From: Candidatus Thiodiazotropha sp. LNASS1
GTDB taxonomy: Bacteria; Pseudomonadota; Gammaproteobacteria; Chromatiales; Chromatiaceae
DNA length: 64,000 nucleotides
Reading direction: 5' to 3'
Assembly (NCBI RefSeq): GCF_964212655.1
Contig: NZ_OZ156465.1
Coordinates: 3,658,001 to 3,722,000, forward strand
Shown here: in pieces, positions 1-64,000 of the stretch
How positions within the stretch are numbered: position 1 is the stretch's first letter
How the letters are laid out: every line of letters begins with the position of its first letter
Notes under the pieces: generated by a model
The model's input: only the letters and a program-made list of their open reading frames with translations
Database searches by the model: none
What the model was told of the DNA's origin: nothing
Position numbers and translations under genes: made by a program

Positions 1-2681
1 GTTGGATGCAATCCAGTGACAGCCGGACAGCGCCTCATTTCATCTATCCCGTCAACGCTGTCACTTTCACGCAACTGTTTCATTGCCTCGATTAGTGCTG
101 GTATGAAATTCAACCTGACTCGCAGACAATGAAACATGACCAGCAGTAACAACAGCCATAGTGAGAATATGCCGCCGCCACCGCTGCCGGATCCGCTATC
201 ATCGGACAGGGTTGTGGTGACACCGCCCGGATCCGCAATTCTTCCGTTGGCTAGGCCGTCGGCATCGTTGGGTCCGCCGTCTTCGATCGTCAGCTCGACA
301 CACCAGGCCCCCTCGCTCAGTCCGGCCAGATAGGCGCTATCACCGGGTGAGGGGCAGAGTCCGGCCTCACCGGGGGCCGACTTGATCAAATTGTGTTCAT
401 CCACCACAAACTCGCCCCAACCTGTCGGCGTCAGCTTGCGATAGACGGATCCCGACTCAATCACCTGCCGTTGCGGTATCACGACTTTTACGCTCGCGCC
501 CACCTGGTTGATGCCGTCGATGCGAAAGTCGAACAGGCCGCCTGCATAGGGATAGCGTTCCGCGTCCGCTTCGCCACCCAGACCGTTGGCGACATAATCG
601 AGAATATCGCTACGGCTGATCAGGGCCCCGTGATGCTGGGCAAAAAAGGCGATATCCCCCAGGGTAAGCAGTAATCCCGAATCGGCCTCCATCAGGTAAC
701 CGTTATCGCTCCCGGATGTCTGGGGCAGGACATTGCCCGGCAATCCGGCAGGATCAAGATAGTCGGGTATGCCGTCTGCATCGCTATCGCCGCTGCCTTC
801 AGCGAAATCGGTTTCGCCGTCGCCATCGCTGTCGACGTTGGTCAGTTCGGATGTCGCGGCCACCACCCAGAGACTCAGCTCGGTGTCGCCGCTCGCAGTG
901 GCGTCACTGACACTCAGTCTCACCCGGTAGAGATCGGGCTCGAGACCCGCGGGCTCGAATGTCAGGCTGCCAATCTCACTGTCGAGATCAGTCAGGCGCG
1001 CGTCGCTTTCACTCCAGTCATAGCTGTGCCTGTCACCACTGTTCAAATCCTCAACGGTGGCAGTCAGGGTAACGGCGCCGCCGGTTTGACTCACGATGCG
1101 TGAAGGCACCCCCCCCTGGTGGGCGGTCAATGTCACATTGGGAATAAAATTATCGCTGCTCAACAGGATTCGGCAGCTGTTCTTTTCACCCATCACCGCA
1201 TTGGTCGGTGGGGCCATCGTCAATTGCAGGCTGGCATAGTCCGATAGTTGCTCGAACAGGCCATCGGGCAGAGCAAGCATGGACTCCAGTTGAGGTTGTG
1301 CAATCTGATATGTTGCCGTCTGCAACACCTGTTCGCTGCCATCCGACAGCAATGTTCCGGACAAGGTGTAGGGGACTGAAACCGGGTAACGGGCCGCTTC
1401 CCCGTTCAAAACCAATGGGCAGCCAAGGCTGCCGTCAAGAGGGCCGTCGCGGTCCCCGCCAAAGTTGATGATCGGATCGATCCTGACGATTTGAATCCCT
1501 TCACCGGTGATCCCGTCGCTATCATCCGCCGTCCAGGTCAACAGATGGGTGCCGGGTGGAAGATCGAGCTGTCCCTCAGTGGGAGGCGGGATGACAATCC
1601 CGTTACTGACCAGATGTCTCAAGTCCGTGTCGAGTACGCCTTCATCATCGTCCCTGGCGGTTGCCATGCCTGGCTCCACGCGCGTCAGGGCGCCGGTGGC
1701 TGGTAATGTCAGGTCGATGGGAGGCGTCACAACCGGACGGGTAGTGGGTACCAGGCGGCCGGTAATGTTTGCCTCCGCACGTTCGCGGGTGCCGTGAAGA
1801 TCGGTATAAGTCACTACGGCCGTTAGATAAAAGTAGCGATCGTTAATGGTCGGCACAAAGGTGCTGTTATTCGATCCGATATCCTGATCCAGTGTGGAGT
1901 AGGTCCGATAACGGCGTTTCCAGTGATAGTTGAGATCGGTGATTCCGTCCGGGTCGTGGAGGCCACTGGTATCGATCGTCAATGTCGATCCTTCTGACAC
2001 CGAACCGCGTATGTATACTGAGCCCACCGGCTGATCATTGGTATTGGCGATTCCGCCGGGTGCGCCGACAGGCAGGGATATGACGCTTTCAGTGACCCCC
2101 AGGCCATCCTCGAAACTGATGGCGCAATGTATGTCATGACCGACATCGTCGTCCGTCAGCAGATAGCTCTCATATATCGCCCCGGAGATAGGCTGGCCAT
2201 TGCGGTACCATTGATAGCGGGTCTCCCCCATGCCGTTGCTATCGCTGACTGTATGACTGGCTGCGACCACTTGATCCTCAGCTGCCTCACCGCTGATGAT
2301 GACACGGCCTGAGGCAGGCTCATTTTCACTGACCTTGTCGATCACGATATTTTGAGAATCATGTAGCAGGAAGGGTCCTCCATTTTCGGATGTGTAGTAA
2401 TTAATCGTATAACTGCCCGAAGCAAAGGGTCCGACTTCTACGCTGTTGTCGTAACATGGCGCCACAAAACCACTCTGATAGACACTGGCATAGATACTAA
2501 TCTCGTCTCCCTCTGCGACCGCGCCAAAAAATTTGTCAATCCCATACGAGGGGCATCTCGAGCTAAGGGTAAATGGTTCAAAGTTGTTGGGTGTCTCGGA
2601 GGGAAGGTCCAATATGTCTGATTGGACCTGGGTGTGATGGCAGAACATCATCGCCAGTATGAACCAGTGTGCTCTACGCAT
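1..2681 (-). CDS. Large secreted protein with choice-of-anchor U domain and GlyGly-CTERM-like segment (3' end outside window)
   Basis: An open frame runs leftward from ATG at 2681 off the window edge, giving at least 893 codons. It starts with a signal peptide (MRRAHWFILAMMFCHHTQVQS). The middle has Ig/cadherin-like stretches such as GLHDPDGITDLNYHW. Around residues 617-642 are Asp-rich thrombospondin type 3-like repeats (DSDGDGETDFAEGSGDSDAD). Residues about 650-810 match the choice-of-anchor U pattern: VVIPQRQ, GWGEFVVD, CPSPGDSAYLAGL, TIEDGGPNDADG. Then comes SGSGGGG, a hydrophobic span and CLRVR, which resembles a GlyGly-CTERM sorting signal processed by rhombosortase. Such signals normally end the protein, but here the frame stays open for about 40 more codons to the edge. 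It is probably an exported, surface-processed protein; its substrate is unknown. Confidence 0.85.
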   Translation of the reverse strand, partial: MRRAHWFILAMMFCHHTQVQSDILDLPSETPNNFEPFTLSSRCPSYGIDKFFGAVAEGDEISIYASVYQSGFVAPCYDNSVEVGPFASGSYTINYYTSENGGPFLLHDSQNIVIDKVSENEPASGRVIISGEAAEDQVVAASHTVSDSNGMGETRYQWYRNGQPISGAIYESYLLTDDDVGHDIHCAISFEDGLGVTESVISLPVGAPGGIANTNDQPVGSVYIRGSVSEGSTLTIDTSGLHDPDGITDLNYHWKRRYRTYSTLDQDIGSNNSTFVPTINDRYFYLTAVVTYTDLHGTRERAEANITGRLVPTTRPVVTPPIDLTLPATGALTRVEPGMATARDDDEGVLDTDLRHLVSNGIVIPPPTEGQLDLPPGTHLLTWTADDSDGITGEGIQIVRIDPIINFGGDRDGPLDGSLGCPLVLNGEAARYPVSVPYTLSGTLLSDGSEQVLQTATYQIAQPQLESMLALPDGLFEQLSDYASLQLTMAPPTNAVMGEKNSCRILLSSDNFIPNVTLTAHQGGVPSRIVSQTGGAVTLTATVEDLNSGDRHSYDWSESDARLTDLDSEIGSLTFEPAGLEPDLYRVRLSVSDATASGDTELSLWVVAATSELTNVDSDGDGETDFAEGSGDSDADGIPDYLDPAGLPGNVLPQTSGSDNGYLMEADSGLLLTLGDIAFFAQHHGALISRSDILDYVANGLGGEADAERYPYAGGLFDFRIDGINQVGASVKVVIPQRQVIESGSVYRKLTPTGWGEFVVDEHNLIKSAPGEAGLCPSPGDSAYLAGLSEGAWCVELTIEDGGPNDADGLANGRIADPGGVTTTLSDDSGSGSGGGGIFSLWLLLLLVMFHCLRVRLNFIPALIEAMKQLRESDSVDGIDEMRRCPAVTGLHP

Positions 2682-2772
2682 GATACGCCCTGTCTCTCCT
2701 TTTCCCCGGGGGGATGAGCAGTCTAACGGGGAACAGGCTGGTGGTGCAATAATCCGGGCTGTAACGCCCAAT

Positions 2773-3285
2773 CTATTTCGCTTCTGTTGGCTTAGCACGG
2801 GAGTATGAGACCCTGTCATGGACGCGAATCAAACCGGCTTTACAGATCCTCGCAGTGATGCCCCCATGACCTCGCATGGCGTTATATCCTCCCGCACCAA
2901 GCTGCCTTTCCATTTTGCTGCAGGGATGACAAAGACCGCTGAATTCCAGCATCGCCTCTCCGATCCGAAAGACTTTGTCTTTTAACGCCAGCAGGTTAAT
3001 GCCGGAAACCGCGATATTCCGCCGCAGCAGGGAGGGGGAGACAGATTCCACGCCAAGACAGGCGGCAATCACTTGCAGGTGTTCATATTGAATCAAAGTC
3101 ACCTGCCTGGGGTTCCCGGCACTGCCATTGAAGCGATCCCCATCCAACCCCTTGCCAACCGTCAGCAGGACAGAATCCAGGGTTATCATGGTCTCGCCCC
3201 GAGAGGGTCTGATACCGATCCACTCGACGCGTCCAACCTGGGGAAGCGTTTGCAGCAGATTATAAAGGGGCTTTGATTCTGTCAA
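2773..3285 (-). CDS. MOSC domain protein
   Basis: A 170-residue protein spanning one MOSC domain, the beta-barrel fold of the molybdenum cofactor sulfurase C-terminus and of YiiM-type proteins that handle activated sulfur or molybdenum cofactor. Visible features are GLDGDRF near the start, the conserved Cys region GLCHPCSKME and MRGHGGITARI near the end. It starts at a TTG codon, supported by an AGGAG ribosome-binding site 8 bases upstream; no ATG precedes the domain. It stands alone between the large secreted protein and a small-gene cluster. The substrate cannot be told from sequence. Confidence 0.85.
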   Translation of the reverse strand: MTESKPLYNLLQTLPQVGRVEWIGIRPSRGETMITLDSVLLTVGKGLDGDRFNGSAGNPRQVTLIQYEHLQVIAACLGVESVSPSLLRRNIAVSGINLLALKDKVFRIGEAMLEFSGLCHPCSKMERQLGAGGYNAMRGHGGITARICKAGLIRVHDRVSYSRAKPTEAK

Positions 3286-3373
3286 ATACCGACTCCTGTT
3301 GTAGAGGCGCTCATCAACTGAATTTATGTAGGTTCAATTGCGCCGATGTCGTGTGGAGTTCCCTGACAGCCAA

Positions 3374-3724
3374 TCAGGATGCGGCATTTAACACGACACC
3401 TGTAGCGGCGGAAAAAACCAGCATATGCATGAATGCGGCTGGGCCCGGTGCGGCATGAATCAACAATCCGGGATTCTGCTTGATGTTTTCCCATGATAAT
3501 CCGGGAAGGCAACTTGCACTGCAACGGTTTAGATAAGCAAAGATAGGTTTTGTTCTCTTGTTAAGTGTCGTACTTATTATTGCCGCTAACTGAATTTCAA
3601 ATAGCATCAGGAACAGTTCAAGTCCTATGGCATCAATAAAAAGTGCAAGCTCAATCATTTCAGGATTGAAAATGATAAATACCACCACAAATGTGGTTGC
3701 GTATTTCCATGCTTTGCTTTTCAT
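3374..3724 (-). CDS. Small hypothetical membrane protein
   Basis: I do not recognise a family. From the ATG at 3724 (MKSKAWKYATTF) it is about 116 residues, with two hydrophobic stretches in the first half (TTFVVVFIIFNP, then ALFIDAIGLELFLMLFEIQLAAII) and another near the C-terminus (AAFMHMLVFSAATGVVL). It looks like an inner-membrane protein. The frame is open upstream to a TTG at 3835, but that would overlap the preceding gene by 11 bases, so the shorter start is preferred. It lies downstream of the NTF2-like and HAD genes on the same strand and may be the last gene of that group. Confidence 0.5.
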   Translation of the reverse strand: MKSKAWKYATTFVVVFIIFNPEMIELALFIDAIGLELFLMLFEIQLAAIISTTLNKRTKPIFAYLNRCSASCLPGLSWENIKQNPGLLIHAAPGPAAFMHMLVFSAATGVVLNAAS

Positions 3725-3824
3725 TTTCAAATCAGATCCCTGAATTTCCGGCATGCCGATATATGGGGTGGCTGGCGATACCAGGCATTCCGACAGCCCC
3801 GAGAGGCTGTGCTTGAATATAGGG

Positions 3825-4259
3825 TTAGTCACCAAGCCTGCTGGCGTAATTGTCCATCCATGCCAGGTACCTTTCCATTGTCGCAGGTGTGATTTCCTCT
3901 TCCATGGATTGTATCAATTCACCTTCAAATATGTATCTTGCTTCACCTTCCACAACAAGATCGGGTGTCCCGGAAAGTTTGTATGTGCAGCGCCAGTTCC
4001 GAGAGAGTTTATCGCCAACCACTGTTGGTTCTGTTATGGCCTGCAATCTGCGTGAATCAAATTTACGATCGTTGTTCGAAATATCGTTTTTCAGAAATTC
4101 AATTATTGAACGTCGGCCTTTGATTTTTGGATCAGGTCCACCAACGTTCCAGTACGTAGCATTCTCGGCGAAATGTTTTTCAAGTCGATCCCAATGGTCA
4201 TCGACAACACAGGCCTCGAAATCTGCAGCGAACGAGTTGAAACGGTCAATGAGGTTCAT
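3825..4259 (-). CDS. NTF2-like (SnoaL-type) protein
   Basis: A 144-residue protein with the pattern of the NTF2-like/SnoaL superfamily, small cone-shaped alpha+beta folds that bind hydrophobic ligands. Typical elements are the N-terminal helix FNSFAADFEACVVDDHWDRLEKHFAENATYWNV (split here as a helix then a strand), then GRRSIIEFLKND and beta strands ending in MEEEITPATMERYLAWM. Polyketide cyclases, isomerases and non-enzymatic members share this fold, so function is open. It lies 21 bases after the HAD phosphatase and probably shares its transcript. Confidence 0.65.
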   Translation of the reverse strand: MNLIDRFNSFAADFEACVVDDHWDRLEKHFAENATYWNVGGPDPKIKGRRSIIEFLKNDISNNDRKFDSRRLQAITEPTVVGDKLSRNWRCTYKLSGTPDLVVEGEARYIFEGELIQSMEEEITPATMERYLAWMDNYASRLGD

Positions 4260-4280
4260 GTTGCTGGAGCTAATGCCATG

Positions 4281-4934
4281 TTACAAGCCAATGTATTTCA
4301 TTGCCTGTTTTGCACTATTGAAATCCATGATATTTTGATCATGCCTCGTCCTGTTTCCCACCAGCACGAAGTTATAGCCCAACTCCTCACAGGCCTTTTT
4401 GTCCCATTCCCCGTCCCCAAAATATGTACAGGGGACTTTAATTTTACCAATGGCTTTTTCTTTGGCGATTTTCATTATTTCGGTTCGTGAAAAATGATTG
4501 TTTGAGGATGCAATTGGGATACCAGAAATATCAATTGCTGCTGATTCCAATTTCATTAGAGCAGTTTCATACCAGCCGCCGGTAGCAACCGACAAGCTTA
4601 AATTTTCCAGTCGGCGCAGCTTGGCAATAAATTTTGCAGCGCCAGGTACCTGCTGCGCCGGATTTTTTTTGAGGTGGCTGGCTATTTTATTGGTGAAGAG
4701 CTCTTTTACTTCAGTGCGTATGCTGTTTCCCCCTGCATCAAGTCCATTTTCGATAATATACTGTTCAAGAATACCGGCGTCGCTTATGTGAGAGTACTTG
4801 GTCCAGTCAGTATCTAGATGATGACCTAAAACTTCATACACTGCCTCGAGATAGCATATTTCATCAAGCTCGTATGATCTTACGAGCGTTCCGTCAACAT
4901 CAAACATAATATGGTGCAAGAGGGCACTCTCCAT
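4281..4934 (-). CDS. HAD-family hydrolase (phosphoglycolate phosphatase-like)
   Basis: A 217-residue HAD-superfamily phosphatase. Motif I is FDVDGTLVRS (nucleophile and acid/base Asp), motif II is SVATGGW, and motif IV is FGDGEWDKKACEELGYNFVLVG, where the metal-binding acidic residues sit. The alpha-helical cap between motifs I and II (about residues 20-90) is typical of subfamily I, which includes Gph and beta-phosphoglucomutase. The usual DGxxD of motif IV is replaced by DGEWD, as in many members. The substrate cannot be assigned. It is the first gene of a possible three-gene unit with the NTF2-like and membrane proteins. Confidence 0.82.
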   Translation of the reverse strand: MESALLHHIMFDVDGTLVRSYELDEICYLEAVYEVLGHHLDTDWTKYSHISDAGILEQYIIENGLDAGGNSIRTEVKELFTNKIASHLKKNPAQQVPGAAKFIAKLRRLENLSLSVATGGWYETALMKLESAAIDISGIPIASSNNHFSRTEIMKIAKEKAIGKIKVPCTYFGDGEWDKKACEELGYNFVLVGNRTRHDQNIMDFNSAKQAMKYIGL

Positions 4935-5351
4935 GCTTATTCGCTTGGGTTAGTTATCATGGATCACTATTTGCCTTCAGGACTCAGAATTTCGCCGCCT
5001 TCTGATATTGCATCTTAAAGAAACCCAATGCATCTATCCAATGCCTTGCCAAGGTACTGGCGTTTTCTTCAAATTTCCCCCTGTCGGATGGGTTCTCTTT
5101 TCTTAGTAAACCGGTGGTTGAAGTTGTTACCTGTCTATAGAAAACGCGTTATCACTATCTTTATAGACGATTATGACCTCGATTTACTGGAATTACCTAT
5201 CATCATACCGGTAAAGCCATACTGTATAGATTCATGCCCATGTCATGAGGCGGGGTGCCCTGGACGAAGTGGGTCCTTTGGAAGGGGTAATGTATTGGAG
5301 CGTCGTTGCCCTGTCGGGTAACGACGAATTCTGCGCAACCTGGTTGCCAGT
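4935..5351. other. Intergenic region with a hairpin
   Basis: I see no convincing gene in these 417 bases. A near-perfect hairpin (CGTCGTTGCCC / GGGTAACGACG, loop TGTC) lies at 5301-5326, about 25 bases beyond the rpoH stop. On the minus strand it lacks a U-tract, so it may protect or stabilise the rpoH transcript end rather than act as a standard terminator. A 97-codon plus-strand frame here has no family resemblance and is not called. Confidence 0.5.
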
Positions 5352-6197
5352 CTAGGCAAGGTGCGCCTTGAGCTTGGTCATGGCATTTTTCTCGATCTGA
5401 CGAATGCGTTCCGCCGAGACTTGAAAACGCTCCGCCAGTTCATGCAGGGTCGATTTCTTATCGCCCAGCCAGCGTGCTTGCAGTATCTCCCGGCTGCGTT
5501 CATCGAGATCCTGCATGGCGTTGATCAGACGCTGTTTCATCTGCGACTCGCTGTCCGAGGACTCGAGCAGGGATGCGGGTTCCATGCGCATGTCGCTCAG
5601 GTAACCGGCCGGGGTCGCTGTCAACTGGTCATCATCGTCTTGCATGGGGCCGTCGAAGGCGATGTCCTGGCCTGAGAGGCGCGATTCCATCTCCATCACG
5701 GTTTCGGGTTTGACGCCCAGGTCCTGGGCCACGTCATTGACCTCTTCCTTGGAGAACCAGCCCAGACGCTTCTTGGAACTGCGCAGATTGAAGAACAGCT
5801 TGCGTTGGGCCTTGGTGGTGGCCACTTTGACGATGCGCCAGTTTTTCAGGATGTACTCGTGGATCTCCGCCTTGATCCAGTGGACGGCGAAGGAGACCAG
5901 GCGTACTCCCATATCGGGATCGAAGCGTTTGACCGCCTTCATCAGGCCGACGGTGCCTTCCTGGATCAGGTCGGGCAGGGCAAGGCCATAGCCGCTGTAG
6001 TTGCGGGCAATGCGAACGACGAAGCGGATATGCGAGGTGATCAGTGTCTGTGCAGCCTGGAGATCCTTGTGATCACGCAGCCTGATCGCCAGGGATTTCT
6101 CCTCCTCGGCGCTCAGCATGGGCAGTTGGAAAGCGGCGCTGATATAGGCATCCATACTGCCTGATGGCAGTGCTGTCAGTGCGTTTTCATTGCTCAT
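5352..6197 (-). CDS. rpoH: RNA polymerase sigma-32 factor (heat shock)
   Basis: The heat-shock sigma factor, which directs RNA polymerase to chaperone and protease promoters. The 281-residue length fits. Region 2 reads [36 protein letters not shown], in two conserved blocks. The RpoH-box signature QRKLFFNLR, specific for sigma-32, is present. Region 4 ends with [18 protein letters not shown], the -35 helix-turn-helix. The start is placed at ATG 6197 (MSNENAL) because GAGGGGA lies just upstream; an ATG 15 bases earlier lacks this support. The ftsYEX operon lies directly upstream on the same strand, the same order as in E. coli (ftsYEX-rpoH). Confidence 0.97.
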
Positions 6198-6378
6198 CGA
6201 GTATCCCCTCAAATAACGGCTGGTTGAATATTAGCACTCTCTACAGAGGAGTGCCAATCGATAAATATGACCAAGAGTCAAAGTAAAAGTTCCCACTGGC
6301 CTATGGAGGTAAATTACCTTAAATACAATAAGTTAAATTGCATGGCCCGGCTTCGTTCCAATTGGAGCGTGATTCTCG

Positions 6379-6400
6379 TTCCCATGCTCCCGCGTGGGAA
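6379..6400. repeat. Short palindromic repeat between ftsX and rpoH
   Basis: TTCCCATGC TCCC GCGTGGGAA forms a 9-bp stem with one G-T pair and a 4-base loop. The surrounding text (CTCGTTCCCATGCTCC, GGGAATGCAT) resembles interspersed REP-like palindromes common in gammaproteobacterial genomes. A degenerate continuation (ACGAGGTATGAGTTCCCAAG) follows. It may act as a transcript-end structure between ftsX and rpoH. Family membership is a memory-based impression, not a search result. Confidence 0.5.
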
Positions 6401-6469
6401 TGCATAGGCAGGTGGAGTAGTGAAACGAGGTATGAGTTCCCAAGCAGGAGCGCGGTATCGAGTCGGAGA

Positions 6470-7414
6470 TCAACCGGGTTCAATGGCGCTGAGATGCCTG
6501 CCTACCGCCAACCAGGCGCCGCTCAGTCCCAGCAGACTGCTGCCGAGCAGGAGCGAGGCGATGGTCGCGATGTCGAACGACGCAAGATTGAAGCTGCTTT
6601 CGTATAGATTGGCCAGATTGGCGATCGGTCCGCTCAGCAGGGTGATGGCGATGGCGATCAGCAGCCAGGCGATAATGCCCCCGAATAGACCGTACCAGAA
6701 GCCGGTATAGAGAAAGGGTCTGCGAATGAAGGCATTGGTGGCGCCGATGAGCTTGGTGATCTCTATTTCGGCATGACGATTCTGGATCTCGAGGCGAATG
6801 GTGTTGCCGACAATCAGCAGCACCGCCATGCCGAGCAATGCGGCAAGTACCACAACCGCCCTTTGGGCGATGACCGTGATCGCCTGCAGTCTTCGCACCC
6901 ACTGCAGATCGAGTTGCACAATGTCGGCATCGGGCAGGAGCTTCAGCTCACGTACCAGAAGTTGCGCCGTCTCAGCCGTAGTGAATTCCGCCTTCGGTAG
7001 GACGATCAGCACTGCCGGCAGGGGGTTGCTGTCGAGGGCTTCCAAGGCATCGGCATAACCGCTGAGTTGCTGGAACTCATCCAGCGCTGCCTCCCGGGTG
7101 ATCAGTTCCACGGTCTCGATTCGCTGATGCAGGCGCAGTTTATCCGCCAGGGATGCCGCCTGTTTATCGGAAACGCTCTGTTTCAGGAAAAGCGATATGC
7201 TGGCACCGCTGTCCCAGGCACCGCTGACATGCTGCAGGTTTCCAAGCAGCACGTGCAGGCCAACCGGCATCGCGAGGGCTATGCCGATCACGGCACAGGT
7301 CATCAATGATGCAAGATGGTTATTCACTAATCTGCCGAGGCTGGCGAGGGCCACTTGCGCATGCCGCTGGAGCCAGATCTTTGGCGTATTCAATAGCAGC
7401 TTTTTAAGAGACAT
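6470..7414 (-). CDS. ftsX: Cell division protein FtsX
   Basis: Inner-membrane partner of FtsE. The FtsEX complex couples ATP hydrolysis to septal peptidoglycan hydrolase activation. About 314 residues with the expected layout: a cytoplasmic N-terminus, TM1 (LMTCAVIGIALAMPVGLHVLL), a periplasmic loop carrying SISLFLKQ and ITREAALDEFQQLSG, then three TM segments at the C-terminus including VVVLAALLGMAVLLIVGNTIRLEI. The start at ATG 7414 (MSLKKLLL) follows a GGAGAG site and overlaps the ftsE end by 11 bases, so the two are translationally coupled. Confidence 0.96.
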   Translation of the reverse strand: MSLKKLLLNTPKIWLQRHAQVALASLGRLVNNHLASLMTCAVIGIALAMPVGLHVLLGNLQHVSGAWDSGASISLFLKQSVSDKQAASLADKLRLHQRIETVELITREAALDEFQQLSGYADALEALDSNPLPAVLIVLPKAEFTTAETAQLLVRELKLLPDADIVQLDLQWVRRLQAITVIAQRAVVVLAALLGMAVLLIVGNTIRLEIQNRHAEIEITKLIGATNAFIRRPFLYTGFWYGLFGGIIAWLLIAIAITLLSGPIANLANLYESSFNLASFDIATIASLLLGSSLLGLSGAWLAVGRHLSAIEPG

Positions 7415-8117
7415 TGCCGCTCTCCATCCGGGTGTCGCCAACCAGCTGCCCCTTGCTCAGTGTGAGTACACGCTTCTGCATGCGATTGATCAGGTCGATG
7501 TCGTGGGAAGCGATGAGCAGGGTTACGCCAACCTGGTTAAACTGCTTGAACAGCGCCATGATCTCCTCGGAGAGTTCCGGATCTAGGTTGCCGGTGGGTT
7601 CGTCCGCAAGCACCAGGGGAGGCTTACTGACCACTGCGCGGGCAATACCTACCCGCTGCTGTTCTCCTCCGGAGAGGGTAACCGGCGCATTGCGTTCCTT
7701 GTACAGCAGTCCTACCTTGTCGAGGGCGGCCCGGACCCGGCGTCCAATCTCTTTATGGCCGACACCGGCCACCACCAGCGGCAGCGCCACATTGTCGAAC
7801 ACCGTCCGGTCATGCAGCAGTCTGTGATCCTGGAAGATCATTCCCACATCGCGGCGGTGATAGGGGATCTGGCGACGCTTTAAACGGGTCAGGTTACGAT
7901 CGTTGACATGCAGCTGTCCGTTGCTGGGCCGCTCCAACAGGCCGATCAGTTTCAGCAGGGTACTCTTGCCGGCACCGGAATGGCCGGTGAGAAACACCAT
8001 CTCTTCAGCCTCAATACGCAGACTGACGTTGCTCAGGCCGGTATGGCCCCCGGGATAGCGTTTGCTGACATTGTCGAAGTGAATCAAGGTGCTGGTGGTT
8101 TCGTGTTTAGTTTTCAA
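7404..8117 (-). CDS. ftsE: Cell division ATP-binding protein FtsE
   Basis: ABC ATPase of the FtsEX divisome complex. 237 residues with Walker A GHSGAGKS, signature LSGGEQQRVGIARA, Walker B LVLADEPTGNLD and the switch histidine in LIASHDIDL. The N-terminus carries the typical FDNVSKRYPGG. It overlaps ftsY by 11 bases upstream and ftsX by 11 bases downstream, so ftsY-ftsE-ftsX is one translationally coupled operon. Confidence 0.96.
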   Translation of the reverse strand: MKTKHETTSTLIHFDNVSKRYPGGHTGLSNVSLRIEAEEMVFLTGHSGAGKSTLLKLIGLLERPSNGQLHVNDRNLTRLKRRQIPYHRRDVGMIFQDHRLLHDRTVFDNVALPLVVAGVGHKEIGRRVRAALDKVGLLYKERNAPVTLSGGEQQRVGIARAVVSKPPLVLADEPTGNLDPELSEEIMALFKQFNQVGVTLLIASHDIDLINRMQKRVLTLSKGQLVGDTRMESGNVS

Positions 8118-9096
8118 ACAGGGCGTCTACAAATTCGTCTGGGTCGAATTCACGTAAATCGTCTATGGCTTCGCCGACGCCGATGAAACGGATCGGTACC
8201 TTGACCTTGTCGGCGATGGCAAAAACCACACCGCCCTTTGCCGTGCCGTCCAGCTTGGTGATCACCAGTCCGGTCAAGCCAACGGTCTGGTTGAACTGCA
8301 TGGCTTGATTGACGGCATTCTGTCCCGTACCTGCGTCCACCACCAATAGTACTTCATGGGGGGCCTCCGGATCGATTTTCTTCATCACCCGGCTGATCTT
8401 CGCCAACTCCTCCATGAGGTTGGATTTGGTATGTAGACGTCCCGCAGTGTCGGCGATCAGGACATCGATATTGCGCGAGGTGGCTGCTTGCAATGAATCG
8501 AATACCACTGAAGCCGCATCGGCACCCGTATGCTGGGCGATCACGGGGATCTGATTGCGCTCGCCCCAGGTTTGCAGCTGTTCCACTGCGGCGGCGCGGA
8601 ATGTATCACCGGCGGCGAGCATGACGGATTCGCCATCCAACTGAAACTTACGTGCCAGCTTTCCAATGGTAGTGGTCTTGCCAGCACCATTGATGCCTAC
8701 CATCATCATCACCAGAGGCTTGTCACCGCTGCGTTGGCTAACTGGATTTTCGCATGCCTGAAGAATCTCTCTGAGATGCTGTTTCAACAGCTGCATCAGC
8801 ATTTGCGGATCGCTGAGCTCCTTGCGATCGACCCGTTCCGTCAGATCGTTAATGATACGGCTGGTTGCCTCGACACCCACATCGGCAGTGAGGAGTAAGG
8901 TCTCGAGTTCCTCCAGCAGCTCATCATCGATGGTCTTCCGTCCAAGGAGCAGATTGGCCAGTCCATCGGTGAGGTTATGGCGGGTACGTGAGAGGCGCTC
9001 CTGCAGTCTCGAAAAGAGACTGCGTTTCTCCTCTTCCGGCGGGGGGGCAGTACTACCCTGCAGTTCCTGCTTCTTGCGTTTGCCAAATCCGAACAT
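8107..9096 (-). CDS. ftsY: Signal recognition particle receptor FtsY
   Basis: SRP receptor GTPase that docks ribosome-SRP complexes at the Sec translocon. 329 residues: a short charged N-terminal domain (MFGFGKRKKQELQG), a four-helix N domain (about 45-110), and a G domain with GINGAGKTTT (G1), DTFRAAA, DTAGRLH (G3) and TKLDGTAKGG (G4 and closing loop). The acidic A domain is much shorter than in E. coli, as in many relatives. It is the first gene of the ftsYEX operon. Confidence 0.97.
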   Translation of the reverse strand: MFGFGKRKKQELQGSTAPPPEEEKRSLFSRLQERLSRTRHNLTDGLANLLLGRKTIDDELLEELETLLLTADVGVEATSRIINDLTERVDRKELSDPQMLMQLLKQHLREILQACENPVSQRSGDKPLVMMMVGINGAGKTTTIGKLARKFQLDGESVMLAAGDTFRAAAVEQLQTWGERNQIPVIAQHTGADAASVVFDSLQAATSRNIDVLIADTAGRLHTKSNLMEELAKISRVMKKIDPEAPHEVLLVVDAGTGQNAVNQAMQFNQTVGLTGLVITKLDGTAKGGVVFAIADKVKVPIRFIGVGEAIDDLREFDPDEFVDALFEN

Positions 9097-9253
9097 ACGG
9101 CGATTTACAACTCCGGTGTTGGAACTCTGTGAGGATCACAGGTTCATAGTTGTTGTTTGGACAATCCCGATGGCCTCTGAAAGAATGCCCGTGATCATCG
9201 AGGACGCTATTCTACAGTGCCATGGGTCCATATATAAAGAGAGGATGTATTTA

Positions 9254-10618
9254 ATGCGAAGATTAATCACAGGCCTGGTGTTGTCGGCGCTCTGCGTGAG
9301 TTACGCGCAGGCGGGTGTTGTGGAACAACAACTCGATAACGGCATGAAGGTGATTGTAAAGCAGGATCGTCGTGCCCCGATCGCGGTCTCCCAGGTCTGG
9401 TACAAGGTGGGATCGAGTTACGAATTCGGTGGTATCACCGGTGTTTCCCATGTTCTTGAGCATATGATGTTCAAGGGCACCAAAAACCATCCGCCCGGCG
9501 AATTTTCCCGCATCATCGCAGCCAACGGCGGGGATGAAAACGCCTTCACAGGGAGAGACTATACGGCCTATTTTCAGACCATGGCCAGCGACCGGCTGGA
9601 GGTCTCGTTCGAACTCGAGGCGGATCGTATGCGCAACCTGCTGTTGCTTCCCGAAGAGTTTGCAAAGGAGGTCGAGGTGGTTAAAGAGGAGCGACGGATG
9701 CGCACCGAAGACAAGCCCCAGTCCCTGACCTATGAACGCTTTCTGGCCGGTGCCTATGAGAGTTCCCCCTATCGCAATCCCGTGATTGGCTGGATGGCGG
9801 ATCTGGATTCCATGCAGGTGGAGGATCTGCAGGTCTGGTACCGCAAGTGGTATGCGCCGAACAACGCCACCCTGGTAGTGGTGGGTGATGTGGAACCCGA
9901 CAAGGTAATCGCGCTGGCGCAACGCCATTTCGGTCCCCTCAAGCCGGAACAGGTGGCGCGACCCAAACCGCGTATGGAGCCGGCTCAGCGCGGCACTATA
10001 CGGATCACGGTAAAGGTGCCCGCAAAGCAACCCTATATGGTGCTGGGTTATAAAACACCTGTGGTGGGCAAGGCCGATGAGGCCTGGGAGCCCTATGCCC
10101 TGGAGATGCTCGCCTATGTGCTGGACGGCGGCAGCAGTGCCCGTCTCAGCAACAACCTGATTCGCGGCAGCAAGCTGGCGGTTGCGGCAGATGCCAGTTA
10201 CAGCGCCTTTTCCCGACTCCCGGGGATGCTGGTGATGGATGCGGTACCGGCTCCGGATACAACTGTCGATGTGGTTGAAAAGGCCCTGCTGAAGGAGGTT
10301 GAACGGTTCAAAACGGAGCTGGTCAGCGAGGATGAGATGGGACGGGTACGCAATCAGATTATCGCCGCCAAGGTGTATGAGAAGGATTCGGTTTTCTATC
10401 AAGCAATGCTGTTGGGGCGGTTGGAGACAGTGGGGCTCGATTGGCGTCTGGCGGATGATTATGTGGATCATTTAAAGGCCGTAACCGCGGAGCAGATCAG
10501 GCAGGTCGCGCAGAAGTATCTGGTTGAGGACAACCTCAGCGTTGCGGTATTGGAGCCACTGCCACTGGATGATTCGATGGCCAAACCCGTAGGTAAGGGG
10601 ATTGCACATGCTCACTAA
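9254..10618 (+). CDS. M16 zinc peptidase, catalytic partner
   Basis: A periplasmic pitrilysin/insulinase-type metallopeptidase of 454 residues. A signal peptide (MRRLITGLVLSALCVSYAQAG) precedes the M16 N-terminal domain, whose inverted zinc motif HVLEH is at residues 66-70 and downstream Glu in KEVEVVKEERRMR. The C-terminal M16 domain occupies about residues 190-380. The start is ATG 9254, 9 bases after GAGG; the open frame extends far upstream through antisense ftsY sequence and is not coding. It overlaps the next M16 gene by 11 bases. Such pairs usually form heterodimers in which this subunit holds the zinc. Confidence 0.93.
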   Translation: MRRLITGLVLSALCVSYAQAGVVEQQLDNGMKVIVKQDRRAPIAVSQVWYKVGSSYEFGGITGVSHVLEHMMFKGTKNHPPGEFSRIIAANGGDENAFTGRDYTAYFQTMASDRLEVSFELEADRMRNLLLLPEEFAKEVEVVKEERRMRTEDKPQSLTYERFLAGAYESSPYRNPVIGWMADLDSMQVEDLQVWYRKWYAPNNATLVVVGDVEPDKVIALAQRHFGPLKPEQVARPKPRMEPAQRGTIRITVKVPAKQPYMVLGYKTPVVGKADEAWEPYALEMLAYVLDGGSSARLSNNLIRGSKLAVAADASYSAFSRLPGMLVMDAVPAPDTTVDVVEKALLKEVERFKTELVSEDEMGRVRNQIIAAKVYEKDSVFYQAMLLGRLETVGLDWRLADDYVDHLKAVTAEQIRQVAQKYLVEDNLSVAVLEPLPLDDSMAKPVGKGIAHAH

Positions 10619-11966
10619 TGCTTGGATCAGGTACATGGTTTTCTGCAGTGGTCTGCTGCTGGCTGGCTGGGCAGCAGCCGCGCCGCAAATTGAAACCTGG
10701 CAGACGGCAAACGGGGCAAAGGTGCTGTTCGTCGAAGCGCCCGAGATCGAGATGGTGGATGTGCGCATCGTCTTCGATGCAGGCAGCGCCAGAGATGGCG
10801 GCAAACAGGGCGTCACCTCATTCACCAACAGCCTGTTGAGCGAAGGCGCCGGCGATTGGAGCGCCTACCAGATCGCCGAACGTATCGAGGGTGTGGGGGC
10901 GCAGCTCGAAACCGGGTCGTTAAGGGATATGGCATGGGTTTCGGTGCGCACGTTGACTGAATCCAAGGCGCTCTCCACAACCCTTGAGACATTGGCCGCG
11001 GTGGTCGCCGAGCCCCGATTTGCCGATGAAGATATCGAGCGGCAACGCCAGTCCATCCTGGCGGGTCTGGTCCAGGACGAGCAGTCCCCCGGCAGTCTGG
11101 GTAAAAAACGGCTCTATCAGCTGGTCTTCGGGGATCATCCCTATGCCGGTGATCCCGGGGGGAGCATCGAGTCGGTAAAGGCCATAACCCGCAAGGATAT
11201 TGTGGCTACTCACAAGCGGCTCTATGTGGCAAAGAATGCCCTGGTGGCGATTGTCGGAGCGGTCAGCAGGCAACAGGCCAAGTCGATTGCAGATCGGGTG
11301 ACAGGCGGACTCGAGCCGGGGCAAGTGGTGCCGAAACTGCCCCCCGTTAGACCACTGCAGGACGCTGTCGATGAGCAGATTCCGTTTCCCTCGACCCAGT
11401 CCCATCTCTACATCGGACAGCCAGGCATGCGCCGTGGCGACCCGGACTATTTCACCCTCTATGTGGGTAATCACATCCTGGGTGGCAGCGGCTTGGTCTC
11501 TCTCCTCAGCCATGAGGTTCGGGAGAAGCGTGGTTTGAGCTACAGTGTCTACAGCTTTTTCCTGCCGATGCGCCAGATCGGGCTGTTCCAGATGGGGCTG
11601 CAGACCAAGAACGATCAGGCCGGCGAGGCACTGCAGGTCGTCAGGGAAACCCTTGAGCGTTTTATCAAAGAGGGGCCGACCGAAGAGGAACTGGAAGCGG
11701 CGAAGCAGAATATCACCGGTGGATTTCCGCTGCGCATCGCTTCCAACGGTAAGATCGTAGAGTACCTGGCAGTCATCGGCTTTTACGATCTGCCTCTCGA
11801 CTATCTGGACAACTTCACCGATAAGGTGACTGCCGTGACCCGCAAACAGATTCAGGATGCATTCCAGCGTCGGATCGATCCCGACCGGCTGGTCAGGGTG
11901 CAGGTAGGACGCATCACACCTTTGGCTCAAGTCTCCAAACAATCAGACGCTGATAGCAGCAAGTGA
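10608..11966 (+). CDS. M16 peptidase-like protein, non-catalytic partner
   Basis: Second member of the M16 pair, about 452 residues with signal peptide (YMVFCSGLLLAGWAAAA). At the position of the zinc motif it reads VTSFTNSLLSEG, so HxxEH is missing and it should not bind catalytic zinc. The conserved C-terminal R/Y substrate-grip region REKRGLSYSVYSFF is present. By family precedent it is the regulatory or substrate-binding subunit of the preceding protease. The start is ATG 10608, 7 bases after AAGGGG, overlapping the upstream gene and indicating coupled translation. Confidence 0.92.
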   Translation: MLTNAWIRYMVFCSGLLLAGWAAAAPQIETWQTANGAKVLFVEAPEIEMVDVRIVFDAGSARDGGKQGVTSFTNSLLSEGAGDWSAYQIAERIEGVGAQLETGSLRDMAWVSVRTLTESKALSTTLETLAAVVAEPRFADEDIERQRQSILAGLVQDEQSPGSLGKKRLYQLVFGDHPYAGDPGGSIESVKAITRKDIVATHKRLYVAKNALVAIVGAVSRQQAKSIADRVTGGLEPGQVVPKLPPVRPLQDAVDEQIPFPSTQSHLYIGQPGMRRGDPDYFTLYVGNHILGGSGLVSLLSHEVREKRGLSYSVYSFFLPMRQIGLFQMGLQTKNDQAGEALQVVRETLERFIKEGPTEEELEAAKQNITGGFPLRIASNGKIVEYLAVIGFYDLPLDYLDNFTDKVTAVTRKQIQDAFQRRIDPDRLVRVQVGRITPLAQVSKQSDADSSK

Positions 11967-11990
11967 CACGATAAGTACAAGGTATATAAA

Positions 11991-12563
11991 GTGAAGTCAC
12001 CTCAAACGGCTTTTCAGGTGAGAATCATTGGTGGCATGCATCGTGGTCGGCGGCTGCAATTTGCCGACATGCCGGGCTTGCGACCGACGGGAGATCGCAT
12101 ACGCGAGACCCTGTTCAACTGGTTGCAGCCCTATATTGAGGGCGCCCGCTGCCTCGATCTGTTCGCCGGCAGCGGTGCGTTGGGTCTGGAGGCCGCCTCC
12201 CGTGGCGCATCCGAGGTGGTGATGCTCGATACCGCCATGGCGGTGGTCAGACAGTTGGCTGAGAACAAGCGTCTACTGGGTCTCGACCAGGTCTCGGTTG
12301 TCAGGGCGGATGCATTGCAATGGTTGGAGCAGGATGCGACACCCTTCGATATCGTTTTCCTGGATCCGCCTTTCGTCGGTAACCTGCTGGAACCCTTGTG
12401 CCAGCGGCTGAGTATGGGATGGCTGGCGGATGGAGCCCATATCTACTTGGAAGATACCGCTTCCCGCGACATGCCGACCCTGCCCGAAGGTTGGGAGTTG
12501 AGGAAACGGAAATCAGCCGGTCAGGTGCACTATGGTCTGGCTTATGCCCCGCTCCCGGGCTGA
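11991..12563 (+). CDS. rsmD: 16S rRNA (guanine-966-N2)-methyltransferase
   Basis: Methylates G966 of 16S rRNA using S-adenosylmethionine. 190 residues with the RsmD N-terminal RIIGGMHRGRRLQF, PTGDRIRETLFNWL, SAM-binding motif I LDLFAGSGALGLEAASRGA and catalytic motif IV DIVFLDPPF. It starts at GTG 11991 with an AAGG site upstream. It follows the M16 pair by 24 bases and precedes coaD, a frequent gammaproteobacterial order (ftsY divergent, M16, rsmD, coaD). Confidence 0.95.
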   Translation: MKSPQTAFQVRIIGGMHRGRRLQFADMPGLRPTGDRIRETLFNWLQPYIEGARCLDLFAGSGALGLEAASRGASEVVMLDTAMAVVRQLAENKRLLGLDQVSVVRADALQWLEQDATPFDIVFLDPPFVGNLLEPLCQRLSMGWLADGAHIYLEDTASRDMPTLPEGWELRKRKSAGQVHYGLAYAPLPG

Positions 12564-12595
12564 TAATTATCATTCATAGGTTTGGTTTCTGGTAA

Positions 12596-13102
<507 letters not shown>

Positions 13103-13196
13103 AACGAATTCCCCGGGTGATACAGGATTGAATGGACCAACTGTTGATGTCGCCTCACGGCTAGTGAATAGAATTCTAATCATGTGATTTTGTTAG

Positions 13197-13463
<267 letters not shown>

Positions 13464-13474
13464 TCACACTGTCA

Positions 13475-15178
13475 ATGCGGTCAAACGTTCTCAAAAAGGC
13501 TCCCATGTGGAGCCTTATTTTTCTCTTCTTCATCTGTTTTCAGCTGGCGGCGGCTGAAAGACCCGGGTCTGCCGCCATCGCGACGGCCCACCCGCTGGCC
13601 ACCACAGTGGGCCATCATCTGTTGCGGGCTGGGGGGAATGCCTTCGACGCGGCGGTGGGCGTGAGTGCGGTATTGGCGGTGGTCGAACCCTACAGTTCGG
13701 GTATCGGTGGTGGTGGCTTTTGGTTATTGCATCGAGCCAGTGACGGTTTCGAGACCATGCTGGACGGTCGCGAACGGGCTCCCCTGTCAGCTGATCGCGA
13801 TCTCTATCTGGATCAAGCGGGAAAGGTTATCCCGAATCTTTCGATCGATGGAGCGCTGGCGGCTGGTATCCCCGGTGAACCTGCTGCCCTGGCCCATTTG
13901 GCTCGGTACTATGGCCGCCTGTCGCTTGCCGACTCGCTGGGGCCGGCGATCAGATTGGCCAGGGAGGGATTCAAGGTCGACAGCCACTACCGCAGAATGG
14001 CAGGCTGGCGTCTGGATGTTTTGCGTGCCCATCCCGCTTCGGCCGAGCAATTTCTGCAGCAGGGTGAGGTGCCTGTGGAAGGTGCCCTGATCAAGCAGCC
14101 GGATTTGGCGGAGACCCTGGAAAGGATCGCCCTGCATGGGGCGGATGGTTTCTACAAGGGCGAGACTGCCCAACGCCTGGTGGATGGCGTGAGGGCGGCA
14201 GGCGGTATCTGGAGCCTCGAGGATCTGGCCAGCTACCGGGTGGTCGAACGGCAACCCATTGTCGGTCGCTATCGGGGATTGAAGATCACCAGCGCGGCGC
14301 CTCCCTCATCGGGGGGCATAGCCCTGATGACCATGTTGAATATCCTGCAGGGTTTCGATCTGCATGCCCAGGATGAACCGCTGCGCACCCACCTGCTGGT
14401 GGAGGCGATGCGACGCGCCTATCGGGATCGCGCCGACTACCTGGGTGATCCTGATTATGTCGACATCCCCGTGGATGCCCTGACGCATCCCTGGTATGCA
14501 GCCGGTATGGCACGCGATATTCAGCTTCACCGTGCCAGTTCGAGTGTGGGTAACATCCCACCTGCACCGGAGGGGCAGGACACCACCCACTTCTCCATAC
14601 TTGATACGGAGGGAAACCGGGTGGCGGCCACCCTCAGCATCAACTATCCCTTCGGCTCAGGTTTCGTGGTGCCGGGTACCGGGGTGCTGTTGAATGATGA
14701 AATGGATGACTTCTCCGCCAGTCCCGGCGTGCCCAATGTGTATGGTTTGGTCGGAGGTGAGGCGAATGCCATTGCAGGTGGGAAACGTATGTTGTCGAGT
14801 ATGACACCGACCTTCGTCGAGGATGATCGGCGGGTGGCGATTCTGGGAACCCCTGGTGGCAGCAGGATCATTACCATGGTGTTGCTGGGTATTCTGGAGA
14901 TGGCTGACGGAAAGGGGCCGAACAGCTGGGTGGAAAGGCCACGTTTTCATCACCAATATCTGCCCGACATGATTCAATTCGAACCGGATGCATTCGGCGA
15001 TTCTCTCAAGCATCAACTCACGGCAATGGGTCACAATCTAAAGCCTCTCGATCGCCAATACGGAAACATGCACGCGATATTGTGGGACAAGAGTGAGGGT
15101 AAGGTTGAAGCGGCATCCGATCCCCGAGGTCTGGGATTGGCCCGGGTAGTGAAGACGAGTTCTCAGAATAGAGAGTGA
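13475..15178 (+). CDS. ggt: Gamma-glutamyltransferase
   Basis: Periplasmic N-terminal-nucleophile enzyme that cleaves the gamma-glutamyl bond of glutathione. 567 residues with an N-terminal signal segment (MWSLIFLFFICFQLAAA). Autocleavage would occur before Thr370 in DTTHFSI, which becomes the nucleophile of the small subunit. Other conserved blocks are YSSGIGGGGFWLL, LDGRERAP, the GIPGEPAAL region and MLSSMTPTFV followed by GTPGGSRI. It follows the ferredoxin by 11 bases, though a functional link is not evident. Confidence 0.94.
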   Translation: MRSNVLKKAPMWSLIFLFFICFQLAAAERPGSAAIATAHPLATTVGHHLLRAGGNAFDAAVGVSAVLAVVEPYSSGIGGGGFWLLHRASDGFETMLDGRERAPLSADRDLYLDQAGKVIPNLSIDGALAAGIPGEPAALAHLARYYGRLSLADSLGPAIRLAREGFKVDSHYRRMAGWRLDVLRAHPASAEQFLQQGEVPVEGALIKQPDLAETLERIALHGADGFYKGETAQRLVDGVRAAGGIWSLEDLASYRVVERQPIVGRYRGLKITSAAPPSSGGIALMTMLNILQGFDLHAQDEPLRTHLLVEAMRRAYRDRADYLGDPDYVDIPVDALTHPWYAAGMARDIQLHRASSSVGNIPPAPEGQDTTHFSILDTEGNRVAATLSINYPFGSGFVVPGTGVLLNDEMDDFSASPGVPNVYGLVGGEANAIAGGKRMLSSMTPTFVEDDRRVAILGTPGGSRIITMVLLGILEMADGKGPNSWVERPRFHHQYLPDMIQFEPDAFGDSLKHQLTAMGHNLKPLDRQYGNMHAILWDKSEGKVEAASDPRGLGLARVVKTSSQNRE

Positions 15179-15555
15179 ACAGGCCGCGAAGTTGTGGGAA
15201 AAATTTGAAAAAAGTTCTTAAATTTGGAAACTTGCCATTGAATTTGTTTGAGTTTTAGCTCAAGCTTTCGTGCCAGATGCTGCTACTCCTTCACCTGGTT
15301 CTTGTGGATGCAGCAAGATAGGGAGCCAGCAGCGACCACTGTCATGCCGGTATAGGTTGAAATCTTTGCCTTCGGTTTGACATGTAGAGGACTGTTTGTT
15401 GGGGGTCCTTGGGGAGGAGTATCCCAAATTGGCCGTGCATGCAGTTTATTCCAGGGCCTATTTGGGAAGCTCTACATCAGCGCGACCAGGTAGAAGGGGT
15501 GTGTAGCTTTTGCACACAATGTAATAAGTAATCCGTAGAGAGATCGAGAGTAATT
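15179..15555. other. Leader region upstream of the Lpp-like gene
   Basis: No gene is visible in these 377 bases. An inverted repeat with 13-base arms (TCCCAAATTGGCC at 15422-15434 and GGCCTATTTGGGA at 15455-15467, one mismatch) could form a long stem-loop in the 5' leader of the lipoprotein mRNA. I could not place a promoter with confidence. Confidence 0.5.
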
Positions 15556-15828
15556 ATGAAAACCACCATGATGAAAACCGCCGCAATGATTCTTACTGTT
15601 GGCTTGTTCGCAGGTTGTGCGACAAACAACGGTCTGCAAGAGGACGTCGCCAACGCACAGGCTGCTGCCGATGCTGCCATGAAAGCAGCCAAAGAGGCGC
15701 AACTGGATGCAGCCACCGCTCAAGGTACTGCTGATGCGGCTCTGAAGGCAGCCAACTCCGCCAAAGACGCCGCTGAAGCTTGTAGCGAGCGTTGTGGCCG
15801 TATGTCTGAGAAAGCAATGGCCAAATAA
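15556..15828 (+). CDS. Lpp/OprI-like alanine-zipper outer membrane lipoprotein
   Basis: A 90-residue lipoprotein. The signal peptide ends in lipobox LFAGC (lipidated Cys21). The mature part is an alanine-rich coiled coil with a heptad pattern (AQAAADAAMKAAKEAQ, then a similar repeat) like the trimeric alanine zipper of Lpp and OprI. The C-terminus ends in Ala-Lys, and the terminal Lys could be the peptidoglycan attachment site as in Lpp. An unusual Cys pair (ACSERCGRM) lies before the end. It is followed by a strong terminator and is convergent with an L,D-transpeptidase, the enzyme class that links Lpp to the wall. Confidence 0.85.
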   Translation: MKTTMMKTAAMILTVGLFAGCATNNGLQEDVANAQAAADAAMKAAKEAQLDAATAQGTADAALKAANSAKDAAEACSERCGRMSEKAMAK

Positions 15829-15875
15829 GACCGGCGCCGATCGACGATAGAACCCGCGATGGGTGGGTTTTAAGG

Positions 15876-15908
15876 CCCCGGCAAGCAGAACGCCTGCCGG
15901 GGTTTTTT
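15876..15908 (+). terminator. Rho-independent terminator of the Lpp-like gene
   Basis: An 8-bp GC-rich stem CCCCGGCA / TGCCGGGG with an 11-base loop, followed by six T residues. It lies 48 bases after the lipoprotein stop and abuts the stop of the convergent L,D-transpeptidase gene. A weaker hairpin (AACCC...GGGTT) precedes it at 15851-15870. Confidence 0.92.
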
Positions 15909-16839
15909 AATTGCCGTCCGCGACGGCATTCTCCCGCCACAGGTAAAGTGGCATGGGTATACCGGTCTTCTGTTCAATGAAACTGTGCAGCTGATCCCAG
16001 TCCGGCCGACGCTTATCCTCGCCCAACTTCCCGATCACCGCATTCACCAACTCGGTGTAGTTGTTGCCTCGTTGTTCGACATACTCGGACAATGGTGGAT
16101 GTACCTGGACATAGAGCTCACCCTTCTGCCAGCCGGCTTTAAAGGGTTTGTCGATAATTCTGACCGGGGCGCCAATATCCACTTCCTCAAAAAAGTGTTC
16201 GACATTTTCAGGGTAGAGGCGGATACAACCGTGACTGACCCGCATCCCAACACCATAAGGCTTGTTTGTGCCATGTAACAGATAGCCGTTCATGCCCAGG
16301 TAGATGGCACGATTTCCCAATGGGTTATCGGGACCGGGTGGTACAACGGGCGGTAGTGGATCACCTTCCTCTTCATGCTCTTGAAGGATCGATTCCGGCA
16401 CAGTCCAACTCGGATTCTTCTTCTTGCCGATGATGGTGGTCTCGCCGGTAGGGGTGCTCCAACCTTCTCGACCTATGCCGATCGGGTAGGTGATTACCAC
16501 GGGGCGGTCTTGCGGAAAATAGTAGAGGCGCAGTTCCGCCAGGTTGATGACCAGTCCCTTACGAGGTCCCGGGGGCAGGACATACTGCTGGGGTATGACG
16601 ATTTCCGAGCCTTCTCCAGGCAGCCACGGGTCCACATCGGGATTGGCCGCGACCATCTGCCGATAGCCGATGTCATAGGTGCGTGCGATATCGGAGAATG
16701 TCTCTTCATAGCGCGTGGTCAGCATAAAGATCTGTCCCACCACATCATCTCCCTCGGAAGGCAGATCAAAAGTGACGGCCCGGGCGATTCCCAGGGTGCA
16801 CATACTCAACAGCAATGTTAATAACAATTTCAAAGGCAT
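15907..16839 (-). CDS. LysM-containing L,D-transpeptidase (YkuD family)
   Basis: 310 residues with signal peptide (MPLKLLLTLLLSMCTLGIARA). A LysM-like peptidoglycan-binding segment covers about residues 40-88 (ETFSDIARTYDIGYRQMVAANP). The YkuD catalytic domain (about 95-235) carries the HGTNKPYGVG block and SHGCIRLYPENVEHFF with catalytic Cys205. Family members make 3-3 crosslinks or attach Lpp to meso-diaminopimelate; the ErfK/YbiS/YcfS-like layout and the adjacent Lpp-like gene favour the latter. The 3' end touches the T-tract of the facing gene's terminator. Confidence 0.92.
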   Translation of the reverse strand: MPLKLLLTLLLSMCTLGIARAVTFDLPSEGDDVVGQIFMLTTRYEETFSDIARTYDIGYRQMVAANPDVDPWLPGEGSEIVIPQQYVLPPGPRKGLVINLAELRLYYFPQDRPVVITYPIGIGREGWSTPTGETTIIGKKKNPSWTVPESILQEHEEEGDPLPPVVPPGPDNPLGNRAIYLGMNGYLLHGTNKPYGVGMRVSHGCIRLYPENVEHFFEEVDIGAPVRIIDKPFKAGWQKGELYVQVHPPLSEYVEQRGNNYTELVNAVIGKLGEDKRRPDWDQLHSFIEQKTGIPMPLYLWRENAVADGN

Positions 16840-17170
16840 ATCTACATTCGCGCTAACAGTTACTAGTTTACCTGAGGATTGACTGTTTTAGGTTAGAAAT
16901 ATGGGGCAGATACTGCTTCACAGGGATATGGATTGCGTAAATCGCTATGCAGTTCCTGTAATCGCTGCGCCGGGTCGGATTCTAAAGAATTGGGTTCCCG
17001 GGTCGATAGCTTGGTTGATATTGGTATTTTTCTTTTAAGATCAAGAACCTCTGAAATTTTGGCGCCTCGTCGGCTGATTCGTGGATCAATCTGGAGTGTC
17101 GACACAAGGCGGTTAGGTCTCTTACACGGTGATGGAGGCAGAATTCCCCTCAGCGGCGGACAGGACGGGC
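16840..17170. other. Divergent intergenic region
   Basis: These 331 bases separate the divergent L,D-transpeptidase and ParA-like genes and should hold promoters for both. I see no clear conserved element or convincing small gene. Confidence 0.4.
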
Positions 17171-17926
17171 ATGCGACGAATTGCGTTAATCAATCAAAAA
17201 GGTGGTGTGGGAAAGACCACGATTACCACAAATTTGGGGCATGCGCTGGCGCTTGCCGGTCACAGGGTCACTGTGATCGATCTGGATCCGCAGGGACAGC
17301 TGGCGTCCAGCTATGGTATCTTTCGCGCGCCTGCGAAGGGGATCGATCAAGTGATGTTGAAGTCGCAGGATCCGGCTTCGGTGAAACAGGGGATCAGGGA
17401 TATGCTGACATTGATTCCCGCCGGCAATCGTTTACAAGAGATCGAGTATCTGCATGACGGGGGCGCATCTAGGGCCCGGCTATTGCAGCAGGCACTGGAC
17501 GGTGTATTGGATGATCAGGCATTTGTCCTCTTCGATTGTCCACCTTCGTCGGGATTGTTGGTGGCGAACGCCATCTTTGCCGCCGATGAAGCGCTGATTC
17601 CGGTAAGCGGTGATCACATGTCATTGAACGGATTGGCCAAGATGCTGATCACCATAAAGAAGTTCGAACCCTACCTGGATAAACCGTTGCGCAAATGGAT
17701 TGCATTAAATCGCTACTTTCCCCGCAGACGGCTCTCCAGGGAGGTTTCTGAGAAGCTGAGGAAGCACTTTCCCGATCAGCTGGTCAACACCCCGATACGG
17801 GAAGCGGCAGTGATTGCAGAATGCCCGGGCATCGGGCGCACTATCTTCGAATACAAGCCAGGCAGTCAATCGGCGAAGGAGTTTCAGACGCTGGCAACGG
17901 AGTTGCTTGAGGGCGATCCCGGGTAA
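17171..17926 (+). CDS. ParA-family ATPase
   Basis: A deviant-Walker ATPase of 251 residues beginning MRRIALINQKGGVGKTTI (signature Lys in KGGVGKTT). Switch I is DLDPQGQLASSYG, and Walker B is FVLFDCPPSSGLLVANAIFAADE. Such proteins position cargo (chromosome, plasmid, chemoreceptor arrays, carboxysomes) on nucleoid or membrane. No ParB gene is adjacent, so it is an orphan whose cargo is unknown; the STAS gene directly downstream suggests a link with signalling or cell organisation. The start at ATG 17171 follows AGGA; the frame is open back to GTG 17129. Confidence 0.88.
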   Translation: MRRIALINQKGGVGKTTITTNLGHALALAGHRVTVIDLDPQGQLASSYGIFRAPAKGIDQVMLKSQDPASVKQGIRDMLTLIPAGNRLQEIEYLHDGGASRARLLQQALDGVLDDQAFVLFDCPPSSGLLVANAIFAADEALIPVSGDHMSLNGLAKMLITIKKFEPYLDKPLRKWIALNRYFPRRRLSREVSEKLRKHFPDQLVNTPIREAAVIAECPGIGRTIFEYKPGSQSAKEFQTLATELLEGDPG

Positions 17927-17983
17927 AGCTTGGCCGATACATGACGATATTTAAAGCATGCATACAAGTGGCAAGGAGATACA

Positions 17984-18289
17984 ATGTCCATATCCAGCGA
18001 GCTTTCCTCCGATGAAAAAAGCGTCACCATAGTGGTATCCGGGCGGTTTGATTTTTCCACCCATCAGGCGTTCATGCAGGCCTATAAGGCCTTTCCCAAA
18101 GGTGAGAAAAATTATGTGGTCGATCTGACCAATGCCGAGTATCTGGACAGTTCCGCGATGGGCATGCTACTGCAACTTCGTGAGCACAGTGCCAAAGATA
18201 CCGACGGTGTGATTCTTAAAAACGGTAACGAGGCAGTGCAGGATGTGCTGCGAATAGCCAATTTCGGAAAATTATTCGTCATTCAGTAG
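17984..18289 (+). CDS. STAS-domain anti-sigma factor antagonist-like protein
   Basis: A 101-residue single STAS domain, as in SpoIIAA/RsbV. The phosphorylatable Ser region is [16 protein letters not shown], preceded by the beta strand YVVDLTNAE. In this family a partner-switching kinase phosphorylates the Ser to control binding to an anti-sigma or effector protein. No kinase or phosphatase is adjacent. AAGGAGA precedes the ATG. It lies 57 bases after the ParA-like gene and may be co-transcribed. Confidence 0.87.
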
Positions 18290-18420
18290 TTATTGGTCTC
18301 GGCGCAGCGCTGTTTTTCTGGCAGCGGTTCATAAAGCGGGCGCCGGTAATAATATCAGAGGACTGCACATCGGCCCTCCTTTCCGGTATGCTTGCCCCTT
18401 TTTTTCAGGGGTCGTTCCAG

Positions 18421-19512
18421 ATGGGATTCAAATGCGGTATCGTGGGTCTGCCGAATGTCGGTAAGTCAACCCTGTTCAATGCCTTGACCAAGGCTACAAT
18501 CGCGGCGGAAAACTACCCCTTTTGCACCATCGATCCCAATGTCGGTGTGGTGCCCCTGCCGGATGCCCGCCTGGATGTGATCGCATCGATCGTCAACCCG
18601 CAAGCCGTCATCCCCACCAGTATGCAGTTCGTGGATATCGCGGGTCTGGTCGCCGGCGCGTCAAAAGGGGAAGGATTGGGGAATAAATTTCTCGCCAACA
18701 TCCGCGAGACAGACGCCATCGCACAAGTGGTACGCTGTTTTGAGGATAGTGACGTGGTGCATGTGGCCGGTCGTGTCGATCCGGTCAGCGATGTGGAGGT
18801 TATCAATACCGAACTGGGCCTGGCTGATCTGGAGTCGGTTGAGAAAGCGCTTGAGAAAAGCGTCAGACAGGCCAAGACCGGTGACAAGAAGATATTGGCG
18901 CGTAAGGCCTTGCTGGAGAGGGTACGCGACCATTTGAACGAGGCGAAACCGGTTCGCAGCATGGAACTGGACGACGATGAAAGGGAGGAGCTCCGCGATC
19001 TGTTTCTGCTCACGATCAAACCGGTACTCTATATCGCCAACGTGGCGGAAGACGGTTTTACAGGCAATCCTCATCTGGATGCCTTATTCGCCTTGGCGGC
19101 TGGTGAAGGCGCGGAGGTGGTACCGGTTTGCGCCGCCATTGAAGCAGAAATAGTCGAGCTGGACGAAGACGAGCGAGGTGAGTTCCTGGCTGACCTGGGG
19201 CTGGAAGAACCGGGTTTGAACCGGGTGGTCAGGGCAGGTTACAAACTGTTGGGCCTGGAAACTTATTTCACCGCCGGCGAGAAAGAGGTGAGGGCCTGGA
19301 CCATACCCGTAAGTGCCACGGCACCGCAGGCGGCCGGTGTCATCCATACCGATTTCGAGCGAGGCTTTATCCGTGCCGAGGTTGTGGCCTACGAGGATTT
19401 TGTCGCCTGTAAAGGGGAGCAAGGTGCGAGAGAAGCCGGTAAACTACGTTCCGAGGGCAAGGAATATGTGGTCGAGGATGGCGATGTCATCCACTTCCGA
19501 TTTAACGTCTGA
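18421..19512 (+). CDS. ychF: Redox-regulated ATPase/GTPase YchF
   Basis: Universal OBG-family P-loop NTPase associated with ribosomes and the oxidative stress response. 363 residues: G1 is [10 protein letters not shown]3 is [16 protein letters not shown], and the G4 site is altered to NVAE ([10 protein letters not shown]), which gives YchF its ATP preference. The C-terminal TGS domain includes [16 protein letters not shown] and ends with [11 protein letters not shown]. The start is placed at 18421 ([11 protein letters not shown]) by family length and an AGGGG site; the frame is open further upstream. Confidence 0.96.
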
Positions 19513-19514
19513 TA

Positions 19515-19544
19515 TTGACAGGGGGGGTATGGCAACAGTATATT
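19515..19544 (+). promoter_or_regulatory. Sigma-70 promoter of tRNA-Met
   Basis: TTGACA at 19515-19520 and TATATT at 19539-19544 with an 18-base spacer. A GC-containing discriminator (CCACGCC) follows, as is common for stable RNA promoters under stringent control. The tRNA begins 23 bases downstream of the -10 box. Confidence 0.75.
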
Positions 19545-19567
19545 CCACGCCCTCCACAACAGCTTCT

Positions 19568-19644
19568 GGCAAGGTAGCTCAGCTGGTTAGAGCACAGCAC
19601 TCATAATGCTGGGGTCGGCAGTTCGAATCTGCCCCTTGCTACCA
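19568..19644 (+). tRNA. tRNA-Met (CAT)
   Basis: A complete cloverleaf of 77 bases including encoded CCA. The acceptor stem is GGCAAGG/CCTTGCT with a G-U first pair, the D stem GCTC/GAGC, the anticodon arm CAGCA-CTCATAA-TGCTG with anticodon CAT, and the T arm GGCAG-TTCGAAT-CTGCC. It resembles the elongator tRNA-Met (metT type) more than initiator tRNA or tRNA-Ile2. Its 3' end is the apparent insertion site of the island that follows. Confidence 0.95.
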
Positions 19645-19647
19645 TAC
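19630..19647 (+). repeat. Left attachment-site repeat (attL) at the tRNA-Met 3' end
   Basis: The 18 bases TGCCCCTTGCTACCATAC cover the tRNA 3' end and recur exactly at 54969-54986. A degenerate longer copy is at 48057-48175. This is the classic footprint of site-specific integration into a tRNA gene that restores the tRNA. Confidence 0.85.
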
Positions 19648-19780
19648 AAACAATAAGTTACATAATGCCCGGCAGTGCCGGGTATGCTGTGTAAGCACTA
19701 TGTAATCACAATTCCTCTGAATCCATACCCATCTTTCAATTGAAAACAGGTTGATCCAATATATCGGTCGGTCATTCGAC

Positions 19781-20053
19781 TTATGCTTTTATGAGTGTCC
19801 AAACCCCTATTGCAACAAATCCGAAACCGGCGATGTAATGGAGATGTTTTTCACTGATATATTGTGATAGCAGGGCACCAGCTAGTACCCCGATTCCAGA
19901 TGCAAGAATCAACGCCAGGGAGGCCCCAATAAATACCGTAAATTTACTTACATCTTTGTCTGCTGCAAAAAGCATGGTAGCCAACTGGGTCTTGTCCCCA
20001 AGTTCTGCAATGAAAACAACGGTGAAAACCGTAGCCAGAATTTTAAAATCCAA
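19781..20053 (-). CDS. TMEM165/GDT1 (UPF0016) family membrane protein
   Basis: A 90-residue protein with the family signature ELGDKTQLAT near the N-terminus and three hydrophobic segments (ATVFTVVFIAEL, FIGASLALILASGIGVLAGALL, HYIAGFGFVAIGVWTL). This is a single-repeat form; full-length members have two copies of the motif and transport Mn2+ or Ca2+ in exchange for protons. A single-repeat protein would have to dimerise. It is the first gene of the island, close to the left junction. Confidence 0.85.
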   Translation of the reverse strand: MDFKILATVFTVVFIAELGDKTQLATMLFAADKDVSKFTVFIGASLALILASGIGVLAGALLSQYISEKHLHYIAGFGFVAIGVWTLIKA

Positions 20054-20125
20054 TTCTTCACTCCATTTTATTATCTGAAGGGGTATGCCTGAGTGAACGG
20101 TACGGTGAGATAGTGTGGAAAATAG

Positions 20126-20899
20126 TCAGAAAATCAGTTGATTATAGACCGACTCAGCGAGAGGACGCAGTTTCTCTTTTTCCATTTCACCGGCAATGGC
20201 GTAGTTGATGGCGTCGTCAACCCAATAGAATATCGATACGTCCTGTTGCTTGGCAAAGTGGAAGGCGCTGCTGCTCTCATCGGAGTGGCAGGCATATAGG
20301 ATGATGCGTTGCCCCTTCTCGTTTTCGTACATCAACAGGGCGCCTGGCCCGTCGTCGGATGAAATCAATCTTCCACCCAACAGTTGCATATCGTGGGTTT
20401 CCAGATGAGGTATGACGATTTGACGTCCCATTCGCTTGCTGAGCCAACTGACCAAGTGGTCACGTTCATCACCTGGGACTTCGACCGGGTGACGTACCTC
20501 GGGAGTATATACTGCATAGGCCATGAATGCCTCGATCACTACATGATCGGGTTCGCTCTCGGCTGTTATCGGTACCAGGGTCTGGTTCATACCAAGATAA
20601 AACCCTGAAAACAGACCGATTGAGAGCAATAATACTGCAGCGGCCATCTGCACCAAGATTCGGCGTATGCTCCAACGAGGTCTTCTCAGTTGGAGCAGGG
20701 TGAGTGGAATCGGCTCATCAAGGATAGGATCATAGATCTGTTTGAGCAGTCTGTTTATCTGTTGATACTCATCCACCTGTCGACGCGCTTCGGGGTTGTC
20801 AGCTAAATAGGTCTCAACATCGCGTCTGGCTTCGTTATCAAGCTGCCCATCCACGTAGGCATGCAGCTGCTGCTGTTCTGGTGTAAGGGTCTGTTTCAT
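20126..20899 (-). CDS. Transmembrane anti-sigma factor-like protein
   Basis: 257 residues: an N-terminal cytoplasmic anti-sigma-type helix pair (QLHAYVDGQLDNEARRDVETYLADNPEAR), one TM segment (MAAAVLLLSIGLFSGFYLG) at about residues 85-105, and a periplasmic domain. The zinc HxxxCxxC motif is absent, so it belongs to the non-zinc class. Its start overlaps the sigma-factor stop by 4 bases (ATGA), so it is presumed to hold the ECF sigma factor inactive until a periplasmic signal arrives. Confidence 0.8.
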   Translation of the reverse strand: MKQTLTPEQQQLHAYVDGQLDNEARRDVETYLADNPEARRQVDEYQQINRLLKQIYDPILDEPIPLTLLQLRRPRWSIRRILVQMAAAVLLLSIGLFSGFYLGMNQTLVPITAESEPDHVVIEAFMAYAVYTPEVRHPVEVPGDERDHLVSWLSKRMGRQIVIPHLETHDMQLLGGRLISSDDGPGALLMYENEKGQRIILYACHSDESSSAFHFAKQQDVSIFYWVDDAINYAIAGEMEKEKLRPLAESVYNQLIF

Positions 20900-21411
20900 T
20901 TGATACGCCTCAGTTTTGTCGGCTCTTCGCCTTTCAAAATCTGGCGCAGGGCTTCGCGAGCCCGGTGTAACCGGGACATCACCGTACCGGTTGCGATATT
21001 CAAAACCTGCGCGACCTCTTCGTAACGCATGCCTTCGACGCAGACCAGCATAAGGATCTCCCGCTGCTCGTCGCTGAGTCGATGCAATGCGTGTTCAAGG
21101 TCACGCATCTGTATCATGCCTTCCTGACCTGACTGTCGCTGATCTGCGGTCTCCGACTGGTCAAGGGATTCCCAGGTGCTGCTGTGGCGCCTGCCACGCA
21201 GGCCGCTGACGTGAAGGTTATGCATGATGGTGAAGAGCCAGGCGCGCAGATTGGTGTCGCTCTGCCACTGAGACATCCGGCTCAATGCGCGGTCGAGACA
21301 ATCCTGCACAAGGTCTTCGCTCTGATGCTGGTCCCTGGTCAGGGAACGCGCATAGCGCCTCAGGTGCGGGATATTCTCGATCAGCAATTTGGAAAAATTA
21401 TCCACCATCAA
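20896..21411 (-). CDS. ECF-type RNA polymerase sigma factor
   Basis: A 171-residue extracytoplasmic-function sigma factor. Region 2 includes RRYARSLTRDQHQSEDLVQD and WLFTIMHNLHV, and region 4 includes LSDEQREILMLVCVEGMRYEEVAQVL with MSRLHRAREALR as the DNA-binding helix. The downstream gene is its likely anti-sigma factor, joined by an ATGA overlap. Targets are unknown; the small secreted protein and DUF5666 lipoprotein genes upstream on the same strand are candidates. Confidence 0.9.
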   Translation of the reverse strand: MMVDNFSKLLIENIPHLRRYARSLTRDQHQSEDLVQDCLDRALSRMSQWQSDTNLRAWLFTIMHNLHVSGLRGRRHSSTWESLDQSETADQRQSGQEGMIQMRDLEHALHRLSDEQREILMLVCVEGMRYEEVAQVLNIATGTVMSRLHRAREALRQILKGEEPTKLRRIK

Positions 21412-21440
21412 TCAAGTATAACTGGCTCTTTGGGCAGTCG

Positions 21441-21689
21441 TCACTGAATCCGAAGTATTTTCATCGCTTGGCCCAGAACCTGGACAGACCGGTCGTGCCG
21501 GCCGGCTCGGTGATAGGCTTCACCCTCTGCCCTCAGCTTTTGTACTTCGGCCAACTGTTCCGGATTTAGGTTTGGATTGGAGGTCATTGCCACATCTATC
21601 TTTTTCATGTCCATAGGGCAGTGGAAGGCAAATGTGGGTAGCGGCACCGCAAGAAGGGATCCCAGCACGAAGCCTATTGATTTATACAT
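21441..21689 (-). CDS. Small exported protein
   Basis: About 82 residues with a signal peptide (MYKSIGFVLGSLLAVPLPTFA) followed by FHCPMDMKKIDVAM and a short helical region (LAEVQKLRAEGEAYHRAGRHDRSVQVLGQAMKI, in two helices) that looks like one TPR-like hairpin. I know no function. The start at ATG 21689 follows GGAG. It lies 29 bases upstream of the ECF sigma gene and may share its transcript. Confidence 0.65.
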   Translation of the reverse strand: MYKSIGFVLGSLLAVPLPTFAFHCPMDMKKIDVAMTSNPNLNPEQLAEVQKLRAEGEAYHRAGRHDRSVQVLGQAMKILRIQ

Positions 21690-21826
21690 AGTTTTGCTCC
21701 ACTCATTCACGCAATATGACCCAAGGTCCAGACTCGCTATCGCTTCTTAACTCGTGGGTATTTCAGATAGCGGGGTTTCTATGGTATTAACGGTGAAGCC
21801 TGAGTAATATTCCCAAAAGCGTCGGT

Positions 21827-21845
21827 GGGCGGCAAACTGCCGCCC
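21827..21845 (-). terminator. Hairpin after the DUF5666 lipoprotein gene
   Basis: A 7-bp GC stem (GGGCGGC/GCCGCCC) lies just beyond the stop at 21856. On the minus strand only a weak T-stretch follows about 8 bases later, so termination is likely but not certain. Confidence 0.5.
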
Positions 21846-21855
21846 GCATCATCCC

Positions 21856-23295
21856 TCAATCCTCGAATTCCACCTCATCGGCGGTGCCGTCTCCCGGCTC
21901 CTCGTCCTTGATCTTGACCAGCGAACCCACAGTCAGGCCGTTGTAAAAGGTGTCGGCACTGATCGTTGAATCATTGATGTCTTCAAACTGGGTGGTTGCC
22001 GAAGTGAAGAGCGTTACTCCTAGAATGGTTACGGAACTATTGGTGACGAAATCCTCAACAGGACCCTGCAAAACCAGATCATCGGTATTATCACGTCGCA
22101 GCTCTGTCAGAATCACTCGATTGCTGCTATCCAGCAAACCACGCACCTCAAGAAAATCACCGCTGCCCAGGTCGCTGACAGAGAGTGATTCGACGGCCTT
22201 GGTCTTGTCTTCCATGCGTGTGCGGTTATCGACGAAGACGGTAACGCTGCCGTTGCTTAGATTCAAGGTAATCGAATTATCGAGATTGGATAAACTACTG
22301 ACATGGGCATCGATCTCAATGTCGTTGCCACCTCCACGAGCACCAATTTTCAAGGCCTGCAGGGTGGCGTTGACGATTGGTCCCTCCGCTTCAACCTTGA
22401 TGCCATTGCCCAAGGTCAGGCCGGACGGTATGAAGAGGGCTGAGGAAGCATCAACGGCTATCCCCGAGATCATGAAATTACTATCGTCTATGTAACCGGT
22501 GATAATACCCTCAAGGCTCACTTTGCTAATGCTGTCATCTAAGCCGTCGTCTTCATGGCCTATGCGTGTGGCCTGGATCTCGCCGTTCTCATCGAGTGAA
22601 CCTTTTACCTCAACGAGGTCCCCATCAGAGATTGCGCCAGTCAAACGACTGAGATCGGTGCGAATACCGCTGGGATCGTAATTGACAGTTACGCCGTTGA
22701 TTAGGAAGCTCTCGCTTGTGTTATTGCTGACAGTACCCTTCAGTTCGACTTCGCTCACGCCCGGAGTGAAGCTCTCTTTACGCTCGATAAAGGTGGCATT
22801 GAGTACCAGGGAGCCGTCATAAAATCCACTCACCTCTAAAAGATCACCTTCGACAAGTGTATCGAATGTTGTGTCATGGAAGCTGGTACCAACCCTGTCC
22901 GCAATCACAGTGACACCCAATACAGTGAAGGTTTTGATCAGACCGTCTGCATCCGTGACCAGGTTGGCAACCGGACCCTGCAGTTCGTTATCGAAAACGA
23001 TGCTACTGGCATTGCCTGTGTTGTCGTCATTTAAAGTAGCGGTTACCGTGACCACCATTCCCAGCTTTAGATCGCTCTCTGTGCCTGGATTATCGTCGAC
23101 GGTAAAACGTGCTGAGTTGGTGTGGTAACGTACGCCATTGACGTAGATGCTGCCGAATCCGGTGATGACACCTCTTGCCGTAATAATGGTGCCGTCTTCA
23201 CTTGCGCTTCCACCGCCTCCACCTCCACAGGCGGAGAGAATGAGACAGACAGCCAGCATTGTGCAGAAAATCTTTGAAGATCGACTTAATCTCAT
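21856..23295 (-). CDS. DUF5666-repeat lipoprotein
   Basis: 479 residues from ATG 23295, preceded by GAGGAG. The lipobox LILSAC is followed by a Gly run and then at least five beta-rich repeats of about 70-90 residues of the DUF5666 type. Each has a pattern like GVITGFGSIYVNGV, D..LG..V.V.A and A..I...; the repeats near residues 45, 120, 190 and 265 are clearest. These OB-like repeats have no defined activity. Envelope location is inferred from the lipobox. It is upstream of the sigma/anti-sigma genes on the same strand, so a role in that envelope signalling is possible but unproven. Confidence 0.8.
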   Translation of the reverse strand: MRLSRSSKIFCTMLAVCLILSACGGGGGGSASEDGTIITARGVITGFGSIYVNGVRYHTNSARFTVDDNPGTESDLKLGMVVTVTATLNDDNTGNASSIVFDNELQGPVANLVTDADGLIKTFTVLGVTVIADRVGTSFHDTTFDTLVEGDLLEVSGFYDGSLVLNATFIERKESFTPGVSEVELKGTVSNNTSESFLINGVTVNYDPSGIRTDLSRLTGAISDGDLVEVKGSLDENGEIQATRIGHEDDGLDDSISKVSLEGIITGYIDDSNFMISGIAVDASSALFIPSGLTLGNGIKVEAEGPIVNATLQALKIGARGGGNDIEIDAHVSSLSNLDNSITLNLSNGSVTVFVDNRTRMEDKTKAVESLSVSDLGSGDFLEVRGLLDSSNRVILTELRRDNTDDLVLQGPVEDFVTNSSVTILGVTLFTSATTQFEDINDSTISADTFYNGLTVGSLVKIKDEEPGDGTADEVEFED

Positions 23296-23390
23296 GGTGG
23301 TAACTCCTCGTTTGAAAATAGTTGTTAACTTGCCGGGCCATTCACCCATCAAATGGATCTTGTTGATCCATAATCAGATAAACGCAAAAT

Positions 23391-23408
23391 ATGGGAAATT
23401 ATTCCCAT
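23391..23408. promoter_or_regulatory. Palindrome upstream of the DUF5666 gene
   Basis: ATGGGAA ATTA TTCCCAT has perfect 7-bp arms and lies about 96 bases upstream of the lipoprotein start. A second palindrome, TGGATC TTGTT GATCCA, is at 23354-23370. Both could be operator sites; no binding protein can be named. Confidence 0.4.
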
Positions 23409-23517
23409 TATGTTCCTGGGCCAGTTAAATCTATCTATGCTTATGAATTTATTGCGGATTAATAGGAAACGACTCGGCGCTAGTGAACATTCTTCATACT
23501 GTTTGGGCGGATTTTAG

Positions 23518-23945
23518 TCACCTTGAACAGCCCGATGCACACTTGCCTTTGGCAGAAAAACTCATAGTTTTTCCGCTCAGCGGTAGATCAACCGGCACAT
23601 TCACTGCATCGATAAAACTTACCGTCCTGGTATTGGGGAGGGGTTTACCCTTATGGGTTGCTGCTTCATTCGCATGGGAGGCAATGACCGATGTCGGTCG
23701 AATAACCTGATTGATGACATGGGCTGCTTCATGTGGTCCGGTGGTAAAGGTACCCCGACATGGTCGCTGTGTATGTGGCTATTCAGCACAACGTCGACCT
23801 TGCCCAGGCGGTGATTATCCGCGCCTGCCACCGTACGCCCGGCATCGTAGAGTAAGCGTGAGCCATCCGGATCTTAAAACAGTATGGCGCGGTCGAATCT
23901 GCAGAACTCGCCATCATGGCTCCCCATCGGTGTCACCTTATGACC
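23518..23945 (-). pseudogene. Decayed metallo-beta-lactamase-fold hydrolase
   Basis: Reading leftward from about 23945, one frame gives VTPMGSHDGEFCRFDRAILF, then a stop, then DPDGSRLLYDAGRTVAGADN and VDVVLNSHIHSDHVG, the HxHxDH metal motif of the MBL fold. Another frame then gives GPHEAAHVINQVIRP, SVIASHANEAATHKG and VPVDLPLSGKTMSF, ending in a stop at 23518. These match the N- and C-terminal ends of one MBL family, with the middle (roughly half) deleted and at least one stop and one frame change. It is a remnant, not a functional gene. Confidence 0.75.
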
Positions 23946-24025
23946 GCAACCAGAATTTTTTTCAAACCGGATATGAAACGATTTTCATCGCTTGCAGTAC
24001 ACTGAGATGGAGAAAATGGTCCGTT

Positions 24026-25165
24026 TCATTCGTTGGTATTAGCGAGGCCTGTGAAACCTTCACCTTCGGCTAGCCCGGCCGGTCTGAATATCTCGACCTT
24101 ACGAAAGAACTGATCAACAATATAGACACGACCGTCTTCGTCAACATCGATACCGGCAGGCAGCATATACTTTGCCGGTCCGGCGGTTTCTGATCGCTCG
24201 CCTAGATACAGCAGTAATTCACCTTCAGGTGTGAATATCTGGAAATTACCAAATGCGGCATCAACGACATAGATGTTTCCTTCACTATCCGTTGCGATGC
24301 CCTTGGGGCGTGTAAATTGTCCTAAATGACGTCCCGCTGAGCCCCATGAGCTGATAGTCATACCTTGCTGGTTAAGGATTTGAATGCGAAAGTTTCCACC
24401 GTCGGTCACATAAAGATGGTCATTGGGACCGATTGCCACATCCCTGGGCAGATTGAATTCTCCATCTGCCTTACCGCGGGAGCCAATTGTGCGAAGGTGT
24501 GAACGGGTACGCGTATCATAAACCGCAATACTGTGTCGTGTTGACTTAACACCACCGACATCGACTACGAATAGTGTACTGCCATCCTCGCTCACTTCCA
24601 CTCCACTGGGACGATCCATCTCTTTGGAAAGGTCTATACCATAACGCCATTTACCGTTGCGGTCGTAGAGCATTAATTTCTTTAATTGTATATCACATAC
24701 ATAGAGGTTCCCTTTGTTATCTGTCGCCACACCCAGGGGTTTGTACAGATCGCTGGCATCGCCACTGTCTCCAATGATGATAGCCTCACCCGATACAAAA
24801 TCTAGAGCAAATACAACACGATGAACTGTATCACTGATAAATACACGTCCCTGGTGGACAGCGATATCAAAAGGCTTGGCGAAAGAATAACCATCTCTTT
24901 GGTTAGCTCCAGTGAGAAGGTTCTTCAAGCGTGAAATTTTGTCGGCAACATTTACTGCGCCTGTGCCAAATATAGTCTTCTCATAAAAAAAGCGCGGCTG
25001 ATCGGGTGGGGCGGGGAATGCAATCGGCTTTATTTTTATCACCTCGGGGCTACCAGCGCAGCTACTGATGAGTAACATAATTACCAATGCTAGGATTGCT
25101 TTCAGGCCTGTACTTATTAGATGATGGAATATATCCGTACAGCTTAGATTTAGTTTGTATCTCAT
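24026..25165 (-). CDS. NHL-repeat beta-propeller lipoprotein
   Basis: About 379 residues. A hydrophobic signal ends in lipobox MLLISSC, followed by six NHL blades, for example PFDIAVHQGRVFISD, KPLGVATDNKGNLYVCD, LPRDVAIGPNDHLYVTDGG, RPKGIATDSEGNIYVVDA and LPAGIDVDEDGRVYIVD. NHL propellers are recurrent partners in porin-cytochrome gene clusters. A second NHL lipoprotein lies at 35361 in the same island. The start is taken at ATG 25165; the frame extends upstream into the divergent cytochrome gene. Translation starts of the two genes are about 25 bases apart, so each promoter must lie inside the other gene. Confidence 0.85.
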   Translation of the reverse strand: MRYKLNLSCTDIFHHLISTGLKAILALVIMLLISSCAGSPEVIKIKPIAFPAPPDQPRFFYEKTIFGTGAVNVADKISRLKNLLTGANQRDGYSFAKPFDIAVHQGRVFISDTVHRVVFALDFVSGEAIIIGDSGDASDLYKPLGVATDNKGNLYVCDIQLKKLMLYDRNGKWRYGIDLSKEMDRPSGVEVSEDGSTLFVVDVGGVKSTRHSIAVYDTRTRSHLRTIGSRGKADGEFNLPRDVAIGPNDHLYVTDGGNFRIQILNQQGMTISSWGSAGRHLGQFTRPKGIATDSEGNIYVVDAAFGNFQIFTPEGELLLYLGERSETAGPAKYMLPAGIDVDEDGRVYIVDQFFRKVEIFRPAGLAEGEGFTGLANTNE

Positions 25166-25189
25166 CAATTTCACCGAATCATTTATGTG

Positions 25190-26224
25190 ATGAAGCCAAT
25201 TCGACGATTGCATCCAGACTTAATTGTGCTTTGCCTATTCCAGCTGGCTACTCTATGCAGTCTGCAAGTTGGTGCATCTGACGCGCCGTTGCCATCTACC
25301 ACTGCCGATATTGAAAGGCAACTGGAGAAGGGTCGTAAAATCTACAATTTCTACTGCTACTTTTGCCACGGTTATTCAGGGGATGCTAAGACCCTTGCGG
25401 CCAGGTTTCTCACTCCACCTCCAAGAAATTTTATCGCTACAGATCCAGAGAGATTAAACAAGCAACGTATTCTCGATGCAATCAGCAACGGTCGTCCCGC
25501 CACCGCCATGAAACCATTTCGAGATGTTCTCGCTGATGATGACATTGAGGCAGTCACTCTATATGTGCACACGGCATTCGTTGTCGGCAAACAACCAAAT
25601 ACCCAATACCATACAGTTGAAAATGGCTGGTACGAACATGACCGTTTCCGCGATAGTTTTCCCTTTGCAACAGGTGAGATTCCACTGGATGCTCCCGACG
25701 ACTCGCTGACTGATAAGCAGAAAATGGGCCTGCAGGTTTACCTTGAAAGTTGTATTAGTTGTCATGACAGATCCCATGTGAAAGATCCGACCGTAAATTG
25801 GGAGCCGGTTGCCACCTCCTACCCAAGGCTTGGGTTTAAGACAGGTGACAGTCTTCTCCCTCCAGATGAAAAATCCGGCGCCAGCCCTTTCGCGAAACAC
25901 GATATTGCGCCCTCCATTTCCGATCTTTCATCCGTAGAACAACTTGGCGAATCTCTGTTCCAACAGAATTGCGCCTTTTGCCATGCAGCCGATGGAACGG
26001 GTAAAAATTGGATCGGGACTTTTCTGCAACCCCATCCCCGGGATTTGACCGATCCAAAAGTCATGGCCACTATGAGCAGTGAACATCTGACAAAGGTCAT
26101 TCGCGACGGTCTCGCAAACACATCGATGCCGGCCTGGAAGTCTGTACTTAACGATGAACAGATCGATGCGGTCGTTCGCTATATTCATCGCGCTTTTCAC
26201 CCCTTGCCAGGATTCTTGGATTGA
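25190..26224 (+). CDS. Triheme c-type cytochrome with class I-like domains
   Basis: About 344 residues with a signal peptide (LIVLCLFQLATLCSLQVGASD). Three CxxCH haem sites are present: CYFCHGYSGDAKT with downstream PPPRNF, CISCHDRSH in the middle, and CAFCHAADGTGKNW with PHPRDL. The outer two belong to class I-like mono-haem domains with a distal Met ligand candidate in ATAMKPF and TSMPAW. Likely a periplasmic electron carrier. ATG 25190 follows GTG 25187; either may start. Its 3' end overlaps the convergent cytochrome gene by 28 bases. Confidence 0.87.
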   Translation: MKPIRRLHPDLIVLCLFQLATLCSLQVGASDAPLPSTTADIERQLEKGRKIYNFYCYFCHGYSGDAKTLAARFLTPPPRNFIATDPERLNKQRILDAISNGRPATAMKPFRDVLADDDIEAVTLYVHTAFVVGKQPNTQYHTVENGWYEHDRFRDSFPFATGEIPLDAPDDSLTDKQKMGLQVYLESCISCHDRSHVKDPTVNWEPVATSYPRLGFKTGDSLLPPDEKSGASPFAKHDIAPSISDLSSVEQLGESLFQQNCAFCHAADGTGKNWIGTFLQPHPRDLTDPKVMATMSSEHLTKVIRDGLANTSMPAWKSVLNDEQIDAVVRYIHRAFHPLPGFLD

Positions 26225-27225
26225 GTTCCACTCTGTTTCGGACGGATAAACACTTGGTAGACATATTCCACGATATCGGCAATCTGTTGTGTAGATAAAA
26301 CCTTATCCCACGCCGGCATATCCGTTCCACGACTGCCCTCGGCTATGGCAGAAAAGAGTTTAGGCCTGTTCAGCGTGTGGCGCGACGCGGTATGTTGGAA
26401 ATTGCGTGGTTTGGGCAGGATGAAATATGCACGTGGTCCCTTGCCATCCCCCTTGACGCCATGACAATCGACGCAATTCTTCAGGTAATAGCGCTGACCC
26501 CTCGAGGCGTCACCGGTGAGGTCTCGGCGGAGTTGCGCGCCCATATCTTCCTCATTCACCAGGTTATAATCTTCTATGACTTCATGTTTTTTATCGTGCT
26601 CGGACATGAAGGCCTGTCTGACAAAATCGACCACGCTTGAAATATCATCGTCGTCTAATTGAGATGAAAAGCCTGGCATTGCAGTATCCGCCTTCCCGTA
26701 ACGCACTACCTTGAACATATGTTTGCGGGAGAGTTGATCGGCACTCCCGGGAAGTGTGAAATTTCTCGGCGGTGGTTTCAGATTCGTCAATGTCCAACGC
26801 GCCCCTTGTCCATCGTCACCGTGACAAACGGAACAGTTTTCCGCATAAAGACGACGACCTGTTTTACCGTCCTCAACTGTTGATGGCCGTATCATGGTGA
26901 TTCTTATGTAATCCGCAATGGCTGCAATCTGTTCGTTGCTCAATTGGTTTTTCCAGCCGGCCATAGCCGTACCGGGTCGACCTTCGGATATCGAGAGGAT
27001 CATACGATCACGGGTTAATTCGACCGATGATTGTGGTGAGGTAAAATCACGAGGAGGGGGAATCATACTGCCTCTCGCACGACTTTTACCGTCACCGCCG
27101 TCACCATGACAAACGGAACAGTATTGTGAATAGAGTCCGCCGGCATCATTCATATTGCCCATGGCAACAGGATGGACCGATAGCATCGGCAGAATAAGCG
27201 CCACACGAAATAGATGTCTCATCAT
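26197..27225 (-). CDS. Triheme class I cytochrome c (three domains)
   Basis: 342 residues with a signal peptide, then three consecutive class I cytochrome c domains: CSVCHGDGGDGKS, CSVCHGDDGQGA and CVDCHGVKGDGKG. Each is followed by a PxPRxF motif and a likely distal Met (TAMAGW, TAMPGF, TDMPAW). Its internal architecture is a triplicated version of the domain seen twice in the convergent gene at 25190. Probably a periplasmic electron shuttle for the island's conduit. A sigma-54 promoter match lies about 53 bases upstream, divergent from the promoter of the main operon. Confidence 0.9.
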   Translation of the reverse strand: MMRHLFRVALILPMLSVHPVAMGNMNDAGGLYSQYCSVCHGDGGDGKSRARGSMIPPPRDFTSPQSSVELTRDRMILSISEGRPGTAMAGWKNQLSNEQIAAIADYIRITMIRPSTVEDGKTGRRLYAENCSVCHGDDGQGARWTLTNLKPPPRNFTLPGSADQLSRKHMFKVVRYGKADTAMPGFSSQLDDDDISSVVDFVRQAFMSEHDKKHEVIEDYNLVNEEDMGAQLRRDLTGDASRGQRYYLKNCVDCHGVKGDGKGPRAYFILPKPRNFQHTASRHTLNRPKLFSAIAEGSRGTDMPAWDKVLSTQQIADIVEYVYQVFIRPKQSGTQSKNPGKG

Positions 27226-27277
27226 AGTATGAACGATCGAAAGAGAAATTTATTCACTATGTATCTAAACAGATTTA

Positions 27278-27293
27278 GCAAAAACCGAACCAG
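27278..27293 (-). promoter_or_regulatory. Sigma-54 promoter of the triheme cytochrome gene
   Basis: On the minus strand TGGTTCGGTTTTTGCT matches the -24/-12 consensus TGGCACRNNNNTTGCW at 14 of 16 positions, with GG and GC correctly spaced. The expected transcript start is about 40 bases upstream of the ATG at 27225. Confidence 0.65.
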
Positions 27294-27389
27294 GCGCCGA
27301 TTTATGCAGTTGCGGTTTCCAATTTATACAAAACTGAAAAAATCTACGTTTCTCGATTAAGTTTGTTCGACCTTTGCGCTGAATAACTA

Positions 27390-27419
27390 TCAATTCTGGG
27401 AATCTATTCCGGGAATTGA
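27390..27419. promoter_or_regulatory. 30-bp palindrome, candidate enhancer site for the sigma-54 activator
   Basis: Arms TCAATTCTGGGAAT and ATTCCGGGAATTGA form a near-perfect dyad (13 of 15 paired positions). It sits about 97 bases from the minus-strand sigma-54 promoter and 78 bases from the plus-strand one, a typical place for a shared NtrC-type enhancer. Confidence 0.6.
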
Positions 27420-27496
27420 GAAATAACAGGCGCAATCTACCCACTTGATATGAGCATATCCCACGTTACTTCTATGAATACCGCCAATTCTATTCT

Positions 27497-27512
27497 TGGC
27501 GCAGTTATTGCA
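27497..27512 (+). promoter_or_regulatory. Sigma-54 promoter of the main cytochrome operon
   Basis: TGGCGCAGTTATTGCA matches TGGCACRNNNNTTGCW at 15 of 16 positions, including the invariant GG and GC. It lies 56 bases upstream of the tetrahaem cytochrome ATG. The operon encodes its own sigma-54-dependent regulator at 43462. Confidence 0.8.
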
Positions 27513-27567
27513 GCCTCCCGAAAAGTTACGTGTTAATTCTGTGGATATCAGATTATGGGGAGGAATG

Positions 27568-28407
27568 ATGAACTACAAATTTATCTTAGCTGGCATTGCT
27601 TGTGCCTTGCTTTTCGCATCCAACAGCCAAGCGGCCGTTCGGGGGAGTGATCACGATCTTTCGGCTGGAGGGACGGCACAGGCAACCACATCCGCCACTA
27701 CCGAGGTATGTGTCTTCTGTCATACGCCTCACGGTTCCAATACGGCAGTCAGTGCGCCCCTGTGGAATAAAGCGAGCCCCGCAACGGCCTATACTCGCTA
27801 CTCTGATCTTGGAACGGCAACCCTCGATGGTTCAGAAGTTACTGTCGGATCAGTATCCCTGGCCTGTCTTTCGTGTCATGACGGGACGCAGGCAATGGAT
27901 GTTGTCGTCAACGCGCCCGGTTCAGGTGGCTGGGCAGCGGCAGGAACGGAGATTGATGCCGTTGCCATTTCAGCCATGACGAATACGGGTGGTGCTCCGA
28001 TTCCGATGTTGGGCACTGATCTACGGAACGACCATCCCATCAGTATCGCCTATGCAGGTGGTGGCTGTGGTGTAGGTGTCGATCCCTGTACACCGTCTAC
28101 CGGAGCAACCGCCGACCGTGATTTCAACGATGCCCAGCACGCTACCATCAATGGTAACAGCCAGTGGTGGATTGATGTGGCTTCTTACGACAGTACAGGC
28201 GACGGTATCCGTGATGCAACTGGGACCGCGGATACCCGCGAGAAATCCGACATGATTCTCTACACCCGTGACTTCACCGGTGTTGATGGGCCATCTGTGG
28301 AATGCGGAAGCTGCCACGATCCTCATGAGGAGACTGCTCGACCTGTAAGCTTCCTGCGAATTGCCAATACAAACAGCGATGTCTGCCTTGCCTGCCACAT
28401 TAAATGA
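27568..28407 (+). CDS. Tetrahaem c-type cytochrome (doubled-CXXCH type)
   Basis: About 279 residues with signal peptide (FILAGIACALLFASNSQA). Four CxxCH sites: CVFCHTPHG, CLSCHDGTQ, CGSCHDPHE and CLACHIK at the very C-terminus. The EVCVFCHTPHG block is shared with the 11-haem protein at 36425, so the two are related modules. A conserved NDHPISI motif also recurs in that protein. The start at ATG 27568 has GGAGG 4 bases upstream; an adjacent ATG at 27565 is too close. First gene of the sigma-54 operon, overlapping the next gene by 4 bases. Confidence 0.88.
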   Translation: MNYKFILAGIACALLFASNSQAAVRGSDHDLSAGGTAQATTSATTEVCVFCHTPHGSNTAVSAPLWNKASPATAYTRYSDLGTATLDGSEVTVGSVSLACLSCHDGTQAMDVVVNAPGSGGWAAAGTEIDAVAISAMTNTGGAPIPMLGTDLRNDHPISIAYAGGGCGVGVDPCTPSTGATADRDFNDAQHATINGNSQWWIDVASYDSTGDGIRDATGTADTREKSDMILYTRDFTGVDGPSVECGSCHDPHEETARPVSFLRIANTNSDVCLACHIK

Positions 28408-29561
28408 TTCTGCCTCCTGCGGCTATGTATATCCTCGATAACATCAGTTGGATAGGTATGGCAGTAGAGCGGTCCGCCAGACCAAAAGGCTGGCGGCTAT
28501 CGACACCCCGGCGTAATGGATCGACGGGGCAGTCTCCCCCGACGTTTCTGCCGCCGTTAATTCTGCTGCTCATGCTCATGATCTCACTCTCCACCGCTGA
28601 TGTACATTCAGCGGAAAATGAGACTGGAGAAAAGCAGGTATTCGCTACTGTTAATGGTGAATCGATTCCTATGTCAACCTACCGTGTGATTCTTCACATG
28701 GGTGCTCGGCAACGGTTTTACCATGGGCAACCACCTGAGGAGGAGCTAAAGGCCTATCGAAAGGAGGTGGGAGAACAACTGGTTGACGAGATAGTGCTTC
28801 ACCAGGAGGCGATGCGACGCGGCATCGTGCCCGATCCCAAGCGTGTGAAGCAGGAAGTCGACAAAAATGTCAAGCGTCTTGCAACGCAGACTGGCTGGGA
28901 GGAGGCAAAGAAAAAGATGGTGCCTCTTCTTCACCGGGGATTGCAGCGACACGACAGGATTAGGCAGCTCAAAGATCAATTTCGCAGTGAGGTAACGCAA
29001 CCCAGCGAAGCTGAGGTGCGTGTCTTTTACAATACCAATCTCGATAAATTCACTTCACCGCCGCAGTCGCGCATATCCATGATACTGCTGAAAGTGCCAC
29101 CTTGGGGCAGCGCCGATATTTGGAGCCAAAAGCGTGAAGAACTGACAGCGATAAAACATGAAATTATTAAGGGAATGGAATTTAGCGAGGCGGCGAAACG
29201 TTATTCAGATGACGGCTCTGCTCCCAATGGAGGGGATATGGGCTATCTGCATCAGGGAATGCTGGGGACACAGTCCGAAGAAGCGATTTCCAAACTGGAA
29301 ACCGGTGATATTTCGGACCCGATAACCTTATTGGAGGGGGTTGCCCTGTTCCATCTGATTGAACGAGCGGATGCACATATAAACCCGTTGGAAAAAGTCC
29401 GTCAGCGTGCCATTGAGTTGTTGATGAGAGAACGCCGGGAATCCGTTGTATCGGAAGAAGAGAGACGGTTACGCAACAGCGCCGATATTCACTACTCAGT
29501 CCCGGATTACTATGAACAGCGGCTGGAGTTGAGTGGCCGCGGCAAAAAGAAAAAATCTTGA
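28404..29561 (+). CDS. Parvulin-type peptidyl-prolyl isomerase (SurA/PpiC-like)
   Basis: 385 residues with an internal hydrophobic signal/anchor (PLILLLMLMISLS, about residues 50-65), a SurA-N-like helical region (about 75-200) and a parvulin domain (about 205-315) containing FSEAAKRYSDDGSAPNGGDMGYLHQG. Such periplasmic chaperones help fold outer-membrane barrels and are common in porin-cytochrome clusters; the next gene encodes such a barrel. ATG 28404 overlaps the upstream stop (ATGA), but a start at ATG 28458 would give a more usual signal peptide. Confidence 0.87.
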   Translation: MILPPAAMYILDNISWIGMAVERSARPKGWRLSTPRRNGSTGQSPPTFLPPLILLLMLMISLSTADVHSAENETGEKQVFATVNGESIPMSTYRVILHMGARQRFYHGQPPEEELKAYRKEVGEQLVDEIVLHQEAMRRGIVPDPKRVKQEVDKNVKRLATQTGWEEAKKKMVPLLHRGLQRHDRIRQLKDQFRSEVTQPSEAEVRVFYNTNLDKFTSPPQSRISMILLKVPPWGSADIWSQKREELTAIKHEIIKGMEFSEAAKRYSDDGSAPNGGDMGYLHQGMLGTQSEEAISKLETGDISDPITLLEGVALFHLIERADAHINPLEKVRQRAIELLMRERRESVVSEEERRLRNSADIHYSVPDYYEQRLELSGRGKKKKS

Positions 29562-29597
29562 TCGGGAACATCGTAAAACGATGGCCGAGTCCGGGTG

Positions 29598-31376
29598 ATG
29601 AACAAAGGTGGACTGTTGATCTTGTTTACTGGAACACTCATTACAACTACCGGAGGAGTATCTGGAACCGATTTTGATCGGTCGAGGGCCGTCTTTTCCG
29701 GCAGTCTGGGAATGCGATTCCGCGAGGTCATACCAGACTCAGGCGAAAAGTCCTTTCATCGAGCCTACACAGGGGAAGTGATCGGTAGAAATCAGATCTG
29801 GAAACCCTGGTTCGGGCATTGGAAGGGCAGACTCTCATCGAGCTGGGAAAGCAAGGAAAACGGTCGTGAGACGGAAAATGAAATCCTCTCAGGATCAGGC
29901 GAGATCAATCTGTTTCATTTAAGTAAGTTTCCGTTCTCCGCGTTTATCGATGTCAAGGATAGCCGGGTAGACGATAGCGACGCCTTGGAGCCCGGACGTG
30001 AGGAACGCCTGACACGTTACGGTTTGCGGCAATCGTTTACACCGGAATCGGGCGGCGTGAATTTCAACGTTAATCTGTTTCATGACGACCGCGAGGATCT
30101 GTTGACAGGCGATTCCGAGATGAGTACGCACGGTATTATGAGCGGTTTTCTTCACCGCGGGCCTCATCGCTTAAGCGCACTGGTATTGGCGAATGACAGG
30201 TCGCGCAGCCAAATCATGGACCGCCATAAGGATTGGCAGTCGGATTTCACCCACGCCTACAATCCGGGTGCGAAATTCAGCCTGATAACGAGTATCGGTG
30301 CAAGCGGTAGCGAGTCCGAGGATACCCTGGGGGAAAGCGAATCATCCCAGGAAAGATTGGCCACGAACATGTTGTGGAGAGCGGAAACACTGCCTGTTAC
30401 CGTGCGCGGCGATTTATTTTTCAAGTCGCTATCCAGTCAATCAGAAGCCCGGCGTGACAAGGAGGAAGACGAGACAAGGGGAAATCTTTCATTAACCTAC
30501 CTGCCTGATGACCATTGGCGTTTAAGGGGCAGTGTGGGTGGCCTGGTACGCACCGGCGATGTTGAAGAGAAGAGTTATGTCCAGTCATTCACGGCCGACT
30601 ATACCTCGCAATTGATTCCATGGGGTGAATTTACTTACGGCTACGGCGCAGGGATCGGACTTTCAAACGAAATAAACACCGACGACGAGGATGAATGGAT
30701 CGGACAGACGGAATTTTCCCATAATCTCAATCGTGCCTGGCAATATGACTGGTTCGGGCCAGTCGGCATGTCGATCACGTTTGGCCAGGACTTGAGTTAC
30801 GAAAGTTCATCGATAGATGAAGATCTGGGGACATTGGTCAATCGTATCTCATATAGCCTGAACTCAACCGGTGAAGAGAGTTCGACAAATCTCAATATCG
30901 TGTTTTATGACTCCCGTAATTCCGGGCGCAATGATTTTGCCACCCAGAACATAAGCATTAACGCCATCCATAATCAGCGGCTTTCTCGCTATTCCGACTA
31001 CGGAATCACATACAACGTCAATTTCACGAGACAGAGAGGGGATAACTCATCCGTGGTTGAGGACGACTTTTTTGCTGTAGATTCGAAACTTGAAATTGAA
31101 GATACCGAGTTCAGCAGTCTTGAGATCTTTTACCACAACAATCGCATGTTCAAGGTGCGAAATCTACGATTCGGCAGTCGCCTCAGGGCATCAAGCAGAT
31201 CACTCTTCCTGGATGATCTAGATTCGGAATCCGGTAATGAATATTTCTGGGAAAACCGACTCGATTACAACATCGGGAAACTGGATATCGACCTACGCAC
31301 AACTTGGGTTGAGCGACCAGCAGCGGATGATGCAGGCACCAAAACAATCACCTTAAACGTGCGACGGTATTTTTAA
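29598..31376 (+). CDS. Large outer-membrane beta-barrel protein (porin-cytochrome conduit candidate)
   Basis: 592 residues with a signal peptide (GLLILFTGTLITTTGGVSG), then a long run of alternating hydrophobic/polar strands separated by acidic turns (for example FTADYTSQL, FTYGYGAGIGLS, NYGITYNVNF-like segments) and a C-terminal aromatic residue in VRRYF, the BAM recognition end. I estimate at least 20 strands, as expected for a barrel able to sheathe a multihaem cytochrome. It has no clear MtrB family motif that I can see. Flanked by a PPIase and triheme cytochromes, it is the best candidate for the transmembrane part of the conduit. Confidence 0.78.
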   Translation: MNKGGLLILFTGTLITTTGGVSGTDFDRSRAVFSGSLGMRFREVIPDSGEKSFHRAYTGEVIGRNQIWKPWFGHWKGRLSSSWESKENGRETENEILSGSGEINLFHLSKFPFSAFIDVKDSRVDDSDALEPGREERLTRYGLRQSFTPESGGVNFNVNLFHDDREDLLTGDSEMSTHGIMSGFLHRGPHRLSALVLANDRSRSQIMDRHKDWQSDFTHAYNPGAKFSLITSIGASGSESEDTLGESESSQERLATNMLWRAETLPVTVRGDLFFKSLSSQSEARRDKEEDETRGNLSLTYLPDDHWRLRGSVGGLVRTGDVEEKSYVQSFTADYTSQLIPWGEFTYGYGAGIGLSNEINTDDEDEWIGQTEFSHNLNRAWQYDWFGPVGMSITFGQDLSYESSSIDEDLGTLVNRISYSLNSTGEESSTNLNIVFYDSRNSGRNDFATQNISINAIHNQRLSRYSDYGITYNVNFTRQRGDNSSVVEDDFFAVDSKLEIEDTEFSSLEIFYHNNRMFKVRNLRFGSRLRASSRSLFLDDLDSESGNEYFWENRLDYNIGKLDIDLRTTWVERPAADDAGTKTITLNVRRYF

Positions 31377-31420
31377 ATAATGGTCATGACGCCACAATTT
31401 GCAACGCGGAGGTTCTATTA

Positions 31421-31819
31421 ATGCGAAAAAGATATCAAATGGTATTGCCATCAATATCAATACTGTTGATTTTCGCATTTACCGTCAATGACGCAGGTGC
31501 GGAGTATGGGGATGTGGTGATCAATAACTATTCCGATGAAGCCGGTATGCGGCCAGTGGTGTTTCCCCATTGGTTTCATCGTATACGTTTCCGTTGCAAG
31601 GTATGTCATGCCGATCTTGGCTTCAAATTCCAAGCCGGTGGAAATGACATCACAATGCTCAAGATCATCGACGGCGAATATTGTGGTGCCTGCCATAACG
31701 GCGACATAGCCTGGTCAGTAGAAAACTGTAACGTCTGCCATTCCGCAACACCCGGCACCAAGACACAGGTACACGAAAGCACGCTGCAAAAATTGATTGC
31801 ACCGGCTGCCGCCAAGTAA
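31421..31819 (+). CDS. Triheme c7-type cytochrome A
   Basis: 132 residues with signal peptide ending DAGA. Three haem motifs CKVCH, CGACH and CNVCH fit the c(7)-type triheme ('nanowire') domain, with added His ligands in FPHWFHRIRF. It is closely similar to the protein at 34968 (shared PHWFHRIRFRCKVCH and NGxIAWSVENC). In such domains haems are bis-His and pack closely for rapid electron transfer. Likely periplasmic. Confidence 0.88.
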   Translation: MRKRYQMVLPSISILLIFAFTVNDAGAEYGDVVINNYSDEAGMRPVVFPHWFHRIRFRCKVCHADLGFKFQAGGNDITMLKIIDGEYCGACHNGDIAWSVENCNVCHSATPGTKTQVHESTLQKLIAPAAAK

Positions 31820-31832
31820 CGGAGTTCAAGCA

Positions 31833-32651
31833 ATGAAGAGCCGCCAAACGATATTTCTTCTTTACTTGGTTGTTTTTTTTGTTTCACCGGCATTTGGGGC
31901 GAATATTTCACCTGTCGGCAAAGCCAGGGTTGATGAAGTGGCTAAAGACCAAAAGGCAGTTGAGAGTCCTGGATCCGTCCCCGAAAAAAAGAAGGATAGA
32001 GATACGTCATCCAACGGTGAAAAGCATGGGACTGGTAAAAAAGAAGCCTCGCAGCAAAGCACTAACGCCAGTGATGGCAAAAAGGTGAGTGACAAAAAAC
32101 AGGACCCACCGAGAAAGCAAAATGATAAGCAGATCAAACCAGGCAAGAAGCTAGCCTATAACCGCAGTCCCAACAGCTTCAATCGACTGCTGAAACCTCC
32201 ATCCAAGAGAAACCCGTCGCCGGCCAAGGATGGAATTCATGATCCGGATAACGACGGCACTCATATCTTGCAGGCACCGAAGGATTCCTTCAGTCAGTTG
32301 ACCAAGTCCAATTCCGGAAATCGGGTGGATTGGGTCGCGGCCATCGAAAAAGGAGAAATTAACCCTCGTTTCGATCGGCTGGATCCTGAGAAGGTCCCCA
32401 TCATTCTTGACCTGAACATTGTTCGTGAAGTGAAGGGCAGCATGCCCGATGTTGTCTATCCACACAAACAGCATACAGAGTGGCTCGATTGCTCAAACTG
32501 TCATCCTGCCATCTTTGTTCCCATGAAGGGGGCTAACAATATCAGTATGGCTTCGATCCTGCTGGGTGAGAAATGCGGGGTCTGTCATGGCAAAGTCGCA
32601 TTTCCTGTATCGGAATGCAGGAAGTGCCACTCCAAGAACAAAACGGAGTAG
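31833..32651 (+). CDS. Triheme c7-type cytochrome B with long lysine-rich linker
   Basis: 272 residues. After a signal peptide (IFLLYLVVFFVSPAFGA) comes a very polar, Lys/Asp/Ser-rich region of about 100 residues, probably disordered, then a conserved block (GIHDPDNDG...) and a C-terminal triheme domain with CSNCH, CGVCH and CRKCH. The C-terminal half matches the protein at 34401 (HTEWLDCSNCH). The linker may span the periplasm or bind a partner. The start is ATG 31833 after a GGAG site; an upstream in-frame start would overlap the preceding gene. Confidence 0.85.
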   Translation: MKSRQTIFLLYLVVFFVSPAFGANISPVGKARVDEVAKDQKAVESPGSVPEKKKDRDTSSNGEKHGTGKKEASQQSTNASDGKKVSDKKQDPPRKQNDKQIKPGKKLAYNRSPNSFNRLLKPPSKRNPSPAKDGIHDPDNDGTHILQAPKDSFSQLTKSNSGNRVDWVAAIEKGEINPRFDRLDPEKVPIILDLNIVREVKGSMPDVVYPHKQHTEWLDCSNCHPAIFVPMKGANNISMASILLGEKCGVCHGKVAFPVSECRKCHSKNKTE

Positions 32652-32654
32652 CGA

Positions 32655-33497
32655 ATGCATTTCCGCTGCATGATGCTAAAGGCACAGATGATAACGATTC
32701 TATCAATACCTGGGTGTATACAAGCCGACTCGAATGCGACACAAGCCGGTATGGAACTTATCCAGCGAAAAGCGCAACTGGGGTACCAGATGTTGGAACA
32801 ACTTAGCGTAACCAATACAGAGCAACTCAGGGATAATCTGACTCAACTGGTAGCTTCATTGAATGAAAAGGATATAGAGTCACGACTTCACAGTATGGAT
32901 AAGCTTATTGCCGAGATAGCGGATTTGTATAGGCAGCGTCATGATCGTAAGGCGTTACAGAACCATCATGAAAAAAAACGCTTTCTACAAAGCCGTGAGG
33001 AGTTCAGGAGTCTATCTGAGAATCTGGAAAGCGCCTCGAAGGAAAAATTAGACGCCTCGATTGATCTGGCGACGATTAAACAGGCTTATCTTGATGAGCT
33101 CACGCATGCCGAGTCCCTGTCGGATGCCGGTGATTATAGACGTGCGATTACCGTCTTGAGCAAGGCAAAAAACACACTCATTCAGGCCATAATCCTGATC
33201 AACAAAAATCGCACTATCGAGTACAAACTCGATTTCGCCAATATTGCTGAAGAGTACGAATACGAGCTGCGACGCTATACGAGTCAAAAGATGTTAATTC
33301 AATTGGCAATCCGTGAGCAGCAACCTGGTCCCGGCAAAACGGCAAAAATAGATCAAACCCTGGCGATAGCCGATGCGCTTCACGAAGAGGCGCAATCCCA
33401 TGTGCAGTCTGAACAATACCGGGAGGCATTGAACAGCCAGGAGATGGCCGTCGGCAAACTCAATTCAGTACTGCGATTGATGGGCTATTTCTTTTAA
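32655..33497 (+). CDS. Exported helical protein of unknown function (paralog 1)
   Basis: 280 residues, no family recognised. The hydrophobic N-terminus (MITILSIPGCIQA) could be a signal peptide, possibly a lipoprotein signal at PGC. The rest is strongly alpha-helical with coiled-coil stretches (RQRHDRKALQNHHEKKRFLQ) and repeated helix pairs of the form A..L..AG.Y..A...L..A. It shares the block FANIAEEYEYELRR with the next protein (FASNEEEYAYELDR), so the two are diverged tandem paralogs. Both lie between two pairs of triheme cytochromes and may scaffold them. Confidence 0.7.
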   Translation: MHFRCMMLKAQMITILSIPGCIQADSNATQAGMELIQRKAQLGYQMLEQLSVTNTEQLRDNLTQLVASLNEKDIESRLHSMDKLIAEIADLYRQRHDRKALQNHHEKKRFLQSREEFRSLSENLESASKEKLDASIDLATIKQAYLDELTHAESLSDAGDYRRAITVLSKAKNTLIQAIILINKNRTIEYKLDFANIAEEYEYELRRYTSQKMLIQLAIREQQPGPGKTAKIDQTLAIADALHEEAQSHVQSEQYREALNSQEMAVGKLNSVLRLMGYFF

Positions 33498-33514
33498 CTC
33501 AAGAGGATAATGTC

Positions 33515-34396
33515 ATGCAGTGCCTCAGACTTAAACCACTTCTCCTGATTCTGCTTGTGCAGTTGTTAACAACATCGCTCGTCTACGCAGAGGAGAACAA
33601 GAAACCGAGATTTTCCCTCGACCGGGAGGCAGTGCAGAGCCGGCTCAACAATGTCGACAGATTGATCAACACCTCATCCGGTGCGCGCCGTGTATCCGAA
33701 GGCAGTGAGCAGGCGAAAGCTTTACGCGGGCAGGCAGCCAATCATTTCCAAAAGGCGCAACTCTATTACCGGTCAGACAACATGGAACTCGCCAATGAAG
33801 AGCTACAACAGGCGACTCTCATCATGTTTCAGGCAATCAGGTTGGTGGGTACCGGCGAGGTAGGCGAGAACAAGCTTAAAAACGATTATCAGAAGAAGCG
33901 AAGCAGTCTGCAAGCGTTGCTCGAGGCACTACAAAGAGTCGCTGTCGAAAAACAGACCCCAAGTCCGGAAACGGGCAAGATTATCGAGCAGGCCGAGGCT
34001 GCTGACCGTCTCGCCGCGGCAGGCAAAATAAAAGAGGCACAAATCCAGTTGGATATTGCCTACGAAACTGTCAAGCAGGAAGTTGAAAAACTGCGCTCCG
34101 GCGATACTTTGATACGCTCACTCGTGTTCGCCAGCAATGAGGAGGAGTATGCCTACGAACTCGATCGCAACGAAACCCACTTTATGTTGGTCAAGCTGCT
34201 GCTCGAAGATCGTGATATCAATGCGGGTACTCAGTCGGCTGTGGATGAATATCTCGCAGAGGCACGACGGCTGCGTAAATTGGCGGATAAGGCATCCGAG
34301 GACGGAGATTTTGAGGAGGGCATAAAAAAACTGGAGGATTCCACAAAACAGATCGTACGTGCCATCAGGCGTGCGGGTGTCTATATACCTGGATAG
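33515..34396 (+). CDS. Exported helical protein of unknown function (paralog 2)
   Basis: 293 residues with a clear signal peptide (LLLILLVQLLTTSLVYA). All-helical with TPR-like helix pairs, such as NHFQKAQLYYRSDNMELANEELQQA and AEARRLRKLADKASEDGDFEEGIKKLEDS (each read as two helices). Shares the EEEYxYEL block and C-terminal AIRRAGVY motif with the preceding protein (LRLMGYF). No haem motif. The function is unknown; the position suggests a periplasmic partner of the c7 cytochromes. Confidence 0.72.
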   Translation: MQCLRLKPLLLILLVQLLTTSLVYAEENKKPRFSLDREAVQSRLNNVDRLINTSSGARRVSEGSEQAKALRGQAANHFQKAQLYYRSDNMELANEELQQATLIMFQAIRLVGTGEVGENKLKNDYQKKRSSLQALLEALQRVAVEKQTPSPETGKIIEQAEAADRLAAAGKIKEAQIQLDIAYETVKQEVEKLRSGDTLIRSLVFASNEEEYAYELDRNETHFMLVKLLLEDRDINAGTQSAVDEYLAEARRLRKLADKASEDGDFEEGIKKLEDSTKQIVRAIRRAGVYIPG

Positions 34397-34400
34397 GGCA

Positions 34401-34961
34401 TTGATCTTTACATCCAGACAACTGAGCAACCACAGAGCCGCTGCTGCTTGGCTGCTATTTTCTCTGTTCTGTCACTCCGCACACTGTGATGCGCCTGCAT
34501 GGAAGTCCATCACCGAAGACGGTATTCACGATCCCGGCAATCCGGCACTCTCGCTGCTGCAAGAGCCCGCCGAAGCACTCTCTCTACTGCCAACCGACAG
34601 CGCCGGAAATCAGGTTCGTTGGGTCAGGGCGCTACAGGAGGGTTATATAGAACCACGGACCAACATCTACCCTGATACCAAGATCGAAGTCCTCGATCTC
34701 GATATCATCATGCCACGCACCGGTTCTGCCAAGTATGTTCGTTTCCCCCATCGGGCCCATACCGAGTGGCTCGATTGCAGCAACTGTCACGATGCCATCT
34801 TCAAGGCTAAGGCGGGTGCCACCCCGGTGACAATGCTGCAGATCCTCTCCGGAGAGTATTGCGGCAGATGTCACGGTGCGGTGGCCTTTCCGCTGACGGA
34901 GTGCGATCGCTGTCATAGCGTCAGTACCGCAATCCCTCCCGGTGTACTCAAGGGGCAATGA
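34401..34961 (+). CDS. Triheme c7-type cytochrome B'
   Basis: About 186 residues. Haem motifs CSNCH, CGRCH and CDRCH. It resembles the C-terminal half of the cytochrome at 31833 (GIHDPGNPA, FPHRAHTEWLDCSNCH) but lacks that protein's Lys-rich linker. The start is uncertain: TTG 34401 after GGATAGGG gives a plausible signal peptide (AAAAWLLFSLFCHSAHCDA), while a GTG at 34359 overlaps the preceding gene. No ATG is available in frame. Confidence 0.8.
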   Translation: MIFTSRQLSNHRAAAAWLLFSLFCHSAHCDAPAWKSITEDGIHDPGNPALSLLQEPAEALSLLPTDSAGNQVRWVRALQEGYIEPRTNIYPDTKIEVLDLDIIMPRTGSAKYVRFPHRAHTEWLDCSNCHDAIFKAKAGATPVTMLQILSGEYCGRCHGAVAFPLTECDRCHSVSTAIPPGVLKGQ

Positions 34962-34967
34962 ATAACC

Positions 34968-35348
34968 ATGGTGCTGACGGTAAGACATCGATTGTGGCTA
35001 CTCTTCACAGCCCTGACGGTGACGACGATGGCCGGTGCGGAATACGCTGACGTCATCCTGAATCGTTATGCCGAGCAGGAGGGTATGCGTCCCGTCATAT
35101 TCCCGCACTGGTTTCACAGGATTCGCTTTCGCTGCAAGGTTTGCCATAACGAGTTGGGTTTTGAGATGCGCGTGGGATCGAACGACGTCACCATGACCGA
35201 CATTATCGACGGCCGCTTCTGTGGCATGTGCCACAATGGTGAGATCGCATGGTCGGTGGAAAACTGCGATCTCTGTCATTCGGGGAAGCCCGGGTTGAAG
35301 AGTGGCATATTCGGAGGACATCAGACGGGAGGGCCTGGCCGCTGGTAG
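34968..35348 (+). CDS. Triheme c7-type cytochrome A'
   Basis: 126 residues with signal peptide (LWLLFTALTVTTMAGA). Haem motifs CKVCH, CGMCH and CDLCH with His-rich FPHWFHRIRF before the first site. It is the paralog of the protein at 31421, with high similarity through the haem domain and divergence in the C-terminal tail. Starts 6 bases after the preceding stop. Confidence 0.88.
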   Translation: MVLTVRHRLWLLFTALTVTTMAGAEYADVILNRYAEQEGMRPVIFPHWFHRIRFRCKVCHNELGFEMRVGSNDVTMTDIIDGRFCGMCHNGEIAWSVENCDLCHSGKPGLKSGIFGGHQTGGPGRW

Positions 35349-35360
35349 CCTTGATAAGCC

Positions 35361-36428
35361 ATGAAGCATCTATTCCTCATCATTTCGTTTTGCTTGATTC
35401 AGGCCTGCGCAGAAACACCGAAGTTGCTCTACCTGAATCTTTCAAACGGTGATGCCGCCGGCAAGCTGGAAGTCTGGCCGAAGAGTGGCGAGGTCCCCCG
35501 CTATGCCTATGCGGGAGAGCTGACCGGGCAGAATAATTTCCGCACTTCACCGGATCATCAACCCAGCCGAACCCTTAAATTTCTCTCCTGGATCGTCGGC
35601 CTGGATCCGGCCCGTGCCGAGCAGCCTGTCATCCTACAGCGGCCTCAGGGCGGGAATGTCGACAAACAGGGAAGGATCTATGTCAGTGATGTCAGCCGGC
35701 AGGCTGTATTTGTCTTTGATCCGGTCGAGGGCGAGCTGCATGTCTGGGAATGGGCCGAAAAGTCGAAGCGCTTTCTATCCCCGGTCGGCCTGGCGATTCG
35801 CGAGGATGGCGAAGTTCTAGTGGCAGACTCCGAACTCGGGCGCGTTGTCCGCCTGTCACCTGATGGAAAACCGATGGGTGTTTTTGGTGATGGCGACCTG
35901 CAGCGTCCGACAGGTGTGGCTTTGGACCATGCAAGCGGATGGGTCTATGTTGCCGATACCCGCGCCAACGATATCAAAATCTATGACTCCCAGGGAAATC
36001 TTATCGGGAAGTTCGGCAATGCCGGCGATGAGGCGGGGCAACTCAATTCCCCAACCTATATCACTGTATCCGACGGGCGTGTCTATGTTACCGATACCCT
36101 GAATGCGCGGATTCAAGTCTTCGATACCCAGGGGCGCTGGTTACAGCTGATCGGTGAGCGTGGCCACTATATCGGCAACCTCAATCGTCCCAAGGGTATC
36201 GCGGTGAGTCGCGAGGGTCTGCTCTATGTGGCCGAATCCTACTACGACTACCTGCTAGTCTTTGATAGCAATGGTGAGTTTCTGATGCCGATCGGTGGTC
36301 CCGGAAGTCAACCCGGTGAGTTCATGTTGCCGGCCGGTGTCTGGCTTGATGAACATGGCCGGGTCTATGTATCCGATATGCTCAACGGCAGGATCTCCAT
36401 CTTCCAGTTCCTGGGAGCGGACACATGA
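35361..36428 (+). CDS. NHL-repeat beta-propeller lipoprotein (second copy)
   Basis: 355 residues. Lipobox CLIQAC near residue 16, then six NHL blades: GGNVDKQGRIYVSD, SPVGLAIREDGEVLVAD, PTGVALDHASGWVYVAD, SPTYITVSDGRVYVTD, RPKGIAVSREGLLYVAES and LPAGVWLDEHGRVYVSD. Same architecture as the lipoprotein at 24026. Probably outer-membrane anchored, interacting with the large cytochrome encoded next; the stop overlaps that gene's ATG (ATGA). Confidence 0.87.
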   Translation: MKHLFLIISFCLIQACAETPKLLYLNLSNGDAAGKLEVWPKSGEVPRYAYAGELTGQNNFRTSPDHQPSRTLKFLSWIVGLDPARAEQPVILQRPQGGNVDKQGRIYVSDVSRQAVFVFDPVEGELHVWEWAEKSKRFLSPVGLAIREDGEVLVADSELGRVVRLSPDGKPMGVFGDGDLQRPTGVALDHASGWVYVADTRANDIKIYDSQGNLIGKFGNAGDEAGQLNSPTYITVSDGRVYVTDTLNARIQVFDTQGRWLQLIGERGHYIGNLNRPKGIAVSREGLLYVAESYYDYLLVFDSNGEFLMPIGGPGSQPGEFMLPAGVWLDEHGRVYVSDMLNGRISIFQFLGADT

Positions 36429-38821
36429 GAAGGGTGTCCCTGCCGGTCTGCTTTCTGCTGTGCGCCTCAGGCGATCTCAATGCCGAGCGTATGTCGGATA
36501 TCCGCAACACCAAGCACAACCTCTCGATCAGCGGACCGGGACCGGTCAGGGCAACAAGCGAGTCCGAGGTCTGTGTTTTCTGCCACACGCCCCATGGGGC
36601 CTCGGATATACCAGCAGCCCCCCTCTGGAACAGGGCGCTTTCGGGGGCCACCTATACTCCCTATACATCCACTTCCATCGATGCCCAGGATACCACGGCG
36701 GAACCGGGAGGCAGTTCCAAACTCTGTCTCTCATGTCATGATGGCACGCTGGCCATCGGCGCCGTCAACGTGGCGAACGGACAGGCCAACGCCAGCATCT
36801 CCCTGCAGGGTACGGCTGCCGGCGGTACCATCCCGGAAGGCAGCGGTGCATTGAGCGGGTTCACACGCCGTATCGGTGTCGATCTGACCAACGACCACCC
36901 GATCTCATTTACATATGACAGTGCACTGGCACTCGCCGACGGCGAGCTGCGCGATCCCTCAATCGAGTCCCACATCGCGACACGCGCATCGGGGCAAAAT
37001 CCCAAGCCGGTGGTACCTCTAGAGTCGGATCGTCTCGAATGCGTCAGTTGTCATGATCCACACATCCGCGATACTGACATCTCAAAAAATATCAAATTTC
37101 TCAGGCTCAACCGCTTTCAGGAGGGGCTTCCAGGCAACTCTTTCTCAGAGATTAACGACATCGTCTGCCTGGCCTGTCATGACAAACTGGGACAGCGCTG
37201 GGTGGACTCCGCCCATGCCGATCCGGCCGTCGCCGACGAGACCTACAAGACCATACCGGCAGATTTGAGGGAGTTTCCTGCCGGGATAGCCGTCTGGCAG
37301 GCGTCCTGTCTTAATTGTCACGACACCCATACCGTACAGGGCTCACGGCGCCTCTTGCGAGAGGGTAGCGATGCCTTGGGAGGACCCACACAAGCGCGAC
37401 TTGGCGGTGCTGCCGCTATCGAGAGCACCTGCTACCAATGCCATACCAACGATGCATCGTCGGTGCTGAACTTCTCCCTTGAAGTGCCGAATATCGAGGA
37501 TGATTTCGTCCTTGCCCGGCATATGCCGATCACCAGTTTCGATCAGCCTGCAGGTGTCGAGGTGCACGACATAAGTGATGCCGACTTCAGTGAGGATCCT
37601 CTGTTCCTGGGCAAGGGCGATCTCAACAACAGGCATGCCGAATGCACCGACTGCCACAATCCCCATCGCCTGCAGCGCAACACCCTTTTCAACGGCAACG
37701 GTTCCAACCTGACCGGCACCCACGATCACGGTGCCTCACATTCCAATATCGCCTCAGGGGTTCTGCGCGGTACAACCGGCGTAGAGCCGGTCTACGGATC
37801 GGCGAGTTTCCACGATCTACCCCTGAGCTACACGCTCAAGCGTGGTGACGGCGGCGACGGCGCAAGCAATCTGGCAATCAGCCCATGGGTTACCCGGGAG
37901 TACCAGATCTGCCTCAAGTGCCATTCCGATTATGGCTATGATGACAACAACCTCTACCCAGTTGGCGACCGGCCTGTATTGGGCGATTCCATCGGTACCA
38001 CAACCCCAGGTACTAACGGCCTGACCCAGTACACCAATCAAGCCAGGGAGTTTCAGGCGCCCGTAGCTCACCAGGGATTCGGCTCGCCCGGGGATAGCGG
38101 TGCTGACTTTGACTACCTGAGTAATAACCAGCGTTCATGGCATCCGGTTATCGCAGCAACCGGTCGAGACGGCTTACAACGCAACCAGGGAGATGAAGAT
38201 ATCTCGAGCAACTGGGTGCCACCCTTTGACAGCGCCGTGGGTAGCCAGACCATGTACTGCAGCGATTGTCACGGTTCCGGCACTGCCCCGGGAACCGTGG
38301 TGCCGGATGGTGGCGCAAACGGTAGACCCTGGGGCCCCCACGGGTCGAACCACAACTTCATCCTTAAGGGCGACTGGTCCGCGGACACCGGGACGGGACG
38401 TCCCCAGGATCTTTGTTTCAAATGTCATGATTACGACGTCTACGCCGGGGGCGACCGCAGCGTCGACAGCGGATTCGGGCGGGGCGACAACCTTCATGCC
38501 GAGCACTTCGAGCGGATTACCGGTAACCGGGTGAAGTGCATGTGGTGCCATGTCGCCGTGCCCCACGGCTGGAAGAATAAGGGATTGTTAGTCAATCTCA
38601 ACGACGTGGGACCGGAGGCCGGACTGCCACCCGGAACCGAAGTCCCGATTCAAACCAATGCGGAGGTCTACAACCAGGAGCCTTACTACTTCAATGCCAA
38701 GCTCAAAGTGATCAATTTTGCCCAGTCGGGGGATTGGCGTCCGGACAACTGCGGCTCCGCCAGCAGCAATCCGGATGTCGGTCGGGACTGGATGGGGGCG
38801 GTATGCCAGAATCCACCCTGA
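36425..38821 (+). CDS. Eleven-haem c-type cytochrome
   Basis: 798 residues with signal peptide (RRVSLPVCFLLCASGDLNA). I count 11 CxxCH motifs: CVFCH, CLSCH, CVSCH, CLACH, CLNCH, CYQCH, CTDCH, CLKCH, CSDCH, CFKCH and CMWCH. Many are followed by DPH/NPH/TPH, where the extra His can ligate a neighbouring haem. The N-terminal quarter matches the tetrahaem protein at 27568 (EVCVFCHTPHG, NDHPISF). No catalytic motif for nitrite, sulfite or tetrathionate reduction is visible. It is the likely haem wire of the outer-membrane conduit or its extracellular terminal. Confidence 0.92.
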   Translation: MRRVSLPVCFLLCASGDLNAERMSDIRNTKHNLSISGPGPVRATSESEVCVFCHTPHGASDIPAAPLWNRALSGATYTPYTSTSIDAQDTTAEPGGSSKLCLSCHDGTLAIGAVNVANGQANASISLQGTAAGGTIPEGSGALSGFTRRIGVDLTNDHPISFTYDSALALADGELRDPSIESHIATRASGQNPKPVVPLESDRLECVSCHDPHIRDTDISKNIKFLRLNRFQEGLPGNSFSEINDIVCLACHDKLGQRWVDSAHADPAVADETYKTIPADLREFPAGIAVWQASCLNCHDTHTVQGSRRLLREGSDALGGPTQARLGGAAAIESTCYQCHTNDASSVLNFSLEVPNIEDDFVLARHMPITSFDQPAGVEVHDISDADFSEDPLFLGKGDLNNRHAECTDCHNPHRLQRNTLFNGNGSNLTGTHDHGASHSNIASGVLRGTTGVEPVYGSASFHDLPLSYTLKRGDGGDGASNLAISPWVTREYQICLKCHSDYGYDDNNLYPVGDRPVLGDSIGTTTPGTNGLTQYTNQAREFQAPVAHQGFGSPGDSGADFDYLSNNQRSWHPVIAATGRDGLQRNQGDEDISSNWVPPFDSAVGSQTMYCSDCHGSGTAPGTVVPDGGANGRPWGPHGSNHNFILKGDWSADTGTGRPQDLCFKCHDYDVYAGGDRSVDSGFGRGDNLHAEHFERITGNRVKCMWCHVAVPHGWKNKGLLVNLNDVGPEAGLPPGTEVPIQTNAEVYNQEPYYFNAKLKVINFAQSGDWRPDNCGSASSNPDVGRDWMGAVCQNPP

Positions 38822-39864
38822 CAACCAAAATGAGCAGAGCGGAGCCGACAGGGATTGAACGGCAGAGGAGGAAGATTAATCCGGCCTGGTTTCGCACGCT
38901 GGCATCACTGAGGATTACCAGTTTCGGCCTGTTGCTGCTGGGCGCTGGTGGTTTGGCCACCTCACGGCAAAGCGATATCGGACAATGGCTGATTGTCGCT
39001 TCGCTGCTGCTGCTTGCCATCAATCTGTGCGCTGCGTTACTCAGCAATCCACTGTTTCGGGTAAAACCGGCACTATTTGGCATGCATGTCGGCCTGTTGC
39101 TGCTGGCGGTCTCCCTGGCATACGGTCAATTGAGCCGCTTTCGCGGCCATTTCGAAATCACCGAAGGACAAGTGTTCGATCCGCGGCAGGTGATTATCGA
39201 TCGCCAGGGCGTCCTGGTGCCCATGCTGCCGGTTGAAGGTGCCTTCAAGCAGGGGACGATCTGGATAAATTATGCCCCGGGGATGATGCGCAGGGAGACT
39301 CATAGCCAAGTCGTGATGGCTGACGGCCGGTTGTCGGGAGCGACCGATGGCCGGCCGTTGATCATCGAGAAAAACCGTTTCTATGTTACCCACAACAAAG
39401 GGTTTTCGGCACTGATCACTTGGTGGCCGGCACAGGAGTCACCTGTCCGCCTGGGAGCCCTCCATTTTCCTTCCTACCCGCGACTCGCACCGATGCAGCG
39501 CCTCTCCTGGACGGCGCCTGACGGAACAGCACTGAGTTTCGAGATCACACCAAAAGCTATCCCGCAGGATGAGAACTGGACACTGAGCGGTGCAATGTCG
39601 GAAGCGCTATTGCTGGTTACACGGGACGGCACAACCACAAGTCTTCAACCGGGCGAGACCCTGCGCCTTACGGGTGGCGCGTTCCGCTTCGAAGGCATCA
39701 AGATGTGGATCGGCTACCGCATCTTCCGCGATCCGAGTCTCTACTGGTGCTTTGCGTCCGCCATGATTGTCGTCTGCTGTCTAGCCTTTCATTTGGCGGG
39801 GCGCAATCTGCGTAGGCCAAAGAGAGGTGTCGCTCAGACAGACACCAGAAAGGTAAATATATGA
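38803..39864 (+). CDS. ResB-like cytochrome c biogenesis protein
   Basis: About 353 residues: hydrophobic segments near the N-terminus (ITSFGLLLLGAGGLA, WLIVASLLLLAINLCAALL, FGMHVGLLLLAVSLAYG), a large periplasmic domain and a final TM segment (YWCFASAMIVVCCLAFHLAG). This topology and its place before CcsA indicate the ResB (Ccs1) half of System II haem ligation. The start ATG 38803 follows a G-rich site and overlaps the upstream gene; ATG 38830 is an alternative. Sequence identity to ResB is inferred mainly from topology and context. Confidence 0.75.
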   Translation: MPESTLTTKMSRAEPTGIERQRRKINPAWFRTLASLRITSFGLLLLGAGGLATSRQSDIGQWLIVASLLLLAINLCAALLSNPLFRVKPALFGMHVGLLLLAVSLAYGQLSRFRGHFEITEGQVFDPRQVIIDRQGVLVPMLPVEGAFKQGTIWINYAPGMMRRETHSQVVMADGRLSGATDGRPLIIEKNRFYVTHNKGFSALITWWPAQESPVRLGALHFPSYPRLAPMQRLSWTAPDGTALSFEITPKAIPQDENWTLSGAMSEALLLVTRDGTTTSLQPGETLRLTGGAFRFEGIKMWIGYRIFRDPSLYWCFASAMIVVCCLAFHLAGRNLRRPKRGVAQTDTRKVNI

Positions 39865-40673
39865 ACGATTACACCCTGTGGCTCTATCCCGCGGCGATCG
39901 CCTATCACCTGGCGGCTGTGTTATCGATTCAGGAACTGCTCGACAGATGCAATGACTACAGCCGTTGGATCGGAGGAACGATCCTGGCTGGGACACTTTT
40001 TGTCACTTTAGCCATCGCCGGACGCTGGCTCACCTATGGCCAGGGACCTTTCCTGACCATGCATGAAGTGTTGATCAGCAGCCTGTTCAGCCTTTCATTC
40101 ATCTATGGCCTGGCCTATGTTTTCGTCCCGATCACCCGGGTCGGCGCTCCTTTTGCCGCGGTTACGATACTGTTGCTTTTCATTTGGGCCGCCGAGACCG
40201 ATCCCGGGATCAGGCTGTTGCCACCGACCTATGAGACACCCTGGCTATGGGTGCATGTCATCTTCGGAAAGCTCTTCCTCGGGTGTTGTCTGGTTGCGAC
40301 CAGTCTTGGCGTATGGCTCATCACGCCTTTAAAGCGGTTCGTGCGCTCTGCACGTTACATGTGGGTACCACAACAGCTCGAACGGCAAGTCTGGATATGG
40401 CTCTCATTAGCTTTTTTGTTTCACAGCGTCATGCTGATCGCAGGCGCGGTCTGGGCGCAGGATGCGTGGGGACGCTATTGGGATTGGGACCCCCTTGAAA
40501 CCTGGGCCTTTATCACCTGGCTCTGCATGGCGCTTACCCTGCATATGCGATCAGTCTACCCACTGGGGCCGCGCACTCTCTCATTGCTGGCGATGGGGGT
40601 GTTCGTCCTTGCCTTCCTGACTTTTTTCGGGGTGCCGTTCGTCAGTGTCAATCCCCATCAGGGGGCTGTATGA
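39861..40673 (+). CDS. ccsA: CcsA-type cytochrome c biogenesis (haem handling) protein
   Basis: 270 residues with about eight TM segments and the tryptophan-rich haem-handling motif WAQDAWGRYWDWDPLETWAF (residues about 195-214), diagnostic of the CcmC/CcmF/CcsA family. Conserved His residues occur in FLTMHEV, WVHVIFG and FLFHSV, which flank the haem. Overlaps the ResB-like gene by 4 bases (ATGA). Together they form System II, which attaches haem to CxxCH motifs, here presumably serving the island's own cytochromes. Confidence 0.92.
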   Translation: MNDYTLWLYPAAIAYHLAAVLSIQELLDRCNDYSRWIGGTILAGTLFVTLAIAGRWLTYGQGPFLTMHEVLISSLFSLSFIYGLAYVFVPITRVGAPFAAVTILLLFIWAAETDPGIRLLPPTYETPWLWVHVIFGKLFLGCCLVATSLGVWLITPLKRFVRSARYMWVPQQLERQVWIWLSLAFLFHSVMLIAGAVWAQDAWGRYWDWDPLETWAFITWLCMALTLHMRSVYPLGPRTLSLLAMGVFVLAFLTFFGVPFVSVNPHQGAV

Positions 40674-41209
40674 GAATGTCGCCGGACTTGCGTTTGCCGA
40701 TCGCTGCCCTGGTCGCAATTGCGACATTGACCGTAGTCGCGTTAATCCGGGATGAAATCGGCAAACCTGCCGCTAAAGTTGAAATGGAACGTGAAACTGC
40801 GCAAGCCATGGAGCAATCCCCGCTCGATGATCTATTCCTGAATGCGGTGGGATTGCTGCACACGCGGCATTTTGAACCGGCAGTGCATTCATTCAACAAG
40901 CTGGTGGAGCTGGCGCCTTGGATGCCGGAAGCGGAAGTGAATCTGGCCTATGCCTTGATGGGAATGGGTCAATATGCCGAGGCACAACACCACTTCAACC
41001 ATGCGCTTGAACTGAATGATCGTCAGCTGAATGCCTATTACGGCCTCGCGATTTCCTTGGAACAGCAGGGTGATTTGGAATCCGCATTGGGTGCAATGCG
41101 TGTTTACGTGCATCTTGCGGCGGATGACGATCCCTACCGGCGCAAGGCCTGGGCGGCGATCTGGGAGTGGGAAAATACACGCAATGTTGGAGAGAAGGTG
41201 ATCGAATGA
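40670..41209 (+). CDS. Membrane-anchored TPR protein
   Basis: 179 residues: one N-terminal TM segment (LPIAALVAIATLTVVALI), then about three TPR units (residues 55-160), for example EAEVNLAYALMGMGQYAEAQHHFNHALELN, read as two helices. TPR proteins such as CcmI act as apocytochrome chaperones, and this one lies directly after CcsA with an ATGA overlap, so a similar role is plausible. Confidence 0.8.
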   Translation: MRMSPDLRLPIAALVAIATLTVVALIRDEIGKPAAKVEMERETAQAMEQSPLDDLFLNAVGLLHTRHFEPAVHSFNKLVELAPWMPEAEVNLAYALMGMGQYAEAQHHFNHALELNDRQLNAYYGLAISLEQQGDLESALGAMRVYVHLAADDDPYRRKAWAAIWEWENTRNVGEKVIE

Positions 41210-43452
41210 ATAAACGATTCCTGAGCTTCACCCTATTGAGTCTGGTTGGGATGATTGCGGTTACGATCATGTTGGTCGCGGTTTTCCGGGATATCAATCA
41301 GGCTACGCTGGAAAAACATTTCCACGAACACAATGTCTTGCTTGCCCGTATTCTGCGTAATGGTTTGGTGAACGACAGGTTGCCCGAGGTATTGAAAGGG
41401 GAGCAGGAGAGTGTGGGAGACAATCGCTTCCTAACCTCGTTTGAGGCAAAACTAAAGCAATATCTCAAGGATGTATATGTTGCGAAGATCAAGATTTTCG
41501 ATCTGGGAGGAATCACTATCTACTCCTCAGCTCCGGGTGAAGCGGGCAGGGATGCGAGCAGGAATCCAGGCGTCTTTGCGGCGCTTAACGGGCTCAGTTC
41601 GGGCAGTATGGTCTATAGGGACAAGTTCAACAGCTTTGACGGCATGATCGAGAACCGTAACCTTTATCAGCAGTATATTCCCATCAACGGACTGGCGGAT
41701 GATCGTGTCGAGGGTGTGTTCGAGATCTACTCCGATGTCACACCTTTTCTGCAAGCCGTTTCCGACACGGAGCAGGAGTTTGTCATCGGGTTGTTGGCTG
41801 TCCTGGGAACATTCCTATTGGCGCAGGTATGGCTCTATCATCGAACGGATTCCGCTTTGGTCAAGGAGCAGGCTCAAACAAAGCAGTATCTGCAGGAACT
41901 GGAGGATCACCGCAAGGATCTGGAATCGCGTGTACAGGTACGCACCGAGGAACTCGAGTCATCACACTATTTCCTGCAATCCATCATCGATGGTATTGCA
42001 AATCCACTGTTCGTGATTAAAAAGGATTTACAGATCTCGCTGATGAACAAAGCCGCCAAGGGCTTGATCAATATGAATACGCCTAAGGAAAAAATGGCCT
42101 ACTGCTACCAGATCTCCCACCGCCGCGACACACCCTGCGACGGCAGTGACCATCCCTGTTCCTTCCAGGAAGTGATGCGTACCCAATCGACCGCCACCGT
42201 GCAGCACAGACACTATGATGCCGATGACAATCCTATCATCGTCGATGTGATATCGACGCCGCTCTACGACAAACAGGGTGAAATGCAGGGTATCATCGAG
42301 GTACAGCACGATGTCAGCGAACTTGTTTATGCCAAGCAGAATCTGGCGCAAAGCGAGGCCAGGCTGCAGGCTATTCTCGATCATATTCCCGATGCTATCT
42401 TCACGCTCGATACCACAGGAAGGGTGGAGTCAGCCAACATGGCCGCCCTGGGCATGTTCAATTACCCTCACACGGAGTTGATCGGCAAAAGATTCGAGTC
42501 CCTGTTTTCCGAGGATCGTGAGGTTTTGCTCAAAAACACGAATCAGGGCGAGAACGAGTATTGCGCACGAAAACAAGGGGACGAACTTTTTCCTGTCGAT
42601 CTGTGGATTGGTGATTTGCATTTAGCCCATGAGAAGCGATTGGTTGCTGTCGTAAGGGACATTACCGAAAGCAAGATAGCGGCGCAGGAACTGGAGCGAA
42701 CCCGACAGCAGTACTATCACCAGGAGAAAATGGCGGCCATCGGTCAGTTGGCTGCCGGCATATTGCACGAGGTCGGAAATCCCATCGCCGCCATTGCAGG
42801 GGCGGCGGACAATATGCGGTCCGCAAATGGATGGGGTGAGCAACAGAACGGTGAGAAGCCTGATTTTCCACAAGTCGTAATCCGTAATCTGAATATGATC
42901 GAAGAGCATACCGAGCGTCTCTCGAAGATTACCCGGGACATTGCCGATTTCGCCTCCCCCCGAATCCGTAAGCGTGAGTTGACCGATATCAACGGTTTGA
43001 TAAGGAGCACATCTCGACTCCTCGGTTATGACCATCGCTACCGCAAAATGGAGATCAGGCAGACCCTCGACAGTCAGTTACCTGCAGTGGAGGCGGTACC
43101 TGACCAGATAACACAGGTGTTGGTAAACCTGATTATCAATGGCCTGGACGCCTGCAACACAGGCAGGCTGCAGCCGGTGGTTGAGGTTATGACACGGGTT
43201 GTGCAGGACGGCATCGAGATAGAGGTGAAAGACAATGGCGCCGGAATGGATGAGCGGACCCTCGAACACGCACTCGAGCCTTTCTTTACCACCAAGGAGC
43301 CGGGTAAGGGCACTGGTCTCGGGCTCTCGTTGTGCAGTTCGATTATCAGTGCACATAACGGCAGATTGAGCATCGTAAGCCACTCCGGCACAGGCACATC
43401 GGCGACCGTTTACCTGCCCGGTATCGAAACTCACTCTGAGACGAATGCGTAG
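41206..43452 (+). CDS. PAS-domain sensor histidine kinase
   Basis: 748 residues. TM1 (about 5-27), a periplasmic sensor domain (28-190) and TM2 (192-210), then a coiled coil. PAS1 is at about 259-380 and contains a Cys-rich segment CYQISHRRDTPCDGSDHPC (about 299-318); PAS2 is at about 385-500. The HisKA motif ILHEVGNPIAAIAG carries phospho-His521. The HATPase domain has the N box VNLIINGLDAC, G1 DNGAGM and G2 GTGLGLSL. Start ATG 41206 overlaps the TPR gene stop. With the adjacent NtrC-type regulator it forms the island's control system. Confidence 0.93.
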   Translation: MNKRFLSFTLLSLVGMIAVTIMLVAVFRDINQATLEKHFHEHNVLLARILRNGLVNDRLPEVLKGEQESVGDNRFLTSFEAKLKQYLKDVYVAKIKIFDLGGITIYSSAPGEAGRDASRNPGVFAALNGLSSGSMVYRDKFNSFDGMIENRNLYQQYIPINGLADDRVEGVFEIYSDVTPFLQAVSDTEQEFVIGLLAVLGTFLLAQVWLYHRTDSALVKEQAQTKQYLQELEDHRKDLESRVQVRTEELESSHYFLQSIIDGIANPLFVIKKDLQISLMNKAAKGLINMNTPKEKMAYCYQISHRRDTPCDGSDHPCSFQEVMRTQSTATVQHRHYDADDNPIIVDVISTPLYDKQGEMQGIIEVQHDVSELVYAKQNLAQSEARLQAILDHIPDAIFTLDTTGRVESANMAALGMFNYPHTELIGKRFESLFSEDREVLLKNTNQGENEYCARKQGDELFPVDLWIGDLHLAHEKRLVAVVRDITESKIAAQELERTRQQYYHQEKMAAIGQLAAGILHEVGNPIAAIAGAADNMRSANGWGEQQNGEKPDFPQVVIRNLNMIEEHTERLSKITRDIADFASPRIRKRELTDINGLIRSTSRLLGYDHRYRKMEIRQTLDSQLPAVEAVPDQITQVLVNLIINGLDACNTGRLQPVVEVMTRVVQDGIEIEVKDNGAGMDERTLEHALEPFFTTKEPGKGTGLGLSLCSSIISAHNGRLSIVSHSGTGTSATVYLPGIETHSETNA

Positions 43453-43461
43453 GAGGGCGAC

Positions 43462-44820
43462 ATGAAACAGATGCATATTTTGGTTGTCGATGATGAAGCT
43501 GCCATCCGTCAGGTGTTGGCGGAGCAACTGACCCGTTCAGGACACACGGTTGAGCAGGCGGACTGTGGAGAGGAGGCTTTGACAATGCTCCAATCCTCAG
43601 ACTTTGACGTCTGTATCTGCGATCTGCGACTGCCTGATCTGGATGGCATCGAAGTCATCAGGCGCTGCCGGGCAAAAGAGATGGACATCGCTTTTCTTAT
43701 GATCACCGCTTTCGCCTCGGTCGATACCGCGATCGAAGCCATGAAACTGGGCGCCTACGACTATCTCATGAAACCGGTTCAGCTTGAGGATGTACTGATT
43801 CGCCTCGACCACATCGCCGATGTCGCGCGCCTGCGTGATGAGAACCGCTATCTGCGAAAAATGGTGGAGTCCGATACCGGATCGGATACCTTGGGCCTGT
43901 CTGTGCCCATGCGGAAAATTCAGACCCTCATCAACAAGGTGTCACGCACCGACAGCACCGTCCTCATAACGGGTGAAAGCGGCACCGGAAAGAGCCACAT
44001 TGCCCGTACGATCCACTATGAAAGCAATCGGCGTGACCGGGCGATGGTGACCGTGAACTGTGGTGCGATTCCGAAGGAGTTGTTGGAGAGCGAGCTATTC
44101 GGACACATCAAAGGCGCTTTTACGGGTGCGGACAGAATCAAAAAAGGTCTCTTCCGGGAGGCCGACGGTGGCACGCTCTTTCTCGATGAAATCGGTGAAT
44201 TGCCGCTTACACTGCAGGTTAAGCTGCTGCATGTCATCGAGGATAAGGAGGTTAGGCCCCTGGGAGCGGAACAGTCGAGGCGGGTCGATGTGCGTATCAT
44301 TGCGGCAACCAACAGGAACATTGTCGAAATGATGCAGAGCGGAGAATTCAGGGAAGATCTCTTTTACCGTTTGAATGTACTCCACATTACCCTGCCGCCA
44401 CTGCGTAGCCGCAGGGAGGATATCCCCTTGTACATCGAGTATTTCCTCAACACGGAAATTTCAAGACTCGGTTTGGAGGGGAGTTACAGCATAGACCCGG
44501 AGGTGGAGGAACATTTGCTTGCCTACGAATGGCCGGGAAACCTAAGAGAACTGCAGAACGTTATCGCCCGGATGCTGGTCCTCGCGGAGGAACGCGCCAT
44601 CAACATGGGCGATCTTCCATCTCATGTAACCCGGTATGAACACAATGGTAACAAATACGAATTCGGTAAAACATTCGGCTCGTTGAGAGAGCAGGTGAGG
44701 CAATTCGAAATAGGCGTGATCAAAAAGGCGATCGACGCTGCCGGCAATGATCGTGCACTTGCCGCGCGTTCACTCGATATCGGCCTTTCCACGCTCTATC
44801 GGAAACTCGAGGAAAGATAG
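43462..44820 (+). CDS. Sigma-54-dependent response regulator (NtrC family)
   Basis: 452 residues: receiver domain with phospho-acceptor Asp54 (CICDLRLPD), AAA+ domain with Walker A GESGTGKS (171-178), the sigma-54 contact loop GAFTGA (218-223), Walker B GGTLFLDEIGELP and arginine finger region FREDLFYRLNVL, and a Fis-type helix-turn-helix at the end (RALAARSLDIGLSTLYRKL). Partner of the kinase encoded 10 bases upstream. It probably activates the two sigma-54 promoters at 27278 and 27497 through the palindrome at 27390, making the operon autoregulatory. Confidence 0.95.
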   Translation: MKQMHILVVDDEAAIRQVLAEQLTRSGHTVEQADCGEEALTMLQSSDFDVCICDLRLPDLDGIEVIRRCRAKEMDIAFLMITAFASVDTAIEAMKLGAYDYLMKPVQLEDVLIRLDHIADVARLRDENRYLRKMVESDTGSDTLGLSVPMRKIQTLINKVSRTDSTVLITGESGTGKSHIARTIHYESNRRDRAMVTVNCGAIPKELLESELFGHIKGAFTGADRIKKGLFREADGGTLFLDEIGELPLTLQVKLLHVIEDKEVRPLGAEQSRRVDVRIIAATNRNIVEMMQSGEFREDLFYRLNVLHITLPPLRSRREDIPLYIEYFLNTEISRLGLEGSYSIDPEVEEHLLAYEWPGNLRELQNVIARMLVLAEERAINMGDLPSHVTRYEHNGNKYEFGKTFGSLREQVRQFEIGVIKKAIDAAGNDRALAARSLDIGLSTLYRKLEER

Positions 44821-44879
44821 TGTGCAAATTACCTAAAGAGCAACGACCTAGACGTAGATTCAGTATACGATCTGCAGTC

Positions 44880-45413
44880 ATGTCAAACAAAAGACTTAAC
44901 ACCATTTTATTAATCCTGACCCTTATCATGCCGTCATTGTCATTCGCCGATCCTCATGAGGATTATCTGCGTGGTTTGGCGGCGTATCAGCGTGAAGACC
45001 TCATGACCGCAATCGAATCGCTGAAGATCGCCGCGGACAGTGGCCATGCCAAGGCGCAAAGCCTGCTTGGTTATATTTACGATATCGCCGAGGAGAACGA
45101 GCAAGCTTTTCACTACTACCGGCAAGCTGCGGAGCAGGGCGAGGCTGATGGCGCTTACGGAATGGGCACGCTGTACGCCACGGGAGAAGGTGTTGTACAA
45201 GACCTCTTCGAGGCGGTCAGGTGGTTTGAAAAAGCGGCCGACGCCGGCCATCCACAGGCCATAGATCTGCTAGCCACTGCCTATTTGAATGGCGGTTTGG
45301 CATTGACCAAAGACAGTGCCAAAGCGATAGATCTTTTAGAACGTGGTGCGGCGCTGGGGCATTCTCCCTCCATTGAACGTTTGAAAGCGCTCAAGGAGAA
45401 AGAGGGGATATAA
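44880..45413 (+). CDS. Exported Sel1-repeat protein
   Basis: 177 residues with signal peptide (LNTILLILTLIMPSLSFA) and about four Sel1-like repeats, including GHAKAQSLLGYIYD, GEADGAYGMGTLYATGEGVVQD and GHPQAIDLLATAYLNGG. Sel1 repeats form helical solenoids for protein contacts. ATG 44880 gives a standard signal peptide; a GTG at 44820, overlapping the regulator stop, would add 20 charged residues. Probably the operon continues through it. Confidence 0.82.
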   Translation: MSNKRLNTILLILTLIMPSLSFADPHEDYLRGLAAYQREDLMTAIESLKIAADSGHAKAQSLLGYIYDIAEENEQAFHYYRQAAEQGEADGAYGMGTLYATGEGVVQDLFEAVRWFEKAADAGHPQAIDLLATAYLNGGLALTKDSAKAIDLLERGAALGHSPSIERLKALKEKEGI

Positions 45414-45453
45414 AACGAATCCAAATCTAAAAACAGAAATCAGCAATCGCATA

Positions 45454-46584
45454 ATGAACAGATCAAGCAAAATCCAAGTCACTTCCATTCTGACCTTTCT
45501 GTTTTTCGGAATGACCGCGATTTCCGCAGCAGACAGCGAGTCTGATATAGGCGACCGCCTGTCCATCGAAAATCCGACTTCCCACGGGAACATCGAGGTT
45601 CTGGAACGCTATGAGATCGGCCAAAGTGTCTATGCAAGGGCGCTTGCAGTTGAAACCGGGACAAACAGCCTGTGGGTCGGCACATCGGCGGGTGTGCACG
45701 AGATCGATCTGCGAGATCAGTCGATCCGAAACACCTTCACTCGCGAGCACGGACTGGCGAACGAGTATGTCTTCGCGATAGGCATAGATCAGGCAGGTTA
45801 CAAGTGGTTCGGCACAAATGCGGGTGGCATGTCCCGTTATCGCGATGGCAAGTGGAAGACCTGGTTCCCTATGCACGGTCTAGCCGACTATTGGGTCTAC
45901 GCTTTTGCCTGGCAGCCGGACGGTACGCAGTGGATTGGAACCTGGGCAGGGGCTAATAGCCTCGATCCGGCTACGGGGGAGATGAAGACCTACCTGAGCG
46001 AATTGGTGAATGAGTGGGTTTATGGCATTGCCGTCGATTCGAAAAACCGGGTCTGGTTCGGAACGGAAGGGGGAATAAGCCGTTTCGATGGCAAAGACTG
46101 GGTGTCATGGGATCATGCTGACGGTCTCGGCGAAAAAAACAGCGACAAAAAACCCTTCAGCCGCAATACGGGGCTTGGTACGCGAAGCCGTCACGACCTT
46201 GGGGTGCTCAGCGGAGGAGAAGCGACCTACAACCCCAACTATGTATTCAGCGTGTTGATCGATCAGCAGGACAATCTCTGGGCAGGCACATGGGGTGGTG
46301 GCCTCGCCTGGTTCAACGGTGAGCAGTGGCATAACTACACCGTTGACGATGGCCTCGCGGGGGATATCGTTTATTCCATCGCAATGGAACCTAGCGGTGT
46401 TCTATGGATAGGCACAAACAACGGGTTGTCGCGATTTGACGGAAATGAATGGACAACTTTTGGACGTAACGACGGCTTCAGTGATCTCAATGTATACGCC
46501 GTAGTCGTGACACCGAATGGAGAAATCTGGGCAGGCACTAAGGGGGCGGTAGTCAGGTTGGGCATCAACAAGGGTGACGGTTAA
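45454..46584 (+). CDS. Periplasmic two-component-regulator-type propeller protein (copy 1)
   Basis: 376 residues with signal peptide (ILTFLFFGMTAISAA). The rest is made of propeller repeats of the 'two-component regulator propeller' type: SLWVGTSAGVHEID, YKWFGTNAGGMSRY, VWFGTEGGISRF, LWAGTWGGGLAWF, LWIGTNNGLSRF and IWAGTKGAVVRL, each followed by HGLA or DGL-type turns. Such propellers are normally the sensor domains of hybrid kinases; here the protein stands alone. It may bind a ligand for the island's kinase. Confidence 0.85.
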   Translation: MNRSSKIQVTSILTFLFFGMTAISAADSESDIGDRLSIENPTSHGNIEVLERYEIGQSVYARALAVETGTNSLWVGTSAGVHEIDLRDQSIRNTFTREHGLANEYVFAIGIDQAGYKWFGTNAGGMSRYRDGKWKTWFPMHGLADYWVYAFAWQPDGTQWIGTWAGANSLDPATGEMKTYLSELVNEWVYGIAVDSKNRVWFGTEGGISRFDGKDWVSWDHADGLGEKNSDKKPFSRNTGLGTRSRHDLGVLSGGEATYNPNYVFSVLIDQQDNLWAGTWGGGLAWFNGEQWHNYTVDDGLAGDIVYSIAMEPSGVLWIGTNNGLSRFDGNEWTTFGRNDGFSDLNVYAVVVTPNGEIWAGTKGAVVRLGINKGDG

Positions 46585-47844
46585 ATGAAAACGAGAAACG
46601 AAAAAGCGATCTATGCAGCCATCGGAATTGTTGCCATTGTGGCTGCCTACCGGGCCGGCACACAACAAAGTACTCCGGAAACCGATTCATCACCGCAGCA
46701 AAAGCAGGCTGAAATCGAGAGTTTGCCAGAGAAAACTGTATCGAATACGCCAATACCGAGCCTGTTGCCGGATTCACACCCTCCAAGCAACCCAGACCAG
46801 GGACGCAGTGTCGATGACAAGGGTATCCGGTTCGCTCACTTCAGGGTTGGCAACAGCAACGTCAAGGCGATTTTGAATGACGGTGACACTTTGTGGGTAG
46901 GGACGTCCGGTGGTGTCATTCGTTACGACAAAACCAAGGATGAACACCGCCTCTTCGATGTGCGGTCTGGACTACTGTCCAACGGTATCTTTCATCTCAG
47001 CAAGTATGGCAAGAAACTCGTGGTCGGAACCTATGGCGGAGGACTTTCACTCTTTGATCCCGATACTGAAGACTGGGAGAACTACAACATCCAACACGGT
47101 CTAGCGGATGCGTTTATTTACGACATGCTCGAGATGGAAAACGGTGATGTCTGGATCGCCACCTGGTCCGGGGCGAATAGGGTCATAGGAGGCAAATTCG
47201 ACGACCGCTCGGCTTGGCAGACATTCACTGTTGAAAACACCCAAAACGGCCTACCCAACGATTGGGTATACGCCTTGGCAAAGGGTCGCGAGGGCGATAT
47301 ATGGATGGCGACGGAAGGCGGTTTGGCCAACTTCAAAGATGGTGCCTGGAAAAACTGGAGGCATGAAGACGGATTGGGTGCGCCATATGAGCTGGTTAAA
47401 GATCAAATAGACTTCAAGCGGGATCCGGCAAAGGAGTCGAGTCACCATGCACGGCAAAAGGTGGAGATGGGGCTTCAGAGTATTGATGTCGCATATAACC
47501 CCAACTATATCGTTTCACTTTATGTTACGCCACAAGGCATCGTATGGTGCGGAACCTGGGGGGGAGGCCTCGCACGATTCGATGGAGCAGTATGGAGCTA
47601 TTTCACCGCCAAAGATGGTCTACCAGCCAACCATGTGTTCATGCTAGAACCGGGAGAGAATGGAGAAATGTGGATAGGCACAAGCAATGGGCTCGCCAGG
47701 TTTGATGGAAAATCGTTCAAAACGCTCACCACTCATGACGGTCTGTTTGCCAATAATGTGTTCTCCTTGGCCATGGAAACAAACGGAACAATATGGGTTG
47801 GCAGCTTCGGTGGGGTTTCAAAGCTACAGAATCTAAAGCTGTAA
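46585..47844 (+). CDS. Membrane-anchored two-component-regulator-type propeller protein (copy 2)
   Basis: 419 residues, starting immediately after the preceding stop (TAAATG). An N-terminal TM anchor (AIYAAIGIVAIVAAYRAG) and a Pro/Ser-rich linker precede propeller repeats such as TLWVGTSGGVIRYD, LVVGTYGGGLSLFD, IWMATEGGLANF, VWCGTWGGGLARFD, MWIGTSNGLARFD and IWVGSFGGVSKL. Tandem paralog of copy 1, sharing the AYNPNYI/TYNPNYV motif. Last gene of the operon. Confidence 0.85.
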   Translation: MKTRNEKAIYAAIGIVAIVAAYRAGTQQSTPETDSSPQQKQAEIESLPEKTVSNTPIPSLLPDSHPPSNPDQGRSVDDKGIRFAHFRVGNSNVKAILNDGDTLWVGTSGGVIRYDKTKDEHRLFDVRSGLLSNGIFHLSKYGKKLVVGTYGGGLSLFDPDTEDWENYNIQHGLADAFIYDMLEMENGDVWIATWSGANRVIGGKFDDRSAWQTFTVENTQNGLPNDWVYALAKGREGDIWMATEGGLANFKDGAWKNWRHEDGLGAPYELVKDQIDFKRDPAKESSHHARQKVEMGLQSIDVAYNPNYIVSLYVTPQGIVWCGTWGGGLARFDGAVWSYFTAKDGLPANHVFMLEPGENGEMWIGTSNGLARFDGKSFKTLTTHDGLFANNVFSLAMETNGTIWVGSFGGVSKLQNLKL

Positions 47845-48336
47845 TTGTTTAGAGTGTAAAGAGATTTAGGGATTAGATGGTTGATCCACCGATTGAATCC
47901 GAAGCCAAGTACAGATCTAATTCAACAATCATATCCCAGCATTTTGATATCTAAGAGATGGGGGTGCCCACCCATGTTTACTGGCCACAGTACGGATAGT
48001 GTTGCAGACGCCCGCCTAAGTTATTGAATTAAAAGGCTAGGATTCGATAATGCCTCTCATAATGCTGGGGATCGGCAGATCGAATCTGCTCCTTGCTGCC
48101 ATATAATCAAATAGTTACATAAAAACCCGGCACTGCAGGATTTTATGTAAACACTGTGTAAGCATTTTGGGGAAAAGTTCAGCTATTATGCTTTTAAACA
48201 TTTATACCGAACTCAATAGATTATTCTCGCATCCAAACTAGAGTTAAAAACGCTAGTGGTAGTGGTTGTATTCAGCTGGTTCTATCCTTTTGAGGAAGGG
48301 TGGAACAGAATTAACGAACATAGCTGAGATCTACCA
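47845..48336. other. Intergenic region with degenerate tRNA-Met copy
   Basis: These 492 bases hold no gene that I can see. They contain the partial tRNA-Met duplicate annotated separately and should include the transcription end of the cytochrome operon, although no clear hairpin plus T-tract is visible. Confidence 0.5.
48057..48175 (+). repeat. Degenerate copy of the tRNA-Met 3' half and adjoining island end
   Basis: From TCATAATGCTGGGG onward this matches the tRNA-Met anticodon-to-3'-end segment (19601-19645) with a few changes: an inserted A, and GATCGAATCTGCTCCTTGCT in place of GTTCGAATCTGCCCCTTGCT. The match continues about 60 bases past the tRNA (AGTTACATAA, CCCGGCA, GTGTAAGCA). It is not a functional tRNA. 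The continued match beyond the tRNA suggests the left end of a second, related element. Confidence 0.8.
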
Positions 48337-49101
48337 TTAAAAGTCAGCTTCTATTTCATCCAAGATAGCGGCTACATTTCGGCGTATTCTCTCATCGGGA
48401 TCATGCCTTTGATTCTTTAGATAGTGAATTGATGTTTCTCTCCCCATCTCCCCCAATGCCGCCACGGCATTTAACCGGATATCAACAGTTTGGTCCGACA
48501 ACAGAGCTGCCAACGCATAAACTCCCTGCTCGCTTTCAAGTTCAGCGATAGCCCAGATTGCCGCGATCCTCACTTGCAAGTTTGGGTCATAGAGAGCTGG
48601 CTCTATATAGGCAATCATAGAGTCATCCATTTGCATACTGAGTGACTCAACGACTGTTGCCCGTATGACCGGATTGGGATCGTATAGGGCATCTGTGAGG
48701 GTATGATTAATTTCACTATGCTTATATCCGCTGATTGCATTTACTGCTGCTAGACGCAGTGCAGGTTCACTATGGGATAACATGGGTTGTAAGTGATGCA
48801 TTGTATCTATAGCGAATAGATTTTCATCTTCAACCATTTCTATCCATTGGAGCTCTGCAGAATATTTCTCTTCTGGCAGATTTGTTGCGGTATCATTCAA
48901 TAATTTTTGATTCTCACCCTGCACAGTATTTTCTACATTGCTCGAAGCTTGGTGGGATAGGTCTTGTACTGGAGACAGCTTACTAGTTTGTTCTATAACA
49001 TTCTCATAAATAGCTATCTCGTTGTGACTCTGGGTACTACAAATCCAATAACCAGCAACAATCACGAATAGAGCCAGTAGTATTGATCCTGTAACTTTCA
49101 T
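48337..49101 (-). CDS. HEAT-repeat protein, membrane-anchored
   Basis: 254 residues with an N-terminal signal/anchor (ILLALFVIVAGYWICS), a polar linker (about 25-85), and HEAT/PBS-lyase-like repeats from residue 90: SEPALRLAAVNAISGY, PNPVIRATVVESLSM, PNLQVRIAAIWAIAEL, QTVDIRLNAVAALGEM and PDERIRRNVAAILDEI. These form a helical scaffold for protein contacts. First gene of the second island segment. Confidence 0.83.
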   Translation of the reverse strand: MKVTGSILLALFVIVAGYWICSTQSHNEIAIYENVIEQTSKLSPVQDLSHQASSNVENTVQGENQKLLNDTATNLPEEKYSAELQWIEMVEDENLFAIDTMHHLQPMLSHSEPALRLAAVNAISGYKHSEINHTLTDALYDPNPVIRATVVESLSMQMDDSMIAYIEPALYDPNLQVRIAAIWAIAELESEQGVYALAALLSDQTVDIRLNAVAALGEMGRETSIHYLKNQRHDPDERIRRNVAAILDEIEADF

Positions 49102-49156
49102 GGCAGTCTAGCTCCTGTCTGGATGCCCCTCCCTAACGGGAGGGGTTTGGTCAGTA

Positions 49157-49918
49157 TCATTCAACAATAAAGCAGCTTTCAACCGCAGATTTATTACCGC
49201 TCTCTGCCCTAACGAGAATTTCAAACTTATATTCACCCTCCTCTGACAGAGTAAAAAAATCTGGATCAGCGACGGTCCATTGTGTTAGGTCACCAGGTAT
49301 GATGCTGGTTGACTTGTAATCCGTGTCATCGATCTCAACAACAACTTCATAGTAACGAACCACTACATCACCTTCCTTTCCCAGTTCGTTGTGAGAACCG
49401 AGTACCGGTTCCCATGTCAAGGTTACTGGTGCACTAACGACAGGTAGTAGATCAGCATCGCAGTCTTCTGCTGCTGGCATACCGTTGATGGTTACATTGT
49501 CAGGAGCGGCAGGAATAACATGAGATAGGAATACTTCATTTTCACGCTCCTCTCCATCCAGAGTGATGCCCTCTATTTCGTAAATTCCCTCAGGAAACCG
49601 TTTGAAGAAATCCGCAGGTTCAAGTTCATCGAAAGTCGGTTCAGCACTCTCGAAAAACAGTTCGGTGATACCCTGTCGTTTGAGGCGTCCATTTGCCCGT
49701 ACAGTCATCATGCGGCGCTCATTGGGATCCTCAATTTCTAGACGTTTCCACTCATCCCCATCCACTTTGCCATGAATACCGAGATCGCCATCGGTATCAT
49801 TCAATTCGAAAAATAGTTCCGCTTCGTCGAATGGTATATCCTCACCTGCAATACCAGTTGATGACGCAAGAATAAAGCCCGCAGTGATAAAATAGATGGG
49901 TAGATTTACATGGTTCAT
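49157..49918 (-). CDS. Exported protein with fibronectin III-like domain
   Basis: 253 residues with a signal peptide (IYFITAGFILASSTGIAG). The first part contains ELNDTDGDLGIHGKVDGDEW, an Asp-rich possibly Ca2+-binding segment, and FFKRFPEGIYEIEG. The C-terminal half (about 140-250) resembles a fibronectin type III domain (APVTLTWEPV...VVRYYEVVVE...YKFEILVRAESGN). No catalytic residues recognised. Upstream of the HEAT gene on the same strand, 55 bases apart. Confidence 0.72.
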   Translation of the reverse strand: MNHVNLPIYFITAGFILASSTGIAGEDIPFDEAELFFELNDTDGDLGIHGKVDGDEWKRLEIEDPNERRMMTVRANGRLKRQGITELFFESAEPTFDELEPADFFKRFPEGIYEIEGITLDGEERENEVFLSHVIPAAPDNVTINGMPAAEDCDADLLPVVSAPVTLTWEPVLGSHNELGKEGDVVVRYYEVVVEIDDTDYKSTSIIPGDLTQWTVADPDFFTLSEEGEYKFEILVRAESGNKSAVESCFIVE

Positions 49919-50079
49919 ATTACTTTCTCCTCTGTTGATATTTGATATTTACAGACTCCATGCATAATATATTTTGTACCCATGACCTGAAATTAGCCTG
50001 ATATTAAACTGAATGTTTACTGAATATCTTTAATCAGATTACACTCATGTCGTTATGAATCATCTTCAGGAAGCAACAC

Positions 50080-50325
50080 ATGAAAATATCCACATCGATT
50101 TTAATTGGGTTTATGCTTTTTGCTAGCCAAGCTGTTGCGCTAAGTAAAAGTGATGTCAGAAAAATTATAAAAAAAGCCTATCCCGGTGCGAGAATTAGTG
50201 AAGTTGAAAAAGAGACTTATAAGGGAGAAAAGATCTATGAAGTAGACTTCATACATGATGGCGATAGACTTGAGGCCATCATTGGACTTGATGGAAGTAT
50301 CATCAAGGTTGATATCGACGATTGA
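50080..50325 (+). CDS. Small exported PepSY-domain protein
   Basis: 81 residues with signal peptide (ILIGFMLFASQAVA) and one PepSY-like domain: LSKSDVRKIIKKAYPGARISEVE, then KIYEVDFIHDGDRLEAIIGLDGSII. Periplasmic PepSY proteins often accompany OmpR/QseC-type two-component systems, as here (51930-54029). Divergent from the fibronectin-like gene. Confidence 0.82.
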   Translation: MKISTSILIGFMLFASQAVALSKSDVRKIIKKAYPGARISEVEKETYKGEKIYEVDFIHDGDRLEAIIGLDGSIIKVDIDD

Positions 50326-50578
50326 GTATGTAATTAGCCAGTAACAGAGACAATAAAAAACCTTACCGCAAACTCTATATAAATAATTTACGGTGCAGGA
50401 AATTATTATTTTTATTCAAGATTGTATTTGCTATGCTCTTTTCTAATCCTTGCGTCCTCTTTTAAATGGTGAAGATGTAAGCTGGTGAGCATATGCCAGC
50501 ACCAGATTAGGCCCTGCTAGCCTCATACTTTATGGAGAGTTTAATTTACCTATCTGAAGATAACCTGAGGATTGCGCA

Positions 50579-51922
50579 TTGCGGCAATTAATTCCGGTCA
50601 CCATTATTTTTAGCCTCTTGCATGCATCGCCTGCTTCTGCACAGAGCGGCGGACACCTTTATGCCGATTTCGAAATTGACATTGAATTCAACGAATTAGA
50701 TGGCTTGAGCCTTGGGAGTGAAGCTGAGCATAATCGACTGGTAGAGCAGGAAATGGAATTCGAATTCGATATCGAATACTGGGTAAACAACAAATTTAAT
50801 CTGTTCTTTACTGGCGCATTGATTGATGAAAACGAAACCATAAAAAGTGCAGACATGAAAACCACACGCACTGGATTGGAGTTCAGAGAACTGGGGGTCG
50901 CCTACTTATTTGGTGATATCGTAGATTCTGAAATAAATCTTGGACGCGTAGAATATGAAAGCATCAGCCAGTGGTGGTCCTGGTGGGACGATGAATTGGA
51001 TATCATCAGTTTGCAGTTGTGGTTTGGTGACTTTGAGACTTTTCTTGCCATTGCTGAAGAGCAGGCGCCGGAATCTACGGATCAGGATTTTATTGATCCT
51101 GAACTGGATGATGTTCAACGTCTGATTTTCAGCATGAGCTGGGAGATCATGGATGGACAGATCCTCAACATTTATTACCTCAAGCAGAATGACAATTCGC
51201 CTAACTATCGAGTTGGCGATCTTGAAGATATTGAGAAGATCGATGAAGAAGATGCTGACTTAATCTGGAAAGGTATCAGTTATGTTGCCGGGATTGAACA
51301 TCACATGATAGGAGAGATCGACCTGGAACTGCACTATTCCGAGATAAGCGGTAGATTTGCTGTCTATGAGTTCGAGGATTCATCTTCGGGTGTCGTTGAG
51401 GTCAGTGAACGGGAAGATGGACATATCAATGGCACGGCCAGTGGCTACTTGTTGCGCTGGACACCTCGCGGACTGGATGAGTTCTCACTGATTATTGCTG
51501 GCGCAAAAGGGTCTGGTGACTCTGATCTGGGAGACCGTCATAACAAATCTTATCGTCAAACCGGTTTGCAGGGAGACCTTGAATCCTACGGGGAGCTATA
51601 TCAGCCGGAATTATCCAATCTTAAGATCGACATGTTTGGCCTTCAGTGGCGGATAGCTGAGAACATGTCGTTTGCGTTGATGCATTTTGACTACAGGCAG
51701 GATAAGTTATCGGATGAAATACGCGACGCCACTATCGAGGTGGACCCATCTGGGGCTAGCCGGGATTTAGGCAAGGAGTTGGATCTGGTCTATAGCATAG
51801 AATATGAGGAAACCCTGGAACTGTTTTTCACTTACGCTAAATTCAAGCCAGGCAGTGCTTATGCCGACTACCGGCAAGACTCTACTGACTATATCGGTAT
51901 CGACTTCGCCTATAAATTTTAA
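50579..51922 (+). CDS. Outer-membrane beta-barrel (alginate-export-like)
   Basis: 447 residues, starting at TTG 50579 with GAGG 8 bases upstream and a signal peptide (LIPVTIIFSLLHASPASA). Many amphipathic strands and a C-terminal aromatic end (GIDFAYKF). The block TRTGLEFRELGVAYLFGD...NLGRVEYES resembles the AlgE/alginate-export barrel family, though very acidic. Its stop is 8 bases from the convergent kinase stop. The transported substrate is unknown. Confidence 0.68.
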   Translation: MRQLIPVTIIFSLLHASPASAQSGGHLYADFEIDIEFNELDGLSLGSEAEHNRLVEQEMEFEFDIEYWVNNKFNLFFTGALIDENETIKSADMKTTRTGLEFRELGVAYLFGDIVDSEINLGRVEYESISQWWSWWDDELDIISLQLWFGDFETFLAIAEEQAPESTDQDFIDPELDDVQRLIFSMSWEIMDGQILNIYYLKQNDNSPNYRVGDLEDIEKIDEEDADLIWKGISYVAGIEHHMIGEIDLELHYSEISGRFAVYEFEDSSSGVVEVSEREDGHINGTASGYLLRWTPRGLDEFSLIIAGAKGSGDSDLGDRHNKSYRQTGLQGDLESYGELYQPELSNLKIDMFGLQWRIAENMSFALMHFDYRQDKLSDEIRDATIEVDPSGASRDLGKELDLVYSIEYEETLELFFTYAKFKPGSAYADYRQDSTDYIGIDFAYKF

Positions 51923-51929
51923 TAGCCGA

Positions 51930-53357
51930 TCACTCCAGTACCAGTGGTACACCGGAAATAGTTACCATAAACATGCTCTGGCTATCCAGATCCAAGCTAA
52001 TATCAAGTTTTAGAATTCGCGCCAAAGCATACACGAGTGTGAGCCCAAGGCCTGAGTGACTGGTTTTTCCTTGTGATTTGTTTTTACGCCAGAAGCGATC
52101 CTTCATGTGCACTATATCTTCCGGTCTCAAGTCTGTAGCGACATTCTTGACCCTGAGTACGATGTGGTCATCCTGAATTTCCACGCTTAATTTAATATCC
52201 GCTTCTTGTGGACTGTAGTTGATCGCGTTGACAAATATATTACTGAGTATCATCGCGAATTTTTCCCGATCAGTGGAGATTATCAGGCCCTCTGGTATAT
52301 GTTTGACCAGATTCTTACTAACCTCATGCTCATTGATCGCCATTTGCCAGACCGAATCACAAAAATCAGATAGCAGGATCTCTTGCGGATCGCTATTCAA
52401 CAGGCCGGCATCAGATCTCGCCAACTCAAGAAGGGTGATGACCACCTTCTCCATCTGGTTGGAAATTTCACCCACATCCCTGAAAAATTCAGTGAGCTGT
52501 TCTCTGTCATCCGGTATCATCTGTCCCACTTCGGAGAGCGTTTTCAATTCGGAGAGCGGTGTGCGCAGTTCGTGAGCAACATTGGACGAAAAGCGCTTTT
52601 CCCGCTCAAATGCAGATTGCAGGCGCACTAGAAAATTGTTTAATTGGTCTATAATTGGCTTGATTTCAAGACTTTGCTCACCTTGTTGACTCAGACGCAC
52701 GCTTAAGCTGGATTCATCAATTTCGCTCACCTGTCTCGCCAGTGTCGAGAGTGGCAATAAACCTCTTCCAACCAGGTGCCAGACCAGCAAAGAGGTGGCC
52801 ATAAGTACAACAATGACGATGGTAAAGATGGTGAGCCCAATCGCAAAAAGTGTATCGTCAAGGGTTCTTCTTTCTCGGGCATAGACCAGCGAGATCGGTT
52901 TGGGCTCAGGAATCTCGACAACCCCCTCCTCATCATCTATCTCAACACGGGGCATAAAGTTGATCTCGATCAAGCGCCCGGCACGACCGTCCGGCAGTAT
53001 TACATCAGCGAAATGATGCCTCCCCAGCTCAATACCGATCAACGGCAGGTCAGTGTCCAATAGCGATGGTGATTTAATCAGTAACTGAGTGCCAAGTTGC
53101 CAAAGCTGGTAATAGTGTGAATTCGGTCCTAACTCGAATTCATTCATTACGCCATCCTCGGCAAAATCAAATTCCAGACCTTCTTCGTCGAGTTCTGTCA
53201 AGGAAATCAAGGCCTTAGCCTTGTCGAGCAATGAAGTATCATATACTGTGATTACTTGTTGAGAAATCCGCAAATAGAGGAACACCGCAGTTAATGATAA
53301 AACCACGACCAAGGTACCGATGATGGTGAGATTTAATCTGCTGCGGATCGATTTCAC
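51930..53357 (-). CDS. Sensor histidine kinase (QseC/PhoQ-like class)
   Basis: 475 residues: TM1 (LTIIGTLVVVLSLTAVFLYL), a periplasmic domain rich in acidic residues (about 32-165), TM2 (LFAIGLTIFTIVIVVLMATSLLVW), HAMP, and HisKA with VAHELRTPLSELKTL carrying the phospho-His. In the HATPase domain the N box is IFVNAINYSP; the canonical DxGxG G1 box is weak (KNVATDLRPED) and G2 reads SHSGLGLTLV. Pairs with the regulator upstream, 6 bases away. Confidence 0.92.
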   Translation of the reverse strand: MKSIRSRLNLTIIGTLVVVLSLTAVFLYLRISQQVITVYDTSLLDKAKALISLTELDEEGLEFDFAEDGVMNEFELGPNSHYYQLWQLGTQLLIKSPSLLDTDLPLIGIELGRHHFADVILPDGRAGRLIEINFMPRVEIDDEEGVVEIPEPKPISLVYARERRTLDDTLFAIGLTIFTIVIVVLMATSLLVWHLVGRGLLPLSTLARQVSEIDESSLSVRLSQQGEQSLEIKPIIDQLNNFLVRLQSAFEREKRFSSNVAHELRTPLSELKTLSEVGQMIPDDREQLTEFFRDVGEISNQMEKVVITLLELARSDAGLLNSDPQEILLSDFCDSVWQMAINEHEVSKNLVKHIPEGLIISTDREKFAMILSNIFVNAINYSPQEADIKLSVEIQDDHIVLRVKNVATDLRPEDIVHMKDRFWRKNKSQGKTSHSGLGLTLVYALARILKLDISLDLDSQSMFMVTISGVPLVLE

Positions 53358-53363
53358 GGGACT

Positions 53364-54029
53364 CTATTCAACCAAATAACCGAATCCGCGCCGCGTTTTC
53401 ACAAGCCCAGGGGCACCTGATGCCTTCAAACGTTTACGTAGCGAACTGATATGTGCCTCTACTGCATTACGTGTTACGTAGCTGGCAGCGTCGTAAAGCT
53501 GATCTATGAGCTGATCGTGGGAAAAAACACGTCCTCGTCGGCGAGCGAGATATTCCAGTAGTTTAAACTCATGTGGTGTAAGACTAACTACATTTTCATT
53601 AAAGCTTACCTGGCGCTCCACTGTATCTATTTTAACACCCTCTATTTCGAGAACAGGATTTTTGATTCCAGAGTGACGTCTGTTCAAGGCCCGAAGTCGC
53701 GAAACGAGTTCATCAAATGAAAAAGGCTTGACCATATAGTCATCCGCACCGAGATCAAGACCACGAATTCGATCTTCTGTCTGATCATTCGCAGACAGAA
53801 TCAGTACTTGGCTATTATTGCCTTGACTACGCATGGTCGATAGTACATTCAACCCATGCACCTTAGGCAAAACCAAATCAAGTATGATCGTGTCATACCG
53901 ATTCAGTTTTATAAAAGTCAACGCCTGTTCACCGTCAAATGCCTGATCTACTGAAAAACCATGTCTTTTCAGACCGGTATATAGTGAGCGTTGCAGGCGA
54001 ATGGAATCTTCAACCAATAGTATTTTCAC
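53364..54029 (-). CDS. OmpR-family response regulator
   Basis: About 221 residues: receiver domain (KILLVEDSIRLQRSL; phospho-Asp in TIILDLVLPKVHG; KPFSFDEL) and winged-helix domain (LTPHEFKLLEYLARRRGRVFSHDQLIDQLY, RNAVEAHISSLRKRL, RRGFGYLVE). GTG 54029 gives the usual VKILLVEDS start; ATG 54059 adds ten residues and is possible. First gene of the regulator-kinase pair; target genes are probably the PepSY and barrel genes. Confidence 0.92.
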   Translation of the reverse strand: MKILLVEDSIRLQRSLYTGLKRHGFSVDQAFDGEQALTFIKLNRYDTIILDLVLPKVHGLNVLSTMRSQGNNSQVLILSANDQTEDRIRGLDLGADDYMVKPFSFDELVSRLRALNRRHSGIKNPVLEIEGVKIDTVERQVSFNENVVSLTPHEFKLLEYLARRRGRVFSHDQLIDQLYDAASYVTRNAVEAHISSLRKRLKASGAPGLVKTRRGFGYLVE

Positions 54030-54707
54030 AATCAATATATGGCTAGAATTACAGAACAATCAGCAATCTAGTTGATCATCTTAGATAAAATTTGCTCAGA
54101 TATACACTCTAGTCTAGCGTATCAATCTGATATTTTGCTGAATATTAGAGTATGGGTTCATTGGGTTATAATTAGTAAAAAAGTTAGGAATTATGTTGCT
54201 TGAATTATAATTAGCAAATCACAATTCCGATTTTAGTCTGTTAGGTATATATCAATCCCTGGGACAACACCACTGCCTCGTCTATCTGAGTTATTAATGA
54301 TAGAGTTGTAACCTGTAGTTTTAAAGATAATTTTCGCTACAGAGAGAAAATTATCAAACTTATTTTCTCGAGGTTTTTATTGAATGATAAACCTATAATC
54401 AATAAAAAGTGCGGCGATTGCATTTACAATTTCATCTTCTGCAGGATAAAAAATCGGGTTTTTATTGTCGTTATTATTGAATGTGACCGGTCGATGTGAA
54501 TTAACTTAGTTTTGAAATAATTTCAATCAGAAAATCGGGATGTTATTTTAAAAATAAGGAACCCTTGCTGTCTTTATTTTCAGCAACAGTAGAATAGATA
54601 GAATTCTTAATTATAGTAATTGCTTTCTTTCTGGTCTTTGTTGTCTCTCGGTGCAACCCAAAAAAAACCGCAATACAAGAAAGCTGCCGAAGAAATGGTT
54701 TCTAGAA

Positions 54708-54953
54708 TTAGTATTTGTGTCTACGCCTTCCAATATTACGAGGCCGTGATTGGGGAATTTGGCTTCTACCGTGACAGGCTTCATTTCCGGAGTTGCAAAA
54801 TTCATTACAATACCTCGATATCTGCTTTTTCTTACTGCCTAAAGTGGTGCTGATATGAGAGGCTGCTGTCTCTGCAAGATTTGAATATTTATCATGTGCC
54901 CAGCGGATATAGCGCTGAGCTGTGGATAGCTGGCAACGTTCAAAGGTTGTCAT
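54708..54953 (-). pseudogene. Possible tyrosine recombinase C-terminal remnant
   Basis: The frame reads TTFERCQLSTAQRYIRWAHD then KYSNLAETAASHISTTLG. STAQRYIR followed by an Ala-rich helix resembles the catalytic-Tyr end of tyrosine integrases (TxxRYxH/R...AA). The N-terminal part is missing: only 15 bases separate the frame from the attachment repeat. Location beside a tRNA-derived repeat supports an integrase origin, but the match is short and unverified. Confidence 0.42.
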
Positions 54954-54968
54954 GATCTCTGCTGCTTG

Positions 54969-54986
54969 TGCCCCTTGCTACCATAC
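54969..54986 (+). repeat. Right attachment-site repeat (attR)
   Basis: Exact 18-base copy (TGCCCCTTGCTACCATAC) of the tRNA-Met 3' end at 19630-19647. It is directly followed by a terminator hairpin, consistent with the original chromosomal sequence downstream of the tRNA before insertion. Confidence 0.85.
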
Positions 54987-54988
54987 GT

Positions 54989-55016
54989 AAAAGGCCTGAC
55001 GTTTATCAGGCCTTTT
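54989..55016. terminator. Strong hairpin terminator, probably original tRNA-Met terminator
   Basis: Perfect 11-bp stem AAAAGGCCTGA / TCAGGCCTTTT with a 6-base loop. It works in both directions because A and T tracts flank the GC core. In the present arrangement it also serves the minus-strand gene at 55051. Confidence 0.9.
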
Positions 55017-55050
55017 AAGTTTCAGTAGATCTCAGCCAGTCCGCAATGGT

Positions 55051-55962
55051 TCAGGATTCTGCAGTGTTGCTCCAGGCAAGTTGGATCTGGGTGTTGCGTC
55101 GGATCTCGGTCAGCCTCTCCCCGAACTCATGGATATTTTCATCCAATAAAGCGGATAATTCGATCTTTCCTGTGCGGGCAGTGACCAGTTCCTTACGTTT
55201 TTCTTGCAGTTGATCGAGCTCTTTGCGGAGATGGATATCTCTGAGGTAGATCACATTGGGGGCAGTCACCTGACTCATATTCTTCCGCAATTCTCTACTT
55301 GTGAGCAGGATCTGCTTGTCCAATAGGTAAATTTCATTGCTCAGGTTATTGATCACATCCAGTTGCTCATCCCAGATTGCAAACAGATTGTCGACACCCT
55401 CTTCCACCCAGTTTTGTATCTCCTGCAGGTGCTGTTCCTTAAGCATCCGCAACACATGGGAGTCGGACATGGAAATAATGTACTCAAATACCTCGAGCCA
55501 GCTCTCTTCCCGATCATTGAAGAGTTTATCCATGTAATGCAGCATGAGTCCCACCGGCTCGGTGTAGTCGTAACCCGTATAGGATTTGCTGACTGTATTC
55601 ATGATATCGGCATAATTTACAGCGGTGCCGATAAAGGCCTTGTCGTCTTCCAATTGGATGCCTTTGGCGTAGATTGTAGTCAGCCGGTTGAGCATGCGAA
55701 TATATCCGTCATCCTTGATCTGGCTCTTTTCCGAACGGATGAAACCGGAGATTTCGGTCAGTAATGCACGCAGCTGTTCGACATCCGGATCACTGTGCTT
55801 ACGCCCGAGCAACGACTCCAGGTAGTCGAAATACTGTTTGATGATTTTGCACGACTCTTCCTGAGCCAGGACGGGAAGTCGCTCGACAGAGTTGATTCTG
55901 AAGGGTAAATCCTCCAGGTTTGTCAGATGATCTTTGTTTAGGTTCCGGTGCAGGTTGCTCAT
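55051..55962 (-). CDS. Hypothetical cytoplasmic coiled-coil protein
   Basis: 303 residues, no family recognised, no signal peptide or TM. Mostly helical and acidic; the C-terminal 100 residues form a probable coiled coil (LSNEIYLLDKQILLTSRELRKN and DIHLRKELDQLQEKRKELV, given as separate pieces). It ends 35 bases from the shared terminator. First gene right of the island. Confidence 0.75.
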   Translation of the reverse strand: MSNLHRNLNKDHLTNLEDLPFRINSVERLPVLAQEESCKIIKQYFDYLESLLGRKHSDPDVEQLRALLTEISGFIRSEKSQIKDDGYIRMLNRLTTIYAKGIQLEDDKAFIGTAVNYADIMNTVSKSYTGYDYTEPVGLMLHYMDKLFNDREESWLEVFEYIISMSDSHVLRMLKEQHLQEIQNWVEEGVDNLFAIWDEQLDVINNLSNEIYLLDKQILLTSRELRKNMSQVTAPNVIYLRDIHLRKELDQLQEKRKELVTARTGKIELSALLDENIHEFGERLTEIRRNTQIQLAWSNTAES

Positions 55963-56239
55963 TGCCTGGCTATATTCCCAAAATACCCTATGAATTACTA
56001 GATAAATTATATTAACATTTTCTAATATATCAAGTAATTTAGCTCTAAAATGTTGTGAAATTCAATGTCATGAAATCCCTATCGGCTTGCTTATCAATAA
56101 CTTGAGGTGTGCTTGAGGTTGCAGACGCCGATAGTTCCGATGGCTCAAAAATTAAGTAATTTTCATCCATTTAACTTAGAATGCAGCGTTTGGTCTCATG
56201 CCCAAGGGTAAAACTAGATTTGATGAGTTGGGGGGAAGC

Positions 56240-57553
56240 GTGATTGGGAATAAAAACAGTAGGTTAAGCGGTCTGTTGGCAGCTGTGCTATTTATGCCGG
56301 GCCTGTGTCTGGCGGATGATGCCGTCCTGAATGGCGCAAATACGGGCTGGATCATGGCTTCCACAGCGTTGGTGCTTTTCATGACCCTCCCTGGCCTGGC
56401 TATGTTCTACGGCGGTCTGGTGAGGACCAAGAATGTCCTCTCGGTCCTCATGCAGTGCTTCGCGATTGCCGCTATGGTCTCCATTCTCTGGTTAATCGCG
56501 GGATACAGTCTGGCTTTCGGTGAAGGTAATGCCTGGGTGGGTGATTTCAGCAAGGTGCTGATGGCGGGTATCGGGCGGGAGACCCTCTCCGGCGATATTC
56601 CGGAATCCCTGTTCATGCTGTTCCAGATGACCTTTGCGATTATCACACCCGCACTGATCGTGGGTGGATTCGCCGAGCGCATGCGTTTCTCTTCGATGCT
56701 GCTGTTCAGCGCCATCTGGTTGTTTGTGGTCTACGTGCCGATAACCCATTGGGTTTGGGGCGGCGGCTGGCTGGGCAGCATGGGCTTATATGATTTTGCC
56801 GGTGGCACGGTGGTTCACATTACCGCTGGCGTGGCGGCACTGGTGGCGGCCATGGTGATGGGGCCCCGCCATGGTTTCGGTACTGCTTCCATGATGCCTC
56901 ACAACATGACCATGACCATTGCCGGGGCGGGCATGCTTTGGGTCGGGTGGTTCGGTTTCAACGGCGGTAGCGCGCTCGCTTCCGACGGCAACGCCGCCAT
57001 GGCGATGCTGGTGACCCACATCTCCGCCGCAACCGGCGCCATGACCTGGCTCGTCCGTGAATGGATCAAATTCGGCAAGCCCAGTGCCTTGGGCGCTGTG
57101 ACCGGAATGGTGGCCGGCCTGGGTACGATTACACCCGCATCGGGTTTTGTCGGCCCTGCGGGGGCTTTGGTGATCGGTCTGCTTGCAGGTGCGATCTGTT
57201 TCAGTGCCACCAACTATCTGAAACAGGTGTTGAAAATCGATGACTCCCTCGATGTCTTTCCTGTCCATGGGATAGGCGGTATCCTCGGCACCCTGCTTGC
57301 AGGGGTGTTTTCCTCGACCTCGCTGGGGGTCTTCTCCGGATATGGCTTTGCCGATGGTATTGAGACCATGGGTGGGCAATTCACTGTCCAGTTAATAGGT
57401 GTTGTGACAACTATTGTCTTCACCGGGATTGCAACCTTCGCAATCCTGAAACTGGTGGATGCCCTGTTGGGATTGAGAGTCGACAAGGATCAGGAGATCG
57501 AGGGTCTGGATATCGTGCTGCACGAAGAGCGTGGCTATAACGAAATCGGCTGA
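56240..57553 (+). CDS. amtB: Ammonium transporter
   Basis: 437 residues with a signal peptide (RLSGLLAAVLFMPGLCLA) and eleven TM segments. Signature blocks: GLAMFYGGLVRTKNVLS, FAGGTVVHITAG (first pore His), WVGWFGFNGGSALAS and FPVHGIGGILGTLLAG (second pore His). Imports ammonium; usually controlled by the PII protein GlnK, which is not encoded nearby. The start is GTG 56240, preceded by a GGGGGGAA site; an upstream ATG at 56198 would place 14 polar residues before the signal peptide. Confidence 0.95.
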   Translation: MIGNKNSRLSGLLAAVLFMPGLCLADDAVLNGANTGWIMASTALVLFMTLPGLAMFYGGLVRTKNVLSVLMQCFAIAAMVSILWLIAGYSLAFGEGNAWVGDFSKVLMAGIGRETLSGDIPESLFMLFQMTFAIITPALIVGGFAERMRFSSMLLFSAIWLFVVYVPITHWVWGGGWLGSMGLYDFAGGTVVHITAGVAALVAAMVMGPRHGFGTASMMPHNMTMTIAGAGMLWVGWFGFNGGSALASDGNAAMAMLVTHISAATGAMTWLVREWIKFGKPSALGAVTGMVAGLGTITPASGFVGPAGALVIGLLAGAICFSATNYLKQVLKIDDSLDVFPVHGIGGILGTLLAGVFSSTSLGVFSGYGFADGIETMGGQFTVQLIGVVTTIVFTGIATFAILKLVDALLGLRVDKDQEIEGLDIVLHEERGYNEIG

Positions 57554-57589
57554 AGCGGTTGCAACGCATATGGGCCGATTGGATTAGTG

Positions 57590-58012
57590 TTAACAGGCCC
57601 TAGTTGATGGATCGCTTCTATAACTGGCCAAAGCGCTGTCTGTTTCGAATATGGCTACCTCGACGACCGGAAAGCCACCGGCTTCCACATGTTCAAAGAT
57701 CAGCCGGGCGATATTCTCCGCTGTGGGGTTTGTATCCATTACATATACGGATTCTCCAGCCTGTTGCAGCAGAGGGAGAACCGGATCATCGCTATGTAGC
57801 AACATATTGTGATCCAGGGTCTGGTCGATCCAGTTTTTCACATAGTCACCGATATCGGAAAAATCGCACACCATACCCAACGGATCGAGTTGTTCGGCCT
57901 CCAGGCGGATAACGGCCTTTGCATTGTGGCCATGCAGATGACGGCATTTCCCCTGGTGGTTGAGGAGTCTGTGGCCGTAACAGAAGTGGATCTCTTTAGT
58001 GACTGAAAACAT
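57590..58012 (-). CDS. 6-pyruvoyl-tetrahydropterin synthase / QueD family protein
   Basis: 140 residues. Zinc-binding histidines lie in FCYGHRLLNH and HLHGHN, and the conserved Cys is in GKCRHLHGHN. MVCDFSDIGDYVKNWIDQTLDHNML and NPTAENIARLIFEHV (each a separate conserved block) are typical. In bacteria this fold is usually 6-carboxy-5,6,7,8-tetrahydropterin synthase of queuosine biosynthesis; other que genes are not in the window. Convergent with amtB. Confidence 0.87.
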   Translation of the reverse strand: MFSVTKEIHFCYGHRLLNHQGKCRHLHGHNAKAVIRLEAEQLDPLGMVCDFSDIGDYVKNWIDQTLDHNMLLHSDDPVLPLLQQAGESVYVMDTNPTAENIARLIFEHVEAGGFPVVEVAIFETDSALASYRSDPSTRAC

Positions 58013-58136
58013 CTCGTGAAACGTGGCTCTGGAAAAGGGGCTCAGTATAAAGCCATGATTGACGGGCTGCCAGTAGTGGTAAAGGAATCAATATCGATGC
58101 CGCTAAACAGATAGCGATTTTAATCTGTGGACGGTC

Positions 58137-58625
58137 ATGAGCGAAGAATCAGAAAGCGAAGAGTTCGAGGTGATATTCGTGGCACGAGAGGCTGTAGGTC
58201 ATCTTCGGCGTCTTTCGCGTGATTTTCCCCACCTCGCCACCCAGCCGGTACGTGTAGCCATAGACACCTGGAATGAGGAGATGTTCCAAAAGGGGGAGTT
58301 GGTCCTTGTACAGAAACAGCGTGCCAAGGCCGAGCAAGACGCCCTGGAGAAGCGTGCCATCGATCTCATTGAAGAGAATCTCGTGGACGATGTTCTCGAT
58401 CAGTTGAACCGGGAATCAACCAAGGAGATCGACTATTACGATTTGATCGATATGGTTGGTAAAGACCGCTATATAGAGGCCCTCACAAGGGAGGCGGTTG
58501 AATTGAAAGTCAATGCAGTCTCTTCGGAACAGGCAGCCGAACTCTGGAACAATTGCGGAAAACCCACCGTAGGAGGTGAAAGGTGGACTGCCACCGGGGT
58601 TTCCGTGCTGATGGGAAAAAGTTAA
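58137..58625 (+). CDS. Hypothetical cytoplasmic protein
   Basis: 162 residues, no family recognised. Acidic N-terminus (MSEESESEEFEVIF), then helical segments with charged residues; no signal peptide, TM or known catalytic motif. The coding appearance is good (clean start, long frame, convergent neighbour at 58642). Function unknown. Confidence 0.7.
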   Translation: MSEESESEEFEVIFVAREAVGHLRRLSRDFPHLATQPVRVAIDTWNEEMFQKGELVLVQKQRAKAEQDALEKRAIDLIEENLVDDVLDQLNRESTKEIDYYDLIDMVGKDRYIEALTREAVELKVNAVSSEQAAELWNNCGKPTVGGERWTATGVSVLMGKS

Positions 58626-58641
58626 AAAACCAGGACACGTA

Positions 58642-59310
58642 TCAACGGCTCTGGACTGCCACCGGCGTGCCGGGTGTCAGAAAGCAGCCTGTATAGAGAT
58701 GTTCCTCCGCGATCAGATAGCCACCGTGAAATTGCAGATGGTGTGGAAAATCTATTTTACATGCCGCAGTGGGTCTGAATTGAAACCGCTGCCGCGAGAT
58801 ATCGAAATCCAGTGTGACCGATTGAAAGCCGAAAAAGCGTCCGACCAGCGGGTAGTAACATTTGTAGAGGCTCTCTTTGGCGCTGAAAATCAAGCGTCGC
58901 GGCAGATCCTGGTGATGCTGCATGAATGTCTTCTCATCCTCGGTGTCGATGTAGCGGGCAATTTTCGGTTTTAATGGCTTGAGCGGTTCCACGTCTATTC
59001 CCAGACTGACAACCTCCCCTTCCACTGCACAGACGGCGACACAGCTGTCATCACAGTGACTGATACTACCGACATATCCCCGAGGCCAGATCGGTTGTCT
59101 ATCTTCACCACGCAGCAGCGGACCGTCCGGGGCATCTAGTTGTTCCAGGGCTGTGTGGGCCGCATTGCGGCCGGCACGGAACTGCCGCTGGCGTTTTGCG
59201 ACACTATCTTGAATAAGCCGTTCCTCTTCCGTTCGTACAGGTGTCTCCCACATCTCGTCAGTGGCGTGGACGATCACGACATTTGCAGGGAAGAGTGAGG
59301 AGAGATTCAT
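58642..59310 (-). CDS. 4'-phosphopantetheinyl transferase (EntD type)
   Basis: 222 residues. Transfers phosphopantetheine from CoA to carrier proteins of siderophore, polyketide or fatty acid synthesis. EntD-type motifs: GSISHCDDSCVAV, LGIDVEP with Mg2+-binding Asp/Glu, and FSAKESLYKCYYPLVG. No NRPS or PKS genes are in the window. Convergent with the hypothetical gene at 58137. Confidence 0.9.
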   Translation of the reverse strand: MNLSSLFPANVVIVHATDEMWETPVRTEEERLIQDSVAKRQRQFRAGRNAAHTALEQLDAPDGPLLRGEDRQPIWPRGYVGSISHCDDSCVAVCAVEGEVVSLGIDVEPLKPLKPKIARYIDTEDEKTFMQHHQDLPRRLIFSAKESLYKCYYPLVGRFFGFQSVTLDFDISRQRFQFRPTAACKIDFPHHLQFHGGYLIAEEHLYTGCFLTPGTPVAVQSR

Positions 59311-59664
59311 GCCGCGATTTTGTGTTTGATATTACGCAAAGGGCGAATTGTAACATTAATGCTGGATGCTCAGTGGTGACTTTATTTGTCGACTACCGCT
59401 GTGTATGGAAAATCTTGATTCATAGGCAAACAACAAGAAGCAGATTCCCAAGTTTTATTTTTTCCTAACTAACTTTCAATGGCTTAGCCAAGCATCCAGT
59501 GATTGCATTCACAGATTCATCCAATCATTGTGAACTAATTGTGTCATTGAGAGATTTTCCCCAAACCCGGGTTTTTTCTTTCCATACAATCAATCAGTCA
59601 AGAGGAGATGGAAGCGGATCAGGGTTAGGTCCAGGGTTTTAATACCAAGAAAAGAGGCCTGCAC
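59311..59664. other. Intergenic region upstream of the nine-haem cytochrome
   Basis: 354 bases between divergent genes. A small palindrome AAACCCGGGTTT with a T-run at about 59564-59580 is visible. It must include promoters for both flanking genes, but I could not place them. No sigma-54 site seen. Confidence 0.4.
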
Positions 59665-62538
59665 ATGCACAAGGGTTATAAGTCAAGATTAACTATACTC
59701 ATACTTATTCCACTCCTCACCTTGCCGGTGTCGGTCTTTGCCAAAGGCAAGCCGGTGAAGACGCTGCGTATTACCGAAGCTGCCTATGATGGCACGCTCT
59801 CTGTTACCGGTGACCGTGCAGCGAGAAACACGGAAGTCATTGTCAGCAACCCCAATCCCGATGTCAGTCAATCCTGGTCGACGACCAGTAACAGGCGGGG
59901 ACAATGGGTGCTGAGTGTGGCTGATCCGCAACCTGTGCCCTGCCGGGTGAGCGCCAGCGATGGAGCCAACGAAGCCAGTGCGGATGTGGTCGGCGCTCCC
60001 GATGACTGCGATGGGACTGTGGTGGTCAACACGCCGCCGACCGCGATGGATGACAACGCCGAGACCGATCTCAATCAACAGGTCGTGATCGATCTCTTGG
60101 CCAATGACAGCGATGCCGACGGCAGTCTTGATCCGGCCAGCCTCGACTTCGTTTCCCTGCCAGCCAACGGCAGCCTGAGCGACAACGGCGATGGTACGGT
60201 AGTCTATCAGCCCGATACGGACTTTTTCGGCAGCGATAGTTTCGACTATCAGGTATCAGACGATCAGGGCGCTCCGTCCAATACCGCGACGGTGAGCGTA
60301 ACGGTCAACTATTCGCCACCACCGCCACCGGTCGATCCGGTCTCGATCAACTCCACAAGCGCGAACACCGCATTGCCTGCATCGCCGGTGACTGAACGGC
60401 CTGTGGCAGCCTCCAGTGAATATAAAGTGCTTGCCGCCAATGACCTTGGCATGCATTGCGCCGACCTCGATTATCAGGTCTTTAGTATCCTGCCTCCGTT
60501 CAATGTCATCCATGCCCAGGTGGTAAGGCGTGGTGTCGGCAACAGTGCGCCTCGGTTGATGGACGACAGCAATATCGATCTCTATTACTCTGCCGCTTCG
60601 AACGCTGATGATCCTGCCTTGACAGACGATCCTGTATCGCCGGTCTTCAAGTCAAATTTCTGGGCCGATCCCGACATGGATGGCCGAACATTCGGTTTCG
60701 ATACCTATGAACCGCTCTTCTTCGGCCTGTTGCTGCCGAGCGATATTTCGACCCAGGATGTGGGATTGCCGGTCCCTGACAGCCACCTGTTGCGTGACTG
60801 CCTGGTCGGCTACCTGGACGGTACTGCGGACGCAGCCACCACGCGCCAGGCATGTGCCATGGTGCAGCAGAACATGCCGGGTCTGTTCGTACCCTTCTCC
60901 GATAATCAACCGCAGAGGTTCAGTCGTTTCGATGTGAATATCAACTTCTTCAACGAACTGTTGGGTGGTGTGGGCCTGGGTGGCCTGATCCATGACGTCA
61001 ACTGGTTTGCGGCGGATGGTATTCCGATCATGCCGGTGGACGATCAGGGTCGCTCCAATCCCTATCCTTTAATGCGGGTCGAAGCGATCGATCGCGGATC
61101 ACAGGCTCAGCTCGCCTCCACCGATATCGTAGTGCCGGTAGCATCGGAAGCCGACTGTCAGACCTGTCACGCCACTGCGCTCGACTGTGCCTCGGTACCG
61201 GCCAATCCCGCTTTCGAGTGCGACGGTAGCGCTCTCAATCGCACCGCCGACTGGAATATCATGAGCATCGATGGGGACGCTGAAGGTGTCATGCCGCCGG
61301 GTGACAACGACCTGCAGCGGCTGCTGAACACCGCCAAGGTCAATATCCTGCGCCTGCATGACCGCAAACACGGCACCGATCTGGACGCCTCGCGTCCGGT
61401 GCAGTGCGCCACCTGTCACTACACCCCGGCTCTCGATCTGGCACAGCTGGGTCCCACGGACTCCCCGGGTACCAGCCAGACAGCCCATATCACGATGTCG
61501 CGGGCGATGCACGGTCATCACGGTACCATCCCGGCCGATCCGAACCGGCCTTTCGATGCGGTGACCAACAATCTGTTCCCAGACATGCCTGCGCCGGATG
61601 ATCCCATGCGCCATGCTCTGGCGGTGGACCACTTCCCCCAGGCAACGGACGAATCCCAGACCGTCACCGAGTATGTGCAGGAGAAGACCTGTTACACCTG
61701 CCACCCCGGCAAGCGTACCCAGTGTCTGCGCGGTGCCATGGCTGCGGGCGGCGTGGTCTGTCAGGACTGTCACGGTCAAGCCAGACACGTGGGCAACGAT
61801 TTCTCCGAGAATCTGGCCGGCACACCCTGGCCCGAAGGCGCCAATCTCAACAAACGGGTGCCCTGGGCCAGCGAGCCAGGTTGTCAAAGCTGCCACACCG
61901 GTGATGCGGTCAATCCGAATCATCCTGCCGGCGCCATTGTCGCGGATGACGGCATTCGCCTGCTGCAGGCCTTCAATCTGGTGCCGGGCAGGGATCCCTC
62001 AGGGGTAGAGGACGGTACCGAACTGGCTATCGCCCACAGTGCACCAAGCTCCCGTTTCGCCGAGAACGAGACCCTCTACCGGTTGAGTAAGGGTCACGGT
62101 GGGTTGATGTGCCAGGCCTGCCACGGCAGCACCCATGCCATATTCCCCAATCCTATGCCGAACGCCAACGACAATGTGGCTTCCAATCAGCTGCAGGGCC
62201 ATGCCGGCACCATCGTCGAATGCGATACCTGCCACGATCCAAGCACCTTTGAAAATGGCGGATCGTTGGAACTGACCATGAACGGTCCTCATGGCATGCA
62301 TCCAGTCGGCTCCTTCCGTTGGAATAAGTCTCATAAGGAGGCACGCAACAGCGGCGGTCAGAATTGTCGTGCCTGCCATGGCGCCAATGGCGAAGGCACG
62401 GTACTTTCGGCCATGTCCACCGATCGCATGCTGTTGTGTAAGGATGAGAAAGGAACGATGTGCAGCAACGATGACTACGCCCTCTTTCCCAAGGGGCATG
62501 AAGTAGGCTGCGCCGACTGTCATGAGAAGAAACTCTGA
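59665..62538 (+). CDS. Nine-haem c-type cytochrome with N-terminal Ig/cadherin-like domains
   Basis: 957 residues with signal peptide (ILILIPLLTLPVSVFA). Residues about 30-115 form an Ig-like domain. About 118-216 form a tandem-95/cadherin-like repeat (NTPPTAMDDNAETDL, LLANDSDADGS, FFGSDSFDYQVSDDQG). A Pro-rich linker and a conserved domain (LAANDLGMHCADLDYQVFSILPP, in two parts) follow. The C-terminal half has nine CxxCH motifs: CQTCH, CATCH, CYTCH, CQDCH, CQSCH, CQACH, CDTCH, CRACH and CADCH. Probably an extracellular or outer-membrane cytochrome. It lies outside the tRNA-linked island. Confidence 0.9.
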   Translation: MHKGYKSRLTILILIPLLTLPVSVFAKGKPVKTLRITEAAYDGTLSVTGDRAARNTEVIVSNPNPDVSQSWSTTSNRRGQWVLSVADPQPVPCRVSASDGANEASADVVGAPDDCDGTVVVNTPPTAMDDNAETDLNQQVVIDLLANDSDADGSLDPASLDFVSLPANGSLSDNGDGTVVYQPDTDFFGSDSFDYQVSDDQGAPSNTATVSVTVNYSPPPPPVDPVSINSTSANTALPASPVTERPVAASSEYKVLAANDLGMHCADLDYQVFSILPPFNVIHAQVVRRGVGNSAPRLMDDSNIDLYYSAASNADDPALTDDPVSPVFKSNFWADPDMDGRTFGFDTYEPLFFGLLLPSDISTQDVGLPVPDSHLLRDCLVGYLDGTADAATTRQACAMVQQNMPGLFVPFSDNQPQRFSRFDVNINFFNELLGGVGLGGLIHDVNWFAADGIPIMPVDDQGRSNPYPLMRVEAIDRGSQAQLASTDIVVPVASEADCQTCHATALDCASVPANPAFECDGSALNRTADWNIMSIDGDAEGVMPPGDNDLQRLLNTAKVNILRLHDRKHGTDLDASRPVQCATCHYTPALDLAQLGPTDSPGTSQTAHITMSRAMHGHHGTIPADPNRPFDAVTNNLFPDMPAPDDPMRHALAVDHFPQATDESQTVTEYVQEKTCYTCHPGKRTQCLRGAMAAGGVVCQDCHGQARHVGNDFSENLAGTPWPEGANLNKRVPWASEPGCQSCHTGDAVNPNHPAGAIVADDGIRLLQAFNLVPGRDPSGVEDGTELAIAHSAPSSRFAENETLYRLSKGHGGLMCQACHGSTHAIFPNPMPNANDNVASNQLQGHAGTIVECDTCHDPSTFENGGSLELTMNGPHGMHPVGSFRWNKSHKEARNSGGQNCRACHGANGEGTVLSAMSTDRMLLCKDEKGTMCSNDDYALFPKGHEVGCADCHEKKL

Positions 62539-62886
62539 TCGACAGGTCTTTGCCGGATGGTTGTTTTGGTTTGCCCATTCCATGACGGAATGGGCAGGCC
62601 CCATGTTACCCCGGTACTACCGAAAGATGTATAAGCGCGACGGGTTTCGTCAGTTACATAATTTTCCCTTGACCTTCTCTTTGTGAGCATGCATGCTCAA
62701 CTTCATGAACAACATCCACCAGACAAAGATGACCATTAAGCACCGCCGTCTACCCGTATGGGCAGTCGCCGTTTCATCTGCGTCCGGGAGTTTGATGCGA
62801 AGTTAGCAAACACCTAAACAAGTTTTTTTTTACAAGGCCGCAGATGACATCATCTGCGGCCTTTTTCGTTATAGGAGGTAAATAAA
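62539..62886. other. Intergenic region between cytochrome and EamA genes
   Basis: 348 bases. A possible 37-codon frame begins near 62694 (MLNFMNN...) but has no supporting ribosome-binding site, so it is not called. A terminator lies at its right end. Confidence 0.4.
62834..62866 (+). terminator. Rho-independent terminator before the EamA gene
   Basis: Perfect 14-bp stem AAGGCCGCAGATGA / TCATCTGCGGCCTT with a 2-base loop and a T-tract. It is about 300 bases after the cytochrome stop and only about 20 bases before the next start, so it may end the cytochrome transcript or a short leader RNA. Confidence 0.88.
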
Positions 62887-63795
62887 ATGTCCGTGCCGGC
62901 CGCCTATCTTGGGATCGTGCTGATTTGGGGTACCACACCGCTTGCCATCAAGTGGAGCGGTGAGGGTGTCGGCTATCTGTTTGGCGTCACCGGCCGTATG
63001 GTGATCGGCGTCATCCTGGCGTTGTTGGTGCTGCGCATGATCGGTCAGCCTCTGGTATGGCATAAGCGTGCGCGACACACCTATCTGGCGGCGGGCCTGG
63101 GCATATTCATCGCCATGACGGCTGTCTATTGGGCATCCCAGTACATACCTTCGGGATGGATTTCAGTGGTTTTCGGATTGTCGCCGATCTTCACAGGTCT
63201 GATGGCGAGGATATGGCTGCAGGAGCCGGGGCTCGATCTGCAGCGCTTTATGGCGGTATTGATAGCGCTGGCCGGGTTGGCAACGATCTTCAGCGTGGGT
63301 GTTGAGCTCGGTGTAAGCTTTGTCATGGGGCTGAGCGGTGTAATGATCTCGGTGGTCACTCACTCTGCCAGTGCGGTATGGGTGAAGCGTATCGATGCTC
63401 AGCTGCATGGCTTGGTGGTGGCGGCCGGGGGGCTGCTGGTGGCGGTGCCTCTGTTCCTCCTGAGTTGGTTCCTGCAGGGCCAGGGTTGGCCTGTGGTTAT
63501 CGAACAGCGAGCCCTGACATCGATTGTCTATCTCGGTGTCGTCGGTTCGGTACTTGGGTTTGCCCTCTACTTTTACGTTTTGCGATATGTGGAGACAACC
63601 AAGGTTGCGCTGATAACACTCATGACACCGATAATCGCACTATTGGCCGGGAAGTGGCTGAACGCGGAGCAGGTGGAGACAAACGTATGGGTAGGCACAG
63701 CGCTGATTATGTTGGGACTGGCAGGGTTTGAATTGGGTGGTCGGTTACGTACTCAATTGCGATCGAGCAGGGCCAGCGAGAGTGTCGGCCAATAG
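62887..63795 (+). CDS. EamA/DMT-family transporter
   Basis: 302 residues with ten TM segments in two EamA repeats (about 1-135 and 145-285). Conserved features: LIWGTTPLAIKW at the first helix, VYWASQYIPSGWISVVFGLSP and ALYFYVLRYVETTKVALITLMTPI, read as adjacent helices. Likely exports amino acids or other metabolites; the substrate cannot be assigned. Preceded by AGGAGGT. The 3' end overlaps the convergent TRAP gene by about 43 bases. Confidence 0.9.
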   Translation: MSVPAAYLGIVLIWGTTPLAIKWSGEGVGYLFGVTGRMVIGVILALLVLRMIGQPLVWHKRARHTYLAAGLGIFIAMTAVYWASQYIPSGWISVVFGLSPIFTGLMARIWLQEPGLDLQRFMAVLIALAGLATIFSVGVELGVSFVMGLSGVMISVVTHSASAVWVKRIDAQLHGLVVAAGGLLVAVPLFLLSWFLQGQGWPVVIEQRALTSIVYLGVVGSVLGFALYFYVLRYVETTKVALITLMTPIIALLAGKWLNAEQVETNVWVGTALIMLGLAGFELGGRLRTQLRSSRASESVGQ

Positions 63796-64000
63796 GTGAT
63801 AATCAATACCGCGCCAAACAGAAGGGCAAACCAGGGAAGGGTGGCGCGGTATATTTCGGCGATGGGTTTATCGAAACGATAACTGGCAATGAAGAGATTC
63901 ATGCCAACCGGTGGGGTGAAATATCCGATCTGCATGTTTGCCAGAAAGATGATTCCCAGATGGACCGGATCGATTCCGTATTCAATAGCTACAGGCAATA
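63753..64000 (-). CDS. dctM: TRAP transporter large permease (DctM), C-terminal part
   Basis: The last about 82 codons of a gene whose start lies beyond the right edge. It reads YGIDPVHLGIIFLANMQIGYFTPPVGMNLFIASYRF (several conserved pieces), the signature of the DctM/SiaM large subunit near its C-terminus, then a final TM segment (LPWFALLFGAVLIITYWP). TRAP systems import C4-dicarboxylates or other organic acids with a sodium gradient. Confidence 0.9.
   Translation of the reverse strand, partial: LPVAIEYGIDPVHLGIIFLANMQIGYFTPPVGMNLFIASYRFDKPIAEIYRATLPWFALLFGAVLIITYWPTLSLALLDRN

Follow-up and report, generated by a model that had tools for sequence, protein, structure and literature searches.

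A Uet cluster on a tRNA-Met insertion of Candidatus Thiodiazotropha: a probable electron conduit with a homologue of the filament cytochrome OmcE

In Geobacter, a nanowire cytochrome is accompanied in the OmcS-companion (osc) cluster by an isomerase, a channel, and propeller proteins, a composition similar to that described here. Porin-cytochrome conduits of the Mtr/Pio/Mto and PCC3 types couple cytochromes on the periplasmic and outer sides to a large barrel in the outer membrane. A third arrangement, the undecahaem electron transfer (Uet) cluster uetABCDEFGHIJ, occurs in Tenderiales and some Gallionellaceae (PMC10734462; PMC12575090). In its published outline, Uet comprises a tetrahaem cytochrome (A), an isomerase (B), a barrel (C), trihaem cytochromes (D, E, and G), NHL proteins (H and I), and an undecahaem cytochrome (J) (PMC10734462).

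A comparable gene set occupies positions 24026-47844 of the window, the 64,000-nucleotide stretch of Candidatus Thiodiazotropha sp. LNASS1 analysed here; features lie on the forward strand unless stated otherwise. Motif counts in the open reading frames (ORFs) give eight multihaem cytochromes with 33 CXXCH in total (3+3+4+3+3+3+3+11), accompanied by a parvulin isomerase, a large barrel, NHL lipoproteins and helical proteins (two of each), ResB and CcsA, a kinase with a sigma-54 regulator, and a pair of propellers. The set begins with a divergent NHL propeller lipoprotein (24026-25213, reverse strand) and two trihaem class-I cytochromes c of three CXXCH each (25187-26224; 26197-27225, reverse strand), both matching Cytochrome_CBB3; all three assignments also draw on other loci. 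These are followed by a UetA-like tetrahaem cytochrome (27565-28407), a UetB-like parvulin peptidyl-prolyl isomerase with a SurA-like N domain (28404-29561; Rotamase and SurA_N), a UetC-like barrel (29595-31376), UetD- and UetE-like trihaem c7 cytochromes (31421-31819 and 31797-32651), and two helical proteins placed in the UetF position by gene order across loci (32655-33497 and 33515-34396). A UetG-like c7 cytochrome (34359-34961) is a paralogue of the 31797 gene and a further one (34968-35348) of the 31421 gene; all four c7 proteins match Cytochrome_C7 and TIGR04257 'nanowire_3heme' above cut-off. A UetH/I-like NHL propeller lipoprotein (35361-36428), assigned like the first by its NHL domain and other loci, precedes the UetJ-like undecahaem cytochrome (36425-38821), and Paired_CXXCH is matched by the 4-haem and 11-haem proteins. 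Downstream lie ResB- and CcsA-like cytochrome c assembly proteins of System II (38734-39864, with the true start probably inside the ORF, and 39861-40673), a TPR-like protein linked to them (40670-41209) and a Sel1-like repeat protein (44820-45413), both named from inspection, and two Reg_prop propeller proteins that also recur at other loci (45454-46584 and 46585-47844). Cytochrom_C_asm, kinase, and sigma-54 activator domains are matched in the cluster as well. The first-pass annotation of this DNA had listed 33 haems, a barrel, an isomerase, propellers, and a regulator of the cluster's own; ORFs, CXXCH count, and Pfam/NCBIfam matches bear out that inventory, and every gene it named is an open reading frame at the position it gave.

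Judged by the published parts list of Uet, the cluster is the published set and not a new one. All of the proteins by which Uet is recognised (A, B, C, D/E/G, H/I, and J) occur together, and the tetrahaem, isomerase, barrel, c7 trihaem, NHL, and undecahaem components are common to this locus and to those of Tenderiales and Gallionellaceae. Unlike the Uet of the published outline, the present locus has two genes in the F position, a fourth c7 gene, and one NHL gene that is divergent and upstream; it is followed by the two-component system, Sel1, and propeller genes, and it lies entirely within an insertion at tRNA-Met. The cluster recurs in other Beta- and Gammaproteobacteria, with gene order conserved in 17 gammaproteobacterial loci and 80 named loci, so the grouping is not due to chance. 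The annotation's proposal of a new conduit type is therefore rejected, the set having already been published as Uet (PMC10734462; PMC12575090), and the c7 and helical genes that it took for additions are canonical, since D, E, F, and G regularly belong to the cluster in other genomes. Its electron-transfer cluster, large barrel, island, and two-component system stand. Among the literature matches listed, from a search lying outside the founding Uet, OmcE structure, and nanowire-survey papers, none joins Uet with OmcE; in its accessible text, PMC12575090 contains both words, OmcE only in the title of a reference.

UetA is homologous to OmcE of Geobacter sulfurreducens (PDB 7TFS; E 1.5e-24) and to PDB 9YUQ (E 6.7e-23), the only matches at E up to 0.1 among 177635 distinct PDB sequences. 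UetA scores 89.8 bits against OmcE, whereas 300 shuffles with the CXXCH residues kept in place reached no more than 10.3; a control, the unrelated multihaem protein at 59665, matched nothing in the PDB at E up to 0.1. The alignment shows that UetA retains the four CXXCH of OmcE together with four further, distal His. Of the UetA rows, 62 have four CXXCH and score above 200 against the profile; among these, the N-terminal His, DHP, and CxxCHxxH are present in every row and CHxPH in 61. OmcE forms filaments, with a reported rise near 34 Å, and UetA most likely stacks into an extracellular filament, although homology is no proof of polymerisation. The two proteins differ in length, UetA having 280 residues and OmcE 232. 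The UetA length is counted from ATG 27565, which follows GGAGGA and is likely the correct start; the ORF is listed from TTG 27496, which sits at a sigma-54 element. The homology to the OmcE filament was absent from the first-pass reading.

The same homology extends to the first part of UetJ, whose residues 19-214 match OmcE (E 1.1e-22) and which carries seven haems more than OmcE; all four OmcE-type His positions are present in 54 of 54 UetJ N-domains. UetJ is likely an adaptor between filament and barrel, a role argued from sequence only, since its predicted structure is poor (pLDDT 49.1). The protein is absent from some clusters (L033, L034, L087, L114, and L115), and UetB is absent from its usual place in two (L026 and L027), so neither is essential everywhere at that site. 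The 593-residue barrel is predicted well by AlphaFold2 (mean pLDDT 91.0, pTM 0.73), as 28 strands of at least 11 residues each. A small closed pore, which the first-pass annotation had held to be fatal to its own idea, is thus not what is predicted. The barrel matches no Pfam family above cut-off and no NCBIfam model at E up to 0.1, and in comparison with PDB structures, TonB-dependent and other barrels score as high as MtrB.

Taken together, the cluster probably lets the bacterium move electrons across its outer membrane, and the preferred reading, held at a probability of roughly 0.6, is that this island-borne Uet spans the envelope as an electron conduit whose extracellular part is an OmcE-type filament. 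The c7 and class-I trihaem cytochromes would carry electrons across the periplasm to or from the barrel, the presumed passage through the membrane. UetA, stacked into a filament, would form the extracellular leg, and UetJ, in which seven haems follow an OmcE-type unit, would join it to the barrel. The parvulin may aid folding or export of the haem proteins, while the NHL propellers may act as lipoprotein scaffolds. Such a conduit could equally serve uptake of electrons from minerals, electrodes, or other cells instead of export, a view compatible with the other readings and given about an even chance. Uet was named in cathode-oxidising Tenderiales (PMC10734462; PMC12575090), and the two RuBisCO large-subunit matches and two dsrA matches above cut-off in the host genome fit an autotroph able to use extra electron donors. 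However, the direction of flow cannot be read from sequence, dsrA alone does not distinguish oxidation from reduction, the five NapC/NirT matches above cut-off could feed export, and OmcE in Geobacter is reported to serve export to insoluble acceptors.

It could also be proposed that the cluster is a plain porin-cytochrome conduit, in which UetJ or a c7 protein occupies the barrel in the manner of MtrA within MtrB, with UetA a monomeric surface protein and no filament formed. A large barrel together with its periplasmic and outer cytochromes is indeed a feature shared with the Mtr/Pio/Mto and PCC3 systems, but no MtrA/DmsE-family decahaem is found here above cut-off. The 4-haem and 11-haem proteins reach 28.5 and 44.4 bits against TIGR03508, far below its cut-off of 192.2, and are rejected as an MtrCAB-type decahaem partner. 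Retention in UetA of the His positions found in a known filament cytochrome also speaks against this arrangement, which is considered less likely.

Expression of uetA may depend on sigma-54. The cluster encodes a sensor histidine kinase with PAS domains (41167-43452) and an NtrC-type response regulator with a sigma-54 activator domain (43462-44820), which may activate the uetA promoter. The element TGGCGCAGTTATTGC (27497-27511) is found 68 nt ahead of ATG 27565, the likely start of uetA. The pattern occurs 13 times across the window against 5.2 expected, which makes single sites weak evidence, so the case is built on comparison across loci: the element is present upstream of 36 of 61 uetA copies, compared with 168 of 6466 control windows taken from both strands elsewhere within the uetA-bearing loci. 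At that stringency, the other 25 upstream regions have no such element, and a kinase is labelled in 7 and a regulator in 6 of the 80 named loci. No publication on sigma-54 and Uet was found among the literature matches listed, the founding Uet paper lying outside that search.

The cluster sits in 35 kb of DNA inserted at the tRNA-Met 3′ end (tRNA at 19568-19644). The left end, in the 3′ half of the tRNA (19600-19646), is where the match to relatives stops; it recurs as an inner att-like copy (48056-48104, about 92% over 49 nt), and an exact 18-nt copy of the tRNA 3′ end (54969-54986) marks the right end of the whole insertion. A same-species genome is without the insertion, and the empty site for 19647-54968 is clean in the relatives G464 and G475; the inner boundary near 48 kb is not clean in the relative G007. 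A tRNA 3′ end target, direct repeats, and empty sites are the features of a tRNA-associated island. An integrative element (ICE/IME) with its own integrase is not supported, as no integrase domain was found among the insertion ORFs scanned with Pfam, a set that leaves aside the short ORFs, the TPR and Sel1 genes, and the kinase-regulator pair at 51930/53364. In genome G470, the module travels with an ECF-type sigma factor (20896-21411, reverse strand), beside which lies a putative anti-sigma (20126-20899), and a DUF5666 repeat protein (21856-23352, reverse strand). UetJ is 93% identical to the G470 copy as protein, compared with 74-77% identity of the module DNA, which points to purifying selection. 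It is very improbable that the cluster is a disused, degenerate passenger on the island: of 21 genomes in the genus, 2 have UetJ proper, and a same-species genome lacks it, but every frame is open, UetJ appears to be under selection, and G470 has the sigma-54 element without change. As the insertion shows, a whole machine of this kind can travel within a genus as a single module.

More broadly, it is tentatively proposed, at somewhat short of even odds, that Uet clusters throughout the Beta- and Gammaproteobacteria encode nanowires of the OmcE type, often under sigma-54 control and moving as island modules. In this proposal UetA polymerises, and UetJ, a filament protomer to which seven further haems are fused, would cap the wire or anchor it to the barrel, using the same haem ligation between subunits. 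Should UetA form filaments, the range of cytochrome nanowires would extend to many members of both classes, and if the proposal is true, UetJ as a fused protomer would be a good starting point for learning how a wire is attached to the cell. Since named isolates of Dechloromonas, Ramlibacter, Ideonella, Sedimenticola, and Thalassotalea carry Uet, the filament idea is testable outside Geobacter. Haem loading of the cytochromes would fall to ResB/CcsA. The cluster protein matches ResB at 29.8 bits (cut-off 24.6; 3.6e-7); a genome-wide ResB search that returned nothing missed this known protein, so no claim is made that it is the sole ResB. The host genome also has CcmF of System I and a second OmcE-type cluster.

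The gene set at 24026-47844 of the window was confirmed as the first-pass annotation had described it by gene calls, domain scans, and CXXCH counts, with 33 CXXCH motifs counted over eight cytochromes, and the window sits within a single-contig genome of 4.75 Mb. The likeness to Geobacter and iron-oxidiser conduits claimed there gives way to a closer match, Uet. The Uet parts listed in PMC10734462 are the undecahaem UetJ, the tetrahaem UetA, the trihaem UetDEG, the isomerase UetB, the NHL proteins UetHI, and the barrel UetC, all of which are found in the window cluster; in Tenderiales, the genes are named uetABCDEFGHIJ (PMC12575090). The order in the window is A, B, C, D, E, F1, F2, G, an additional trihaem c7 cytochrome, NHL, and J, followed by ResB, CcsA, and a TPR-like gene, while the stretch immediately upstream of uetA encodes a second NHL protein along with two class-I trihaem cytochromes. 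The gene set is already known, and the window cluster is a new, island-borne member of it; the parts that merit follow-up are the homology to OmcE, the empty site, and the sigma-54 element.

At E values up to 0.1, UetA (27565..28407, + strand) matches two PDB sequences, 9YUQ and 7TFS, the latter being the filament-forming Geobacter cytochrome OmcE, and the first 214 residues of UetJ (36425..38821, + strand) match the same pair. UetA scores 89.8 bits, compared with 10.3 bits or less in 300 shuffles retaining the CXXCH residues. In a 47-row alignment, none of the four CXXCH motifs varies, nor do His 53, 180, and 277. When UetA rows without exactly four CXXCH and UetJ rows with fewer than 10 are excluded, the fourth distal His (79) is present in 61 of 62 UetA rows and in 54/54 UetJ N-domains, but in just 1 of 30 lower-scoring UetA-like proteins (paralogues), which hold the N-terminal His in 28 cases and DHP in 29. 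Most of these 30 are encoded upstream of an NHL gene in betaproteobacterial clusters (e.g., L038:3653-4372 and L041:3385-4122); with the CHTPH distal His lost in 29/30, one haem of the paralogue may be left with a vacant ligand position or be ligated by a different protein. A tree was built of 60 domains, comprising random selections of UetA (22/62), paralogues (12/30), and UetJ (20/54) together with rows for the PDB sequences, the window, and the second cluster. In it, the UetJ units and the paralogues are each recovered as a separate group (100/99 in both cases), UetA rows are not united in a single group, and the placement of OmcE and 9YUQ is unsure because of long branches. OmcE is described as polymerising, with the adjoining subunit supplying a His ligand to one haem (PMC12954529, PMC12307469), and UetA is inferred to do the same.

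A sigma-54 element (at most one mismatch, GG/GC intact) lies at 27497-27511, 68 nt ahead of the likely uetA start (ATG 27565), and its 15 nt are identical in G470, a related genome with the module. Of 61 uetA upstream regions, the window included, 36 have such an element, whereas 200 shuffles gave 0.4 on average and never more than 3; for control windows at other places in these loci, the figure is 168/6466. The cluster encodes an NtrC-type activator and a kinase, which presumably pair with the uetA promoter; the two are not seen nearby in most other loci (best 80 of 386).

In the same-species genome G464 and in a second compared genome, G475, the sequence beside tRNA-Met (19568-19644) jumps from 19646 to 54969 with an 18-nt repeat in common, thus defining a clean empty site for 19647-54968 (~35 kb); in G478, the sequence resumes at 55079. 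An inner copy of the tRNA-Met 3′-end (48056-48104), with similarity extending ~110 nt, suggests two insertions. Genome G007 is consistent with this, since it lacks 19647-47970 and has 48196-54382 at 95.7%, though its joint is unclean, with 356 nt of different sequence after the tRNA, 47971-48060 present, and 48061-48195 missing. The putative second insertion (48105-54968) is present in G007 and missing in G464, G475, and G478; it adjoins the Uet part and encodes a HEAT protein, an alginate-export-type barrel, and a two-component system. The insertion ORFs scanned for domains include no integrase. The cluster is also missing at the tRNA-Met site in G463, G470, G063, and G462 (~20 kb examined in each). 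G470 carries a syntenic module (window 20130-47831) at a different location with 74-77% nucleotide identity, and therefore the module has moved. An ECF sigma/putative anti-sigma pair and a DUF5666 protein (20126-23352) travel with it in G470.

Of the 21 genomes sampled from the genus, own counted, two have UetJ proper. The UetC barrel occurs in 17/368 other gammaproteobacterial genomes sampled and in 0/95 of the own family, a sample without the carrier G470. Every one of the 17 gammaproteobacterial stretches retrieved has D and E labelled; A is labelled in 16 (L032 begins inside the cluster), B in 15 (absent from between A and C in L026 and L027), and the 11-haem J in 12. L021 stops within J, and L022 and L025 stop ahead of it. 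L033 and L034 lack J, yet have NHL, ResB, and CcsA; barrel, NHL, and ResB/CcsA clusters without UetJ in the stretch examined were observed in L033, L034, L087, L114, and L115. A c7-protein scan of named genomes gave 386 relatives. Profile labels in the best 80 of these loci, which are lower bounds because many contigs are incomplete, comprise the barrel (at least 76), isomerase (71), UetA-like protein (67), divergent-type NHL (59), J (56), the two trihaem class-I cytochromes (45 and 51), ResB (44), CcsA (43), Sel1 (11), kinase (7), regulator (6), and propellers (4 and 5). Taxa named among the best 80 are Beta- and Gammaproteobacteria, Magnetococcales, one Rhodospirillales bin, and one Planctomycetota bin. 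Sel1 and Reg_prop propeller genes lie near uetA in other genera (L103, L068, L073, L091), and thus the propellers could be genuine partners of Uet.

The AlphaFold2 model of UetC (29595..31376, + strand; 43 sequences) has a pLDDT of 91.0 and 28 strands of at least 11 residues; the MtrB barrel has 26 strands. Structure matches of UetC include MtrB, unseparated from other barrels.

The genome also holds a second OmcE-type cluster (L116:4864-14877; G000:C1 ~1.011-1.021 Mb). It encodes an OmcE-like tetrahaem protein of 219 aa (E 2.8e-34 against 7TFS), two c7 and two NHL proteins, a 681-aa protein without a Pfam match in the barrel's place, and a 597-aa 12-haem protein whose N-terminal part matches OmcE (E 5.2e-24). 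Among the 21 sampled genus genomes, own counted, 14 have a match of the 12-haem type (an open frame of about 600 aa), with none in the same-species genome G464. Outside the insertion, 59665-62538 encodes a 957-aa multihaem cytochrome with cadherin/Big domains and no PDB match in a sequence search. A search of the host genome returned two RuBisCO large-subunit matches and, over cut-off, two dsrA and five NapC/NirT matches, from which the host appears to be an autotroph with sulfur metabolism, probably a sulfur oxidiser.
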